From Clavaria fumosa (taxonomy: Eukaryota; Basidiomycota; Agaricomycetes; Agaricales; Clavariaceae): a stretch of DNA of 64,000 bases. The stretch is taken from assembly GCA_951802425.1 (NCBI GenBank), contig OX637795.1:3452501-3516500 (forward strand), read 5' to 3'. Positions 1-64,000 of this stretch are shown piece after piece; the first letter of the stretch is position 1; the number at the start of each line of letters is the position of its first letter. The notes under the pieces were generated by a model that saw only the letters and a program-made list of their open reading frames with translations, did no database searches and was not told the origin of the DNA. The translations under genes and the position numbers were made by a program.

Positions 1-290
1 ATGAAAAAAGGGAGAGGGCGCACCTGGTGGCCCCTCGCTGAGGGTGCCGCCGCTGCCGTGGTTGTCACTGAAGGAGAGGGTGAGGGAGAGGGAGGAGGTG
101 CCGCCGCCGTCGCCGTCATCGCTGGAGGAGAGAGAGGGTGAGGGTACCGCCGCCGTCGTCGTCATCGCTGGAGGAGGGAGAGGGTGAGGGTGCTGCCGCC
201 GTCGTCGTCATCGTTGGAGGTGAGAATGAGGGTGCTGTCGCCGCTATCGTCGTTGCTGGGGATGGGAGAAAGGGAGGAGAGAGGGTGATG
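1..290. repeat. GC-rich degenerate minisatellite
   Basis: About five degenerate units of 41-54 bases follow each other. Each contains a GAGGGTGCCGCCGCCGTCG-like core followed by a purine-rich GGAGGAGAGAG stretch. All six frames are open for short distances and give only Ala/Val/Gly or Pro/Ser low-complexity peptides. The window starts inside this feature, so it could be the end of a repetitive coding exon or a plain minisatellite; I see no protein signature. The flanking 300-850 is AT-rich and shows nothing I can identify. Confidence 0.5.
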
Positions 291-849
291 GTGGGAGGCA
301 GAGAGAACGACAAGTTCAACACAGAGCATGTGACGACTTTCTGGGACAGCAATTCCCACCATGCCACAAGTACAGCCATCAGCTTACCAAATCAGTGACC
401 CACAAATGTTCTGGCCCATTTCTCAGTCAATTCTCAAGCAATTCTCATGATTTTTTTTTTCATAAGACACTACTTGATCTGTAGATTAATGTGGATATGT
501 CAAAAAAATTAATTGATATTTTCTGTGCTGGTTTACCAAGATAGATGGGTGCCTAGCTTTATCCAAGCTTTGAACACCTTTTTGGAGCAATCTTTTGGAA
601 GAGATCATATTCATCCAAACTATCATGATTGATTTGATATGTATAAATATATTACTGTCAAGTTGCCATCCAAGCCCCAAGCTGATGAACAGTTATATCA
701 GATTCATGGAATGCCTGGCCATTCTAATGGACCATGCAAGCCAGCAACTCCACCATGCTTTGACACTACCTTGATCATTGAGAACAAATCACAGTGGAAA
801 GAGGATGGATTAAAAGGTTAGTCTAAGGCTATCAATTGTCTACAATTTG

Positions 850-1330
850 ATGTCAACTTCAACTAGGTCTTCATGTAGCAAGATTTTTGATCTTCCAAAG
901 CATCTCATCAGCAAAACAGCTCAGCTAAGTTGTCAGTATACTGTCCATTTCATTCAATTGACCTGTCATGCATCATGCACCTCCCCAAATTGGCCAAAAA
1001 TCACACTGGTCACACTGGTCACACATCATTTGAGGAATTGGTCAATTTGTAAGGTGAAATTCCCTTTTTGGGTGACAGTTACCTAATATATACTGGTGGA
1101 GGGGCAGTCAATTATCCCTCATGTCACACTTGACTTCTACTTTCAGTCAATTCAAAATTTGACCAGAGGAATGCATCACACCACCTGGTCAATTGAATGA
1201 AATGGTACAGTAGAGAGGTATGGACTGGTATGTAATACCCCAAGACAACTTGGGGTGTTACACACCAGTCCATACCAGTCCATACTTACATTTAGCCAAG
1301 CTGTTTTGCTGATGCACCTGGGCATAGTAC
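850..1330. repeat. Fold-back (inverted repeat) element with nested palindrome
   Basis: The left arm around 897-1000 (CATCAGCAAAACAGCT ... CATTTCATTCAATTGACC ... ATGCATCATGCACC) reappears inverted at about 1185-1325. The right arm carries an extra 75 bases that are themselves palindromic: GTATGGACTGGT at 1217-1228 faces ACCAGTCCATAC, and between them TGTAATACCCCAAG faces CTTGGGGTGTTACA around a 4-base centre. It looks like a MITE or fold-back element carrying a smaller palindromic insertion. There is no coding potential. Confidence 0.55.
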
Positions 1331-2128
1331 CACATCCTTTAGCATATGTTCACTGGTACAGACCACTTACAAGCTTTGATCTAGCAACTGGCATGTATCA
1401 GATTATTTTGTCTACTTGACAAAATTCTGCAAATTTGGCACAGTTGTCTGTTGATTCCTCACTTTGGATCAGCAGATGTACCTATCTCATGGACCAGAAA
1501 TAATGCTCTTCATTCAGCAGCTCAATTTTATCTCAACAAGTATACTGATATGCATTCATTTATGGAGTACAAATCTTTGTAACAATTTTAGTCCAAAAGT
1601 ATCAGACTGGGTCTCACACAACTTAAATGTAAGGTCATGACAACAATACTAACATAAGGGGGAAAGAGTACAAAAGAGGAAAAGCAAAGGTATATATACC
1701 AAATGCTTCAGCATTTGCTGGTGTTCCCATGCTCAGACCCTTGGATCATGTGACATGCCCAGGCTCCAGGTCATGTGATCTTACGATTATGTAATCTGAC
1801 CCCAGCCACAGGTCATGTGACCTTCCAACAACCCTCCTCCCCCAGTTTCTCCACAACTCCTCTTTGGGATGGCTTATGTAAGCAATCCTAACAAAAAGAG
1901 ACTACTCTATGTACTTGTCATATACTGCACAATATCATGAATTGTTCATTTTGATCCTAATCTATAGCCTGCTGAAACACTCATGAGTTTATTGCTTCAA
2001 CCTTGCACTGGAATTCACCTCACCTCCACTCAGCTCCTGATTATATCATAATCATGACAACATCTGTGCTGTCAATTCAATGTAGTACAAAGGCTTACTA
2101 TCCTACCCAACAGCACTATCACTAGTTG
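1331..2128. other. AT-rich non-coding stretch
   Basis: No open reading frame or known motif is supported here. The stretch from about 1735 to 1835 has three spaced copies of GGTCATGTGA-like half-palindromes, which suggests decayed retroelement or regulatory DNA. I see nothing more definite. Confidence 0.3.
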
Positions 2129-2372
2129 CTACTAGGCTCAACATAGTACATTGGCTCTACTACTATTACTACTATGCACTCATAATATGCTACTAGGCTC
2201 AACATAGTACATAGGCTCTACTACTGTAACTACAATGCACTCATAATATGCTACTAGGTTCAACATAGTACATAGGCTCTACTACTGTGACTACAATGCA
2301 CTCATAATATGCTACTAGGCTCAACATAGTACATAGGCTCTACTACCATTACTACAATGCACTCATAATATG
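2129..2372. repeat. 61-bp tandem repeat, four copies
   Basis: Units start at 2129, 2190, 2251 and 2312, each beginning CTACTAGG(C/T)TCAACATAGT and ending ACTCATAATATG. The period is exactly 61 bases with only a few substitutions per unit, so the array is young. 61 is not a multiple of three and the units contain stop codons, so it is not coding. There are no unique spacers, so it is not CRISPR. Confidence 0.9.
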
Positions 2373-2534
2373 CTACCCAGTCTATTGCATGCTATATAGT
2401 AATCCATACCTTCTATGTATTACTATTTTTCTCACTACATATGCTACAGCAGTCTATACAGGCTGTGTAGTCTACATAGTCTATGCTGATGTCTACTGCT
2501 GGGGGTTCTTTTTCCTGATGTAGTAGTTTACCCT

Positions 2535-2775
2535 GCCCCAGACTTGCTTGTGCTCGACGAAGCTACGACTCATCTCGACAAAAACATTATCTTGTTCGTG
2601 CACTTCGTCGACATGCCGGCGCAGCTCTACTCATCAGCCACGACCGGCATTTTATTGTCGAGGGAGCGCTTGTCCTGCCACCTTCGAACGATGTGGAAGA
2701 AGATGAAAGCAAAAGCGACAACAGTGAGTGCGAAGAGAAGCAAACCTACAATCTTCCCAGCCAAACAAATATAAC
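2535..2775 (+). pseudogene. ABC-F ATPase C-terminal fragment (frameshifted)
   Basis: From 2541 one frame reads DLLVLDEATTHLD, the Walker B / D-loop of ABC ATPases. About 15 codons later another frame continues as GAALLISHDRHFIVEGALV, the switch-histidine (SHD) region of ABC-F proteins, followed by an acidic tail to about 2772. The two belong together in ABC-F proteins (Gcn20, New1 and eEF3 type), so a one- or two-base indel near 2588-2600 has broken the gene. The Walker A and signature regions are missing, and the sequence upstream of 2535 turns abruptly into AT-rich repeat DNA. This is a truncated, non-functional gene fragment, perhaps carried here by a transposon. Confidence 0.75.
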
Positions 2776-3369
2776 GCCACTTCTTTTCTCTTGCTCAGCT
2801 TATATAATGCATACAGTCATCCACCGGTCCTTGAACCAGCACCGGTCCTTGAAACAAAATTTTTTAAACACTCATACAACAAACCTATGACCTCAAAAAT
2901 GGTACTAGCTTGGCCTACATAGTCTTGTACATACAGGTAAAATTGGATTTGCCAGTTGCATGCTTGGATCTCAAATGAGATTGAATTTATTGCATAATTT
3001 TTGTAAATTTGCATTCTCGGCCTCATAATAAGTTTTGAAAAAAATCATACATTGAACTGTGATAGTACTCTACATGGTCTACTGCAATTTGGACTAAGGA
3101 AACACTTCTACAGAGAGGGAGAGACCATCTCTTGCAAAGTGGCTGTTATCATGTCACGTCACACTGACTCACTGTCACTTGCTGGCGCAGGCGGCATGAT
3201 GCGGCATGCGTGACGTGACGTCTGGTTCAAGGACTAATATTACTACTGATAACGAGTTTTTTCAGAGATTGGCCCCGATATTAGCCAATTTCAATCTGAT
3301 TTAGACTAAAATGGGCAGTCATGTGGCTTAGAGGGTACTAATTTGATAGGTATTACCCGATTTTATTAA
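2776..3369. other. Non-coding stretch between ABC-F fragment and CACTA element
   Basis: It contains a short direct repeat (ACCGGTCCTTGAA, twice, at about 2822-2850) and GC-rich palindromic bits near 3150-3220 (TGACGTGACG, GGCATGATGCGGCATG). No coding sequence is supported. Confidence 0.3.
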
Positions 3370-3463
3370 ACTATAATACACATTTTGTGACACTTGCCTG
3401 AAAAATTCACTGGTGCAAGGACCGTGGATGACTGTAGATCTGATATTGACCACCTTTATTGCT

Positions 3464-3512
3464 GTCACACACACAACATGCAAACAACTGTCCATATACA
3501 CGGTGAAGTGTC
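3464..3512 (+). repeat. Left inverted end of the CACTA-type element
   Basis: The core TGCAAACAACTGTCCATATA and the following GTGAAGTGTCATGTC match the reverse complement of 9520-9577 with few mismatches. CACTA elements have short terminal and longer subterminal inverted repeats, and this is probably the subterminal part. Confidence 0.65.
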
Positions 3513-3695
3513 ATGTCCATTCACCTGTCCATTCACCGTGACAGCCCTGTCACACGGCACGCTGCCAAAACTTAGATTTAGTCCTGTACATATGTGACAT
3601 TGTGTGACATGCCGCGCTGGATACGCATGGCTGGTGCATGGCCGGTCCTCAACTCGTCAACTCGCTAACTTGCTACTGTCCCTTGACTCCCTTCT

Positions 3696-4252
3696 ATGAC
3701 CATGAGTGCTGGTGATAAACACACCCATCCACCTTCTCTGAATGAAGCTCTTAAAACCATGGACCCCCAGCTTCTAGCAACTCTTGAGGATGTTGTGCGG
3801 GCGAAGATGGATGAGACGGAGCGAACCTATCGTCTAGAGATACAGGCTTGCGATGATGCTTTACAGAGACACGAACAAGAGAGGCAGGTGCGAGAGGCTG
3901 CTTTGCAGGCTCAGCTGCAGGAGTTAGCGAGTGAACTTGTCACGGTGAAGATGCGAACAGGGTAAGTTTTGTTGTTCACTGTCATGCCGAGCAGAATTTC
4001 ATCTAGTACTAGGAATCATGGGAATTTGACAGCCATCCCTTCTCGTCACTCCAAGTCAACAGATACTCACCCTTCTCACCCCCAACAAACTCATTCTTTG
4101 TCTCCAAGTCCCTCCGACATCAGTGAAATCATTTGGACAGGGGCTAGGTATAAACTGGTTTTAAGTGGTTTTAAGCGGTTCTTAACACCTCTAGGTGTTA
4201 TAGACAGGTATAAACTAGTTTATACCAAGCCCCTATCCAAACTATTTCACTG
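3696..4252 (+). CDS. Coiled-coil protein of the CACTA element (5' cargo exons)
   Basis: An ATG at 3696 (in ATGACCATGAGTGC) opens a 265-base exon rich in Glu, Gln, Arg and Leu in a heptad-like pattern from about residue 30 to 85, so a coiled coil is likely. A good donor GTAAGT follows at 3961. The likely continuation is a Ser/Thr/Pro-rich stretch from about 3995 to 4130, which runs into a small inverted-repeat element at 4118-4255. I do not recognise the product. It may be the N-terminal part of the next gene, separated from it by that insertion, or a separate element-encoded protein. It lies on the strand opposite the transposase. Confidence 0.45.
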
Positions 4253-4255
4253 ATG
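4118..4255. mobile_element. Small MITE with 38-bp terminal inverted repeats
   Basis: CATCAGTGAAATCATTTGGA at 4118, continued through GGGGCTAGGTATAAACT, is matched on the opposite strand from 4255 down to about 4217 with about five mismatches. The 60-base interior (GGTTTTAAGTGGTTTTAAGC...) is non-coding. Length and structure fit a non-autonomous MITE. The right terminus contains the ATG at 4253 that opens the following reading frame. Confidence 0.75.
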
Positions 4256-5857
4256 GAGCCTGCGGAGTCTCGTCTTTCTGAGCCTCCATGCCAACCTCCT
4301 CATCAACAGCCTACACACGTACCTGATTCTGCCCCCTCACGGAATCTTCGTTCATCAAAGCGCAACCCCGCCGCCGCTGCTGGCGAATCTACAGCCCTAG
4401 CGATTTTACCTTCCAATCCCCCGCAGATAAACCGTACCGCTGTCAAGAAGAACTCAAAGAAGGATAAGCCAACTACAAAACCCGCCTCTCATATCCATCG
4501 CCTCTTGCCTTCAGAGTTACCAGATGATATGGGAGGTCTCCAGGTATGTTTTTAACCGCTTTATCATCGTCAAAAGGACTTGCTAACATATACTGATAGA
4601 AAGCGATGACCCTCCATCTCCGCATCCTTTGGGGCCTTGTTGACCCAAAGCAAGTGCCTCAGGACCCTTCGGATCAAATCCTCAAGACCTTTGCAAGCTG
4701 TTTCTCGACAGAAGCGGCCCTTTACGAGTGTCGGGAAGGGCCGATGCGTATCGCTCCAACTCTTGTTCAAATTGGATCCTCAGTGTCTATTACAGATTGT
4801 GGACAGATTGCGACTCAAATTCTACAGGTTGAAGAGCATATGTTAGAGTATATGCAAGCCTGTCTTGCAAGGTTCGGACTGATATCATGGTGCCCAGACC
4901 TTCGCCAGACTCCCTATGTGTTATACAATGCGGCATGCTGAGTCATAGCACTTGATACCTTTAAGCAAGCACTTGTTTCTCATACGTATGCTCATCTGAA
5001 ACCGAACACAACCTATGCGTGGGAGATGGAATTGCTCATTCGTTTATACGACCACATTGTTCACCACTACATGTATTTGCGGTATAGGAGGGACAGCCGG
5101 AACCCTGGATGTGTCACTGCTGCGGATAAAGCAAGTCCCCAGTACCATGGACGTGCGCGGGTCTGTCCCTTTTTGCATATTTCTGTACAATGATTAACCT
5201 GTGGATTGTCAGCTTGCTTCAGCTCGTCTCACCTTTCTCAAAGAAAACAACTATCCGCAGCGATACCGGGATCTTATTGATGCAAAAGCAACTTCAGATG
5301 ATGAACTAGCTCCTTCAGGTGTTGCGGTGAAAGGTCCAAAGGAGTATCACATCAAGAAGCAGCAAGAGCGTTCAGCAGAGTTTGAGACTTGGATTCGGCT
5401 GCTAGACAAGAAGAGGGAGGAAGATGCTCGCCGAGACCCTTCCAGAAGGTGGCGCGAACGTTTGCGAATAGTTCCTGATGACCAGAAGAACTCGGAATTC
5501 CTCGTCCTTCCAACAGGAATGCCTGTTGATTATTTTGACCCTTCCTTTTTCAACAGTTTGCAACCGTGTCTCCAACATTCCCTCACCACAGGGAAAGTCG
5601 CTCTCTTGCCTGATGTATCTTGCTCTTTCAGTGGCCATCCAGATGAGAGAATCAGTGATGCGAAGTTTATGGATAAATATCAGGAATCCATTTTGGTCAA
5701 GTACCATCTCGTAGATGAGGGTGAGCTCGATGGCTCCAATGAAGATGACTGGATGATCACAGACAACGAGGAAGGACTGGGTGCTTATGATGATGATGAC
5801 TGGTTTGATGAGGACATGGCTGAAAAGCGGCAGGAGCTTGTCACACATTTGTCTTAG
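4253..5857 (+). pseudogene. CACTA cargo gene with in-frame stop (unknown function)
   Basis: Three exons are supported: 4253-4543, 4600-5160 and 5213-5857. Introns are 4544-4599 (GTATGT, branch TGCTAAC) and 5161-5212. The product would be about 498 residues: a Pro/Ser-rich basic N-terminus, a helical central part with motifs such as YDHIVHHYMYLRYRR and RLTFLKENNYPQRYRDL, then ATSDDE and a very acidic C-terminus. I recall this architecture from uncharacterised proteins near basidiomycete transposons, but no function is known to me. Codon 4939-4941 is TGA (context TGC TGA GTC), while the frame stays open and protein-like on both sides; a CGA codon at this place would explain it by a CpG transition. 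The start codon lies in the MITE end, so the true N-terminus may be upstream. Confidence 0.6.
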
Positions 5858-6120
5858 GTCATGTAAACTGGGTACAGATACGTATATACTGAATATGTCA
5901 CCATCGGTTATGGTGCAGACTGTCTATTAAAACCATTGTTCCTTCTTTAATGCCAAATGTACCAGGTGAGCGAATATAGTAGGCAACATGAGCTACTATC
6001 TGCTCTGGCTCTACAATAACTTGCTTGCAGGACTCCAACTGCTGGCTGTAAACAAGAGTACACAGGAAATCTGGCCTGGAAGAATAAGGGCTCTTCTGAC
6101 TGTCATCCACTGAGAGGTGT
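5858..6120. other. Convergent intergenic region inside the transposon
   Basis: This 263-base gap lies between the stop of the plus-strand cargo gene and the stop of the minus-strand transposase and must hold both 3' ends. No separate gene is visible. Confidence 0.4.
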
Positions 6121-9100
6121 TTATGGGGAGACACTGATAAATTTGTGTGATTTTCCCATCAGCACCTGGCTCCACATTGACACAATAAATCCTGCATTAA
6201 TGACACCATCTTTTGACTTATAGATGATGGAACTGTTGCCAGGGTGCACAGAGAATGTTGAGTATTCATGTCCCTTGTGCCTCAAGTTGTGCAGAGGAAC
6301 TGCCATTCGAGGTAAGATATATGCATCCATTGGATGGGGCACATCCTTGAAATGGCGAAGAGGAGATGGTGTGTGCATGTTCATGTGTGCCAGAATCAAG
6401 TCATAGATCCCAATGGAAAGAGTTTTGCCTTCACTGTTGTATTGTGCTTCAGCAAGAGAGGACATTGTTGCTGGTGTTTCATCAGCCTGAGTGCAACTCT
6501 TCTGGGAAAGCACTTGTAAGACTTTGCTCAGTGGGTTTTCCATATCTTGAATGAGAGCAGTCAAACGGCCACGGCGGCAGATTTGATGCAGCATTGTGAA
6601 GTCTAGCTCCCAGATATGTCCATTGGTTTTGATCTTTTGCAAAGCACCATTATGTCGCTCATATGCAAATTCACTGATCTTGATCAGAGGACCCCAGAAT
6701 TTTGTCAGATCAGCATTGTGCATGGCATAGTGGTGATTTGGTCGACTGTTCACATTTGGAAAAAGGAGTTTTGAGGACATGCAATACTTTATGTAGTGGT
6801 TAGGATATTTATCTGCTGATGCATTTGATGCAGTATATGAGCAGATGATGTTTGTGCAGATCACAAGGTCATAGAAGTTATCCAACAGTGCTGTGTGGTG
6901 TTCATTGGTTGATGAAAACCATATTTCAGGCAGAACCAGAGGTAGGAAGATGGTAAACAGCTTTAGCCAGTGATCAGCTTTTAACTTTCCATGTGACTTC
7001 TCACCCAGATTTGTTGGTGGTCGCTCTATCCAGCTTGGTACTACCACATCAGAAAGGCATGCATGGATCTTTGACATGGCATCAGCATCAAAGATACACT
7101 TTGATTGCTTGGTGCCTTCTTCTGTGCCTTTCTCACTGTCATCATCTGAATCTGAATCAGGCTGAAAGTTTTCATCAAGGCCATCATCATTATCACAATC
7201 CACTGTGTCTGCCACTTCCAGTACTGAGAAAGATGCCTCAGAATGAAGGCGTTTCAAATGTTGAGGTGTGTCCTTGTATTGCTGACTTTCAGCATATAGA
7301 TGATTGAGCTCATCATCAAGCATATCAACATCCATATCCATGTCAAAGCAGGAATCTGGGATAACAAAATCTTCTCTCTGAGTCTTTGAGTCATCTGTTG
7401 ATGGTATTCCAATTCCCCATTTGTTACGTGAATGATGTTGAAGGATTCCTTCAATCCAATTGTGCATCACACCTAGAACAGTGTGGCAGACAGGATCACG
7501 ATAGAGCAGTCGATGAAGTGCTGACCAACGTACTCCATGCTCAGAAAATAGTTCATTGCATTTTGTTTTTGTATTTGCTTTCCTCCACTGTTCAGCAGCT
7601 GCTCGGACCTCAACTCCTGAGCGTGCCTTCCATGAACCAATGTCAAGATTATCTATATCTGCATGCTGAAGTTTGCAGAAGGAGCAGAAATTGTGTGATG
7701 CCACTCCAGCAAAGCCAAGAACCTTGCGGAGAGCTAACAGATCACCAATAGCTGGAAGCACACCAATCCGAATCATTCTTCCCTCTGGACAACAATGTGT
7801 TGGGATAATTTTTCCATGCCACATTGAATCAAGCTGGCTGACAATTGGATCAGTTGTGGCATTGATTGTGGTAACAGTTGGCTCCTTAGGTCCAGGTGTG
7901 ATGCCAGCAAAGAATGTATTTTCAAGGAGGTGCTGAAGTTCATATGGCAAATTGAGACAGAAGAGCATAATTGCTCCACATGAAACAGATTTCCCAGCAA
8001 TCTTGTTTGTCAAAGGATTGAACCAGTCAATGTAAAAGCTAAATGTCAGATTGCCATGAGTTGTTGTGAATGCACCAAGACTGTGCCATGCAGGGCTGTC
8101 CCAGATGGAATCCATAACATCAGATGATGGACAGTGAGCATATGATTTGTCAATGAGTTCTTCAATGCCAGGACAAGATAGGAAGAATTGAAGCCAAGAC
8201 TCAAAGTCTTGTGTGCTGTATAGACATTGGGGCACAAGACATGGACCTTTCTGGGTTGACCGAGTGGTCCAAAGAGTTGCCCCACAAGGTTTACTTCGAG
8301 GTGTCTCATGACAAAGGCAAACTTGAGGAAGAGAATTGAGGGCATATTTCTTATAACATTTTGGACAACAGATTGAGCAAATGATTTGGGGTTCAACAAA
8401 GAGAGCAGTCATGGCGGTGCGGACATCATGTGGTAATGTGAGATTAGCACTCTCAGAGTCAACAACTCCAGCTTGGGCAAGTAGATGCCCAAAATTGATA
8501 GCCATAAGGACAATAGCTTTCAGCATCTTCATGAATTGAGTTGTCATGCTGTGACTGAGGCCACAGACAAGATGAAGCCAAGCTGCTAGTATGCATACTA
8601 GAGCAAATAATGATTTCTTGCTGCCACCGATACCTTGTATGAGTTTAGCATTCATACATGAAGCTGTTTGGTGAAGAATGGCACACACTTTCAGAATCAC
8701 TCATACCCTGGTAGTCAAGTCTGTGCTCTTGATGATGCAACCTTGTCTCTTCAGTGACCACAGGTGGTAGATCATCCATAGGTTCCATCTAGAAGTGAGC
8801 ATAAGGCAGCAAGTCACTAACCTATGAATACACTTGTTAGATTTGACATACCGGTGATGATGGAGGATGCAATGACATCTCCTCAGTGACCCCAGGTGAT
8901 AGGTCATCTGTCAGTTCCATCTAGAAGTGAGCAAGCCAATGTGTGGTCATTAGCAGTCATTATCCCATGAATACACAAGCTAGATTTGACATACTGGCAA
9001 TGACGAAGCACTGGGAATCAAGCTCTTCTCCTTTCTGCGATGCTTAGAGCAAGTTGATGGAGCAACAAGACGGCCAGGCTGCCAATGACCATGCTCATTG

Positions 9101-9333
9101 ATGAAGCTATTCAGGTCACATCCAGATGCCCGACATGTGCAGACAACTCGGACTCCAGCTTGCGATGACTGTGCAGTAGTTGATGGTGCTCGATTGGCCA
9201 TCGGAAGTCCTGATGACAGCGGAGTGAGTGGCAGTAGTGGCCACCAGCACAGGTGCACATCTGCACCATCTGTGAACTCAAACATTCTATGTACATGTCT
9301 ACCTGGGCTGTAATGACTAGACACCCCATCCAC
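6121..9333 (-). CDS. Tnp2-like CACTA transposase
   Basis: The main exon (about 8690 down to the stop at 6121) is open for some 860 codons. It contains a zinc-ribbon-like CSICCPKC ... CG region, LPHDVRTAM, an FYIDWFNPLTNK motif (probably the first catalytic Asp region of tnp2-family enzymes) and GVLPAIGDLLALRKVLGFAG followed by a CSFC knuckle. It ends with acidic and conserved transposase tail segments. The family cuts and pastes CACTA DNA ends. Upstream small exons are likely at about 8990-9333 (a Cys/His DNA-binding-like piece, CRASGCDL ... GRLV ... STCSKH), 8861-8922 and 8700-8790. The last two both begin ATGGAAC after a TAG acceptor and look like an exon duplication. Joining of the 5' exons to the large exon is not resolved: a TGA lies just upstream of GTG at 8700, so a splice site must lie near there. 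The coding potential looks intact. Confidence 0.75.
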
Positions 9334-9519
9334 CCCTCACCACCTTTCCAAACACACAATGTTACAGAAAATCACCCACACCGAGCACAAAACTGCCAAC
9401 AAACTGAAATCGTCACATTTGTGACAAGGTCACTTGTGGCCAGCGGCTTGCCGAAGTTGGCTGTCACTTGCCGAGTAGCGCATGACAACCAAGTGAGTGG
9501 TCAGATAACTGGCGGATAT

Positions 9520-9577
9520 ATTGACATGACACTTTTCCACGTATATGGACAGCTGTTTGCACGTCGTGACACGTCAT
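9520..9577 (-). repeat. Right inverted end of the CACTA-type element
   Basis: This is the inverted partner of 3464-3512: on the minus strand it reads TGCAAACAGCTGTCCATATA followed by AAAGTGTCATGTC. It lies about 290 bases from the 3' end of the bestrophin gene. Confidence 0.65.
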
Positions 9578-9862
9578 ACCGCACCGAATTTTGTGCACTA
9601 CTTATTCATTGTGCAGAGTAGGTAAAACTGTTATAGTCAAAAGAATGGATGGTTAATCGCATATAAGCGCTTGCTGTATTTACGTCAAGCACGACAGCAA
9701 AGGTAAAAGAAAGAAAAAAAGAAAAGACATCATCTAGATGTTTCGGTCTTTCGGGTGACGGGGGGGCACAGCACAACGCCAGACCCTTCCCAAGCCCTCA
9801 CTACGCCCTGCAAATTCCGGGATCGCGTCCAGCAGCGGGCCCCGTCGCCGCCGCCCAACGAC

Positions 9863-12293
9863 TCACTTCCCGTCCGCGAGCGACAGCGCGTGCCGCACGC
9901 TGGGCGAGCCGCGTCGGAGCCACTCGGCGGGCGCGACGCGCTCCTCCTGCATGGGCGGCCCCGCCGCGAACACGAGGTCGTTCTCGGGCGAGAACGCCCA
10001 CACGGACAGGTCGGGCGCCGGCGTGCTGGTGATTGCGCGCAGCTCGTTGCCTGGGAGGGGAGATGGGAGTAGGAGAGGAGACGACGGGTCAGATGGGCAG
10101 GGAAGGTGGGGGAGAGAGGATGCTCACGGATGATGTTGTGTGTGAAGTGGTCCATGTTCTGCGCAAAGATGAAGAAAACATCAGAACGGGTGCATATTTG
10201 TACTTGTCGTTATTGCCCTCCTCACCAGATCGTTCTTATCGTAACCTTTTCATTGCGTATGTAAGTCATTGGTATAATTGGTCGAACATGAGTAAGCGAG
10301 CGAGACTCACCGAAAGGATCTGGGAGGGCGAATGGCGTTAAAAATCAGAACTATAGATGATACGCGGTACGCACTTTCAATTTCTTCACCAGCGATGAGG
10401 AACCCAAAGAAGACGAAAGCCTGGAAGCCGCAATGAAACATTACTACCACAACAAAACGGGAGAAGGGGGGAAATAAGGGCGCACCGCAATGAATGTGGC
10501 AGGGATTGTGAGCCACTTCAATGTGTTCCAGACTTGGAAGGGCTAGTCATGCTGTAAGTCGTCTTCGAAACGAGAGAGACAGGGAGGGGCGCACCAGAAG
10601 CAAATTGTAGACTATTGTGACGAGCCAAAGGTGGGTGGAGTATCTGTTCATGTGTGAAAAGCGGAGGAGGGGGTAAGGAGCCGTCCGCGCTCGACACTAG
10701 TTCTGAGAAACATTGGAGAGAAATTCACGCACGAGTAGGGGATAGGTGTCGTCAGGATCCGTTCTAAGCCAGTGACTGCGTCCACCAGTCCGTTGATGGT
10801 GAACATGAAGTTCGCTAAGACAAAGGGGTTAAGTCAGTGGAAATTGGGGGCAGGGGTATAGGACGCACTAGTAGTAGGCGGGTCTAGAACCTTCCGATTC
10901 TGCAACGACACGACGTACGAGCTCTAAAGAGAGACGGCCACCACCACATTAAGGGCTCAATCGAACCAATCGAACAATCGAACAATAGGACAAACGTACG
11001 AGGTATAATGATATCTCAAGCGGCAAGTTATGGGACACGCCTTCGCGCCGCGCCCGCAGGCGTGCCGCACGTCGCCCCTTGAGATTTTTGCCCTTTCGCA
11101 CCAAGATTTTCCCGAGAAGAGAGAACGGGAATAGATCGAAGATACACCACTGCGGTGGCATTCGGGCGGGCTGTAACCAAAGCTCGTCCCCTGTCATTCC
11201 TGCCTTGACAGAAGGCGGTGGGCCTCGTCGAACAGAGCTGCTGATGCTCGGTCTCGGTGCATGGCTACTGCTGAAGCGCGCGGTTTTACCGGTGGGTGAG
11301 CGGGGTGTGCTAGGAGTCTGCTGTACTTGGGTCTGTAGCGGAGACAACGCCGCCTTGTCTGAAGAGGTTGCGGGTACGGGTAATTGCTGCCCCACCTCTT
11401 CTTCCTTGATGTCTTCATTTATGTTCTCCTTCTCGTGCACATGCTTAGGGGCGCTGCCGCCACGCTCGCCCTGCGGGTCGTTCGACGCGAGGTCTGCGGC
11501 GGAAGGAATACCCGGCGGGAGCGCGTAGGACGGGAGGTGCTTTACGAGGAAGTAGAGGTCCGTGTAGTAGATGCCCTCTTCTCCGCGCAGGTAGTGCTTC
11601 GTTGCGACAGCGAATGCCTCGATCAGATTCACCACTGTCTTCTTCTCTATCAGTCCTCGCGAGCGACGCTCGTCCTCCGAGTTCAAGGGATCAACCTTGG
11701 TGCCTGGCGGGATCGGGACCATATCTGTGTTTTATTCTTCACTATAGTTCGTTTGGCTAGAAGAAGGAGGGGTTACCTGGAACGTGGAACCAGACCAGAC
11801 GGGCAAGGTTGCGACTATTGAGGATCTGCGGATATGCATTAGTCATGGCTGCGTCGAGTACATCCTAAGACGAAAAGGTCACGATTTGACTCCATAGCCT
11901 CCGGCCTTCGTTGTAGCGTTCGAAACTAGACGTCGTCCTGTACGAGATGATAAAACCTGGATTGGTGGGAGAATGTGAGAGAGGAAAAGAGGAGGGTGAT
12001 GGTGCGAAAGTCACCTAACACGGTACCAATGCTATATCACGAAGAGAGGAACGTATGAGCAGTCGAACAGAAGGAGAGCAGAAACTGAAAACGCACACGG
12101 TGAGGAGTGTTGGCTGAAAGGCAAGGTTTTTATAAACATGACTTGTGAGGTACGAGATGAGAGCGGCCCAGGCGGTGAAAAAGAGAAGGATGGGCCAGCA
12201 TTGGAAGACCGCGGTTGCGAGCAAATTCTCCAGGAGTGACGATGAGCGCTGGGGTGTGATAGCAGTAGCGGTTGCCACATGAATGGAGGTTTT
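9863..12293 (-). CDS. Bestrophin-like (RFP-TM/UPF0187) anion channel
   Basis: Fourteen exons join in frame to 532 codons plus stop: 12293-12097, 12031-12015, 11956-11883, 11825-11777, 11724-11000, 10923-10869, 10814-10733, 10643-10595, 10542-10486, 10420-10375, 10319-10311, 10245-10226, 10158-10128 and 10050-9863. The product has the family's signatures: TVIGTVLGFIISYRTTSSFERY, EGRRLWSQI, NLPLEISLYLSSY, LERILTTPIPYS, PFQVWNTLKWLTIPATF and NPFGYDKNDL ... HFTHNIIRNELRAITS. Such proteins form membrane chloride/anion channels of the bestrophin superfamily. Exon 11724-11000 carries an unusual insert of about 110 Ser/Pro/Glu-rich residues before NLPLEI. The first exon is not resolved: the frame is open to 12293 without ATG, so a short upstream exon must supply the start. 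It looks functional. Confidence 0.9.
10311..10319 (-). other. 9-base micro-exon of the bestrophin-like gene
   Basis: ATCCTTTCG, flanked by CCCAG and GTGAGT, supplies the residues N-P-F-G together with the bordering exons and is required for the conserved ENPFGYDKNDL motif. Skipping it would remove three residues without a frameshift. Confidence 0.8.
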
Positions 12294-13418
12294 CTGTTGT
12301 AGGTCAAGGGAGATGAGTGATGAGTATTACAAGGGTGAGTCGAGACGAAGAAACACGTACTGAACGGTTACTTGAGTTGAAAAGCATGCTAGTAGTATTG
12401 CTACTGAAGAACAGAGAAAGAGAAACAAACGATGGTTGCAGATAAAACGCGGCCAGTCAAGGAATGGAGCGGTGACAGGGCACGTGTTGACTGACCGACT
12501 GACTTGAGTTAGTTGAGACAGTCGGGGTTCGAATAAGCCCTGACCCCATTCCAAATTCGAATCGCCTTGCTCAGCGCTCATCATTGACACAGCCATATAC
12601 ACGAGTCTATCTGTCGCACAGCACTAATGTACCGTAGAAAAATACGACGTGCTGCACCGCTGCACACCACAGCTGCAAAAGCTCAATTCCGGTTCCAGTT
12701 CCGTTCCACAGTCAAGAGCCCGAAGCACCATCGTCAACGTCAAATTCGCTCGGGCGGGGTGGGAGTTATGCGAATGTACCTGTGCGACTCGGAAGTGGGT
12801 GATGTGCTCAGCCCGGGTGCTCAGCTAGGGGTAGTCAATGTTAGAGACTTTTGCGGCTCGTAGAGGAGATGGCCCGCCTCCCCGCACCGCTGAAGCGTTA
12901 GAGAGGAGTCAAGATGTACTGACGGATGTGTTGTAAGGTGTCCGATTCCAAATTGCGACACAGTGCAGTGGGTGGCGGGATGCGCGAAATGACGTTGTGG
13001 TGGAGAGGGTGGTGCATGATGTGTATGCCAAGGAAGAGTGGATCTATCCGCAGGACAAGTGCGTTGTCTACCATGGTAGTGAGAGAGACGGGGTTCGTGT
13101 TGACCGACGTTTGAAAAAACCGACCATCGCCACCACTACTGGAACGGAATGACAATCACGGCTGCAAAATTCAAATGGGTCAGCACGATAATTTATGGTA
13201 TCCCCCAGCTTCAGAGAGTGAACCGAATGAAGAAGAAAGCAGAAAGCTTCCCCAAAGGCCTTAAGACATGGAATCTAGGGATTGGGCGCTGGCGATGCAG
13301 TGTAACATCGGCGCAAGTTGCGTGTGCGAGTGACCGCTGAGCGTGAGAGGTTTCCACGTGGTTGCACCGCATTGTACATCACACGCTCGAGCCTTCTGCC
13401 TTCTGTTCTCAAACAGCC
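12294..13418. other. Intergenic region between bestrophin and NLR copy A
   Basis: From about 12515 onward this region is repeated upstream of NLR copy B (about 18342-19255). The reading frames within it are not conserved between the two copies (different frames stay open), so I see no gene. It must contain the first exon and promoter of the bestrophin-like gene and the NLR promoter. Confidence 0.5.
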
Positions 13419-16400
13419 ATGTCGAGCGGCTCCAGCGTTCTATCAAACACCACTCTCGTCCTCAATCTCCTGAAAGGCGTAGCAGATGCCATCCCAGAGC
13501 CTGCCAAGGGTCCGATCAAGGCCATCACCGGTGGTCTTACCGAACTAATCAAGCTGTATAAGGTGAGGGGCGGAGATTCCGACCTGACTGCCACTGATTG
13601 TCTGACTGGGATGCATCGTAGACCGTCAAGAAGAATAAGGAGGACTGTCGTGCTCTCATTGAACGCACAGCCACCATTTCTTTCGCAATCATTAACGGCT
13701 GCCGTGCAGCACCATCGTCTGTGACAAGTTCTCCTGCTTGCACCCTTATCCATAATGCAGAGCAACTCGAGCGGTGCGTCGTTGCTGATCTTGAAGCAAC
13801 CATCACTTTATTAAATCTCATTTGTCTCAGAACCCTCAACAATGTTGCAGATACGGTGTTGCAACTGCAAAACTTTGGTCACTTCCGCCGGATCGTACAA
13901 GCAGTTGAAGTGAAAGATCTCCTTCAAGCAAGGCATCAAGACTTAGATGCTGCTATGCTCTTATTTGGTGTGAGTGATGCTAGATCAGTTATTCACTATC
14001 CGTGTGGTCTATCTTACAGATGTTTGTACTGGCAGTTGCAGAGTGATATTTCACTTCGAATTGGGCTTGAAGAACTCGAGGGAGGGGTTGAAAGTCTTAG
14101 TATGTTCTAGCTTTTGTTTACAATGCCCATCACTCATCTATTCCTTTGTTAGCCCATCATACTGTTCTTAAAGAATTACCACATTTACCCTCTGCAGGGT
14201 GGGAAAAGGAGTCGTGCTGCCTGGATGGCACTAGAGCTGGCTTGCTAGATAGGATCATGGAGTGGGCAGGAAAGAGCTCATCTGTGACACCAAGAGTGTT
14301 CTGGTTCACCGGCCCTGCAGGTTCCGGAAAAACAACCATTGCGCACAGTGTTGCGGATAGATTAGAAAATGCGGGAATGTTTGGGGGAGCCTTTTTCTTC
14401 AAAAGGGATGAAGCAGAGCTTTCAAATGCTGACAAGGTGGTCAGCACCGTGGCATATGACCTAGCATGTCACAATTGGCTCTTCAGGATGGCTTTGGTGA
14501 AGGTCTTGAAAGCTGATTCTCGAATTCCCAAGTCACTTCATGCTCAGTTCAGGAAGCTGCTGGTTGAGCCATTCAAGGAGCAAGGATTTGCAAACCAAGT
14601 GTGCTTGGTGCTTGATGCTTTGGATGAGTGCACCTATCAATCAAGGGAACCTCTGCTTGCAGCCCTTGTTGCTCATCTGCCTCAGCTGCCTACAAGTGTG
14701 AAGCTATTTGTGACTAGCAGGTCTTCAGGACCACAATCTGACATCGATTATGTGTTCATCAAACAACTTGGTTCAATAACACATCATTTGGACTTGGATA
14801 GTGCATATAACAAGGAAGATATTCTCACCTATACTCAACATAGGCTGAAAAAAAATGCTGTCAGGCAAGAACTTGATGCAGGATGGCCTGGGTCTGCAAT
14901 GGTTCAGAAATTGGCTGACAGTGCAAGTGGATTATTTCTGTGGGTCCAGACAGCTTGCCAATTCATTGAGAGGAGCTATCATCCAGACAAATCTCTCCAG
15001 ATGTTTATCTCTGAAAGACCAGAGAAAGGAGAGAGCAAGTTAGAGACACTGTATGTGACTGCATTGAACTGTATTGCAGAGCAATACATAGGAGATGGAT
15101 TTGTGGAAGACACCAATAAAGTGTTGGGGGCTATTGCCACATTGAAGGATCCTCTTACAGTGGTTGCACTTGCAGAATTGATTGGAGAAGACACAAAAAT
15201 GGTCCAGAAAATAGTGAAAATGTTGGACTGTCTACTTGTGATACAAAGCAGAGGAGCTCCATTGGTCAGAGTGATTCATGCATCACTTGCAAGGTGGTTG
15301 ACAGCACCCACAAACCATACAGAGTGGGCAATTCCTTCAGAATCCATGCATAGGATGCTTGCAGAGAGGTCACTCAGTTTGATGGATAAATGTCTTCATA
15401 TGGATATGTTGGGGCTGCTGGATGGAGATCTTTACCAGCTTCATCGCCCTTTCTATGCTGATATTTGTGACAGGGAGGAGAAGATGAACTGCCACATTTC
15501 CTCACAACTTCAGTATGCTTGCAAATTCTGGGGTCCACATGTTCTTGAACTGAAAGCTGAGCAAGAGATATCTGGTTCAACTCTGATTGAGTGGGTGTCT
15601 AAAGTGATGCTATCAAAACCATTGGAATGGCTTGAAGTGCTTTCTTACATGCAGCAGCTCACACAGGCAGTAGATGCCTTGGAAGGTCTTGACAGATGGT
15701 TCCATGATCTACCTGAGACAATGAATGTGATGAGCAGACAGATGTATGACATAAAGAGGTTCATTCAGTTCTTTGCATCATGCATTTTGCTGAGCCCACT
15801 GCACATTTATACTTCAGCACTTATCTTCACACCAAAAGAGACCATGATATTTGAGCAGTACAAGGGATTCTTGAGTCAATTGCCAGTGAGACTTGTTAGG
15901 GGATGGCAGGATGGATGGCAACGAAATATAAGTAGGTGTTTAGGCACTGATCGGGTCAATTCAGTTGCCTTCTCACCTGATGGCACTATGATTGCATCTG
16001 GGTCTGATGATTCCACAATATGTATATGGGATGCAAAGACTGGTGTATCAATAGGTCAGCCACTCAGAGGGCACACTAGACCAGTCAAACTAGTCAATTC
16101 AGTTGTCTTCTCACCTGATGGCACTCTGATTGCATCTGGGTCTAGGGATTCCCCAATGTGCATATGGGATGCAAGGACTGGTGTATCAATAGGTCTGCCA
16201 GTCACATGGAGTGTGGACAATTCAGTTGTCTTCTCACCTGATGGCACTCTGATTGCATCTGAGCTTAGGGATTCTACAGTGTGTATATGGGATGCAAGGA
16301 CTGGTGCAGCAATCACAACCCTTTCTTGCCTTAGATTCACCTCTCTTCCTCCTTTGAATTGGATCATCCAACCATTCCCATTCCTTGAAAAGTTTTCCAA

Positions 16401-16802
16401 TGGTACTTCCTGGATCTCTGCACTGATTCACAATGAAGCTTCATATCCTATACTTTCAATTCCCCCTTTTGAGTCTGGGATTCCTGTTCACTTGGATTGT
16501 CACCACATCAAACACTCCTCCTTTGTTTGTGCACTTATCAGTTCATCTGGTGATTTTGTTGTCATTGACTTATCCCTTGTAGCTCTGAGTCCCTGAGCAG
16601 CTTCTCTGTATCAGCTTGAACTGCACTCATGAGGAAAACCTATTCCTATCAATGTTTATGTAGTGCCTTGTGATCTTGAATATGCATTAGTCCAGAATGT
16701 AGTCACTATTCCAACAATCAATCCTCCTCTGGCTGTGAAAACTTTTTCAATTACAGCCACTTGACAAATATAATTTAGATGCATCCAGTGAGCAAGTCCA
16801 AT
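12515..16802. repeat. Segmental duplication, unit A
   Basis: This segment is repeated at about 18342-24102 in the same orientation, covering NLR promoter, all exons, introns and roughly 200 bases downstream. Sequence identity is high, including introns. The main length difference is the WD40-coding array. Confidence 0.85.
13419..16596 (+). CDS. NLR copy A: MLKL-like N-terminus, NACHT, 3 WD40 repeats
   Basis: Exons 13419-13562, 13622-13773, 13831-13969, about 14036-14099 and 14153-16596 give 980 residues. The first about 165 residues are helical and resemble the MLKL-like/HeLo-like four-helix domain of fungal NLRs (IPEPAKGPIKAITGGL ... KKNKEDCRALIERTATIS). The NACHT domain follows with Walker A GPAGSGKTT, Walker B CLVLDALDEC and the sensor-like LFVTSRS. 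A long helical linker leads to only three WD40 repeats (15945-16310), then a 90-residue C-terminal tail identical to that of copy B. The first repeat has lost the His of its GHT motif and the third is degenerate, so a full propeller seems impossible. The exon-4 acceptor is the least certain splice site. Role by family: cytosolic sensor of non-self or damage triggering cell death. Confidence 0.82.
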
Positions 16803-16961
16803 GGTTAAGACCTGATACTCTTGCTTCACCCAAAGGGTGGTGTAGAGGAGATAAGGCAAAGGTGGAGCCAGAGTGGAGCAGAGTCTGGTCAGAGTCCAGA
16901 GTGGAGTTTCATGGAGAATGCCTCCTCTACACACAGAAGGCTGGAGGATTGAAAGGATGGG
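16603..16961. other. 3' flank of NLR copy A
   Basis: It matches the 3' flank of copy B up to about 16802 and is then unrelated. Direct GAGTGGAG repeats at 16864-16905 are the only other structure. No gene is supported. Confidence 0.4.
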
Positions 16962-17152
16962 ACGCTCGTCCTCCGAGTTCGAGGGATCAACCTTGGTGCC
17001 TGGCGGGATCGGGACCATATCTGTGTTTTATTCTTCACTATAGTTCGTTTGGCTAGAAGAAGGAGGGGTTACCTGGAACGTGGAACCAGACCAGACGGGC
17101 AAGGTTGCGACTGTTGAGGATCTGCGGATATGCATTAGTCAGAGCTGTGTCG
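16962..17152 (-). pseudogene. Bestrophin-like gene fragment (exon 5 and start of exon 6)
   Basis: This segment is nearly identical to 11667-11857 of the intact bestrophin-like gene, in the same orientation. It includes the last codons of exon 5, the intron and the first 20 or so codons of exon 6 (VPIPPGTKVDPSNSEDER). Homology ends sharply at both sides. It cannot make a channel. It most likely marks the left edge of the duplication that created the two NLR genes. Confidence 0.9.
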
Positions 17153-17707
17153 AGGACATTGGTATTCTCTCATCTTTTCCTCAACTGTGTGTGCTGCGGC
17201 TTGCCAGTCGATCAAGCGGATTTTATCCTCATCTCGCCTGTCAAGAGCCTTGGCGGTGAGGCCACCTTGGCTGTTGATCTGGGATTCTTCCTCACCACGC
17301 ACTGCTCTGAGGTGAGCGGCATGCAAGAATGCGGTATAGGGTACATATTTGAAAGCTCACAGGGCATCATCCACTCACGGTGGGATCACTGCATTAACCG
17401 AGTTCATGAGTTAAGGGATCACTATTATGGAGGGATCTGGTATCACCACCACCTGGCTGGCCAGGGGTAGTGTACGCATCAAATGACAGAGGTCAATTCC
17501 TTCTCTGGTGTCATCGCCACGCCACCACAGGTAGGAAGTTCTCTCAATCTCGCCACTATGAACCCTCCCCATCGTGCTGCATGCCACCAGCAGAGGCTAC
17601 GCATTGTTGCATGTGACGCCTCCATCCCTCATCACGCAGGGAGAGCCCACAGCATTCTGGGACATCGGTCATGTCCGCCAACCATGCATTGTGTTGGGCA
17701 ATGCACC
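17153..17707. other. Unassigned region between NLR copies
   Basis: This stretch has no counterpart beside NLR copy A. It contains a few short direct repeats (AAGGGATCACT near 17411, GGTATCACCACC). No convincing gene was found. Confidence 0.3.
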
Positions 17708-18148
17708 CTAGTCGCTTAAGGAGGTATCAATGTGCTCACCAATGCTCAGGGGATCCGCCATGAATCCTGGCACGATATCCGGGAGTGCCGCTCCTTTCTC
17801 GTCACCTTTCTGGGTGGCCGCTGCTTCCCGCACACGGGTGAGTAGGTCCGCATTGAGGAAGAGGGCCGAAACCGCATCCGGGTCCTGGTTGGTGTTTTGC
17901 AGTCGGCCACGCTCGGCCTCGTACTGTGCTATTGTTGCCTTTAAGGCTGCTATTTCTGCCGCCAGATCCGGCATTGCGTTTTCCTCAGATTCGCTCGCCG
18001 GTGTCGTTGGACCGTTCGTGGTCGTGGGTCCATCGCCGTCCGGGACGGTTGGATTAGCTTCGGGGTTATTGGTGTCCGCTCCATCCCCTGGCTGGGCACC
18101 TGGGTCAACATTTGGGCCCAGGGACAATCTGTGCAATAAGTGGGTCAT
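17708..18148 (-). CDS. Hypothetical coiled-coil protein (possible retroelement gag start)
   Basis: An ATG at 18148 opens 146 codons. An acidic Pro/Thr/Asn-rich region is followed by a coiled-coil-like stretch (AEIAALKATIAQYEAERGRL) and DLLTRVREAAATQKG. The pattern of disordered acidic start, short coil and then a conserved block resembles N-termini of basidiomycete LTR-retroelement Gag proteins, but no zinc knuckle or pol is present. It lies in the stretch that interrupts the duplicated NLR units, so it may belong to an insertion. Function is unknown. Confidence 0.4.
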   Translation of the reverse strand: MTHLLHRLSLGPNVDPGAQPGDGADTNNPEANPTVPDGDGPTTTNGPTTPASESEENAMPDLAAEIAALKATIAQYEAERGRLQNTNQDPDAVSALFLNADLLTRVREAAATQKGDEKGAALPDIVPGFMADPLSIGEHIDTSLSD

Positions 18149-19255
18149 TCAGATAAACCAACGAGTGTTGTGAGTTCTCTTAATAAAATGAGCGAGTAGC
18201 TTGAAAAACGAGCATATGTGGTGTGGATAGAGCACTATTAGTGTAAACAAATGTAAACTATGTGCGTGTTGCTCGGTTGGACGCCTGGTACCGCTGGACC
18301 TGCGGTTTCATCGGTACCTTGGTTTATGAGTATATGAGTAGTTGAGACAGTCAGGGTTCGAATTCACATTCAAATATCAAATCGCCTTGACACAGCCATA
18401 TCCACGAGTCTGTCTGTTCTGTCACACAGCACTAATGTACCCTAGAAAAATACGACGTGCTACTTGAGTGCCGCACCGCTGCACACCACAGCTGCGAGAG
18501 CTCAGCTCCGGTTCCAGTTCCGTTCCACAGTCAAGAGCCCGAGGCACCATCGTCAACGTCAAATTCGCTCGGGCGGGGCGGGAGTCATGCGCGTGTCCCT
18601 GTGCGACTCGGAAGTGGTGATGTGCTCAGCCCGGGTGCTCAGCTAGGGGTACTCAATGTTAGAGACTTTTGCAGCTCGTAGAGGAGATGCCCCGCCTCCC
18701 CGCACCGCCGAAGCGTGAGAGAGGAGTCAAGATGTAGTCGGGTTCGAAGGTGTTACTGGCGGACGTGTTACAAGGTGCCCGACTCCAAGTTGCGACACAG
18801 TGAAGTGGGTGGCGGGATGTGCGAAATGACGTTGTGGTGGAGAGGGTGGTGCATGATGTGTATGCCAAGGAAGAGTGGATCTATCCGCAGGGGCAAGTGG
18901 GTTGTCTACCATGGTAGTGAGAGAGACAGGGTTCGTGTTGACAGACGTTTGAAAAAAACGACCATCGCCGCCGCCACTGGAACGGAATGACAATCACGGC
19001 TGCAAAATTCAAATGGGTCAGCACGATAATCCCCAGCTTCAGAGAGTGAACCGAATGAAGAAGAAAGCAGAAAGCTTCCCCAAAGGCTTTAAGACACGGA
19101 ATCTGGGGATTGGCGCTGGCGATGCGAGTGACTAGTGACCGCTGACGCAGTGTCACATAAGCGTGAGTGACTGCGGAGCGTGAGAGGTTTCCACGTGTTT
19201 GCACCCCATTGTGCATCACACGCTCGAGCCTTCTGCCTTCTGTTCTCAAACAGCC

Positions 19256-22200
19256 ATGTCGAGCGGCTCCAGCGTTCTATCAAACACGACTCTCGTCCTC
19301 AATCTCCTGAAAGGCGCAGCAGATGCCATTCCAGAGCCTGCCAAGGGTCCAATCAAGGCCATCACTGGTGGTCTTACCGAACTAATCAAGCTGTATATGG
19401 TGAGGGGCGGAGATTCCGACCTGACTGCCACTGATTGTCTGACTGGGATGCATCGTAGACCGTCAAGAAGAATAAGGAGGACTGTCGTGCTCTCATTGAA
19501 CGCACAGCCACCATTTCTTTCGCAATCATTAACGGCTGCCGTGCAGCACCATCGTCTGTGACAAGTTCTCCTGCTTGCACCCTTATCCATAATGCAGAGC
19601 AACTTGAGCGGTGCGTCGTTGCTGATCTTGAAGCAACCATCATTTTACTAAATCTCATTTATTTCAGAACCCTCAACAATGTTGCAGATACGGTGTTGCA
19701 ACTGCAAAACTTTGGTCGCTTCCGCCGTATCGTGCAAGCAGTTGAAGTGAAAGATCTCCTTCAAGCAAGGCATCAAGACTTAGATGCTGCTATGCTCTTA
19801 TTTGGTGTGAGTGATGCTAGATCAGTTATTCTCTGTCTGTGTGGTCTATCTTACAGATGTTTGTACTGGCAGTTGCAGAGTGATATTTCACTTCGGATTG
19901 GGCTTGAAGAACTCGAGGGTGGAGTTGAAAGTCTCAGTATGTTCTAGCTTTTGTTTACAATGCCCATCACTCATCTACTCCTTTGTTAGCCCATCATACT
20001 GTTCTTAAAGAATTACCACATGTACTCTCTGCAGGCTGGGAAAAGGAGTCGTGCTGCCTGGATGGCACTAGAGCTGGCTTGCTAGATAGGATCATGGAGT
20101 GGGCAGGAAAGAGCTCATCTGTGACACCAAGAGTGTTCTGGTTCACCGGCCCTGCAGGTTCTGGAAAAACAACCATTGCGCACAGTGTTGCAGATAGATT
20201 GCAAAGTGCGGGGATGTTTGGGGGTGCCTTTTTCTTCAAAAGGGATAAGGTTGAGCTTTCAAATGCTGACAAGGTCATCAGCACTTTGGCATATGACCTA
20301 GCATGTCATAATTGGCTCTTCAGGATTGCTTTAGTGAAGGTCATGAAGACTGATCCCAGCATTCCTATGTCACTTTATGCTCAATTCGCAAAGTTGTTGG
20401 TTGAGCCATTCAAGGAGCAAGGGTCTATAAACCAAGTGTGTTTGGTGCTTGATGCTTTGGATGAGTGCACCTATGAATCAAGAAAGCCTCTGCTTGCAGC
20501 CATTTATAACCATCTGCCAGAGCTCCCTGCATGTGTGAAGCTATTTGTGACCAGTCGGTCTGCTGGTCCACAATCTGACATTGATTATATGTTCATGGAG
20601 AAGCTTGGTTCAATTACCCATCATTTGGACCTAGATGCTACATACAATCAACAGGATATTCTCTTCTTTACTCAGCAAAGATTGAAAGAAATTGGTCCCA
20701 AGAAAAGGCTGGATGCAGAATGGCCTGGGCCTGCAGTGGTTAAAAGATTGGCTGAAAGTGCAAGTGGATTGTTTTTGTGGGTCCAGACAGCTTGCCAATT
20801 CATTGAAGGGAGCTATCATCCAGACAAATCTCTCCAGATGTTTATCTCTGAAAAATCAGAGAAAGGGGAGAGCAAGTTAGAGACACTGTATGTGACTGCA
20901 TTGAACTGTATTGCAGAGCAATACATAGGAGATGGATTTGTGGAAGACTGCAATAAAGTGTTGGGGGCTATTGCCACATTGAAGGATCCTCTTACAGTGG
21001 TTGCACTTGCAGAATTGATTGGAGAAGACACAGAAATGGTCCAGAACATGGTGAAAATGTTGGACTGTCTACTTGTGATACAAAGCAAAGGAGCTCCATT
21101 GGTCAGAGTGATTCATGCATCACTTGCAAGGTGGTTGACAGTACCCACAAACCATACAAAGTGGGCAATTCCTCAAGAATCCATGAATAGGATGCTTGCA
21201 GAGAGGTCACTCAGTTTGATGGATAAATATCTTCACATGGATATGTTGGGGCTGTTGGATGGAAATCTTTACCAGCTCCATCGCCCTTTCTATGTTGATA
21301 TTTGTGACAGGGAGGAGAAGATGAACTGCCACATTTCCTCACAACTTCAGTATGCTTGCCAATTCTGGGGTCCACATGTTCTTGAACTGAAAGCTGAGCA
21401 AGATATATCTGGTTCAAGTCTGATTGAATGGGTGTCTAAAGTGATGCTATCAAAACCATTGGAGTGGATTGAAGTGCTTTCCTACATGCAGCAGCTCACA
21501 CAAGCAGTAGATGCCTTGGAAGGTCTTGACAGATGGTTCCATGATCTACCTGAGACAATGAATGTGATGAGCAGACAGATGTATGACATAAAGAGGTTCA
21601 TTCAGTCCTTTGCATCATGCATTTTGCTGAGCCCACTGCACATTTATACTTCAGCACTTATCTTCACACCAAAAGAGACCATGATATTTGAGCAGTACAA
21701 GGGATTCTTGAGTCAATTGCCAGTGAAACTTGTGAAGGGATGGCAGGATGGATGGCAACGAAATATAAGTAGGTGTTTAGGGCACACTGATTGGGTCAAT
21801 TCAGTTGTCTTCTCACCTGATGGCACTATGATTGCATCTGGGTCTAGAGATTCCACAGTGTGTATATGGGATGCAAAGACTGGTGTATTAATAGGTCAGC
21901 CACTCAGAGGGCACACTGGAACAGTCATTTCAGTTGTCTTCTCACCTGATGGCACTTTGATTGCATCTGGGTCTGGGGATTCCACAGTGTGTATATGGGA
22001 TGCAAGGACTGGTGCATCAATAGGTCAGCCACTCAGAGGGCACACTAGAACAGTCTATTCACTTGTCTTCTCTCCTGATGGCACTATGATTGCATCTGGG
22101 TCTGATGATTCCACAGTGTGCATATGGGATGCAAGGACTCATGCATCAATAGGTCAGCCACTCAGAGGGCACACCGATTGTGTCAATTCAGTTGTGTTCT

Positions 22201-23900
22201 CACCTGATTGCACTCTGATTGCATCTGGGTCTGATGATTCCACAGTGTGTCTATGGAATACAAGGACTGGTGCATCAATAGGTCAGCCACTCAGAGGGCA
22301 CACTAGAACAGTCAATTCAGTTGTCTTCTCACCTGATGGCACTCTGATTGCATCTGGGTCTGGGGATTCCACAGTGTGTCTATGGGATGCAAGGACTGGT
22401 GCATCAATAAGTCAGCCACTCAGAGGGCACACTGATTGGGTCAATTCAGTTGTCTTCTCACCTGATGGCACTATGATTGCATCTGGGTCTGATGATTCCA
22501 CAGTGTGCATATGGGATGCAAGGACTGGTGTATCAATGGGTGGGTCTGATGATTCTACAGCATGCATATGGGATGCAAGGACTGGTGTATCAATAGGTCG
22601 GCCACTCAGAGGGCACACTGGAACAGTCAATTCAGTTGTCTTCTCACCTGATGGCACTCTGATTGCATCTGGGTCTGATGATTCCACAGTGTGCATATGG
22701 GATGCAAGGACTGGTGTGTCAATAGGTCAGCCACTCAGAGGGCACACTGATTGGGTCAATTCAGTTGTGTTCTCACCTGATGGCACTCTGATTGCATCTG
22801 GGTCTTTGGATTCCACAGTGTGTATATGGAATACAAGGACTGGTGCATCAATAGGTCAGCCACTCAGAGGGCATGCTGGAACAGTCAATTCAGTTGTCTT
22901 CTCACCTGATGGCACTCTTATTGCATCTGGGTCTGGTGATTACACAGTGTATCTATGGGATGCAAGGACTGGTGTATTAATAGGTCAGCCACTCAGAGGG
23001 CACACTGGAACAGTCAATTCAGTTGTCTTCTCACCTGATGGCACTTTGATTGCATCTGGGTCTGGGGATTCCACAGTGTGTATATGGGATGCAAGGACTG
23101 GTGCATCAATAGGTCAGCCACTCAGAGGGCACACTGAGAAAGTCAATTCAGTCATCTTCTCACCTGATGGCACTCTGATTGCATCTGGGTCTGGTGATTC
23201 CACAGTGTGCATATGGGATGCACAGACTCATGCATCAATAGGTCAGCCACTCAAAGGGCACACTAGAACAGTCAATTCAGTTGTCTTCTCACCTGATGGC
23301 TATATGATTGCATCTGGGTCTGATGATTCCACAGTGTGCATATGGGATGCAAGGACTGGTGCACCAAGAGGTCAGCCACTCAGTGGGCACACTGGAACAG
23401 TCAATTCAGTTGTCTTCTCACCTGATGGCTATATGATTGCATCTGGGTCTGATGATTCCACAGTGTGCATATGGGATGCATGGACTGGTGCATGGATAGG
23501 CAGAGGGCACACTGGAGTAGTCAATTCAGTTGTCTTCTCACCTGATGGCACTCTGATTGCATCTGAGCTTAGGGATTCTACAGTGTGTATATGGGATGCA
23601 AGGACTGGTGCAGCAATCACAACCCTTTCTTGCCTTAGATTCACCTCTCTTCCTCCTTTGAATTGGATCATCCAACCATTCCCATTCCTTGAAAAGTTTT
23701 CCAATGGTACTTCCTGGATCTCTGCACTGATTCACAATGAAGCTTCATATCCTATACTTTCAATTCCCCCTTTTGAGTCTGGGATTCCTGTTCACTTGGA
23801 TTGTCACCACATCAAACACTCCTCCTTTGTTTGTGCACTTATCAGTTCATCTGGTGATTTTGTTGTCATTGACTTATCCCTTGTAGCTCTGAGTCCCTGA
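19256..23900 (+). CDS. NLR copy B: MLKL-like N-terminus, NACHT, 15 WD40 repeats
   Basis: Exons 19256-19399, 19459-19610, 19668-19806, about 19873-19936 and 19990-23900 give 1469 residues. The layout equals copy A: helical MLKL-like N-terminus, NACHT with GPAGSGKTT and CLVLDALDEC, helical linker, then WD40 repeats from the GHTDWV at 21780 to about 23620 and a shared 90-residue tail. There are 14 complete repeats plus one truncated repeat (GGSDDSTACIWD at about 22540). Repeats are 43 residues and nearly identical except at a few positions, as in the fungal NWD/HET-E family, where WD40 arrays under concerted evolution set recognition specificity. NACHT substitutions relative to copy A are scattered and conservative. 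Probably functional in allorecognition or immunity (inference from family). Confidence 0.88.
21780..23620 (+). repeat. 129-bp coding tandem repeat (WD40 array)
   Basis: The 129-base unit repeats in phase with codons. It begins GGGCACACT (GHT) and contains TCACCTGATGGCAC (SPDGT), GCATCTGGGTCT (ASGS) and ATATGGGATGC (IWDA). Fourteen units are full; one, at about 22535-22610, lacks its first half, and unit 14 is shortened by three codons. Near-identity of synonymous sites shows recent repeat exchange. Confidence 0.93.
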
Positions 23901-24102
23901 GCAGCTTCTCTGTATCAGCTTGAACAGCACTCATGACAAAAACATGTTCCTATCAATGTTTATGTAGTGCCTTGTGATCTTGAATACTCATTAGTCCAGA
24001 ATGTATCACTAATCCAAAAATCAATCTCCCTCTGGCTGTGAAAAAATTTCAATACATCCACTGGAGAAATATAATTTAGATGCATCCAGTGAGCAAGTCC
24101 AA

Positions 24103-24490
24103 CACAGAAAGAACCTGGACCTTTTCCAAGCACAGGTTCCTCCATTCCATCCACTTTACAACACCATCACAGATTTATCCTCAACCTCTTTCCCTCATTG
24201 ATCACTTTGGTCACTAGGCTGACTAAGACAACTGAATGTGTAGCTGCAAGAGAGTGAGAATGAGAGAGAGAATGCATACTGTGGGCTCTGCTAGTTGTTT
24301 AGAGTCCAGCTCTGTAATGTGCATTTCCCCTCCCCCCCCCTTTAAATCAAGGCTAACACAGCAGATATGGGCCCCTCACTGGTTGGAATCTGTTTCTCTA
24401 GTTCCAGGTCCACACTCCCTAATCAGATGTTACTCAGAATGAGGACCAGTCAGCTCACTGCTGTTACAAGTGCTGTAAGGCCATGGGCCT
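24103..24490. other. Non-coding region downstream of NLR copy B
   Basis: It includes a purine-rich GAGAGTGAGAATGAGAGAGAG stretch near 24250 and a C-tract at 24332. No gene is visible. Confidence 0.3.
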
Positions 24491-24775
24491 TCTTCTGGCT
24501 AGTGATGGGATGGTTTGGTTCTGAACCAGGGTTCGAACCTGAACTTCTGAGAACTGGACCAAAGTCTGGTTCAAAGTTCAGTCAATGGTCAAACCAAACC
24601 TTTTTCAGGTTCGAGAGGACCAGAATTGGTTGAACCATTACCAAATTAGGTAAAAGTCCGGTTTTTGAACCTTGAACTGGACCAGAACCAGGTTCAAGGT
24701 TCGAAAATTTGCCTGAACTGAACCTTAAGTCCAGTTTGGAGTTCAAAAATTTTGGTCAAGAAGTGGACTGAAGTG
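24491..24775. repeat. Degenerate GGTTC(A/G)AAC palindromic repeat block
   Basis: The motif GGTTCAA or its complement TTGAACC/TTCGAACC occurs more than a dozen times within 285 bases, in both orientations, spaced irregularly by 10-20 bases. The block is non-coding. It may be a decayed satellite or an end region of a transposon. Confidence 0.6.
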
Positions 24776-25635
24776 GACTTTTACATCACTACTTCTGGCT
24801 ACATAAGCATAAATACATTAAGTAATCTGCTTAGCACAGCTGCTATGCTGTGCCCATGTCAGTGGCCCCTGTGGGGGTCACTTGCCTGTATATATGGTGC
24901 AGTGACTGTACAAGAGGGTAGATCCCTCTACTACAAACTACATACATCAAGTCTGGTTCACCAGAGGGATAAGTGAAGTCATCACAAGTGCAATGAAGCA
25001 GAAGTACTACTGTCAAATGTCATTGGAGCACAGAAAGTGGTGCATTGGACCAGAGCATCTATACACACTAAGAAACAATAGGAACTTGGCAGTGGCATAC
25101 TCAGGGAAAGGAAGACACAACAAGCAGAAGAGATGTGGGACAAGATGAGCAATGAACGGATGGGAAGTGATGACTCCCGCCGTACGAGAATCCACCCTAC
25201 CCACCAGGAACTAACGCTAGGGAAGTGATGTACGAGACAGGAAGGCCTGCGAGGATAGAGGACATAACCACGGCATTGAGTCAGTAGATACAGCCGGGGA
25301 GAGGCGGAGGTGGCGGCAACGTTCAGCCACGAGTACACTTTGGAGAATAGATTTATGTGAGAAGTGCTGCCTACATACTGTTCTCCAAGCTTCGACTGTT
25401 GTAGAGTTAGTGGAGTTTTCGATTGAGGTCTGACAACGACATTACCGGACCAAGTCTCAAACTCAATAGCAGGAACTTTTGCAGCAGCAAAACGGCTTCA
25501 GGCAGTAAGGAGTAAGACGTTGAATGCGCCAGCTCAAGTTGTCGAGATCAATACTAGATGCACAGCTAATGCACTGGATCATTCACATGAGCACTACAAC
25601 GGCCAAGCGGTGAGGGACAGAAGAACAGACCACAA
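24776..25635. other. Intergenic region downstream of the F-box gene
   Basis: No supported gene. Short frames exist on both strands but lack homology or codon structure. The stretch includes the 3' untranslated region of the minus-strand F-box gene. Confidence 0.35.
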
Positions 25636-27525
25636 TTACAGCCCCGCCCCAAACAAAAAAAGAGGCGGCCCTGTGTCTTCCCTCGTTTCGGCCATCCTTC
25701 GACACTCAGCGAGTAGCATCCTTAAGTCTGCTTTGGAGCCTGGCGGCGGTGGTTGGGTATCGGAGTCCCATTCCTCGTCCTCGTCCTCGTCATCTTCATC
25801 TTCATCTTCATCTTCATCCTCTTCATCGTCACCCTCGTCACCCTCCTCCTCCTCTTCTTCCACATCCTCTTCCTCATTATCGTCACCATCACCCTCCAAC
25901 TCAGGCATTACACCAAGCACATGACCCGTACAGTCCTCCAGACGGACGCCCGCTGCCGCACACTGACCAACCCACCTGCGCATACGCTCTCGCCCCTCCT
26001 CCATGCCCTCCTCCATGAAACCCTCCGAGGAACAATCGGCAACATCCACGCCAGACACGTTGCGTGCACGTTCCATGTCACTCAGCACGCTCCCGCTCAG
26101 TGCCCGTATACATCTTAGGCGGGGGAACAGACGACCGGGTGCGGGCGCGCCGCCGACCACCGCGGCGCCGACGAGCAGCCCCGCGATGGTGCGCTCGTTC
26201 GCGAGACGGACAGGTGCGGCGGATAGTGGCTGCGCCGATGCGTACGCCCCGCCGTAGCCGACCCCGAATGCGTACCAGAGCCCGTGCAGGCCGACATGGG
26301 TCAGGTGCGCATGGGGACGGTGCGCGAGGCGGTGCGGGCGGTCGATCAGGGACGACCAGGATGTAGACGAGGAGGAGATTGTGGAAGAAGAGCCTGGGAA
26401 GGAGGGCGGAGAGAAGACGGGTAGCGACCAGTCCGCGTTGAAGGCGAATGCCGTGAGGCATGGACAAAGGTCAAGCATGGCAGATACGTCTAGTGCTTGT
26501 ATGGCATGCACGTCGAGCATCGTAAGGCTCGCGCCGTGCTGCTCGAGGAAGGGGACCACGTCTGGCGGGGTCATGAGCATTGCGGCGGAGTCGTGTGCCG
26601 CGCCCGCGCGGCGGTCTGAGCCGTAGTCAAGCGAGAGCTGCTGCAGACATGGGAGAGACCAGCCCGTCGCGTGCTCGAGCATCGTTTGTAGATGGCGCCC
26701 GCGAAGAAAGAGCTGCACGAGCCGCGGGAGGGAGAGCTCGAGCGTGGATGCACAGCCGAGCCGCGGCGTGCCTTCTGCTGCTTCTGCCGCTTCTTTGTCA
26801 AAATATGACGAAGAAGACGCGTCTGAGGAGGTGTAAAAATCGATACGCAGGACGAGCAGCGAGGGGAGCGAGTCAAGGGCCCAGATGGCTTTGGGGAGGG
26901 CAGAGAATGGGATGGACCAGTGGACAGTGGTGAGGGCGTGTGAGTGTAGGGCGAGCGAGCGAGTGGTGCCCAAGGCATGCAAGACTGGGCCACTGATGGG
27001 TTTGGCAAGGGGGTAGTCGAGAATGAAGATCTCTAGGTTGGGGGTGTGCGCGAGGATGGAAAGAAGGGCGGAGCCAATGTTGTCGTCGACGCTGGCAGCG
27101 GAGACGCGATTGTGGTGATTTGGACACGCGACATGGATCCGCCGGACCCACCAGCCGAGGGAGGGATCGCGTTCGAGTAGGAGGGCGAGGGCGCGGAGTT
27201 TGGCTGGGTTTTCGAAGAAGAGACAGCGGAAGAGAAATTCGGCGCCGAGGCGTCGGAAATAGCGGCAGGTTGCGATGATGGACTAAGAGGAACTGGTCAA
27301 AAATGGTGGTGGTAGCGAAAGACAACGACATACCTTCTTGGTGAAGTAGCTCCGTCTCTGGAGGAGGTTGATAGCGTCCTGACACGACCTGAGATTCCAT
27401 TGGCCGAGTACTGAGTTAACCCATGCGTGTTGTGAGAAAGAGGTCGGCAGATGGGGCAAAAATATGAGGTCATCGTCTGCAGCATAATTGAAGATGGGAA
27501 TGAGCAGTTCCGCAGGTAAGTTCAT
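25636..27525 (-). CDS. F-box protein with acidic C-terminus
   Basis: Exon 1 is 27525-27334 and starts MNLPAELLIPIFNYA, the L-P-x-E-L-L-x-x-I-F core of an F-box; exon 2 is 27282-25636. The 48-base intron has GTATGT..TTAG ends. The product is 612 residues. After the F-box comes a region continuing SIIATCRYFRRLG, then leucine-rich, irregular segments (LALLLERDPSLGWWVRRIHV and others) like the degenerate LRR part of basidiomycete F-box proteins. Near the C-terminus is a run of about 45 Glu/Asp residues (about 25755-25890). F-box proteins bind Skp1 and recruit targets to SCF ubiquitin ligases; the target here is unknown. The gene diverges from the C2H2 gene 114 bases away. Confidence 0.82.
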
Positions 27526-27639
27526 CGCGTCCGAGCACAAGTACGGGGAGGAGCACTGAGCCGCCCAACTCGACTCACGATCACATGACCCCAATAAAAT
27601 GCGAATTTCCATCCAATTTTTCGTACCTCACCTCGTCCC
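27526..27639. promoter_or_regulatory. 114-base bidirectional promoter gap
   Basis: This is the whole space between the two start codons of the divergent F-box and C2H2 genes. Both 5' untranslated regions and core promoters must fit in or overlap it. No clear TATA box is visible; a CCAATTTTT-like sequence lies near 27613. Confidence 0.6.
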
Positions 27640-30015
27640 ATGCTCGAACAGTCTCACCCTGGCCTCGGTCTCCTCTCCCTCTCCATCGCTGCTGCCAGTG
27701 CCGTGCCCATTCACCATGCACAGCAGCAGCAGCAACAGCAGCAACAGCAGCAACAGCACACCCTCGCCTCGTCCGCTCCTTCCCAGTCCACACCCGTGAA
27801 ACATCACCAGAATCATCACCATCATCACCACCAACGCCACCGCCGTCTCTCCTCCACAGGCAAGACCAGACGCCGTCTCAGTGACGCCCGCGACGCTGCC
27901 TCACGTCCTCCGTGTGTCTTAAAAATGTCTCATGTTGTGTCCCCGCTAACGTTGATATGCATGAACTAGACCAGCTACACTCCTCACTTCCACAGCCGCA
28001 CTCTCACTCGCAACCCTCTCGCTCGGCTCCGCGGTCGCGGTCGCGTCCGCATCTGCCTCTTCGCCACCACCACCACCGCCGTCGGCCCTTGTCGACGGCA
28101 CCGACCTTGCTGCACACTCTGCTAACAGCGCGCACTCAACAGTGATGATCCACGAGACAGACGTGCCGCCCTCGCCCCAGCAGCGAGGGCAGCGGCGTGA
28201 CAGCGATGACGATGAAGATTTGCATGGCCACCACCACCAACACGACACCACCACCGTCGTCGTTCCACTCGTGCCTGCTCTTCCTGTGCAGACAAATGGC
28301 AGTGGAGGTAAGAGCGGAAAAAAGCGAGGAACCGTGTTTACATGCGAGAGCTGCTCCAAGGTGCGCTTTCTAGCGGGTGTACTTTCTTGCGAGGCAAAAA
28401 TATACTCAACCGTGATCCCTTCGGGAGGAAGGTGTACCGCCATCCGTCCTGTCTGATCAAGCATCGTTGGGAACACTCGCCGCACTGGCGCGAGGCCTCC
28501 AAGTTCGTGCTGAGCAAGCACCAGCAAGTCCAGCTGCTCGAGGTGCGTATTCGCCTGGCTCGCATCATTGATCTCGCACCGCTTTTTTGCCCCAGCATTT
28601 CTCACCTCTGAGTCCAGGCGGCCGCGATCCTGTCACATATGTCATCCTCCGCGACGGGCACGTCCCTCCCGGAAGACCGCTCTCTCTGGCCCTCCTTCCT
28701 CTCGGGCGGTCTGCTCCCTCCTCCGCCCTCGTCGTCGTCATCCTCTTCTTCCTCTTCTTCGTCCTCCGCCTCATCATCGTCCGCGTCGTCCGTGCCGCCG
28801 GACGGGGCTGGTACCACCACCAGCACCATCACGACGAGCAGCCCAAAACAACATTACCATCACCGGCGCCACCAGAGCGAGCACCAATACCGTCCGACGT
28901 CGAGCTCTGTGCCCGCACTGTCCTCAATGGGCGCCTTCTCGTTCTCCGCTGTCTCGGGGGCTGCGTCTGCGATTGCCACTACGCCCGTCACCGTGCATGC
29001 TAATGCTGGGATGGGTAGGAACGACGATGCAGAGGGCGAACAGGAAGAGGAGGAAGAGGAAGAGGAAGGGCCGACGCGACAGGACACAGCTGAAGGGGAC
29101 ATCAACAGCACCCAGCCCCGCGCACCAGGCGCTCACCTAACGCAGCTCCGTCCCGGGCTGCTCGTCGCGCCGACCGCGACACCAGCACTGAGCGACGGAG
29201 AGCCGGCGGTGGTGGATGACGACGCGGGCGAACTAATGGAGGAGCTGGAGGGAGAGAAGGAGGACGACGCGCCGACGCCGCTGCTGCTGCACCGCCCGTA
29301 CGTGTCGCCGCCGCCGCCGCCGCCGCCGCTGCCGCCGTCCCCGATAGCATCCGTCAGCGGGCTCGGTTCTAGCTTCGGGTTTGGGTTGGGGTCAGGCTTC
29401 GGCTCCGGTTTTAGGGGGTGGTCTGGCCCATCCATGTCGTCCATGGGCGCGGCGCAACAGCAGCCCGCATGGTCCGCGGTGCGCTCATACTCTGCGGTGC
29501 GCTCGTCGTCAAACGGCGAGTGGTGGCCGTCCGTCGAGGAGGGGGAGGAGGACGACACTGGGCCGGGCCTGGGGCGTGGTCGCGCTTGGAGCGGGAGCGG
29601 GAGCCGGGGGTGGTACGGGAGGTCTGCGAGCGAGAGCGAGAGCCGGAGCCGGGGCCCCAGTGTGGGCGCGAGCGTCGGCGAGAGCAGGAGTCCTGCGCGG
29701 GACGGAGAAAGCGAGGGGGACGTGGACGTGCTGGTTGATGCGCGTGCTGGTGATGGCGTGGGCGGACCCGTTGAAGGCGTTCTGCACGGCGCTGTGGGCG
29801 GCGGCGCTAGTGATGGGTGGCCATCCGGTGGTCTTCTCCACCGCGGTCGACGCCGCCTTGCTTATCATGGTCGGCGCTTCTGTCACGAGGACGAGGACGG
29901 GGATGAGGACATGGTGCAGGATGTGGAGGAGGGGATGATGCCGCAGAGGAAAGCAGTGGAGGATGAGAAGGAGGAGGAGTGGGATGGGATGGAGATGGAG
30001 ATGGAGATGGATTGA
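27640..30015 (+). CDS. C2H2 zinc-finger protein
   Basis: Exons 27640-27911, 27970-28360, 28432-28542 and 28618-30015 give 723 residues. The single zinc finger is split by an intron after Lys: CESCSK | VYRHPSCLIKHRWEH, which fits C-x2-C-x12-H-x3-H exactly. It continues SPHWREASKFVLSKHQQVQLLE and AAAILSHMSSSATGTSLPEDRSLWPSFLSGG, a block I recall as conserved in basidiomycete homologues. The rest is low complexity: poly-Gln and poly-His near the N-terminus, a Ser run after the finger, acidic runs and a Met/Glu-repeating C-terminus. A nuclear regulator is likely, but the target is unknown. Splices keep the frame throughout. The finger-containing exons are the solid part; the N-terminal start is chosen as the first ATG in frame. 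Confidence 0.82.
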
Positions 30016-31625
30016 GGGGAGGATGGTGGGAGACGGAGAGGAAGACGGACATGTCTTCCTCTCATGCTCCATTTCGTCACCCTGCACTCGTGCGTTTTTC
30101 TTATTGCTGGGCCTCGCTTTCCCTTTTCGTGTTCTCCATGTTCGCGCGCGGGGGAGGTGTACTGTACTAACGCCAAACGGGAGCCCCCCGCCTCCCCGCA
30201 GTGTATACTATGTTCCTCTGTCAGTTGTTCTCGTGTTTCGCTTTTCCTCGTTGCAATTTTGGTTTATCTGTCGTCCCACCATCCATTTTGTCTCACGACC
30301 CGCCGTCCGTTCTTCTGTTCTTTGTATATTGCTTCTCTTGGGACTCGGGCTCTATCACCACAGTGGCAGAAAAGGCAGAGAAGAAGGGAAAAGGCAGTTC
30401 TGGCACCGATGAAAAAAAAGGGTGCCTTTGTATATATCCTGTATGTAATGTATGTGACATGTTCCTAAGTCTTTATCATTCTGGTTGTAAGAGACTTGGT
30501 TTGCAATGTTGAACTGTCAAATCTCCATCTCATCAATGCGTGTGCTGATTTCGTATCGTATCCCTACTGGCAAATTACAAATATTCGGAAGGCGTCATGC
30601 TGGATACAACAAAAAGGTCTTTCAAAAAAATGCATCCGATGTAAACCGAACAGAAGAAAGAAAATTTACAGTAAATTATAACATAACATGATCTTTCGCA
30701 AGCCAAATGATCTCGATGGTCAGACCGAACGAGATCTGTTGCAATAGGCTCGCTCTTCCATTATATGGAGCAGAGCAATTTCAGCTGACTTGTGAACTAT
30801 GATAGCTGAGAAGAGCAGTTTTCTGAGGGCCTTGGTGGACCATAACACTTGTTTGTCATCCTTGCGCTTTCTCTTCGTCTTGGCCAACATGTTGTAAGTA
30901 TGAGCAAGGCGGTATGATGTCATAGTCTCTATCACGTGATTGTAACATGTTATCTTTCTTTCTCAATGTTGTACTTACTTTCCACAACCTTTTTCCTGAG
31001 GTATTTGGGGCCCAGCAACTGTCGAGGGGCTAGCGTCACTTACACCCCCTTAGAAATTTCCAATCTAATAGTAGTTCATACCAAATCATCCTTCCATTTT
31101 TACTTCTCTTCATGGTTTCTCGGAAACATCACGGTACAACTTGAGCTGATTTCAACATTGCTGATCCATCTTGGCGGTAGGAGGTCATGCCATGTCCGTT
31201 CAAGGATACTACGAGACATATAGGTGAGGAAACCTTAAGATAGAATTCTAACACCCCGTCTGTTTTTTTTTTTTCATTTCATTTGCTTTCTTTCCTGGAC
31301 TCACAGGATGTAGTGCGCCGATAACCTTCCTCCCACCTCCGTCGTGCGCACTCGCCCTCGCTCGTTTCGGCGGCCCTCAGGGTTGGTACAACACCAATAT
31401 TGCCCTTATGGTTATAACAGGTTGTTGATACACATCGAAGGTCCTATCTTGACAACGTCGCGACCGCAGATTATTTGGGGTCTCTAATCTGTTAGTCATG
31501 GCGTTGATATGTTCGTCCGCAAGATGCTCTATGGCGGTGCTAGAGAAAGAAACATGAGCGACACCTCCCCATCTCCAGCACAAAAAAAAAGTAGTAAGGC
31601 CCACCAGCAAAGACCTCATCCCAAC
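30016..31625. other. Intergenic region between C2H2 gene and FunK1 copy 1
   Basis: It holds the 3' untranslated region of the C2H2 gene. A minus-strand frame at 30720-30935 (71 codons, basic, KTKRKRKDDKQ) and one at 31377-31619 (starting with a hydrophobic stretch) show no family signature; I would not call them genes. A T-run lies at 31263-31275. Confidence 0.4.
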
Positions 31626-34113
31626 TCATCGGCAGACCCTCCAGATAAACAGCCCCTTTAGCAAGAAACATCTCCAAAAAAATCCATGCGGTGAGTTCGC
31701 ATAACCGGTCGTCATCAGGCGGGGGGTGGAGGGGGGGTTCGGGTGCGCCTGCAACGCGAACATGGCGTCGCTAGACTCAGCGGAGATCTCGTGCCACTCA
31801 GACAGCAAAGGCTGGAACATCGCCACCATCGCGCTCGCGGTGCGGCGCCTCGCCGTCTGCTGGATCATCGCCAGGATCCCCGGCCTGCCGTTAATATGCG
31901 ATTCGACATCCGCAGATCGGAGCTGCTTGGGGTGGTGCGCCTCTGCCCGGTGTCCAACTTGCCTTTCTCCTCAATGATGCACAGTTATGCACCATAACAG
32001 CAGCCACAGAAACGACTCGAGGTCATCGATGGCTGTGTGTTGGCAGGGCAAGTCATATGCCCAGATTTCGACGACGAGCCGCATGGATAGGAACGGCAGG
32101 GTGCCCCTAGAGGGGGCGTCAGGAATTTGTTGATGCGTCGTCGGGCGAGAATGATGAGCTGACCGATTGATGTGTGGCTCGCTCGCGGCCATGGTCTCTC
32201 CATTGAAGGGCGTGATCTCCGTCAATGAGTACACCGACACATTCACTCCACCCCGATACAACTTCAATGCTGAAAAACACGCATGAGGACTCCGAGTGAC
32301 TATTCGGCTTCGTGTAAGCCATACGCACCGCGAGAAAGGCGGTCGGGCCAACCGTTCCTTCAGCAGCATCACATTCCCGACACTGACATCGCGATGCATC
32401 CATCCTCGCTCATAGTAGTTCAGGTAACCTTCGGGAGCACACACATAAGTGATCAGAGCGGAGCGGAGAGCGTCAGGGCATACATAGGTCACAGACCTAC
32501 TATGCCGTGCAATATGCCCTCAAGCAGTTCGCGAGGGGACGAAGCATCAAGAAGGTCCCGCCCCTCGGTTCTGAACAAATGGCGAGTCTGAATGCGCTCT
32601 TCCGGCTGAACATCCCCCAAGTCTTCATGACAGAAGAGGTTCCAGGGTTCCGAGTCAGCGGGCATGAAGTTCTTCGTGAGGGGGACTTTCCCATCGGGCC
32701 CTCTGACAGTATACGAGCCCAGAACCTCCGGGACCCCGAAGAGCCCTTGCGCATCTCGATACATCGCCGCCTCGGTGTTTCCGGACGAGCAAGGGCCACG
32801 AGTCCTTGACGACGAACGACGAGGGGGACGTCTTCGAGGCGGAGACTGGGGATGTCGTCGTGGCATGTAAGGATCTGGCTTTCGGGCCGCGGCTGAATTG
32901 GTTCTGCGCAGATGACCCTCGTGCGCATCGACCCCCCCGTAGCCGGTTTTGATCCGCTCGACCTCGCTATTCTCGACCCGCTGCTCCTCGTCGGGCCGCT
33001 GCTCCCGCTCGCCGGCCTCGGCATGCCGTCGCTGCCTAACTGAGAACTACATCCGCAACCGGATGATACCACGGACGGTTGCCGTGAACGCGTGACGGCA
33101 CGAGTGCAGCAGGCTGGCCCCCTCCCTGCAGGCTCGGAAGGGGAGACACCGGGTCTCGACGAGGGCGAAGACAAGCGCGCCGGCGTCTGCGTCGTTCGTA
33201 TCTGCGCCTGCGAGCCGGGCTGGTCTCTCTTTCACGCGAACGACCTGCGTGGCGCGCCCACGGACACAGACCCCGGCCGAAGATGCGCTCGTCCACGCGG
33301 CGGCAGAGGCAGGCCGACACCGGGCAGGGCTGAGGCGAGAGCCGTCGCAAGAGCCGTCGAGCCCGGCTGAGTCGCGGCGGCTGTGCACGGCGGCGAGGCC
33401 GACCATCGCGGCGACGAAGTGGGTGCGGCCGTCCGGCCGTGTCAGGTCGGCTGGGCTTGCGGTCATGCCCCCGCGGTGGAAGAACAGGAAGCGGACTTCC
33501 TTGGAGGAGTGGTTGAATGCGATGACGGGGACGTATTGTCGGCCGGGCGAGGAAGCGAACATGCAGCGGGCGTATGTCCCGGCTTGCAGCACCATGTCCG
33601 GCCAGGTATCGTTGATTTCGACGGGTATGTAGATGTCTCGCCAGGAAACACTGTTGTCGCCAGCGATTTCTTCGTCGCAGCCAACACCATCCGGTGTGAG
33701 TGCACAAGAACCTTCAATGTCGTCTGTCACGGGCCGGCCGTACGTAGAAAAAGCGCAAAGATCCATAGTAGGAGCCCGCATGTGGTGTCAGCCCTTCTCG
33801 CGCGATTGCGAGAGTTAGTGTTGAGTGAGATAAGTAAAAGGGGACCCGTAATAGTGCTTCTCGGGTCGGGCCAAGGCTCGGCGTGTTGTGGCTCAAAGTA
33901 GTGCGAATAGGGGGGACGACTCCACTTCCTTTGCGAGCCGTTTGCGGACCCGCTCGACGAACCTCGCTGTCATGAGGGAGTAAATCGGGTACGATATCAT
34001 GGCTCTGCCACGTCGCGCAGATGAGCTCCCCCTTCATCGCGTCTTCAAGGGCTCCTTAGTTGTGTCATAGGCGACGGCGTGCTGGCACTTCCCGTGTTTG
34101 TTAACTGTTGCAT
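31626..34113 (-). pseudogene. FunK1-type protein kinase, copy 1 (N-terminal frameshift)
   Basis: Several minus-strand exons carry hallmarks of the basidiomycete FunK1 kinase family. At about 33780-33450: VSWRDIYIPVEIND ... YARCMFASSPGRQYVPV. At about 32860-32500: GLFGVPEVLGSYTV. At about 32420-32350: the catalytic loop MHRDVSVGNVML. At about 32240: a GVLIDGDHA element in the place of the DFG motif. At about 32100-31990: GTLPFLSMRLV ... AIDDLESFLWLLLW. At about 31860-31700: a C-terminal FQPLLSEWHEI segment. Exon joints were not all resolved. Relative to copy 2, the ATG-proximal exon has a 5-base length difference after TCGCCTATGACACAA (about 34060) that gives an early stop, so a complete product is doubtful unless a downstream ATG at 34037 is used. 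Confidence 0.65.
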
Positions 34114-34535
34114 TTCAACGGCGTCGAGTGCGAGTCTTGAGCCATGATTCGTGATATAAGAAAAACGACACAGAGAACTTGGGAGAAATGGGTTCGATGT
34201 TGGAAGACGGACTTACACTCCACATGTCACGTGATAAGGCACCGAGATAGGGGTGCTAATTAAGTTCATCGACGCTCATTACCAGCTGCTATGACACCCA
34301 CAAGTAGAGAGTTTTTTTTTGCTCATTACATTGGAGGGCATAGGCGACCTACAAGCTAAGGCGGCGAAATCGTTTTTTTTTTTCGTATTCAACATTAACA
34401 CCACAAGTCATTCAGCAAAAAAAAAGTCCGACGTCACTCATATGCCGACAAGCATGTCATAAACCGGAACGAACGAAAGAAAAAAGAACAAAAAACACAT
34501 TAAACCAAACCCTTCTCTAGGACAGTGTAGCTTCA
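34114..34535. other. Spacer between FunK1 copy 1 and KCG-1
   Basis: It is repeated at about 37202-37645. It contains T and A runs (34310, 34372, 34419) and must include the FunK1 promoter and the KCG-1 3' end. No gene. Confidence 0.4.
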
Positions 34536-35375
34536 TCAAAACGCCCCGTAGTCCGCGAGGAAGCCGAGGCCGGCGAGGGAGACGGCCAGCAGGAGCAGCG
34601 GCGGAACGTCCCTGGAGGCGCCGCTCGTGGAGTCCGGCGCCGCCGCCGCCGCAGTCGCCGAACCGCTGTCGTCGGTGGACGTGGTCAGCACGCGCACGGG
34701 AGGTGCGGCCGAGGTCGGCGAAGGCACGGGCGGGATCACAGGCGGAGTGGGCGACACGGGTGCCGGTGCAGGTGCGGGCGCGGGCGCAGGTGCAGGTGCG
34801 GGTGCGGGTGCGGGTACGGGTGGAGGTGCGGGTGCGGGTATAGGCGGAGGGTTGCCTAGGGAGAGTCCTGTCAGTGTTTGGCCAGCCGTAGACTAGCAGC
34901 CTTTTAGCTCACCAGTCGAGTGGCATAGATTGTCGTCGCCGCAAATTTCGGTCGAAAAGCAGCAGCCTCGAAACCCTGTCCGGAAGAACAAAGGAAAAAT
35001 ATTTAGTGTGACCTGCGTGAGAACGACAATCTGAGGGGTATGCCCTCACCACATGGGATGTCCGCCTCCGTGCATCGAATATCACATTTATAGTTTGGGA
35101 GACAGGCTTTACCAGTTGGACAGCAGGTCCTGCCGTTTGAACACGGGGAGTATCCAGGACTGTGTGGACGAATATTAACAGAGATGCGTTGATGGAATAT
35201 ATATTAAATTAAGAAAGACGACGCACTCGCAAGCAGAAGTGGTCTGACGCTTGCCGTGGGACAAGAGAGAAAACCGCCCAGCATAATACGGAGTCATAGC
35301 AGTATCGCGTATTCGAGCGTTTAAAAGGGGGGATAAGCCAAGGAGGAAGGCAAAGAAAAAAGCGACTGCAACCAT
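34536..35375 (-). CDS. KCG-1: secreted Kex2-site, Cys-rich, GPI-anchored protein
   Basis: Exons 35375-35227, about 35168-35053, a third near 34983-34920, and 34855-34536. Signal peptide MVAVAFFFAFLLGLSPLLNA, then SHGKRQ (Lys-Arg cleavage site). The 12-Cys module follows: SPCSNGRTCCPTGKACLPNY and RGCCFSTEICGDDNLCHST. A Pro/Ala stalk, about 17 PA/AP pairs, comes next, then a Thr/Ser-rich stretch. The hydrophobic tail DVPPLLLLAVSLAGLGFLAD ends the protein as a GPI signal would. A cell-wall or plasma-membrane surface protein is inferred; no family name is known to me. The CCPxGxxC pattern resembles granulin-like folds, but this is only a resemblance. Confidence 0.8.
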
Positions 35376-35418
35376 CTTGGTGGTGATTGGAGGGTGAGAG
35401 CTACGATGATGGTGAGAA

Positions 35419-37201
35419 GGGTCGGGCCAACCGCTCCTTCAGCAGCATCACATTCCCGACACTGACATCGCGATGCATCCATCCTCGCTCATCGTAGTTC
35501 AGGTAACCTTCGGGAGCACACACATAAGTGATCAGAGCGGAGCGGAGAGCGTCAGGGCATACATAGGCCACAGACCTATTATGCCGTGCAATATGCCCTC
35601 AAGCAGTTCGTGAGGGGACGAAGCGTCAAGAAGATCTCGCCCCTCGGTTCTGAACAAATGGCGAGTCTGAATGCGCTCTTCCGGCTGAACATCCCCCAAG
35701 TCTTCATGACAGAAGAGGTTCCAGGGTTCCGAGTCAGCGGGCATGAAGTTCTTCGTGAGGGGGACTTTCCCATCGGGCCCTCTGACAGTATAGGAGCCAA
35801 GAACCTCCGGGACCCCAAAGAGCCCTTGCGCATCCCGATACATCGCCGCCTCGGTATTCCGGACGAGCAAGGGCCACGAGTCCTTGACGACGAACGACGA
35901 GGGGGACGTCTTCGAGGCGGAGACTGGGGATGTCGTCGTGGCAGGTAAGGATCTGGTTTTCGGGCCGCGGCTCAATTGGTTCTGCGCAGATGACCCTCGT
36001 GCGCATCGACCCCCCCATGGCCGGTTTTGATCCGCTCGACCTCGCTATGTTCGACCCGCTGCTCCTCGTCGGGCCGCTGCTCCCGCTCGCCGGTCTCGGC
36101 ATGCCGTCGCTGCCTAACTGAGAACTACATCCGCAACCCGATGATACCACAGGCGGTTGCCGTGAACGCGTGACGGCCGCGCAAGTGGGGCAGGCTAACC
36201 CCCTCCCTGCGCGGTCATTCCGACGCTCAGGCTCGGGAGGGGATACACCAAGTCCCGACGAAGGCGAAGACAAGCGCGCCGGCGTCTGCGTCGTTCGTAT
36301 CTGCGCCTGCGAGCCGGGCTGGTCTCTCTTTCACGCGAAGGACCTGCGTGGCGCGCCCACGGACACAGACCCCGGCCGAAGATGCGCTCGTCCACGCGGC
36401 GGCAGAGGCAGGCCGACACCGGGCAAGTTAAGGCGAGAGCCGTCGCAAGAGCCGTCGAGCCCGGCTGAGTCCGCGGCTGCTGGGCACGGCGGCGAGGCCG
36501 ACCATCGCGGCGACGATGTGGGTGCGGCTGTCCGGCCGTGTCAGGTCGGCTGGGCTGGGCTGGCGGTCATGCCCCCGCGGTGGAAGAACAGGAAGCGGAC
36601 TTCCTTGGAGGAGTGGCTGAATGCGATGACGGGGACGTATTATCGGCCGGGCAAGGAAGCGAACATGCAGCGGGCGTATGTCCCGGCTTGCAGCACCATG
36701 TCCGGCCAGGTATCGTTGATTTCGACGGGTATGTGGATGTCTCGCCAGGAAACACTGTTGTCGCCAGCAATTTCTTCGTCGCAGCCGACACCATCCGGTG
36801 TGAGTGCACAAGAACCTTCGATGCCGTCTGCCACGGGCCGGCCGTACGTAGAAAAAGCGCAAAGATCCATAGTAGGAGCCCGCATGTGGTGTCAGCCCTT
36901 CTCGCGCGATTGCGAGAGTTAGCGTTGAGTTAGATAAGTAAAAGGGGACCCGTAATAGTGCTTCTCAAGGCTCGGCGTGCTGTTGCTCAAAGTAGTGCGA
37001 ATAGGGGGACGACTCCATTTCCTTTGCGAGCCGTTGCGGACCCGCTCGACGAACCTCGCTATCATGCGGGAGCAAATCGGATACGATATCATGGCTCTGC
37101 CACGTCGCGCAGATGAGCTCCCCCTTCATCGCGTCTTCGAGGTCACCTTGTGTCATAGGCGGCGGCGTGCTGGCACTTCCCGTGTTTGTTAGCTGTTGCA
37201 T
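35419..37201 (-). pseudogene. FunK1-type kinase, copy 2 (C-terminal half missing)
   Basis: It is a near copy of 32340-34113. An ATG at 37201 opens MQQLTNTGSASTPPPMTQGD and the N-terminal reading frame that is broken in copy 1 is intact here. The same exons follow (GDNSVSWRDI, GLFGVPEVLGSYTV), but the sequence ends just after the catalytic-loop exon HRDVSVGNVMLLKERL and switches to KCG-1 promoter DNA. The DFG-like region and C-lobe are absent, so no active kinase can be made. The truncation is the duplication breakpoint itself. Confidence 0.75.
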
Positions 37202-37645
37202 TTCAACGGCGTCGAGTGCGGCTTTTGAGCCATGATTCGTAATATAAGAAAAACGACACAGAGAACTTGGGAGAAATGGGTTCGATGGTTGGAAGACGGA
37301 CTTACACTGTTCAGCTCTCGTTCCACATGTCACGTGATAAGGCACCGAGATAGGGGTGCTAATTAAGTTCACCGACGCTCATTACCAGCTGCTATGACAC
37401 CCACAAGTAGAGAGTTTTTTTTTGGCTCATTACTACATTGGAGGGCATAGGCGACCTACAAGCTAAAGGCGGCGAAATCGTTTTTTTTTTTCGTATTCAA
37501 CATTGACACCACAAGTCATTCAGCAAAAAAAAAAAAAGTCCGACGTCACTCATATGCCGATAAGCATGTCATAAACCGGAACGAACGAAAGAAAAAAACA
37601 AAACACATTAAACCAAACCCTTCTCTTCCAGGACAACGCAGCACA

Positions 37646-38483
37646 TCAAAACGCCCCGTAGTCCGCGAGGAAGCCGAGGCCGGCGAGGGTGACGGCCAGC
37701 AGGAGCAGCGGCGGAACGTCCCTGGAGGCGCCGCTCGTGGAGTCCGGCGCCGCCGCCGCCGCAGTCGCCGAACCGCTGTCGTCGGTGGACGTGGTCAGCA
37801 CGCGCACGGGAGGTGCGGCCGAGGTCGTCGTAAGCACGGGCGGGACCACGGGCGGAGTGGGCGACACGGGTTCCGGTGCCGGTGCCGGTGCGGGCGCGGG
37901 CGCAGGTGCAGGTGCGGGTGCGGGTACGGGTGGAGGTGCGGGTGCGGGTATAGGCGGAGGGTTGCCTAGGGAGAGTCCTGTCAGTATTTGGCCAGCCGTA
38001 GACTAGCAGCCTTTAGCTCACCGGTCGAGTGGCATAGAAGGTCGTTGCCGCAAATTTCGGTCGAAAAGCAGCAGCCTCGAAACCCTGTCCGGAAGAACAA
38101 AGGAAAAATATTTAGTGTGACCTGCATGAGAACGACAATCTGAGGGTATGCCCTCACCACATTTGATGTCCGCGGGCGTGCATTCAATATTACATTTATT
38201 GTTTGCGAGACATTCTGTACCAGTTGGACAGCAGGTCCTGCCGTTTGAACACGGGGAGTATCCAGGACTGTGTGGACGAATATTAACAGAGATGCGTTGA
38301 TGGAATATATATTAAATTAAGAAAGACGACGCACTCGCAAGCAGAAGTGGTCTGACGCTTGCCGTGGGACAAGAGAGAAAACCGCCCAGCATAATACGGA
38401 GTCATAGCAGTATCGCGTATACGGGCGTTTAAAAGGGGGGATAAGCCAAGGAGGAAGGCAAAGAAGAAAGCGACTGCAACCAT
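37646..38483 (-). CDS. KCG-2: secreted Kex2-site, Cys-rich, GPI-anchored protein
   Basis: This is the tandem duplicate of KCG-1 with the same exon layout, signal peptide, SHGKRQ site, Cys module, Pro/Ala stalk and hydrophobic tail. Exon 2 differs: after the shared CCPTG it reads TECLANNKCNIECTPADIKC where KCG-1 has KACLPNYKCDIRCTEADIPC. Eight codons change and none of the differences is silent, while flanking introns are nearly identical. All cysteines are kept. The stalk is slightly shorter. Probably functional. Confidence 0.8.
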
Positions 38484-38523
38484 CTTGGTGTTGATTCGAG
38501 GGTAAGAGCTACGATGATGGTGA

Positions 38524-39934
38524 GAAGGGTGTTAGCCATTGAAGAAGTTGTTTTATTTTATATTGCACACAAGATGGGTGTGTGAAGGTCTAAGGTGACA
38601 CCGAGTACATACAGACACATACAGACTACAGACACATACAGACACGAGCAGTGCAGCACTGCCTTGGCTGACCTTGCCAAGCTATAAAATTACTACTTTT
38701 AGAAATCATCATAAGTTCCTTTTGGCTTGGCATATATAAAGCGTGTAATTCCGTTTGTTTTTTAAATAAGAGGGAGAGAGTCGTGTATGTATTGCTGTGC
38801 ATTGCAAAGGGTGAGCGAAGAGGGGGGGAGGGGAGGGTTCATGATTATGCGGCATTGCAGTGCAGAGTAGTACAAAGTTTTTTTTTGGTTTTTAATCGCA
38901 CGGTTCCGATATCGAGTTTACTCGAACGAATATTACCGTGTCTCTGTGTGGAAAGACTCGTAGCAAGTAACAACGTAGTAGACTATGTACATACATCATC
39001 TTCCTGCTCGGGGCTCATCAAGTGCTACTCTGTTCGCAAGCACTTGAATAAACGACCAACCCTCTGCCCCCACGTGTGAAAACATGAGCATGCTAAGCCA
39101 ACTTCGCACATAGCGGCAGTTGCACAGCATGAACGTTGAACGTTGAACGTCTGCGTAAGGACAGGAAGAACAGCATTTACAGTCTGAAAAGGATTTTCCG
39201 GGGGGAAGGTGTGTGCACAGCATTGAGCGTGGTCTCTCCCTGAATCTAGATCTCGGATAAAATAGACTAAGCCCTATCGAGAGGTCGACCTCAGCACCCC
39301 TTTATAAAGGTGAGGGCTCGGTGAACAAAACCATGCATGTACCGCTCGAGTACCCGTGCGGACGAAGCCAAAGTGCCATTTCAATAAGAAAAAATCTCCT
39401 TGTACTACATTCCATCACGCCATAAAACGTAGATCGGTAGCCGTCGAGTTAGCTCTCAATAACGCAAAAATTTAAGCAGCCCTGAGTCGCTGACAGTGAC
39501 AGCAATGACAATAAGCCGGTGCCGGCCCCTATTGCTAATAGAAATGCCAAAAAGGTACAGATGTGGTCCCAGGAACATACAGTAGAGCGGCCAGGGCCAG
39601 TGTGGAAAATAGGGGAACCCCACCTTCGTCAAGTTCTGTGAACCTCAAATTATGGCGCGCTGCAAGGGATGAATTCTGTGCTAATAATTACTTTGAGGAA
39701 ACGATGACATGCATGCATGAATTTTTCGATTAGTGGTGGTGGTGGCAAATGTACGAGCATTGGGGAAAAACACCGCGGGTATCATGGACAAACAAAAGAG
39801 AGAAAAAAGTCTTCCTCCGATATTTCAAAGGCGTCGTTCACGTACCAATCAAACAGCATTGTCATAAACAGGGGGTCGCCAACCCCGCTCTCGCGAACTC
39901 ATTGCGTAAGTCAAAAAAAAAAAAACACACCCCG
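38524..39934. other. Gap between KCG-2 and KCG-3
   Basis: Contains short ACATACAGAC repeats (38606-38645) and a T-run at 38878. No open frame with coding character. It may include the KCG-2 promoter near its left edge. Confidence 0.4.
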
Positions 39935-40833
39935 CTAGCCCGCGAAGACGCCGAGGTGAGCGACGACAACGGCGAGCAGTACCAGCGACGGCACGCGCGC
40001 ACAGCCCATCGGGGCGCCGCTCGCGGGCGAGGAGGTGCCGCTCGCCGACGAGGCGGGAGTCGCCGATGCGGTGGCCCCAGGGGTCGTCACGAACGCGGTG
40101 CCCAGGGACGGGATGGCGGGAATGGGTGTGAAGGAGGGGAACGGGGGTGTCACCGCAGGCGCTGTGGGTGCGGGCGGTGCGGGCGCGGGCGCGGGTGGGG
40201 GTGCGGGCGGTGCGGGCGGTGCGGGCGCGGGTACGGGTGCGGGTACGGGTGCAGGCGGGGGTGCAGGCGCAGGTGCGGGCTGAGGAGCAGCGCCTGGGGA
40301 GAAGCGCCTGTCAGCGAGAGAGACGTGCAGGACCGACAGCCCCTTCACGTATTACCTGGGTGGCACAGGCCGTCAGCGCCGCAATTCTCGGTTGCATAGC
40401 AGCAGCCCCTTCCTGGGTTAGGAAAAGAAACAAGGAAAGGGGGGGGGGGGGATGATGATTGCTTTTTAGCGTGACCCCTGCATGAGAAACGACAGTTCTG
40501 GCCCCTCACCACATGGGATGTCTGTGGATGTGCATGGGATGTCGCATTGTTGACGTGGGAGACAGGTTGAGCCGGTTGGACAGCAGGATATGCCGTCTGA
40601 GCAGGGAGAGTACGTGGGGCTGCGAGGGAGCCCAACATCAACAGAGGTGCAAAGGATGTAAGGAAAATGTGAAGAACGACGCACTCTTCACAAACGGCGG
40701 CCTGACGCTTGTAGAGGGACAAGCCGAGGAGCGAGCCCTGCCCCAGATGGAGCGAGGAGAAGCCACCGGCTGCGCACACGCCCAAAATGGGCGACGCGAG
40801 GAGGACGGCCAGGAGCGGGGCGGCGGCAACCAT
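39935..40833 (-). CDS. KCG-3: secreted Kex2-site, Cys-rich, GPI-anchored protein
   Basis: ATG at 40833. Signal peptide MVAAAPLLAVLLASPILG is followed by GGFSSLHLGQGSL and SLYKRQ. The Cys module reads SPCSDGISCCPTGSTCL ... CDIPCTSTDIPC, then GCCYATENCGADGLCHPG. The stalk is PAPAPAPPPAPVPAPVPAP-like, followed by a Thr/Ser region and the tail GCARVPSLVLLAVVVAHLGV. The last splice donor is GTAATA after CCAG, different from the GTAAGT of most members but in frame. The peptide before KRQ resembles the repeated unit of KCG-9. The stop at 39935 falls a few residues earlier than in the other members. Confidence 0.78.
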
Positions 40834-42089
40834 CCTTTGCTCAGATATTCGAAAAGATGAGGAGGAGGAGGGGGTGAATGTTGTGTGTACGGGCCCCTTG
40901 CACTTATAGTTGGGTGGCCCATGTCTCGGGGGGCTATTCAGGGCTGCATTCTGCGGAACGCGCCGGTACCACGCGTTGCTAGGGAGTTGCTAATACTATT
41001 CTGGATGACCACATCCTAGGATACGCGCACACGGGGTCGTCCGTTTCTCAGGGCTCGGGCGCTCATCAATGATCATATGCACGAGGAATTGACTACAAAG
41101 GCGATAGGTTGAGTTGTATTTTCACAGGTGTCAATACAAACTTTCCACTTTGATGGAGCGAACACGGTTGTTACTATGACCCAGGAAGTGTACGAGACCT
41201 TGAACAACGGTGTGTATGCATGGAATATCACAATGCATGCCAGACAACGAGATCAGAGCATGGAAAATAGCCGCTGTGGGGATTACCCGGGTCTGGCGCT
41301 TCCCCAAGAAAAGCAGCGTCATAAAAAGAAGAGAAAAGACAAGGCGGTTGCGTCGCTGTTTACAGTAACTCGTCCCCCAACTTGGGCGGTGATTTCCAGG
41401 AGGGGGGCGCCAGTGAAGGTGACTCTTTGTCCAGTACGGTCCTTCACGGCCGTACGTTGCAGGATGTGTTCCCCGTGTTGCCCGTGTTACGGAATTACGT
41501 TAAGTCGTGGGAACACACGCACTCACGGTTCTGCTCGGAGGAAAAGAGTCCGATCCGACAAACTGTAAAGACGGCTGACTAATAACTCGCAATGGTGACG
41601 ACTAGCAAGGGAGAGGAAGAGGAACGACCGGCCTTTAGACGTGCTTGGTGTCGTGACGCTTAGCTGTAGCGGAGACTCCACCACACATGAACACAGGGGT
41701 GTATTTGCCCGACCTTGCGCGCGGTAGGCTTTAGAAATTTGAAGACAATTAAGTGACTGGAGGACAATCAAGTGGTGACCCCGTCCAATGCAGAACCTTT
41801 GCCCAGTGCTGACTTCTAACCAAACTAGGAAATGGGCGCGTTGTCATCATACCATACCAGACGTAGGAAAATCTTCTTTGTAAATCAGCTTTCGAGACGA
41901 GGCAGCACAGCTCAGTATCCAACATTATTGCTACAACAAACGGAACAGAAATCTCTTCATTGATAAAACCAAATCAACAGCCAGCCATACACCGAGACTC
42001 ATACAGAATCTTTCATCATCACATCTCAACTAGTTCGGCAAACCCCCCTTCGACAACGCAAAAAATTCAGAATGGCGCGTAATCTGTGG
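40834..42089. other. Gap with a probable decayed KCG remnant
   Basis: The promoter-like GGTACCACGCGTTGC block lies at 40971-40985. At 41130-41330 (minus) the frame LLFLGKRQ and a nearby stretch resembling TGCAACATTCCATGCA suggest a ruined KCG copy with deletions. No intact gene. Confidence 0.35.
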
Positions 42090-42960
42090 AGAAGCTGACG
42101 CTGACGACGTTAACGGCGAGCAGCCAGCCCCGGTGGCAGCCGGACCCAGCGAGGGAGCGGTAAAGTGAAGCCCGCGCCGCTTGCAGAGACGCCCAAAGGT
42201 GTGGATGTGGCTGTAGGTCCCAGAAACACGGTTGCCACAGAATTTATCGTTGTCTGCGGAGTAGCCGGTGGGACGGTGGGAGACTCGGGTGTAGGTGCAG
42301 GGGGAAGTTCAGGGGTGGGGGCTCGGGTGTGGGGGCCGGGGGAGGGTTATGCGGAGACGCAGGTTGAGGGAGAGGGTTATGCGGAGACATTGGCTGAGGG
42401 AGAGGGTTATGCGGAGACATTGGCTGAGGACGAGGGGTATATGGGGACGAGGGTTATATGGAGACGCAGGTGGAATGGGGCTGGGGATATGTATATCAGC
42501 GTTTCTCGAGTGACTTGTAACATGGAAAAAGGAGTCTCTGCCGCAGGCGGTATTCCCACCACGGCAACCATTGACTCCCCGTAAGGGAGAGTAAATGCAT
42601 GGACGTATCACCAGCATGGGGGCGGGACCATGGGAGTACACAAACGTATGGCATCTCAACGGGCGCACATGGGACATCGCATTTGCGAGGCATCGTACGC
42701 CGGTTGGACAGCAGAGGGATCTGGGGTGATCCGGACCATAGAGAAAAGCCGCTATGAGGATGGGAATGCATTCATGGAAGCGTCAGGAATACATGGATTG
42801 GGAAAAGTGAAACAAAAGAAAAAAAGTATGAAGTGGGGACATGCGTTGACGACGACCTGGCGCTTGACAAGAAGGAGAGAGTCGTAGGAGTAGAGCCCCA
42901 GAAGATGGGGCCGGGGGTCCGAGAAGGCAACGGTTGCCTAACATAGAAGCGATGTCGCGC
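42090..42960 (-). pseudogene. KCG-4: decayed family member
   Basis: The pieces are recognisable in order: LLLVKRQVVVNAC near 42870-42835, SLCCPTGVRCLANA near 42720-42670, and a Pro-rich stalk made of a 30-base repeat (PHNPLPQPMS, three copies, 42347-42436). They sit in different frames, and the signal peptide and the second Cys pair are not found. Frameshifts and deletions make a functional product unlikely. The stalk repeat is unlike that of any other member. Confidence 0.6.
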
Positions 42961-43788
42961 CTTGTGCGGGATCTTCAGGGGATCCTATAGGCGTAGCGCT
43001 AGTACCGCGTGCGATGGCGAGCATCTGCTACTCCAGCTGGTGCAAGCGTCTGAGATGGCGGGTTAACGAACTTGGATGATCAGTTCTCCACGTTGTCGGT
43101 GAGCTAGGGAGGGGAGGGGCCTTGCCGTTTCGTCCTGGTGACGCGCTGCTCTTGGCCCCTCTCGCTCATTGCAAGTGATCGGACGCGGCGGTGCCATTGC
43201 GACGTGATTTCTTAATAAAATGTCGACGTTGTCGCTGGCCGCAAGGTGCTCGTGCAGACGGAGATGTTCGGTCAGAAGAGATGGGGCGATGGTATGAGAT
43301 CTGTCGGCGGGAGCGTCGTTGGCGTTAATAATAACCCACGGGTGAACGCAGGAAGGGATGGGACGTACGCCACGCTCAAAGATCTGCGTCGCCGCCGCCT
43401 CCCAGCTTGCTGGGATTCCCAAAAAGGGAACAGCTCCCGGGAACCTTGCGAATTCTCGTCCGCGGTACGGGTAATTGCAATCTAGACGAGCAGAGTCAAA
43501 AGTGGCCCTCGAAGCGTAGCGGGCCTTGCACAGAGACAGAGACTTTAGATCGGGCCGTTGATCGAGCGCTACAGCGGAGAGGGTTGTAAAACATGTTGGC
43601 CTAGGGGAATAATGGAATACATGAATGAACTCGCAAAGTACAAACATAGAGAATTTGAAAGACAGAGCGACATTGACATCATGACAAACAAGGAAAAGTC
43701 TCCTACATTTCAAGACGTCGTACACATGCCAATCCATAAACCGGAGCAGCAGTTTTCGCCAACCCTGCCCTCGCGGCAAAATATTAAA
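42961..43788. other. Gap between KCG-4 and KCG-5
   Basis: Short frames on both strands; the minus-strand one at 43063-43779 (238 codons) has no signal of a protein family and overlaps conserved spacer sequence. I see no gene. Confidence 0.35.
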
Positions 43789-44765
43789 TCAAAACACACC
43801 ATAATCCGCGAAAAAGCCGAGGTGAGCGATGACAACGGCGAGTAGTAGTAGTGACGGGACGCGCATGCAGCCCATCGGGGCGCCGCTCGAGGAGGCTGCA
43901 GTGGCCCCAGGGGTGGTATTCAGGGCATTTGTTGTCGTCGATGATGAGGACGAAGACGTGAACACGGACGTGAACAGAGTCGGAACGGTAGTGATGGAAG
44001 GACGTGGGGGCACATTTGGGGGCGGGGTTATGGACGCAGGCGGAAGAAAGGGAAGAGACGAAGGAAGAGGAGGAGAGGATAGAGGAGGGAGAGGATGAGG
44101 ACGAGGAATAGGAGGCTCAGGAAGAGGAGGAGGAGGCTCAGGAAGAGGAGGAAGAGGCTCAGGAAGAGGAGGAAGAGGCTCAGGAAGAGGAGGAAGAAGC
44201 TCAGGAAGAGGAGGAGGCAGAGGAGGAGGTTGAGGAGAACGGGGTAGTAGTGGTGGTGGGCCTGGGAGAAGCACCTGTCAGCGAAGCGTGCAGACAGACA
44301 GCCCTTCACTTACTGCCCGGATGGCATAGGGTGTCGCTGCCACAAAATTGGCTTGCCATGCAGCAGCCCGGTCCTGGTGGGAAGAACGAAGAATATTTAG
44401 CGTAATCTGCATAAAAAAGACAGTCTGGAAATTTGTCCTCACCACACAGGATGTTCGTGGTGCATAGAGCATCACATAGTCTATTTGGGAGACAGGCAAA
44501 ACCGGTTGGACAGCAAGTTATGTCATTCGGGCACGGAGAGTATCTGGGGCTGCGAAGCACGAATATTAACAGAGGTGCAAAGAATAAATGGAATGTGAAA
44601 GACGATGTACTCTTCACAAACGATGGTCTGACGCTTGTCGAGGGAAGAGTCGTGGAGAGAGAGCTGTCTAAGATAAAGCATGGAGAAGCCACTGGCTGCG
44701 TATGCGTTCGCGTTTAAAATAGGTGATGCGAAGAGAATGGCAAAGAACATAGAGGCGGCGACCAT
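43789..44765 (-). CDS. KCG-5: secreted Kex2-site, Cys-rich, GPI-anchored protein
   Basis: ATG at 44765; last exon 44261-43789. Signal peptide MVAASMFFAILFASPILNAN, then SLDKRQTIVCEE and the Cys module SPCPNDITCCPTGFACLPNR plus GCCMASQFCGSDTLCHPG. The stalk is a tandem PLPEPLP repeat (18-base DNA unit, about 44120-44210), then Ser/Thr residues and the tail GCMRVPSLLLLAVVIAHLGF. Signal-peptide, stalk and tail frames all join through exon boundaries that match KCG-6. Likely functional. Confidence 0.82.
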
Positions 44766-46190
44766 CTTGCTTAGGATTCGAAGTGAGGGCTGTGATGGTG
44801 AAGGCTGCGTGAACAGGCCCTGTGGGCCATCTCGGGCGTGTCCCGTACCTTGAAGGTGGCTTTCAGGGCCATATTTTGCGGTACCACGCGTTGCAGGGAT
44901 TACTGTTTTGGGTGCCACGGTGCTCATCAGGTGATCATCTGCACGAGGGAGGATCATATCTCGACCACAAAGATAACAGGTTGCTGTGAAGAGCGGGAAA
45001 TATGACCCATTGACACGGCCCAGACTGGAGATTTTCACTGGCCGAATGAAAACCTTCCGACTAGATGGAACGACCCCTAAGCCTGACCAACTAGATTGAG
45101 TAGTCTCATGACATTTGCAAGGCTTTAAGACTTAGTCATACCAGAACTCAAATGGGTGGGGGCATTTTCCTTCTAGCGAGGGAAACCTGTGAAAGTGACA
45201 AACATTGAACATTTAAGAGGTACATTTGGACGCCATCCACATACCTGTGACATGCCACACGCCTAGACTCGTAAAGCGCTGCTTAACAAGGACGGCGCAG
45301 TGATATTGCTCGCAGAAATGCCTAAAGGTGTGCCAGGACCACGATTTAGCACGGAGTAGCTTGCGGCGGGAAAGTGGAAGAGGTCGACACCCACGGCACG
45401 TCTGGAATCTTTGATGTAGGCTTAGATGCACGTGAAGGAGGTTCGGGTTCACGTACAAGGGGACGCTTAGGTGAGAACGTTGTTAGCGTTAACAATAAAC
45501 CTATGGTGAACGCAAGGAAAAATGAGGGGAACGGCGTGTACGCCAGGTGCAATAAGCTCGCCACAGGCACGCGAGCGCCGCGAGATCGGTGAACTTTGCT
45601 CTTGGCACAGCCGCGGGTTCTCGTCCACGGCACAGTTAATCGCGATCTGGGCGGAGCCAAAGTGGCCCGCTCGAGGCATGATGCATGATGGGGCAGAGCA
45701 ATGTCTTGTACTGTACAGAGACTGATGTGCTAGAGGCCATGGTTAATCGCGATCTAGATGAGCAGAGTCAAAGTGGGCCGCAAAGCATGTGCAGTCTTAT
45801 GCAGAGATCGATACGCTAGAGGCTGGCTAATCACGATCTAATGAGCAGAGCCAAAGTGCCCACGGACTGATACTGAGTTCGCGTAGAGGGTTGTATGCCG
45901 AAGAAATGGTTTACTGGGAAAGAGTGAATAAGATGATGGTGGAAGGAAGGTCGCATGATTTTTACTGAATGTGAACTGCACACCGCAAGGGATGAATTCT
46001 GTGCTGACTACAATGGAATACATGAATGAACTCGCAACGTACAAACTTGGAAGACATAGCGACATGGATATCATGACAAACAAGAGGGGGTCTCCTACAT
46101 TTCAAGACGTCGTACAAATGCCAATCAAAAGCATATCATAAACTGGGAGCGGCAGAAATATATGTTTTGCTCTCGTGACAACATGCGAAA
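44766..46190. other. KCG spacer with promoter and gene-fragment repeats
   Basis: Upstream of KCG-5 lies the conserved block GGATTACTGTTTTGGGTG-like sequence (about 44896-44914), found before several members. The stretch 45110-45460 is repeated at about 50455, 53765 and 58315. A few short frames exist, none convincing. Confidence 0.5.
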
Positions 46191-47416
46191 TCAAAACACC
46201 CCGTAATTCGCAAAAAAGCCAAGGTGAGCGATGACAACGGCGAATAGTAGCAGTGACGGCACGCGCATGCAGCCCATCTGGGCGCCGCTCGCCGACGAGG
46301 AGGCTGCAGTGGCCCCAGGGTTGGCTGTGGTCTGCACAGATGCGGTACTCGGGGTAGTTGTTGTCGTCGATGATGATGACAAGGACGTGGACGTGGAGAA
46401 AGTCGAAACGGTAGTAACGGAAGGAAGTGGGGGCACATATGCAGGCGAGGTTACGGGCACAGGCGATGGCGACAGTGGCAGCGGGGGAGGAGGCGGAGAA
46501 AGAGGCGGAGGCGAAGGAGAAGGGGGAGGGGGAGGTGGAGGGGTAGGAGGAGGTGGTGGTGGGGGTGGTAGTGGTGGAGAAGGAGGGGGAGGAGGAGGAG
46601 GAGAAGGAGAAGGAGGAGGAGGAGGAGGAGGAGGAGGAGGAGGAGGAGGGGGTGGTGGTGGTGATGGAGGAGGAGGAGGAGGAGGAGGAGGAGGAGGAGG
46701 AGGAGGAGGAGGAGGAGGAGGAGGAGGAGGAGGAGGAGGAGGGGGGGGAGGAGGAGGAGGAGGAGGAGGGGGTGGTGGAGAAGGAGGAGGAGGAGGAGGG
46801 GGAGGAGGAGGAGGAGGAGGAGGAGGAGGAGGAGGAGGAGGAGGAGGGGGAGGAGGAGGAGGAGGGGGGGGAGGAGGAGGAGGAGGAGGGGGTGGTGGTG
46901 GTGGTGGTGGTGGACCTGGGAGAAGCGCCCGTCAGCGAGGCGTGCAGACCAATAGCCCTTCACTTACTGCCCGGATGGCATAGGGTGTCGCTGCCACAAA
47001 ATTGGTTTGCCATGCAGCAGCCCGGTCCTGGTAGGAAGAACGAAGAATATTTAGCGTAATCTGCATAAAAAAGACAGTCTGGAAATTTGCCCTCACCACA
47101 CAGGATGTTCGTGGTGCATAGAACATTACATAGCCTATTTGGGAGACAGGCAGAACCGGTTGGACAGCAAGTTATGTCATTGGGGCACGGAGAGTATCTG
47201 GGGCTGCGAAGCACGAATATTAACAGAGGTGCAAAGAATATATGGAATGTGAAAGACGATGTACTCTTCACAAACGATGGTCTGACGCTTGGCGAGGGAA
47301 GAGTTGTGGAGAGAGAGCTGTCTAAGATGAAGCGTGGAGAAGCCACTGGCCGCGTATGCGTTCGAGTTTAAAATGAGTGATGTGAGGAGAATGGCAAAGA
47401 ACAAGGCGGCAACCAT
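46191..47416 (-). CDS. KCG-6: secreted Cys-rich protein with very long polyproline stalk
   Basis: Exons 47416-47265, 47197-47097, 47027-46968 and 46915-46191 join in frame to 345 residues. Signal peptide MVAALFFAILLTSLILN, SLAKRQTIVCEE, Cys module SPCPNDITCCPTGSACLPNR and GCCMANQFCGSDTLCHPG. The stalk begins after Ser and runs roughly 140 residues, almost all Pro, encoded by a GGA/GGT repeat tract on the plus strand. A Ser/Thr-rich stretch (STSTSLSSSSTTTTTPS) and the tail GCMRVPSLLLFAVVIAHLGF end the protein. The tract must be read as CCN in the minus frame; the competing Gly or Leu frames are shadows. Length of the tract is likely unstable. Surface-exposed rod is the natural inference. Confidence 0.82.
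46500..46914. repeat. GGA/GGT microsatellite (polyproline stalk of KCG-6)
   Basis: Over 400 bases consist of GGA, GGT, GGG and GGC triplets in plus orientation. On the coding (minus) strand they encode nearly pure proline. Triplet phase is preserved throughout. Confidence 0.9.
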
Positions 47417-49172
47417 CTTGCTAGGATTCGAAGTGAGGGGTGCGACGGTGAGAGCTGCGTGAACAGGCTCTGTACTTATCTTGAGAGTATCCCCCAATTC
47501 GAAGGTGGATTTCAGGGCCATACTTTGCAGTACCACACATGCGGGGGATTACTGTTTTGGGTGTCCAGATCCTGAGACGCGCACCCACGGTTAAGGGTTT
47601 GGTGCTCATCAGTTAGGGAAGATCATATTTCGACCACACGGTATGCTGTGAAAAGCGGGAAATATGAGCCGGACTGGAAAATTTCACTCATCGAATGAAA
47701 ACGGATGATCAATTCCGCAGACACGGCCCACGTTGTTTGCAGGGAAGGAGTGGGGGAGGCCTTTCCCCTTTCATCCGGGTGCAAAAGATCGAGCGCTGCG
47801 CTCCCCAAAACAGCACGGCTTCGACTGGCACAGGCACGAGAGGTTGATGGGCTTTCCTGGTGGCACAGTTGAACCACAGTGAGCATAGCCCGGTGAAGCG
47901 TGGAGTGATACTCGGAGCCAGATCACTGAACTGACGGCGTCCGTCGAGAGTATTTCGGTGGAATATTGTTGGTCGGTGGCGTGCTTTGGTTCGTGGGTAG
48001 GGGCGAAGAGTGCTTAGCGCAAGGGAATAGATTTCTGAAAGAAAAGAAAAAAGAATCCTCCTGTTTGGTGAGGCCTTTGGATGGAACAATGCCTTGCACA
48101 ACGACTAATACTCTGGATTGGGGCGCTGATCGAGAGAGCGATGGCATGAGACTTGTGGGCGAGAACGTCGCTAGCGTTAACAATAAACCCCTGGTGAGCG
48201 CGGGGAATAATGACGGGAACGGCATGTATGCCAGGTGAAATATGCTCAACTATTTGCGTCGCCTTCCTCTCCGGCGGCCAAAGATCGAGCCCAACGACAT
48301 CCTGGCGATGCGGATACAGGCACACCAAAAATATCGAGCGCTGGGCTCCCCAGGGCCCAGAGCAGCGCGGCTTCGACTGGCACAGGCACGCGAGCGCCGC
48401 GAGATCGGCGAGCTTTGTTCCTGGCGCGGCCGCGGGTTCTTGTCCGCGGCACGGTTAATCGCGATCTAGGCGCAGTTAAAGTGGCCTCGAACCATGGTGG
48501 GGCAGAGCAGTGTCTTGTGGATCAGGTCGTTGATTGAGTGGCGCCTATGCGGAGGGGGTTGCAGGACGCGTTGGCTTGAAGAGACTGTAGGAAATGGGAT
48601 GAGGGCGACTGGAACTCGGCAGTGTCGGCACAAACAGGTCCCCTGTCTTCAATTAAACCTCTTTTCCACATCGCTGGTGAAATGGCTGCCTTTGCTCATC
48701 AATGAGGGCCGGAAAGCCCTCACCATCGCTGGCGAATATGTCCACCCTCGGTGACCTCAAGGATCGAGTTCCCAAGGCGGACCAGTGCAACCGCAAGTTC
48801 TTGGCGCAAGCTGCGGGATTCTAATCGCGATCTAGATGAGCAGAGTCAAAGTGCTATTACGCGTAGAGGGTTGTAGGCTGAACTGGGAAGGAGTGAATAA
48901 GATGATGGTGGAAGGAAGGTCGAACGATTTCTACTGAATGTGAACCTCAAATTATTGCGCACTGCAAGGGATGAATTCTGTGCCAACTACAATGGAATAC
49001 ATGAATGAACTCGCAACGTACAAACTTGGAAGACATAGCGACATCGATATCATGACAAAAAAGAAAAAGTCTCCTCCTACGTTTCAAGACGTCGTACAAG
49101 TGCCAATCAAAAGCATATCATAAACTGGGAGCGGCAGAAATATATGTTTTGCTCTCGCGACAACATGCGAAA
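47417..49172. repeat. KCG spacer, copy 1
   Basis: The part from about 47690 to 49172 is repeated at about 51080-52625 and 54590-56208. Shared landmarks are GATCACTGAACTGACG, GGAATATTGTTGGTCGGTGG, GAGCGCTGGGCTCCCCAGAG and ATCGCGATCTAG. No conserved gene is supported; frames differ between copies. Confidence 0.75.
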
Positions 49173-50110
49173 TCAAAACACCCCGTAGCCCGCGAAGAAG
49201 CCGAGATGAGCGATGACAATGGCGAGTAGCAGTAGTGACGGCAAGCGCATGCAGCCGATCGGAGCGCCGCTCGCCACCGAGGGGGGTGCAGTGGCCCCAG
49301 GGGTGGCTGTGGTCTGCACGAACGCGGTAGCCAGGACACTCGTCGTCGTCGATGACGAAGACGAGGACGGCGGGGGAGGAGGTGGAGGAGGCGGAGGCGA
49401 AGGAAGAGGAGGAGGAGGAGGCGGAGGTGAAGGAGGAGGAGGAGGAGGAGGAGGAGGCGGAGGCGAAGGAGGAGGAGGAGGAGGTGGTGGTGGTGGTGGT
49501 GGGGGAGGGGGAGGGGGAGGTGGAGGAGGTGGAGGAGGAGGAGGAGGAGGGGATGCTAGAGGAGGTGGAGGAGGAGGAGGAGGAGCGGAGGGTGGTGGTG
49601 GTGGTGGACCCGGGAGAAGCGCCTGTCAGCGAGGCGTGCAGACAGAAAGCCCTTCACTTACTGCCCGGACGGCATAGGTCGTCGCTGCCACAAAATTGGT
49701 CTGCCATGCAGCAGCCCTTTCCTGGTAGGAAGGACGAGGAATATTTAGCGTATTCTGCATAGAAAAGACAATTTGGAAGTATGCCCTCACCACATTTGAT
49801 GTTCGAGGGGCAGGGATAATTGCATAGTTTATCTGGGAGACAGGCAAAACCGGTTGGGCAGCAACCTATATTATCCGGGCATGGAGAATATCCGGGGCTG
49901 CGAGGCACGAATATTAACAAAGGTGCAAAGAATATATGGAATGTGAAAGACGATGTACACTCCACAAACGATGGTCTGACGCTTGTCGAAGGAAGAGTCG
50001 TGGAGAGAGAGCCGCCTAAGATGAAGCGTGGAGAAGCCACTGGCCGCGTATGCGTTCGAGTTTAAAATGAGTGATGTGAGGAGAATGACAATGAACAGGG
50101 CGGCAACCAT
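49173..50110 (-). CDS. KCG-7: family member with lost splice acceptor
   Basis: ATG at 50110. Signal peptide MVAALFIVILLTSLILN, SFDKRQTIVCG, Cys module SPCPDNIGCCPTGFACLPDK plus GCCMADQFCGSDDLCRPG. The stalk and tail (GAPIGCMRLPSLLLLAIVIA) are in frame with each other, but the acceptor before the stalk, CCCAG|GT in KCG-6, is CCCGG|GT here (49610-49611). Retaining the intron gives a stop three codons later (GSK stop) and a soluble protein without stalk or anchor; the nearest cryptic AG would shift the frame. It may therefore produce a secreted, unanchored form or be inactive. Confidence 0.7.
49370..49608. repeat. GGA/GGT microsatellite (stalk of KCG-7)
   Basis: About 240 bases of GGN triplets, interrupted by GCG and GAA, encode a Pro-rich stretch on the minus strand, shorter than in KCG-6. 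Confidence 0.85.
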
Positions 50111-52625
50111 CTTGCTAGGATTCGAAGTGAGGGGTGCGACGGTGAGAGCTGCGCGAACAGATCCTGCACTTATCCCCAATTCGAAGGTGGATTTTAGGGC
50201 CATACTTTGCGGTACCACACACATGCGGGGAAATTACTGTTTTGGGTGTCCAGATCCTGAGACGCACACCCACGGTTAAGGGTTTGGCGCCCATCAGTGA
50301 TGATCTACACGAGGGAAGATCATATGTCGAACACACGGTATGCTGTAAAAAGCGGAAATATGAGCCGGACTAGAAAATTTCACTCGTCGAATGAAAAGCG
50401 CCAGATGGAATGACCCTCAATCCTGACCAACTCGATTGAGTAATCTCATGATGCTTGCAAGGCTTTAATGCCAGGACTCAAATGTGTGAGGCCATCTTCC
50501 TTCCAGTGAGGGGGAACCTGTGCAAGTGAGGCACTTAAAGTGACATACGTTGAACATTTAAGGTGTGCCAATCCACATACCTATGACATACCACACACAC
50601 CTAGACTCATGCAGAATTTTATAACGTGAGATTAAAACAGCCTGTAGTCTGCAAAAGCTGACACTGAAGATGACAGTACCGAAGGCAGGCGATCGCAGCC
50701 CGACCAAGCGAGGCTTGGGAGGAGACAACATTGAGATACCTGTCGGTGTTTTTCGTCTGAGAGTGACAACTCCTAACGTGGCAAACGCACCATCCCGCGG
50801 GTCCTCGCAACGGCGCATATCATTTCCAGGAGGGGTGGCACCAGTGACGTAATTCGTTACTGTAAACGTAACTGAGGGAATGGGTGACAATCCTGAGTTG
50901 ATAACGCTCGCAGACGTCTACGGATTATCACCCAATTTCGTGCGATTCCTCGGCGCCCGCTTGGAGGAAGGAATCCGAAATACAACTGACAAAGATTCGC
51001 TTCTATGAGCGTAGCGCCGGTACAGCATGTCACAGGCGGCATGTGGCCACTCCACCCAGAGCTTCTTGAAGATAGCGGATTACCGAACCCGGATGATCAA
51101 TTCCACGGACACGCCCCACGTTGTTTCCAGGGAAGGAGCGGGAGAGGCCTTTCCCCTTTCATCCTGGCGATGCGCTACTCTACCGCCTCTGTTGCCGAGA
51201 GGTGCAGGCACACCAAAAGATCGAGCGCTGGGCTCCCCAGAGCAGCACGGCTCTGACTGGCACAGCACGAGAGCACTGTGAGGTCGTTGGGCTTTGCTGT
51301 TGGCACAGTTGAACCACAGTGAGCATAGCCCGGTGAAGCGTGGAGTGATACTCGGAGCCAGATCACTGAACTGACGCCGTCTGTCGAGAGTATTTCTGTG
51401 GAATATTGTTGGTCGGTGGCGTGCTTTGGTTCGTGGGTAGGGGCGAAGAGTGCTTAGCGCAAGGGAATAGGTTTCTGAAAGAAAAGAAAAAAGAATCCTC
51501 CTGTTTGATGAGGCCTTGGGATGGAACAATGCCTTGCACAAAGACTAATACTCTGGAGTGGAGCGCTGATCGAGAGAGTGATGGCATGAGACTTGTGGGC
51601 GAGAACGTCGCTAGCGTTAACAACAAACCCATGGTGAGCGCGGGGAATAATGACGGGAACGGCGTGCAATAAGCTCAACTATTTTGCGTCGCCCGCCTTC
51701 CTCGCCGGCAGGCCAAAGATCGAGCGCCAGACTCCCAAAGCGGAACGGCTCCGACTGGCACAGGCACGCGAGCGCCGCGACATCCTGGCGATGCGGATAC
51801 AGGCACACCAAAATACCGAGCGCTGGGTTCCCCAGAGCAGCACGGCCTCGACTGGCACAGGCACGCGAGCGCCGCGAGATCGGAGAGCTTTGTTCTTGGC
51901 ACGATTAATCGCGATCTAGGCGCAGTTAAAGTGGCCTCGAACCATGGTGGGGCAGAGCAGTGTCTTGTAAAGAGACCGATATGCTAGGATCAGGTCGTTG
52001 ATTGAGTGGCGCCTATGCGGAGAGGGTTGTAGGACGCGTTGACTTGAAGAAACTGTAGGAAATGGGATGAGGGCGACTGGAACTCGGTATAAACTGGTCC
52101 CCTGTCTTCAATTAAACCTCTTTTCCATATCGCTGGTGAACTGGCTGCCTTTGCTCATCAATGAGGGAAAGCCCTCACCATCGCTGGCGAATATGTCCAC
52201 CCTCGGTGACCTCAAGGATCAAGCTCCCAAGGCGGACCAGTGCAACCACAAGTTCTTGGCGCAAGCTGCGGGGTTCTAATTGCGATCTACATGAGCAGAG
52301 TCAAAGTGCTATTACGCGTAGAGGGTTGTAGGCTGAACTGGGAAGGAGTGAATAAGATGATGGTGGAAGGAAGGTCGAACGATTTCTACTGAATGTGAAC
52401 TGCACACTGCAAGGGATGAATATTGATGAATTCTGTGCTACAATGGAATACATGAATGAACTCGCAAAACGTACAAACTTGGAAGACATAGCGACATTGA
52501 TATCATGACAAACAAGAAAAAGTCACCTCCTACATTTCAAGACGTCGTACAAATGCCAATAAAAAGCATATCATAAACTGGGAGCGGCAGAAATATATGT
52601 TTTGCTCTCGTGACAACATGCGAAA
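50111..52625. repeat. KCG spacer, copy 2
   Basis: Its right-hand part (about 51080-52625) matches the spacers before KCG-6 and KCG-8. A block at about 50640-51010 is repeated at about 53985-54560. The minus frame there (VTNYVTGATPPGNDMRRCED) is the same in both, so an old gene fragment of unknown type may be included. Confidence 0.7.
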
Positions 52626-53422
52626 TCAAAACACCCCGTAATCCACAAGGAGGCCGAGGTGGGCGATTACAACGGCGAGTAGTAGTAGTGACGGCAAGCG
52701 CATGCAGCCAATCGGGGCGCCGCTCGCCGCCGAGGAAGGTGGAGTGGCTCCAGAATTGGCTGTGGTCTGCACAATAGCCAGGACACTCGTCGTCGTCGAC
52801 GACGAAGACGAGGATGCGGTTGGGAACAGAGGCGAAAGGGTGACAGTTGTAAGAGAACTTGAAGGAGGCGGGGGCAGATATACAGTTGATATCACAGGTG
52901 TAGGTGGCGAAAGAGGAGGAGGGGGAGGGCCTGGGGAACGCGCCTGTCAGGGAGGTTTGTAGACCGACAGCCCTTCACTTACTGTCATAGCATAAGTTGT
53001 CGCTGCCGCAAAATTGAGTTGGCATGCAGCAGCCCACTCCTGGTAGGAACGCTTAGTGTTGACCTGCATGAGAACGACAATCTGGAAGTATGCCCTCACT
53101 ACATCGGATGTCTGCGGTCGTGCATAGAACATTACATCGTCTATTTGGGAGACAGGCAAAACCGGTTGGGCAGCAACCTATATCATCCGGGCATGGAGAA
53201 TATCCGGAGCTGCGAGGCACGAATATTAACAGAGGCGCAAAGAATATATAGAATGTGAAAGACGATGTACTCTTGACAAACGATGGTCTGACGCTTGTCG
53301 AGGGAAGAGTTGTGGAGAGAGAGTTGTCTAAGATGAAGCGTGGAGAAGCCACTGGCCGCGTATGCGTTCGCGTTTAAAATGGGTGATGCGAGAAGAATGG
53401 CAAAGAACAGGGCGGCAACCAT
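52626..53422 (-). CDS. KCG-8: secreted Cys-rich, GPI-anchored protein with short stalk
   Basis: ATG at 53422; last exon 52930-52626. Signal peptide MVAALFFAILLASPILNAN, SLDKRQTIVCQE, module SPCPDDIGCCPTGFACLPNR plus GCCMPTQFCGSDNLC. The stalk is short (PPPPPLSPPTP), then Val/Thr/Ser residues and tail GCMRLPSLLLLAVVIAHLGL. The intron before the second Cys exon has a small deletion compared with its neighbours, but the frame of the exons holds. Confidence 0.8.
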
Positions 53423-56208
53423 CTTGCTAGGATTCGAAGTGAGGGCTGCGACGGTGAGAGCTGCTTGAACAGGCCCTGTACTTATCTTGAGAGTATCCCC
53501 CCACTTGAGGGTAGCTTTCACGGCCATACTTTGCAGTACCACACACGCGGGGGATTACTGTTTTGGGTGTCCAGATCCTGAGACGCGCACCCACGGTTAA
53601 GGGTTTGGCGCTCATCAGTGAGGGAAGATCATGTTTCGACCACACGGTATGCTGTAAAAAGCGGGAAATATGAGCCGGACTTGAAATTTTCACTCGTCGA
53701 ATGAAAACCTTCCGACCAGATAGAATGACCCTCAATCCTGACCAACTAGATTGAGTAATCTCATGATGCTTGCAAGGCTTTAAGACTATCATACCAGGAT
53801 TCAGATGGGTGAGGCCATCTTCCTTCCAGTGAGGGGGAACCTGTGCAAGTGACATACGTTGAACATTTAAGGTGTGCCAATTGGACGCCATCCACATGCC
53901 CATAACATGCCACACACACCTAGACTCATACAGAAATTTATGACGTGAAATTAGAACAGCCTGTAGTCTGCAAAAGCCGACACTGAAGATGACAGTACCG
54001 AAGGCAGGTGATCGCAGCCCGACCAAGCGCCGCTCAACAAGGACGGCACAGTGATGCGGAATGTCTGGGATTTTTGACATAGGCTCAGATGCATGTGAAG
54101 GAGGCCTCGGGTTCACGTACAGGGGTCGCTTGGGCAGAACCTCAGTGACACAGGTGGAGGCAGGGGCCCGCACAAGTGCACACGCACAAGTAGACGACAG
54201 GTAGATAGAAACACGGGAGGCTTGGGAGGAGATAACATTGAGATACCTGTCGGTGTTTTTCGTCTGAGAGTGACATCTCATAACGTGGCAAACGCACCAT
54301 CCCGCGGGTCCTCGCAACGGCGCATATCATTTCCAGGAGGGGTGGCACCAGTGACGTAATTCGTTACTGTAAACGTAACTGACGGAACAGGCGGCAATCC
54401 TGTGTTGATAACGCTCGCAGACGTCTACGGATTGTCACCCAATTTCGTGCGATTCCTCGGCGCCCACTTGGAGGAGGGAATAATCCGAAATACAACTGAT
54501 AAAGACTCGCTTCTGTGAGCGTAGCGCCGGTACCGCATGTCACAGGCGGCATGTGGCCACTCCACCCAGAGCTTCTGAAAGATAGCGGATTACCAAACCC
54601 GGATGATTAACTCCACGGACACGCCCCACGTTGTTTCCAGGGAAGGAGCGGGAGAGGCCTTTCTCCTTTCATCCTGGCGATGCGCTACTCTACCTCCTCT
54701 GTTGCCGAGAGGTGCAGGCACACCAAAAGATCGAGCGCTGGGCTCCCCAGAGCAGCACGGCTCTGACTGGCACAACACGAGAGCACTGTGAGGTCGATGT
54801 GCTTTGCTGTTGGCACAGTTGGACCACAGTGAGCATAGCCCGGTGAAGTGTGGAGTGATACTCGGAGCCAGATCACTGAACTGACGCCGTCTGTCGAGAG
54901 TATTTCGGTGGAATATTGTTGGTCGGTGGCGTGCTTTGGTTCGTGGGTAGGCGAAGAGTGCTTGGTACAAGGGAACAGATTTCTGAAAAGAAAAAAAAAT
55001 CCTCCTGTTTGGTGAGGCCTTGGGATGAAACAATGCCTTGCACAAAGACTAATACTCTAGAGTGGAGCGCTGATCGAGAGAGCGATGGCATGAGATTTGT
55101 GAGCGAGAACGTCGCTAGCGTCAACAATAAACCCATGGTGAGCGCGGGGAATAATGATGGGAGCGGCATGTACGCCAGGTGCAATAAGCTCAACTATTTG
55201 CTCGCCGGCGGCCAAAGAGGACTCCCAAAGCGGAATGGCTCCGATTGACACAGGCACGCGAGCGCCACGAGATCGGCGAGCCGTGCTCTTGGCGCGGCCG
55301 CGGGTTCTTGTCCGCGGCACGGTTAATCGCGATCTAGGCGCTTTAAAGTGGCCTCGAAGCATGGTGGGGCAGAGCAGTGTCTTGTCAAGAGACTGATATG
55401 CTAGAGGCCATGGTTAATCGCGATCTAGATGAGCACATTCCAAGTGGCCCGCGAAGCATGGTGAGACGGAGCAGTGTCTTGTGCAGAGACTGAGACGCTA
55501 GGATCAGGTCGTTGATTGAGGAGTGCCTATGTGGAGAGGGTTGTAGGACTCGTTGGCTTGAAGAAACTGTAGGAAATGGGATGAGGGTGACCGGAGCTCA
55601 GTATAAATTGGTCCCCTGTCAATTGGACCTCTTACATCGCTGGTGAAATAGCTGCCTTTGCTCATCAATGAAGGTCGGAAAGCTCTCACCATTGCTGGTG
55701 AATATGTCCACCCTCGGTGACCTCTAGTAAGCCAGATTTCGTCTCCCACAGAGTCAAGGGATCAATCTAGTGTTCGCCAAGCAGGCACACCAAAGATCAA
55801 GCTCCAAAGCAACTGCAAGTTCTCGCGGAGTTCTAATCGCGATGTAGATGAGCGGAGTCAAAGTACTGTAATTGTACAGAGCCAGCCTTCAGACTATGTC
55901 AAAGTATGGAGTAGTGACAGTACAAACTGTATTGTAACATCAGAAAGCTCGAATTTCCGGCGAAAAATACCGTCATACCGCACGATTTCTACTGACTGTG
56001 AACCTCGAATTATTGCACACTGCAAGGGATGAATTCTGAGCTAACTATAATGAAATACATGAATGAACTCGCAACATACAAACTTGGAAGACAGAGCGAC
56101 ATCGATAACATGATAAACAAGAGAAAGTCTTCTCCTACATTTCGAGATATCGTACAAAGTGCCAATCCATAACCCGCGCCAACTCAGCCCTCGCGACAAA
56201 ATGCGAAA
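53423..56208. repeat. KCG spacer, copy 3
   Basis: Repeats the blocks of copies 1 and 2, including the conserved promoter block near 53552 and the gene-fragment block at 53985-54560. Short direct repeats of ATCGCGATCTAG occur at 55327, 55418 and 55836. No independent gene. Confidence 0.7.
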
Positions 56209-58022
56209 TCAAAACACCCCATAATTCGCAAAAAAGCCAAGGTGAGCGATGACAACGGCGAGTAGTAGTAGTGACGGCACGCGCACGCAGCCCATAATGC
56301 CCATCGAAGTGCCGCTCGCTGGCGAAGAGGTTGCAGTGGCCCCAGGGTTAGCTGTGGTCTGCACAAATGCGGTATTCAGGGGAGTTGTTGATGAGGACGT
56401 GGACGATGGCGGGGGAGAAGCTGAAGGAGGTGGTGGAGCAGGCGGAGCAGGCGGAGGAGAAGCGCCTGAAAAAAGCGCCTGTCAGCGAGGCGTGCAGACG
56501 GACAGCCCTTCACTTACTGCCCGGGTGGCATAGGCCGTCGCTACCGCAAGATTCGGTTGCAAAGCAGCAGCCCGATCCTGATAGAAAAAGAACAAGGGAT
56601 GCTTAGCGTGACCTGCATGAGAACGACAGTCCGGAAAGCACGCCCTCACCACATGGGATGTCATTGGCCGTGCATGGAATGTTGCATTGTCTATTTGGGA
56701 GACAGGTTGAACCAGTTGGACAACAAAATGCGCCGTTTGGGCAGGGGGAGTATGTGGGGCTGCGAGGAGCCCAATATCAACAGAGGTGCAAAGGATGGAT
56801 GGAATGTGAAGATGACGTACTCTTGACAACCGGAGGATGGAGGTGCGGGTGCAGGAGGAGGCGGAGGAGGCGGAGGAGGCGGAGGAGGCGGAGGAGGCGG
56901 AGGAGGAGGAGGGGGGGGAGGAGGGCCTGAAAAAAGCGCCTGTCAGAGAGGTGTGCAGACCGACAGCCCTTCACTTACTGCCCGGGTGGCATAGGCCGTC
57001 GCTGCCGCAAGTTTCGGTTGCAAAGCAGCAGCCCGATCCTGATAGGAAAGAACAAGGGATGCTTAGCGTGACCTGCTTAGAACGACAGTCCGGAAAGCAC
57101 GCCCTCACCACATTTGATGTCATTGGCCGTGCATGGAATGTTGCATTTTCTATTTGGGAGACAGGTTGAACCAGTTGGACAGCAGAATGCGCCGTTTGGG
57201 CAGGGAGAGTATTTGGGGCTGCGAGGAGCCCAATATCAACAGAGGTGCAAAGGATGGATGGAATGTGAAGATGACGTACTCTTCACAACCGGAGGGTGGG
57301 GGTGCGGGTGCAGGAGGAGGAGGAGGAGAATTGCCTGGGAGAAGCGCCTGTCAGCGAGGCGTGCAGACCGACAGCCCTTCACTTACTGCCCGGGTGGCAT
57401 AGGCCGTCGCTGCCGCAAGTTTCGGTTGGAAAGCAGCAGCCCGATCCTGATAGGAAAGAGCAAGGGATGCTTAGCGTGACCTGCTTAGAACGACAGTCCG
57501 GAAAGCACGCCCTCACCACATGGGATGTCAGTGGCCGTGCATGGAATGTTGCATTTTCTATTTGGGAGACAGGTTGAACCAGTTGGACAGCAAAATGCGC
57601 CGTTTGGGCAGGGAGAGTATGTGGGGCTGCGAGGAGCCCAATATCAACAGAGGCGCAAAGGATAGATGGAATGTGAGAATGACGCACTCTTCACAACTGG
57701 AGGTCTGACGCTTGTTGAGGGAAGAGCCGAAGAGAGAGCCTTGTCCTAAATGGAGCGAGGAGGCCTGACGCTTGTTGAAGGAAGAGCCGAAGAGAGATCC
57801 CTGTCCTAAATGGAGCGAGGAGGCCTGACGCTTGTTGAGGGAAGAGCCGAAGAGAGAGCCCTGTCCTAAATGGAGCGAGGAGGCCTGGCGCTTGTTGAGG
57901 GAAGAGCCGAAGAGAGAGCCCTGTCCTAAATGGAGCGAGGAGAAGCCACTGGCTGCGTATACGTTCGCGTTCAGAATGGGTGATGCGAGGAGAATGGCAA
58001 AGAACAGAAAGGCGGCAACCAT
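56209..58022 (-). CDS. KCG-9: Kex2-repeat precursor with three Cys modules
   Basis: ATG at 58022; stop at 56209. Signal peptide MVAAFLFFAILLASPILNAN, then four 20-residue units ending NKR, then SSCEE. Three Cys modules follow in frame, each split by the usual introns: about 57650-57400, 57240-56990 and 56775-56520. Each has CCPTGSTCLPNR plus a GCC...TETCGSDGLC-type second half and is followed by a short Pro/Ala linker (PPPPPAPAPPPSGCEE) that leads into the next module. The acceptor in front of modules uses CTCGCAG and adds Pro-Lys before YSPC. After the third module comes a short stalk and the tail GCVRVPSLLLLAVVIAHLGF. Mature products should be Kex2-released peptides and a surface protein with three cysteine domains (inference). 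Confidence 0.78.
56460..57700. repeat. Intragenic triplication of the KCG-9 Cys-module block
   Basis: Three direct repeats of about 420 bases share CTGTCAGCGAGGCGTGCAGA, CCCTCACCACAT and AGGAGCCCAATATCAACAG. Differences are few. Each unit spans the two Cys exons, both introns and a linker, so duplication adds a domain without breaking the frame. Confidence 0.88.
57704..57944 (-). repeat. 60-bp coding tandem repeat: Kex2-bounded peptide units
   Basis: Four units at exactly 60 bases encode QASSLHLGQGSLFGSSLNKR (one unit has Phe for Leu; the first lacks the QA start). Each ends in Lys-Arg. Between units only five or so bases differ. Confidence 0.92.
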
Positions 58023-59092
58023 CTTGCTAGGGTTCGAAGTGAGAGCTGCGACGGTGAAGTGCTGCGTGAACAGACCCTGCACTTATAGTGAGGTACTTTC
58101 AGCGGTACCACATACGGATTACTATTTTGGGTGGGCTTGGCGCTCATCAAGTGATCACCTGCACGAGGGAGGATCATATTTCGTAAGAGGTTGCCGTAAA
58201 AAGCGGAAATATGACGGCCCAGACCGGAAATTTTCACTGGCCGAATGAAAACCCTCTGACAAAATGGAACGACCCCCAAGCCCGACCAACTAGATTGATT
58301 AATTTCATGATGCTTGCAAGGCGTTAAGACTTTATCATACCAGAACTCAAATGGGTGGGGCTTCTAGCGAGGGAAACCTGTGAAAGTTACAAACATTGAA
58401 CATTTGGGAGGTACATTTGGACACCATCGACATACCTGTGACACGCCACACGCCTAGACTCATAAAGCGCTGCCGAACTAGGACGGCGCAGTGATGCCCG
58501 TATTGCTCGCAGAAATGCCTAAAGGCGTAAGTGCAGGTGCCAGGAACACGGTGATGCGCGGAGCAGCTTGCAGCGGGAGGGTGGAAGAGGTCGATGCCCA
58601 CGGCTTCTGAGATTGTTGACGTAGGCACAGATGCATGTGAAGGAGGAGGTTCGGGTTCACGTACAGGAGTCGTTTAGGCAGAGGCCCGCACAAGTGCACA
58701 CGCGCATGTAGACGAGACTCACAGGTAGATAGAAACATGGGGAGCTTGAGAGGAGATAACACCGAGATGCCTGAGTAACAGATCCTAATGGGGCAAACGT
58801 AGAAGGGGATTATTGTTTTGGGTGCCCAGCGCACCCACGGTTAAGGCTTGGCACTCATCAGTGATCATCTGTACGAGGGAGGATTATATTTCGACCACAA
58901 GGTAACAAGTTGCGGGCCGTGAAAAGGAAATATGAGGGCCCGGACTAGAGATCTTCACTAGCCGAATGAAAACCTTCCAGCCAGATGGAACGACCCCCAA
59001 GCCCGACCAACTAGATTGAGTAGTCTCATGACTATGAAGGTCCAAACTGGACAAAATTGTTTAGGGCTCCTTTTTTTGGCCATAATTTTTAT
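58023..59092. other. KCG-9 upstream region with an orphan family promoter
   Basis: The conserved GATTACT(G/A)TTTTGGGTG block occurs at about 58117 (before KCG-9) and again at about 58808 with no intact gene behind it. Between the two, sequence resembles the other spacers. A deleted tenth member is possible. Confidence 0.55.
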
Positions 59093-59395
59093 CACCTGAT
59101 ACTCCCACACTTCGCCTCTAGTTAGAAGGTGTGACCAGGTGTCGTCACACCTTCTAACTGGAGGCGTCCAGCCATTTCGTCTTACCCGTCGATAAAGGGT
59201 CGTTAATTATGTTTGGACTTAGCTGTTGGTGTGTTGGCAACCACACCTGATACTCCCACACTTCGCCTCTAGTTAGAAGGTGTGACCAGGTGTCGTCACA
59301 CCTTCTAACTGGAGGCGTCCAGCCATTTCGTCTTACCCGTCGATAAAGGGTCGTTAATTATGTTTGGACTTAGCCGTCGGTGTGTCGGCAACCAG
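59093..59395. repeat. 151-bp direct repeat with long hairpin, two copies
   Basis: Copies start at 59093 and 59244. Each contains a 23-base arm CGCCTCTAGTTAGAAGGTGT continuing GAC (59113-59135 and 59264-59286), an 8-base loop CAGGTGTC, and the inverted arm with a single mismatch. Both copies are nearly identical. It could be a duplicated MITE or an LTR end. Confidence 0.85.
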
Positions 59396-59479
59396 CCCGT
59401 CGTTACCCTGGCCCACACACTTTCTCACGGTTGAACAACATCAGCGCATCAACACATCGAACACTGCTGACACTCTCTA

Positions 59480-59825
59480 CGACCACATCTACATTCAAAT
59501 CCTCTACGTCTACGTGTTCTCTACATCTACGTTCCCGTTCTCTTCATCTACATCTACGTGTGTTCTCCGTTCTCTCTACGTCTACGTCTACATCTACGTC
59601 TACGTTCTACGTTCACATTCTCTACATCTACGTTTGCGTACGTGCGTTCTCCGTTCTCTCTACATCTATGTCTACGTGTGTTCCCTGTTCTCTACGTCTA
59701 TGTGCGTTCCCCGTTCTCTCTACGTCTACGTCTACGTCTACATTCTACAATCACATTCTCTACGTCTACGTTTGCGTTCAATCTACATACATCTACGTCT
59801 ACGTTCACATTCCCTACTTCTACAC
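59480..59825. repeat. TCTACG/TCTACATC-rich microsatellite
   Basis: Irregular runs of TCTACGTC, TCTACATC and CACATTCTC extend over 340 bases up to the start codon of the next gene, so this is its 5' untranslated region or promoter. Long frames through it are artefacts of the low complexity. Confidence 0.75.
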
Positions 59826-60785
59826 ATGGGCAAAGACAAGAAACGTGGTCTTTCAAGTGGCTCAAAAATACGCTATGGGGCAAAATATGGTGGCAGAATG
59901 CGAGTGGAGACTGTCCGTGTGAACAACAGCTTACAACGTGTCGCTCAGGCTGCACAGGCGCGTGCCCAGCTGATCGCTGGTAGGCTAGTCTGCATCCTTG
60001 ACAATGCGTTATCTTACAATCTCTAGCACTTTCATATGAGAATCGAGAGGCCATTTTCGGAAGTGATTCGCAGGCGGAAGGGATTCATGCAGCTGGGAAC
60101 AATGATTGGGAGGACATTGACTTTGGCGTGCCACCTCCAGGCGAAGAAGGTGCATATATGAGCCATGCTGGAGGTTACGATGAAGCCTACCATGTAGTCA
60201 TGGAGCGCCTCAATGGTTCACGGTCAATGTGCTTTCTTTAACTCTTTACCTTCAACTGACCCATGAGCAGACAGCGTTCGGATCACCGAACATGGGTTGA
60301 TCGGATACAGGTGCAGAATCGTGCGTGGCAGGATCAGATGGAACTGTTGACCGATGCCTATCTTTTGTGGAGGCACGAAGGCGACCCCCCCGTACCCCCA
60401 GATGCTGGAAATACCTGGTCAATATTTACCATCGACTTCTTTGGTAAGTGCCATCTCTTTTGAGATTGTCCTAGGGCATGACAGTCTCTATGCAGAACAT
60501 CGTTATATGAGATTTGCACACATGGAATGTGCCCGAACAACAAACGAAACCCTGATACGGTCGGGATATCTTGGTTGCTCGCCAGACTTGGTGACTACTG
60601 CTGTTTCTATCCGCGTTCTCGAAGCGTATCATCAACTTCACCGCGTCTGCCCCCGACTGAGTGCACAGGCCTTTATCAAAGCTTTGTGTCATTTACATAT
60701 GTTAGGTAATCAAACTGTCTTGCCTTTTACGGATGATTACGCAAGACGCGACACAGCATTACAGCTCAGTCAATCTTACGACTGA
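59826..60785 (+). pseudogene. KDZ-transposon-associated gene, N-terminal fragment
   Basis: ATG at 59826 (MGKDKKRGLSSGSKIRYGAK). Exons 59826-59979, 60027-60226, 60276-60444 and about 60476 onward are supported by GT..AG sites and frame. Conserved pieces include RTWVDRIQVQNRAWQDQMEL ... AYLLWRHEGDPP, ETLIRSGYLGCSPDLVT, AVSIRVLEAYHQLHRVCPRL and AQAFIKALCHLH. These match the region upstream of the catalytic part of basidiomycete KDZ transposases. It stops at SQSYD followed by TGA at 60784, where the transposase domain should continue. The break coincides with a duplicated 21-base segment and the start of the Copia element. Confidence 0.65.
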
Positions 60786-60915
60786 GCTGTGAGTACCTAT
60801 AGTTTTTCATTCGTTTTGCATACGTTGCTGATCACATAAAGTAGAATAAGTCTATTCTAGGTGATCAATAGAAACACAGTCAATCTTACAACTGAGCTAA
60901 TAAGTCTATTCTAGA
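60768..60915. repeat. Interleaved direct repeats at the KDZ/Copia junction
   Basis: AGTCAATCTTACGACTGAGC at 60768-60787 recurs at 60878 with one mismatch. AATAAGTCTATTCTAG occurs at about 60845 and 60900. The 89-base intervening piece contains TAGAATAAGTCTATTCTA, a palindrome. This may include a short LTR or mark the insertion site of the Copia element. Confidence 0.6.
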
Positions 60916-60934
60916 TTTTATAACTCTATAGATT

Positions 60935-63900
60935 ATGAGACCCGGTGCGCAAACCGATATGTCCGCCTCGAACTCCTCGAACAGTGCTATTGCTGTACCT
61001 CGACTCCGCGATGATGGAGCAAACTGGCCAGACTATCAGTCAAAAGCCAGGACAGCTATGGGCGCAAGGGGATTAATACAACACGTGGATGGCACTGCGA
61101 GAAAACCAGTTCCTTACCCAGAGTTAAATGGAATCCCGATGAAAAAACCGGGAGTTGAGGCTACTGATGATGAGTTGGAAGAAAAAGAAAAGAGACTCGA
61201 TGAGTACGAGCAAAAGGAATACGGTGCGCAGCATGTAATGCTCACCACCGTTTCCCCCCGCCTCGCTACTCTCATCAAGTCAAAGTCTGCGAGTCAAATG
61301 TGGACCGCAATCCGTAATGACGCTACAAGAAAGAGTCAGCTACACAAAGTAGATACTCGACGCAGGCTACAGTCAATGCTATGCGACGAGAGCGGAGATA
61401 TCAAGGCGCATCTCAACGCCATGACAAAACTCCGTGAGGAGCTAGAAGGGATAGGCGCATCAGTCCTGGACGAAGACTTCGGGACAATGATACTTACCTC
61501 GCTCCCGCCTAGCTACCGCTCTTTGCTCCACACCATAACTCACGCCGCCAGCCTCTCTGGTACAGAGATTAACCCAAACGACTTAATGAGGATCATACTC
61601 GAGGAAGCCCGCCAGCGCGAGCTATCCGAAACTGCATCCAAGTCAGGTGACGCTGCTCTAAATGCAACCAAAGGAAGAGGCCGAAAAGGCAAAGGAAATG
61701 CGGACTCACCAAAAAATCCTTGTGCAACGTGCAAGCGCACCAACCACAAAACTGAGGACTGCTTCTCTAAAGGAGGAGCTAAGGAGGGTCAGGCACCCTG
61801 GCAAAAGAAGTCCGACAAAGCTAATACTGTAGCTACGTCGACCTCGAAACAAAACAACGACGACGATTACCTCGCGTTTACCTGTCTTGAGGACAACCCT
61901 AGTGCCTTGACCACTGCTGCTCACGCAAAACACTCACACGAAGTGATCCTGGACAGCGGTGCTACTGCGCACTTCTGCCCAGATAGGTCAATGTTCACTA
62001 CATACGCACCGACATCCCACAAGTCAGTTACCGCAGCTGATGGCCGGATACTGAGCTCGATCGGACGTGGTGATATCCTGCTTGAAGTTCCAAATGGAAC
62101 CGGAGTTAGTAAATTCAAGTTAAAGAATGTGGCCCACGCACCAAGCATGGCCTTCACACTCATATCCATTGGAAAACTTGATGACACAGGATGCAAGGCC
62201 GAGTTTACAGATAATTTCTGTCTCATTAGGGACCCAGCAGGCAAGGTCGTGGCCCGAATCCCAAAGACAAATGGCCTATATCGCATAACGGCCCCGTCGG
62301 TCATCCCTGACACAGCCCATGTAGCCATAAAAGCTCAAAGACTCACCTTCTACGAAGCGCATCGAGTTTTTGGCCATCTAAACTATGCCGCAGTCAAACA
62401 TGCGATCTCTACTGAGAAAGTAAGTGGAATCGAGATTGAGGATTTGGACAACGCGCCTTTCTGCGACGTTTGTGCACAAGCCAAGCCGCATCGTCTCCCA
62501 TTCCCTGAAAAAGCATCAAACCGAGCCGAGAAATTTGGCGAGCGCATTCATACTGACGTCTGGGGACCAACAGCTATGCAGTCGATCGGAGGCAACCGAT
62601 ACACAGTCGATTTCGTAGACGACGCGACCAGGTGGACAGAAATAGTCCCTATACAAAAGAAATCTCAAGCTTTCACTGCATACAAAAGGCTGGAAGCACA
62701 GATAAAGACCCACAATGATACGAAGATAAAATATCTTCGGTCGGACCGCGGAGGAGAATTCAATGGGGATGAATTCTCTGACCACCTAGCCGCAATGGGC
62801 ACAAAACGCGAACTCACCACGCATGACACTCATGAGCAAGTTGGTGTTGTAGAAAGATGGAATAGAACGAAAGCTGAGTTAGCCCGCGCAATGCTTATTG
62901 ACTCGAAACTCCCAAAGCATCTTTGGGCCGCGGCTATGAGTCACGCAGCGTGGATAAAGAATCGTTCGCCTACCCGAGCACTCAATGGCAAGACGCCATT
63001 CCAAGAACGGTACGGACAGGTCCCCGACCTCTCGAAGGCAGTCCCCTTCGGCACACGTGCCTGGGTGAAGATCGCGGATGCCGGCAAACTTAACACCCAT
63101 GCACGCTTCGGCTATTTTGTTGGTTTTAACATGACAAGTATAGGCTACAATATATATTTCCCTGATAAGAAACAGGTTAGAGTCGAGCGCGAAGTCGCAT
63201 TCAATCGAGATGACGAACCCAACCCTGTGGTTTGGACAGCTGAGACACTGGCTGACGGGGAGAGTCTAAAATCCAGTCAGCGTCCTCGTCCAACTCATGC
63301 CGACAACCCGGACGACCCACCTGAAGCCGACGAGCCAACTTATTCCACTCCTACCGAACCTGGCCATCCCCAAGACCCCGAGCTCGAAGACCTAAGCCCC
63401 CATGACGATCACAAGCGCCCACACCAACCACGTCCAGAACCCGGTTATTATAGGTCCCTTGCAGGTCAAAAACCTCGAAAAGAGAATGTCAACATCGCAG
63501 TTACCACCCCATCCAACGACGATAATGACTTACCCATGTTCGCGCTATACGCAGGCTCCATCGGCAGCGAGCCTCGCACCCTCGCACAAGCCCTTGCCAG
63601 CCCCGATGCACAGCAATGGAAGGATGCCTACCAGATCGAACTCGACCAACTGACGAAGCTCCGCACCTGGGACATCGTCGAGCGCCCCTGCGACAAACCA
63701 GTCATCCCCTGTGGGTATGTATTCAAGGTGAAACTTGGACCCACCGGCGAGATCTTAAAGTATAAAGCCCGTGTCGTCGCTGGTGGCCACAGGCAGAAAA
63801 AGGGAGTAAATTACGATGAAACCTTCGCAGCCGCGGCGAAAATTGCGTCCATTCGTGTCCTCCTTGCCCTGGCAGCTCAGCGCGACTGGGAGATAGACCA

Positions 63901-64000
63901 GATTGATGTGGTGAGCGCTTACCTCAACGCAGACCTTGAGGACGAGGTTTATATGGAAGCGCCCGCTGGTGTGCTGAGGGAAGGGGAATCTGGGAAAGTC
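60935..64000 (+). CDS. Ty1/Copia retrotransposon Gag-Pol (runs off window)
   Basis: From ATG 60935 the frame is open for 1022 codons to the last base. In order: Gag with zinc knuckle CATCKRTNHKTEDC (61717-61760); aspartic protease VILDSGATAHFCPD; integrase zinc binding HRVFGHLNYAAVKH ... CDVCAQAK, then the catalytic D in HTDVWGP, a second in YLRSDRGGEF and the E in VGVVERWNR; a Pro/Asp-rich linker; reverse transcriptase start with WKDAYQIELDQL, YKARVVAGGHRQKKGVNYDE and DVVSAYLNADLEDEVYM. The protease-integrase-RT order defines Copia. RT catalytic centre, RNase H and the 3' LTR lie beyond the window. No stop or frameshift is seen, so it may be an intact, recent copy. A 5' LTR was not identified with confidence. 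Confidence 0.92.
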   Translation, partial: MRPGAQTDMSASNSSNSAIAVPRLRDDGANWPDYQSKARTAMGARGLIQHVDGTARKPVPYPELNGIPMKKPGVEATDDELEEKEKRLDEYEQKEYGAQHVMLTTVSPRLATLIKSKSASQMWTAIRNDATRKSQLHKVDTRRRLQSMLCDESGDIKAHLNAMTKLREELEGIGASVLDEDFGTMILTSLPPSYRSLLHTITHAASLSGTEINPNDLMRIILEEARQRELSETASKSGDAALNATKGRGRKGKGNADSPKNPCATCKRTNHKTEDCFSKGGAKEGQAPWQKKSDKANTVATSTSKQNNDDDYLAFTCLEDNPSALTTAAHAKHSHEVILDSGATAHFCPDRSMFTTYAPTSHKSVTAADGRILSSIGRGDILLEVPNGTGVSKFKLKNVAHAPSMAFTLISIGKLDDTGCKAEFTDNFCLIRDPAGKVVARIPKTNGLYRITAPSVIPDTAHVAIKAQRLTFYEAHRVFGHLNYAAVKHAISTEKVSGIEIEDLDNAPFCDVCAQAKPHRLPFPEKASNRAEKFGERIHTDVWGPTAMQSIGGNRYTVDFVDDATRWTEIVPIQKKSQAFTAYKRLEAQIKTHNDTKIKYLRSDRGGEFNGDEFSDHLAAMGTKRELTTHDTHEQVGVVERWNRTKAELARAMLIDSKLPKHLWAAAMSHAAWIKNRSPTRALNGKTPFQERYGQVPDLSKAVPFGTRAWVKIADAGKLNTHARFGYFVGFNMTSIGYNIYFPDKKQVRVEREVAFNRDDEPNPVVWTAETLADGESLKSSQRPRPTHADNPDDPPEADEPTYSTPTEPGHPQDPELEDLSPHDDHKRPHQPRPEPGYYRSLAGQKPRKENVNIAVTTPSNDDNDLPMFALYAGSIGSEPRTLAQALASPDAQQWKDAYQIELDQLTKLRTWDIVERPCDKPVIPCGYVFKVKLGPTGEILKYKARVVAGGHRQKKGVNYDETFAAAAKIASIRVLLALAAQRDWEIDQIDVVSAYLNADLEDEVYMEAPAGVLREGESGKV

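Follow-up and report, generated by a model that had tools for sequence, protein, structure and literature searches.

The window analysed here, 64,000 nucleotides of the Clavaria fumosa genome (C2:3452501-3516500 of 48.8 Mb in 17 contigs), carries a run of related genes coding for Cys-rich proteins with proline-rich stalks. This raises the question of what family these genes form, which of their parts vary, and what the encoded proteins may do at the surface of the fungus.

Gene models, built via the splice sites common to the copies, give nine members between positions 34536 and 58022, all on the minus strand: G4 has decayed, and the other eight (G1-G3 and G5-G9) are intact. Thus, the nine-gene array of the original prediction keeps its coordinates and its single orientation, one of the nine members being a relic. 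From its N terminus onward, the protein predicted from each intact gene comprises a hydrophobic leader, a pro-segment with KRQ at its end, one or more 12-Cys modules, a stalk rich in Pro and a GPI-like tail. The shared plan of four exons proposed earlier is recovered, by comparison between copies, in seven of the eight intact genes, G9 having ten. In this plan, exon 1 carries the leader, the pro-segment through KRQ and the first Cys of the module; exon 2 carries SPC-CCPTG and five more Cys; exon 3 carries GCC-x5-C-x5-C; exon 4 carries the stalk and the tail. Splicing is predicted from this comparison: in the window genes, intron 2 measures 60, 69, 70, 72, 73, 74 or 97 nt and, despite these unequal lengths, its removal would give back one frame in every one of them. 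Since the stalk lies in one frame with the conserved tail in each intact model, the reading of the CCT repeats as proline is anchored.

According to the models, the module follows C-x6/7-C-x5-CC-x5-C-x5-C-x3-C-x5/6-C-x3/4-CC-x5-C-x5-C. The pattern first described was right overall, with two amendments: its x5/7 should read x5/6, and a first Cys, contributed by exon 1, is added. The 12 Cys are invariant in 12 of the 13 intact genes of the genome (see below), H1 lacking the first. In G5, G6 and G7 (minus strand, window 44314-44548, 46968-47202 and 49662-49896), intron 2 is 69 nt long and stop-free in frame; its retention would place 23 extra residues, one of them a Cys, between the module halves. 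The stalks are indeed unlike in kind, as had been noted (Table 1), with the correction that the PHNPLPQPMS stalk belongs to pseudogene G4. This copy keeps the CCPTG core; its other Cys codons, frame, leader and tail are gone, and no tail was recovered for it in a genome-wide tail search. Two intact copies show irregularities: the tail of G3 stops five residues short of the usual DYGVF end, and the usual intron-3 acceptor of G7 is destroyed (AG to GG), an in-frame alternative being available 54 nt further on. H5, a close paralogue of G7, retains the usual acceptor. A lone KRQ-like stretch without module, at about 41301 on the minus strand between G3 and G4, is perhaps a further relic. Upstream of the genes, a TATAA box is aligned in 8 of 14 (G3, G9 and H1-H6); G6-G8 have a weaker ATAA, and G5, G1 and G2 have no TATAA box there.

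Table 1. Features of the gene family and of its tandem units. Positions refer to the window unless preceded by the contig.
Feature	Position	Strand	Description
Tandem units, 3.1 kb (two)	32341-35422, 35420-38530	-	93.7% alike; carry G1, G2 and kinase-like fragments
Fungal protein kinase (PF17667) fragments	31974-36044	-	duplicated along with G1 and G2
G1	34536..35375	-	intact, 213 aa, PA-repeat stalk (gene model)
G1 exons (4)	35375-35227, 35159-35050, 34975-34913, 34855-34536	-	
G2	37646..38483	-	intact, 4 exons, 213 aa; tandem duplicate of G1
G3	39935..40833	-	intact, 4 exons, 224 aa, PA/PP stalk
G4	42030..42990 (approximate limits)	-	decayed copy, PHNPLPQPMS repeat
G5	43789..44765	-	intact, 4 exons, 264 aa, PLPEP stalk
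G6	46191..47416	-	intact, 4 exons, 347 aa, nearly pure Pro stalk
G7	49173..50110	-	4 exons, 233 aa by in-frame alternative intron-3 acceptor
G8	52626..53422	-	intact, 4 exons, 207 aa, short P/S/T stalk
G9	56209..58022	-	intact, 10 exons, 420 aa, three 12-Cys modules
60-bp tandem repeat	57699..57942	-	4.1 copies, 96% matches; ASSLHLGQGSLFGSSLNKRQ repeats, G9 exon 1
H2	C2:3230610	+	639 aa; five repeats, five modules; outside window
H3	C2:3589099	-	two repeats, two modules; outside window
13 intact genes	between C2:3222074 and 3610536		eight in window, five (H1-H5) outside

The array belongs to a family that extends beyond the window. When one 39-residue module exon is used as query, at least 21 places are found in the genome (E 4e-21 to 5e-7), ten in the window and eleven outside, which places the array beyond chance. 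The tail as query gives at least 14 genome matches, one per gene, and no tail without an accompanying module was found in this search. The genome thus holds at least 14 family genes, 13 of them within about 390 kb of C2 (H1-H5 lying outside the window) and a broken copy, H6, on C11. H6 is probably dead: its site reads RRQ, the usual intron-3 acceptor is missing and the frame is broken in the stalk. Linkage to the mating type was considered and rejected: STE3 genes lie on C5 and C9, homeobox genes on C6 and C3, and none on C2. By these genes, the genome is of basidiomycete type.

In all 13 intact genes, KR followed by Gln stands ahead of the Cys-rich head, in agreement with the leader region ending in KRQ that was originally described. 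Hydropathy gives 13 proteins with hydrophobic N and C ends and a hydrophilic middle; in each, the 14-residue maximum of the C-terminal tail reaches 2.54-2.85, vs 0.73-1.56 in the middle. The hydrophobic tail follows small residues, as in GPI-anchored proteins. It is probably a GPI signal, a transmembrane end being compatible with the hydropathy as well. A Gln exposed by Kex2 has precedents: KEP peptides of Agaricomycetes are described as often pyroglutamate-bearing and copsin as Kex2-cleaved (PMC9769878), and the account of copsin reports an N-terminal Gln made pyroglutamate and six disulfides (PMC4381204). Like copsin and other Kex2-matured fungal Cys-rich peptides, the family has a predicted Kex2 site, a likely pyroglutamate start and a presumably disulfide-rich head; it differs from them in Cys spacing, stalk and tail, and no sequence match was found.

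The absence of a recognised name for the family, part of the original prediction, stands after searches of 5.8 billion proteins, Pfam and the PDB, in which no well-characterised family matched convincingly. Residues 40-108 of G3 gave no candidate with three shared words among the 5.8 billion proteins, and residues 1-168 of G9 gave 7990 scored candidates, none at E up to 10. The proteins covered were about 123-392 and 231-735 aa long, respectively, shared exact words were required for a match, and the protein set may lack the nearest species; a control query with the neighbouring NACHT protein returned 33 matches, including five named basidiomycetes, so that the set does contain basidiomycetes. 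In Pfam (five sequences and nine modules, E up to 10, HMMER filters removing most matches above about 0.1), Granulin (PF00396) was the only family, below cut-off, and hydrophobin, CFEM, WSC, chitin-binding (CBM18), LysM and defensin profiles gave no match. The Granulin matches concern five of the nine modules (best E 0.0057), and the best score shown, 15.2 bits, lies under the gathering cut-off of 20.9; across the genome this profile gives four weak matches, none above cut-off. A PDB profile search returns granulin-5 (2jyt) at E 0.3. The likeness resides in the CC-x5-C-x5-C spacing; unlike Granulin, the modules have no separating dibasic sites, and their score stays below the curated cut-off. 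The order of single and paired Cys in granulin also differs from that of the 12-Cys module. We read this as a lineage-restricted family with granulin-like spacing, not granulin, for which Granulin would be the best weak lead. As regards the stacked-hairpin fold of granulin, AlphaFold2, applied to a read-through stretch, gave a mean pLDDT of 44.1 and a pTM of 0.27. Rfam has no match in the window, a plasmid DNA search had none either, which says little for a fungus, and in the literature no paper was recognised as describing a 12-Cys stalked family.

Multi-module genes with tandem Kex2-site repeats, namely G9 in the window and H2 and H3 outside, had been missed. In G9, the leader is followed by four Kex2-site repeats, then by three 12-Cys modules joined through Pro linkers, and finally by a stalk and a tail. 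Its cassette of exon 2, exon 3 and a linker exon is present three times with matching outer phases, so that duplication leaves the frame intact. The linkers of G9, H2 and H3 contain no dibasic site; the heads would therefore remain on one chain. H1, H4 and H5 (C2, outside the window) have one repeat and one module each. Over the family, the ratio of pro-segment to module copies is 1:1 in ten intact genes, 2:2 in H3, 5:5 in H2 and 4:3 in G9, with repeats and modules in separate exons. More than one repeat and more than one module coincide in the same 3 of 13 intact genes (one in 286 by hand arithmetic), which is no independent test since G9, H2 and H3 are related.

These repeats recall the KEPs, for which the published rule, as worded in PMC7329392, asks for a leader and for three or more tandem repeats lying between Kex2 sites, each at least 8 aa and none above 100 aa long. 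G9, with three 18-residue segments and four KR sites, and H2, with four segments between five KR sites, conform to its repeat part, their leader being predicted by hydropathy; H3, with one segment between two sites, and the ten single-repeat intact genes do not. Like known KEPs, including the C. cinerea hybrid of a peptide with GH128, the genes combine a predicted leader with tandem repeats set between KR sites, a Gln that would follow the cut and a presumably folded domain behind the peptides. Unlike them, a tandem of Cys modules, Pro linkers and a GPI-like tail follow, and most members have a single pro-segment. Family members may stand in Umemura's KEP table under a type number.

The conservation of signal, module and tail that had been proposed holds for the leader and the tail; the module of single-module genes, however, carries a diversifying signal between its cysteines. 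Site models were run with our own script, using FastTree branch lengths and one free scale, and neither they nor the simulations take account of recombination. M2a is favored over M1a for the 20 unique modules, module 2 of H3 being left out as identical to module 3 of G9 (LRT 23.7, p 7e-6), for the ten single-module genes without the broken H6 (LRT 25.5, p 3e-6), and for the single-module genes without H6, G1 and G2 (LRT 21.4, p 2e-5). The signal is stable on three trees, built from exons, introns or both, and none of 120 simulations under the M1a null reaches the observed value (largest 10.8 vs 22.0). Nine module sites have a posterior above 0.8, none of them a Cys. Thus, variation in single-module genes affects both stalk and head. 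The nine module copies of multi-module genes give no diversifying signal (LRT 0.38, p 0.83; M0 omega 0.28), their lesser divergence also making the test weaker. In its fixed cysteines and radical exon changes after duplication, the family resembles the snake venom ASSET toxin families, as described in PMC2711939 and PMC2474615; this is an analogy of evolution, with neither homology nor toxin activity claimed.

Recent duplicates give a closer view. Between the modules of G1 and G2, 15 nonsynonymous and 2 synonymous changes are counted, vs 0 and 3 in exon 1. Their module exons differ at 17/173 positions vs 88/2415 in introns and flanks (Fisher p 4e-4), the kinase-fragment window of the same unit being as diverged as the module (14/110). 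Upstream of G1, the shared sequence extends for only about 50 nt, after which the kinase-like fragment belonging to the next unit is reached. The G5/G6 pair has no excess of module change, and a general acceleration of exons over introns was rejected, as 210 module pairs comprise 96 faster, 113 slower and one equal. Introns 1 and 2 of G7 and H5 are identical, yet exon 1 differs at 23/152, an instance of the exchange of segments between paralogues. Elsewhere in the window, two plus-strand genes are typical of fungal NLR-like genes, one for a NACHT and WD40 protein (14101-16593) and one for a long WD40-repeat protein whose 129-bp repeats are near-identical (19929-23897). Two 151-bp units, 98% alike, occupy 59093-59394, and a Copia-type gag-pol reading frame on the plus strand (60932-64000) continues past the window end. 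Genome-wide, at least three laccase-type exon matches and at least one weak match to a class II peroxidase extension were seen; we take their small number to hint at a brown-rot-like basidiomycete.

The sequence itself shows how the genes are built and how many copies there are, the selection signal, the decay of copies and their tandem duplication; splicing, GPI anchoring, Kex2 cleavage, disulfides, binding and a partner are inferred. We propose, with a probability of about 0.5, a lineage-restricted birth-and-death family of secreted, probably GPI-linked, disulfide-rich heads on Pro-rich stalks, in which single heads diversify against a variable outside partner. The leader would take the protein into the secretory path, and Kex2 would cut after KR, leaving a head that starts with Gln, likely as pyroglutamate. 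The tail would then be exchanged for a GPI anchor, to the wall or the plasma membrane, and the stalk, of differing length, would raise the head through the wall. Single-module heads may bind something variable outside the cell, be it a competitor, a grazer, a parasite or other hyphae, and this would keep the residues between their fixed cysteines changing. The nearly uniform multi-module heads would probably bind a constant repeated ligand, for instance a wall polysaccharide, with higher avidity. For single heads, the selection signal and the tail favor recognition or defence at the surface; for multi-heads, the lack of such a signal and the copy number favor avidity for a constant ligand. The surface-molecule design suggested originally fits the sequence, with leader and tail by hydropathy and with variable stalks, save that the head of single-module genes varies too.

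Other explanations can be weighed against these data. The proteins might be structural, their Cys heads cross-linking wall components, with variation due mostly to relaxed constraint, slippage and copy exchange rather than recognition. Slippage does alter the stalk repeats, one copy is a pseudogene and another is broken, multi-module heads are uniform, and the all-pairs comparison has no general excess over introns. However, relaxed constraint cannot yield a preference for M2a over M1a, since M1a already includes a neutral class, and the fixed cysteines also argue against this explanation, which appears unlikely. Alternatively, Kex2 would free a disulfide-rich pyroglutamate peptide acting on competitors, as an antimicrobial or anti-grazer agent of the copsin kind, secreted or wall-tethered, with stalk and tail holding it at the hypha. 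KR|Q ahead of the Cys-rich core, the maturation reported for copsin (PMC4381204, PMC9769878) and the diversifying signal in the heads all agree with this. With stalk and tail behind them, however, the heads would not be free, their Cys spacing is unlike that of copsin, and neither defensins nor any other antimicrobial family in Pfam gave a match; this alternative seems quite improbable.

Two further proposals start from the Kex2-site repeats. Those of G9, H2 and H3 could release signalling peptides of the QASSLHLGQGSLFGSSLN type, the heads being secondary. Such precursors would accord with the repeat part of the published KEP rule, which G9 and H2 follow, with the frequent pyroglutamate of Agaricomycete KEP peptides and with the KEP peptide that precedes a GH128 domain (PMC9769878, PMC7329392). 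Against this, ten intact genes have a single pro-segment and H3 two, and the conserved part of the family is the head with the tail, so that this role can be given very little credence. Alternatively, each released peptide could serve one head as a stoichiometric partner for folding or capping, so that a displayed, multi-headed surface protein would mature by a code of one peptide per head; this would come in addition to the contrast of fast-changing single heads with frozen multi-heads. Against it stand the kinship of the three multi-copy genes and the ratio in G9, which is off by one; the code seems very improbable, and peptide-head specificity is unlikely since G1 and G2 have identical pro-segment protein sequences and different heads.

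The preferred reading, of displayed heads diversifying against an outside partner, would, if right, give a basidiomycete an unnamed surface family that unites Kex2 repeats with tandem Cys modules and a GPI-like tail; each of the three elements is known, but the present searches returned no protein combining them. Its natural series of 1, 2, 4 and 5 pro-segments lets one ask what fungal pro-segments do, and its diversifying single heads vs frozen multi-heads lead to a direct test of what the heads bind and of whether the partner varies.
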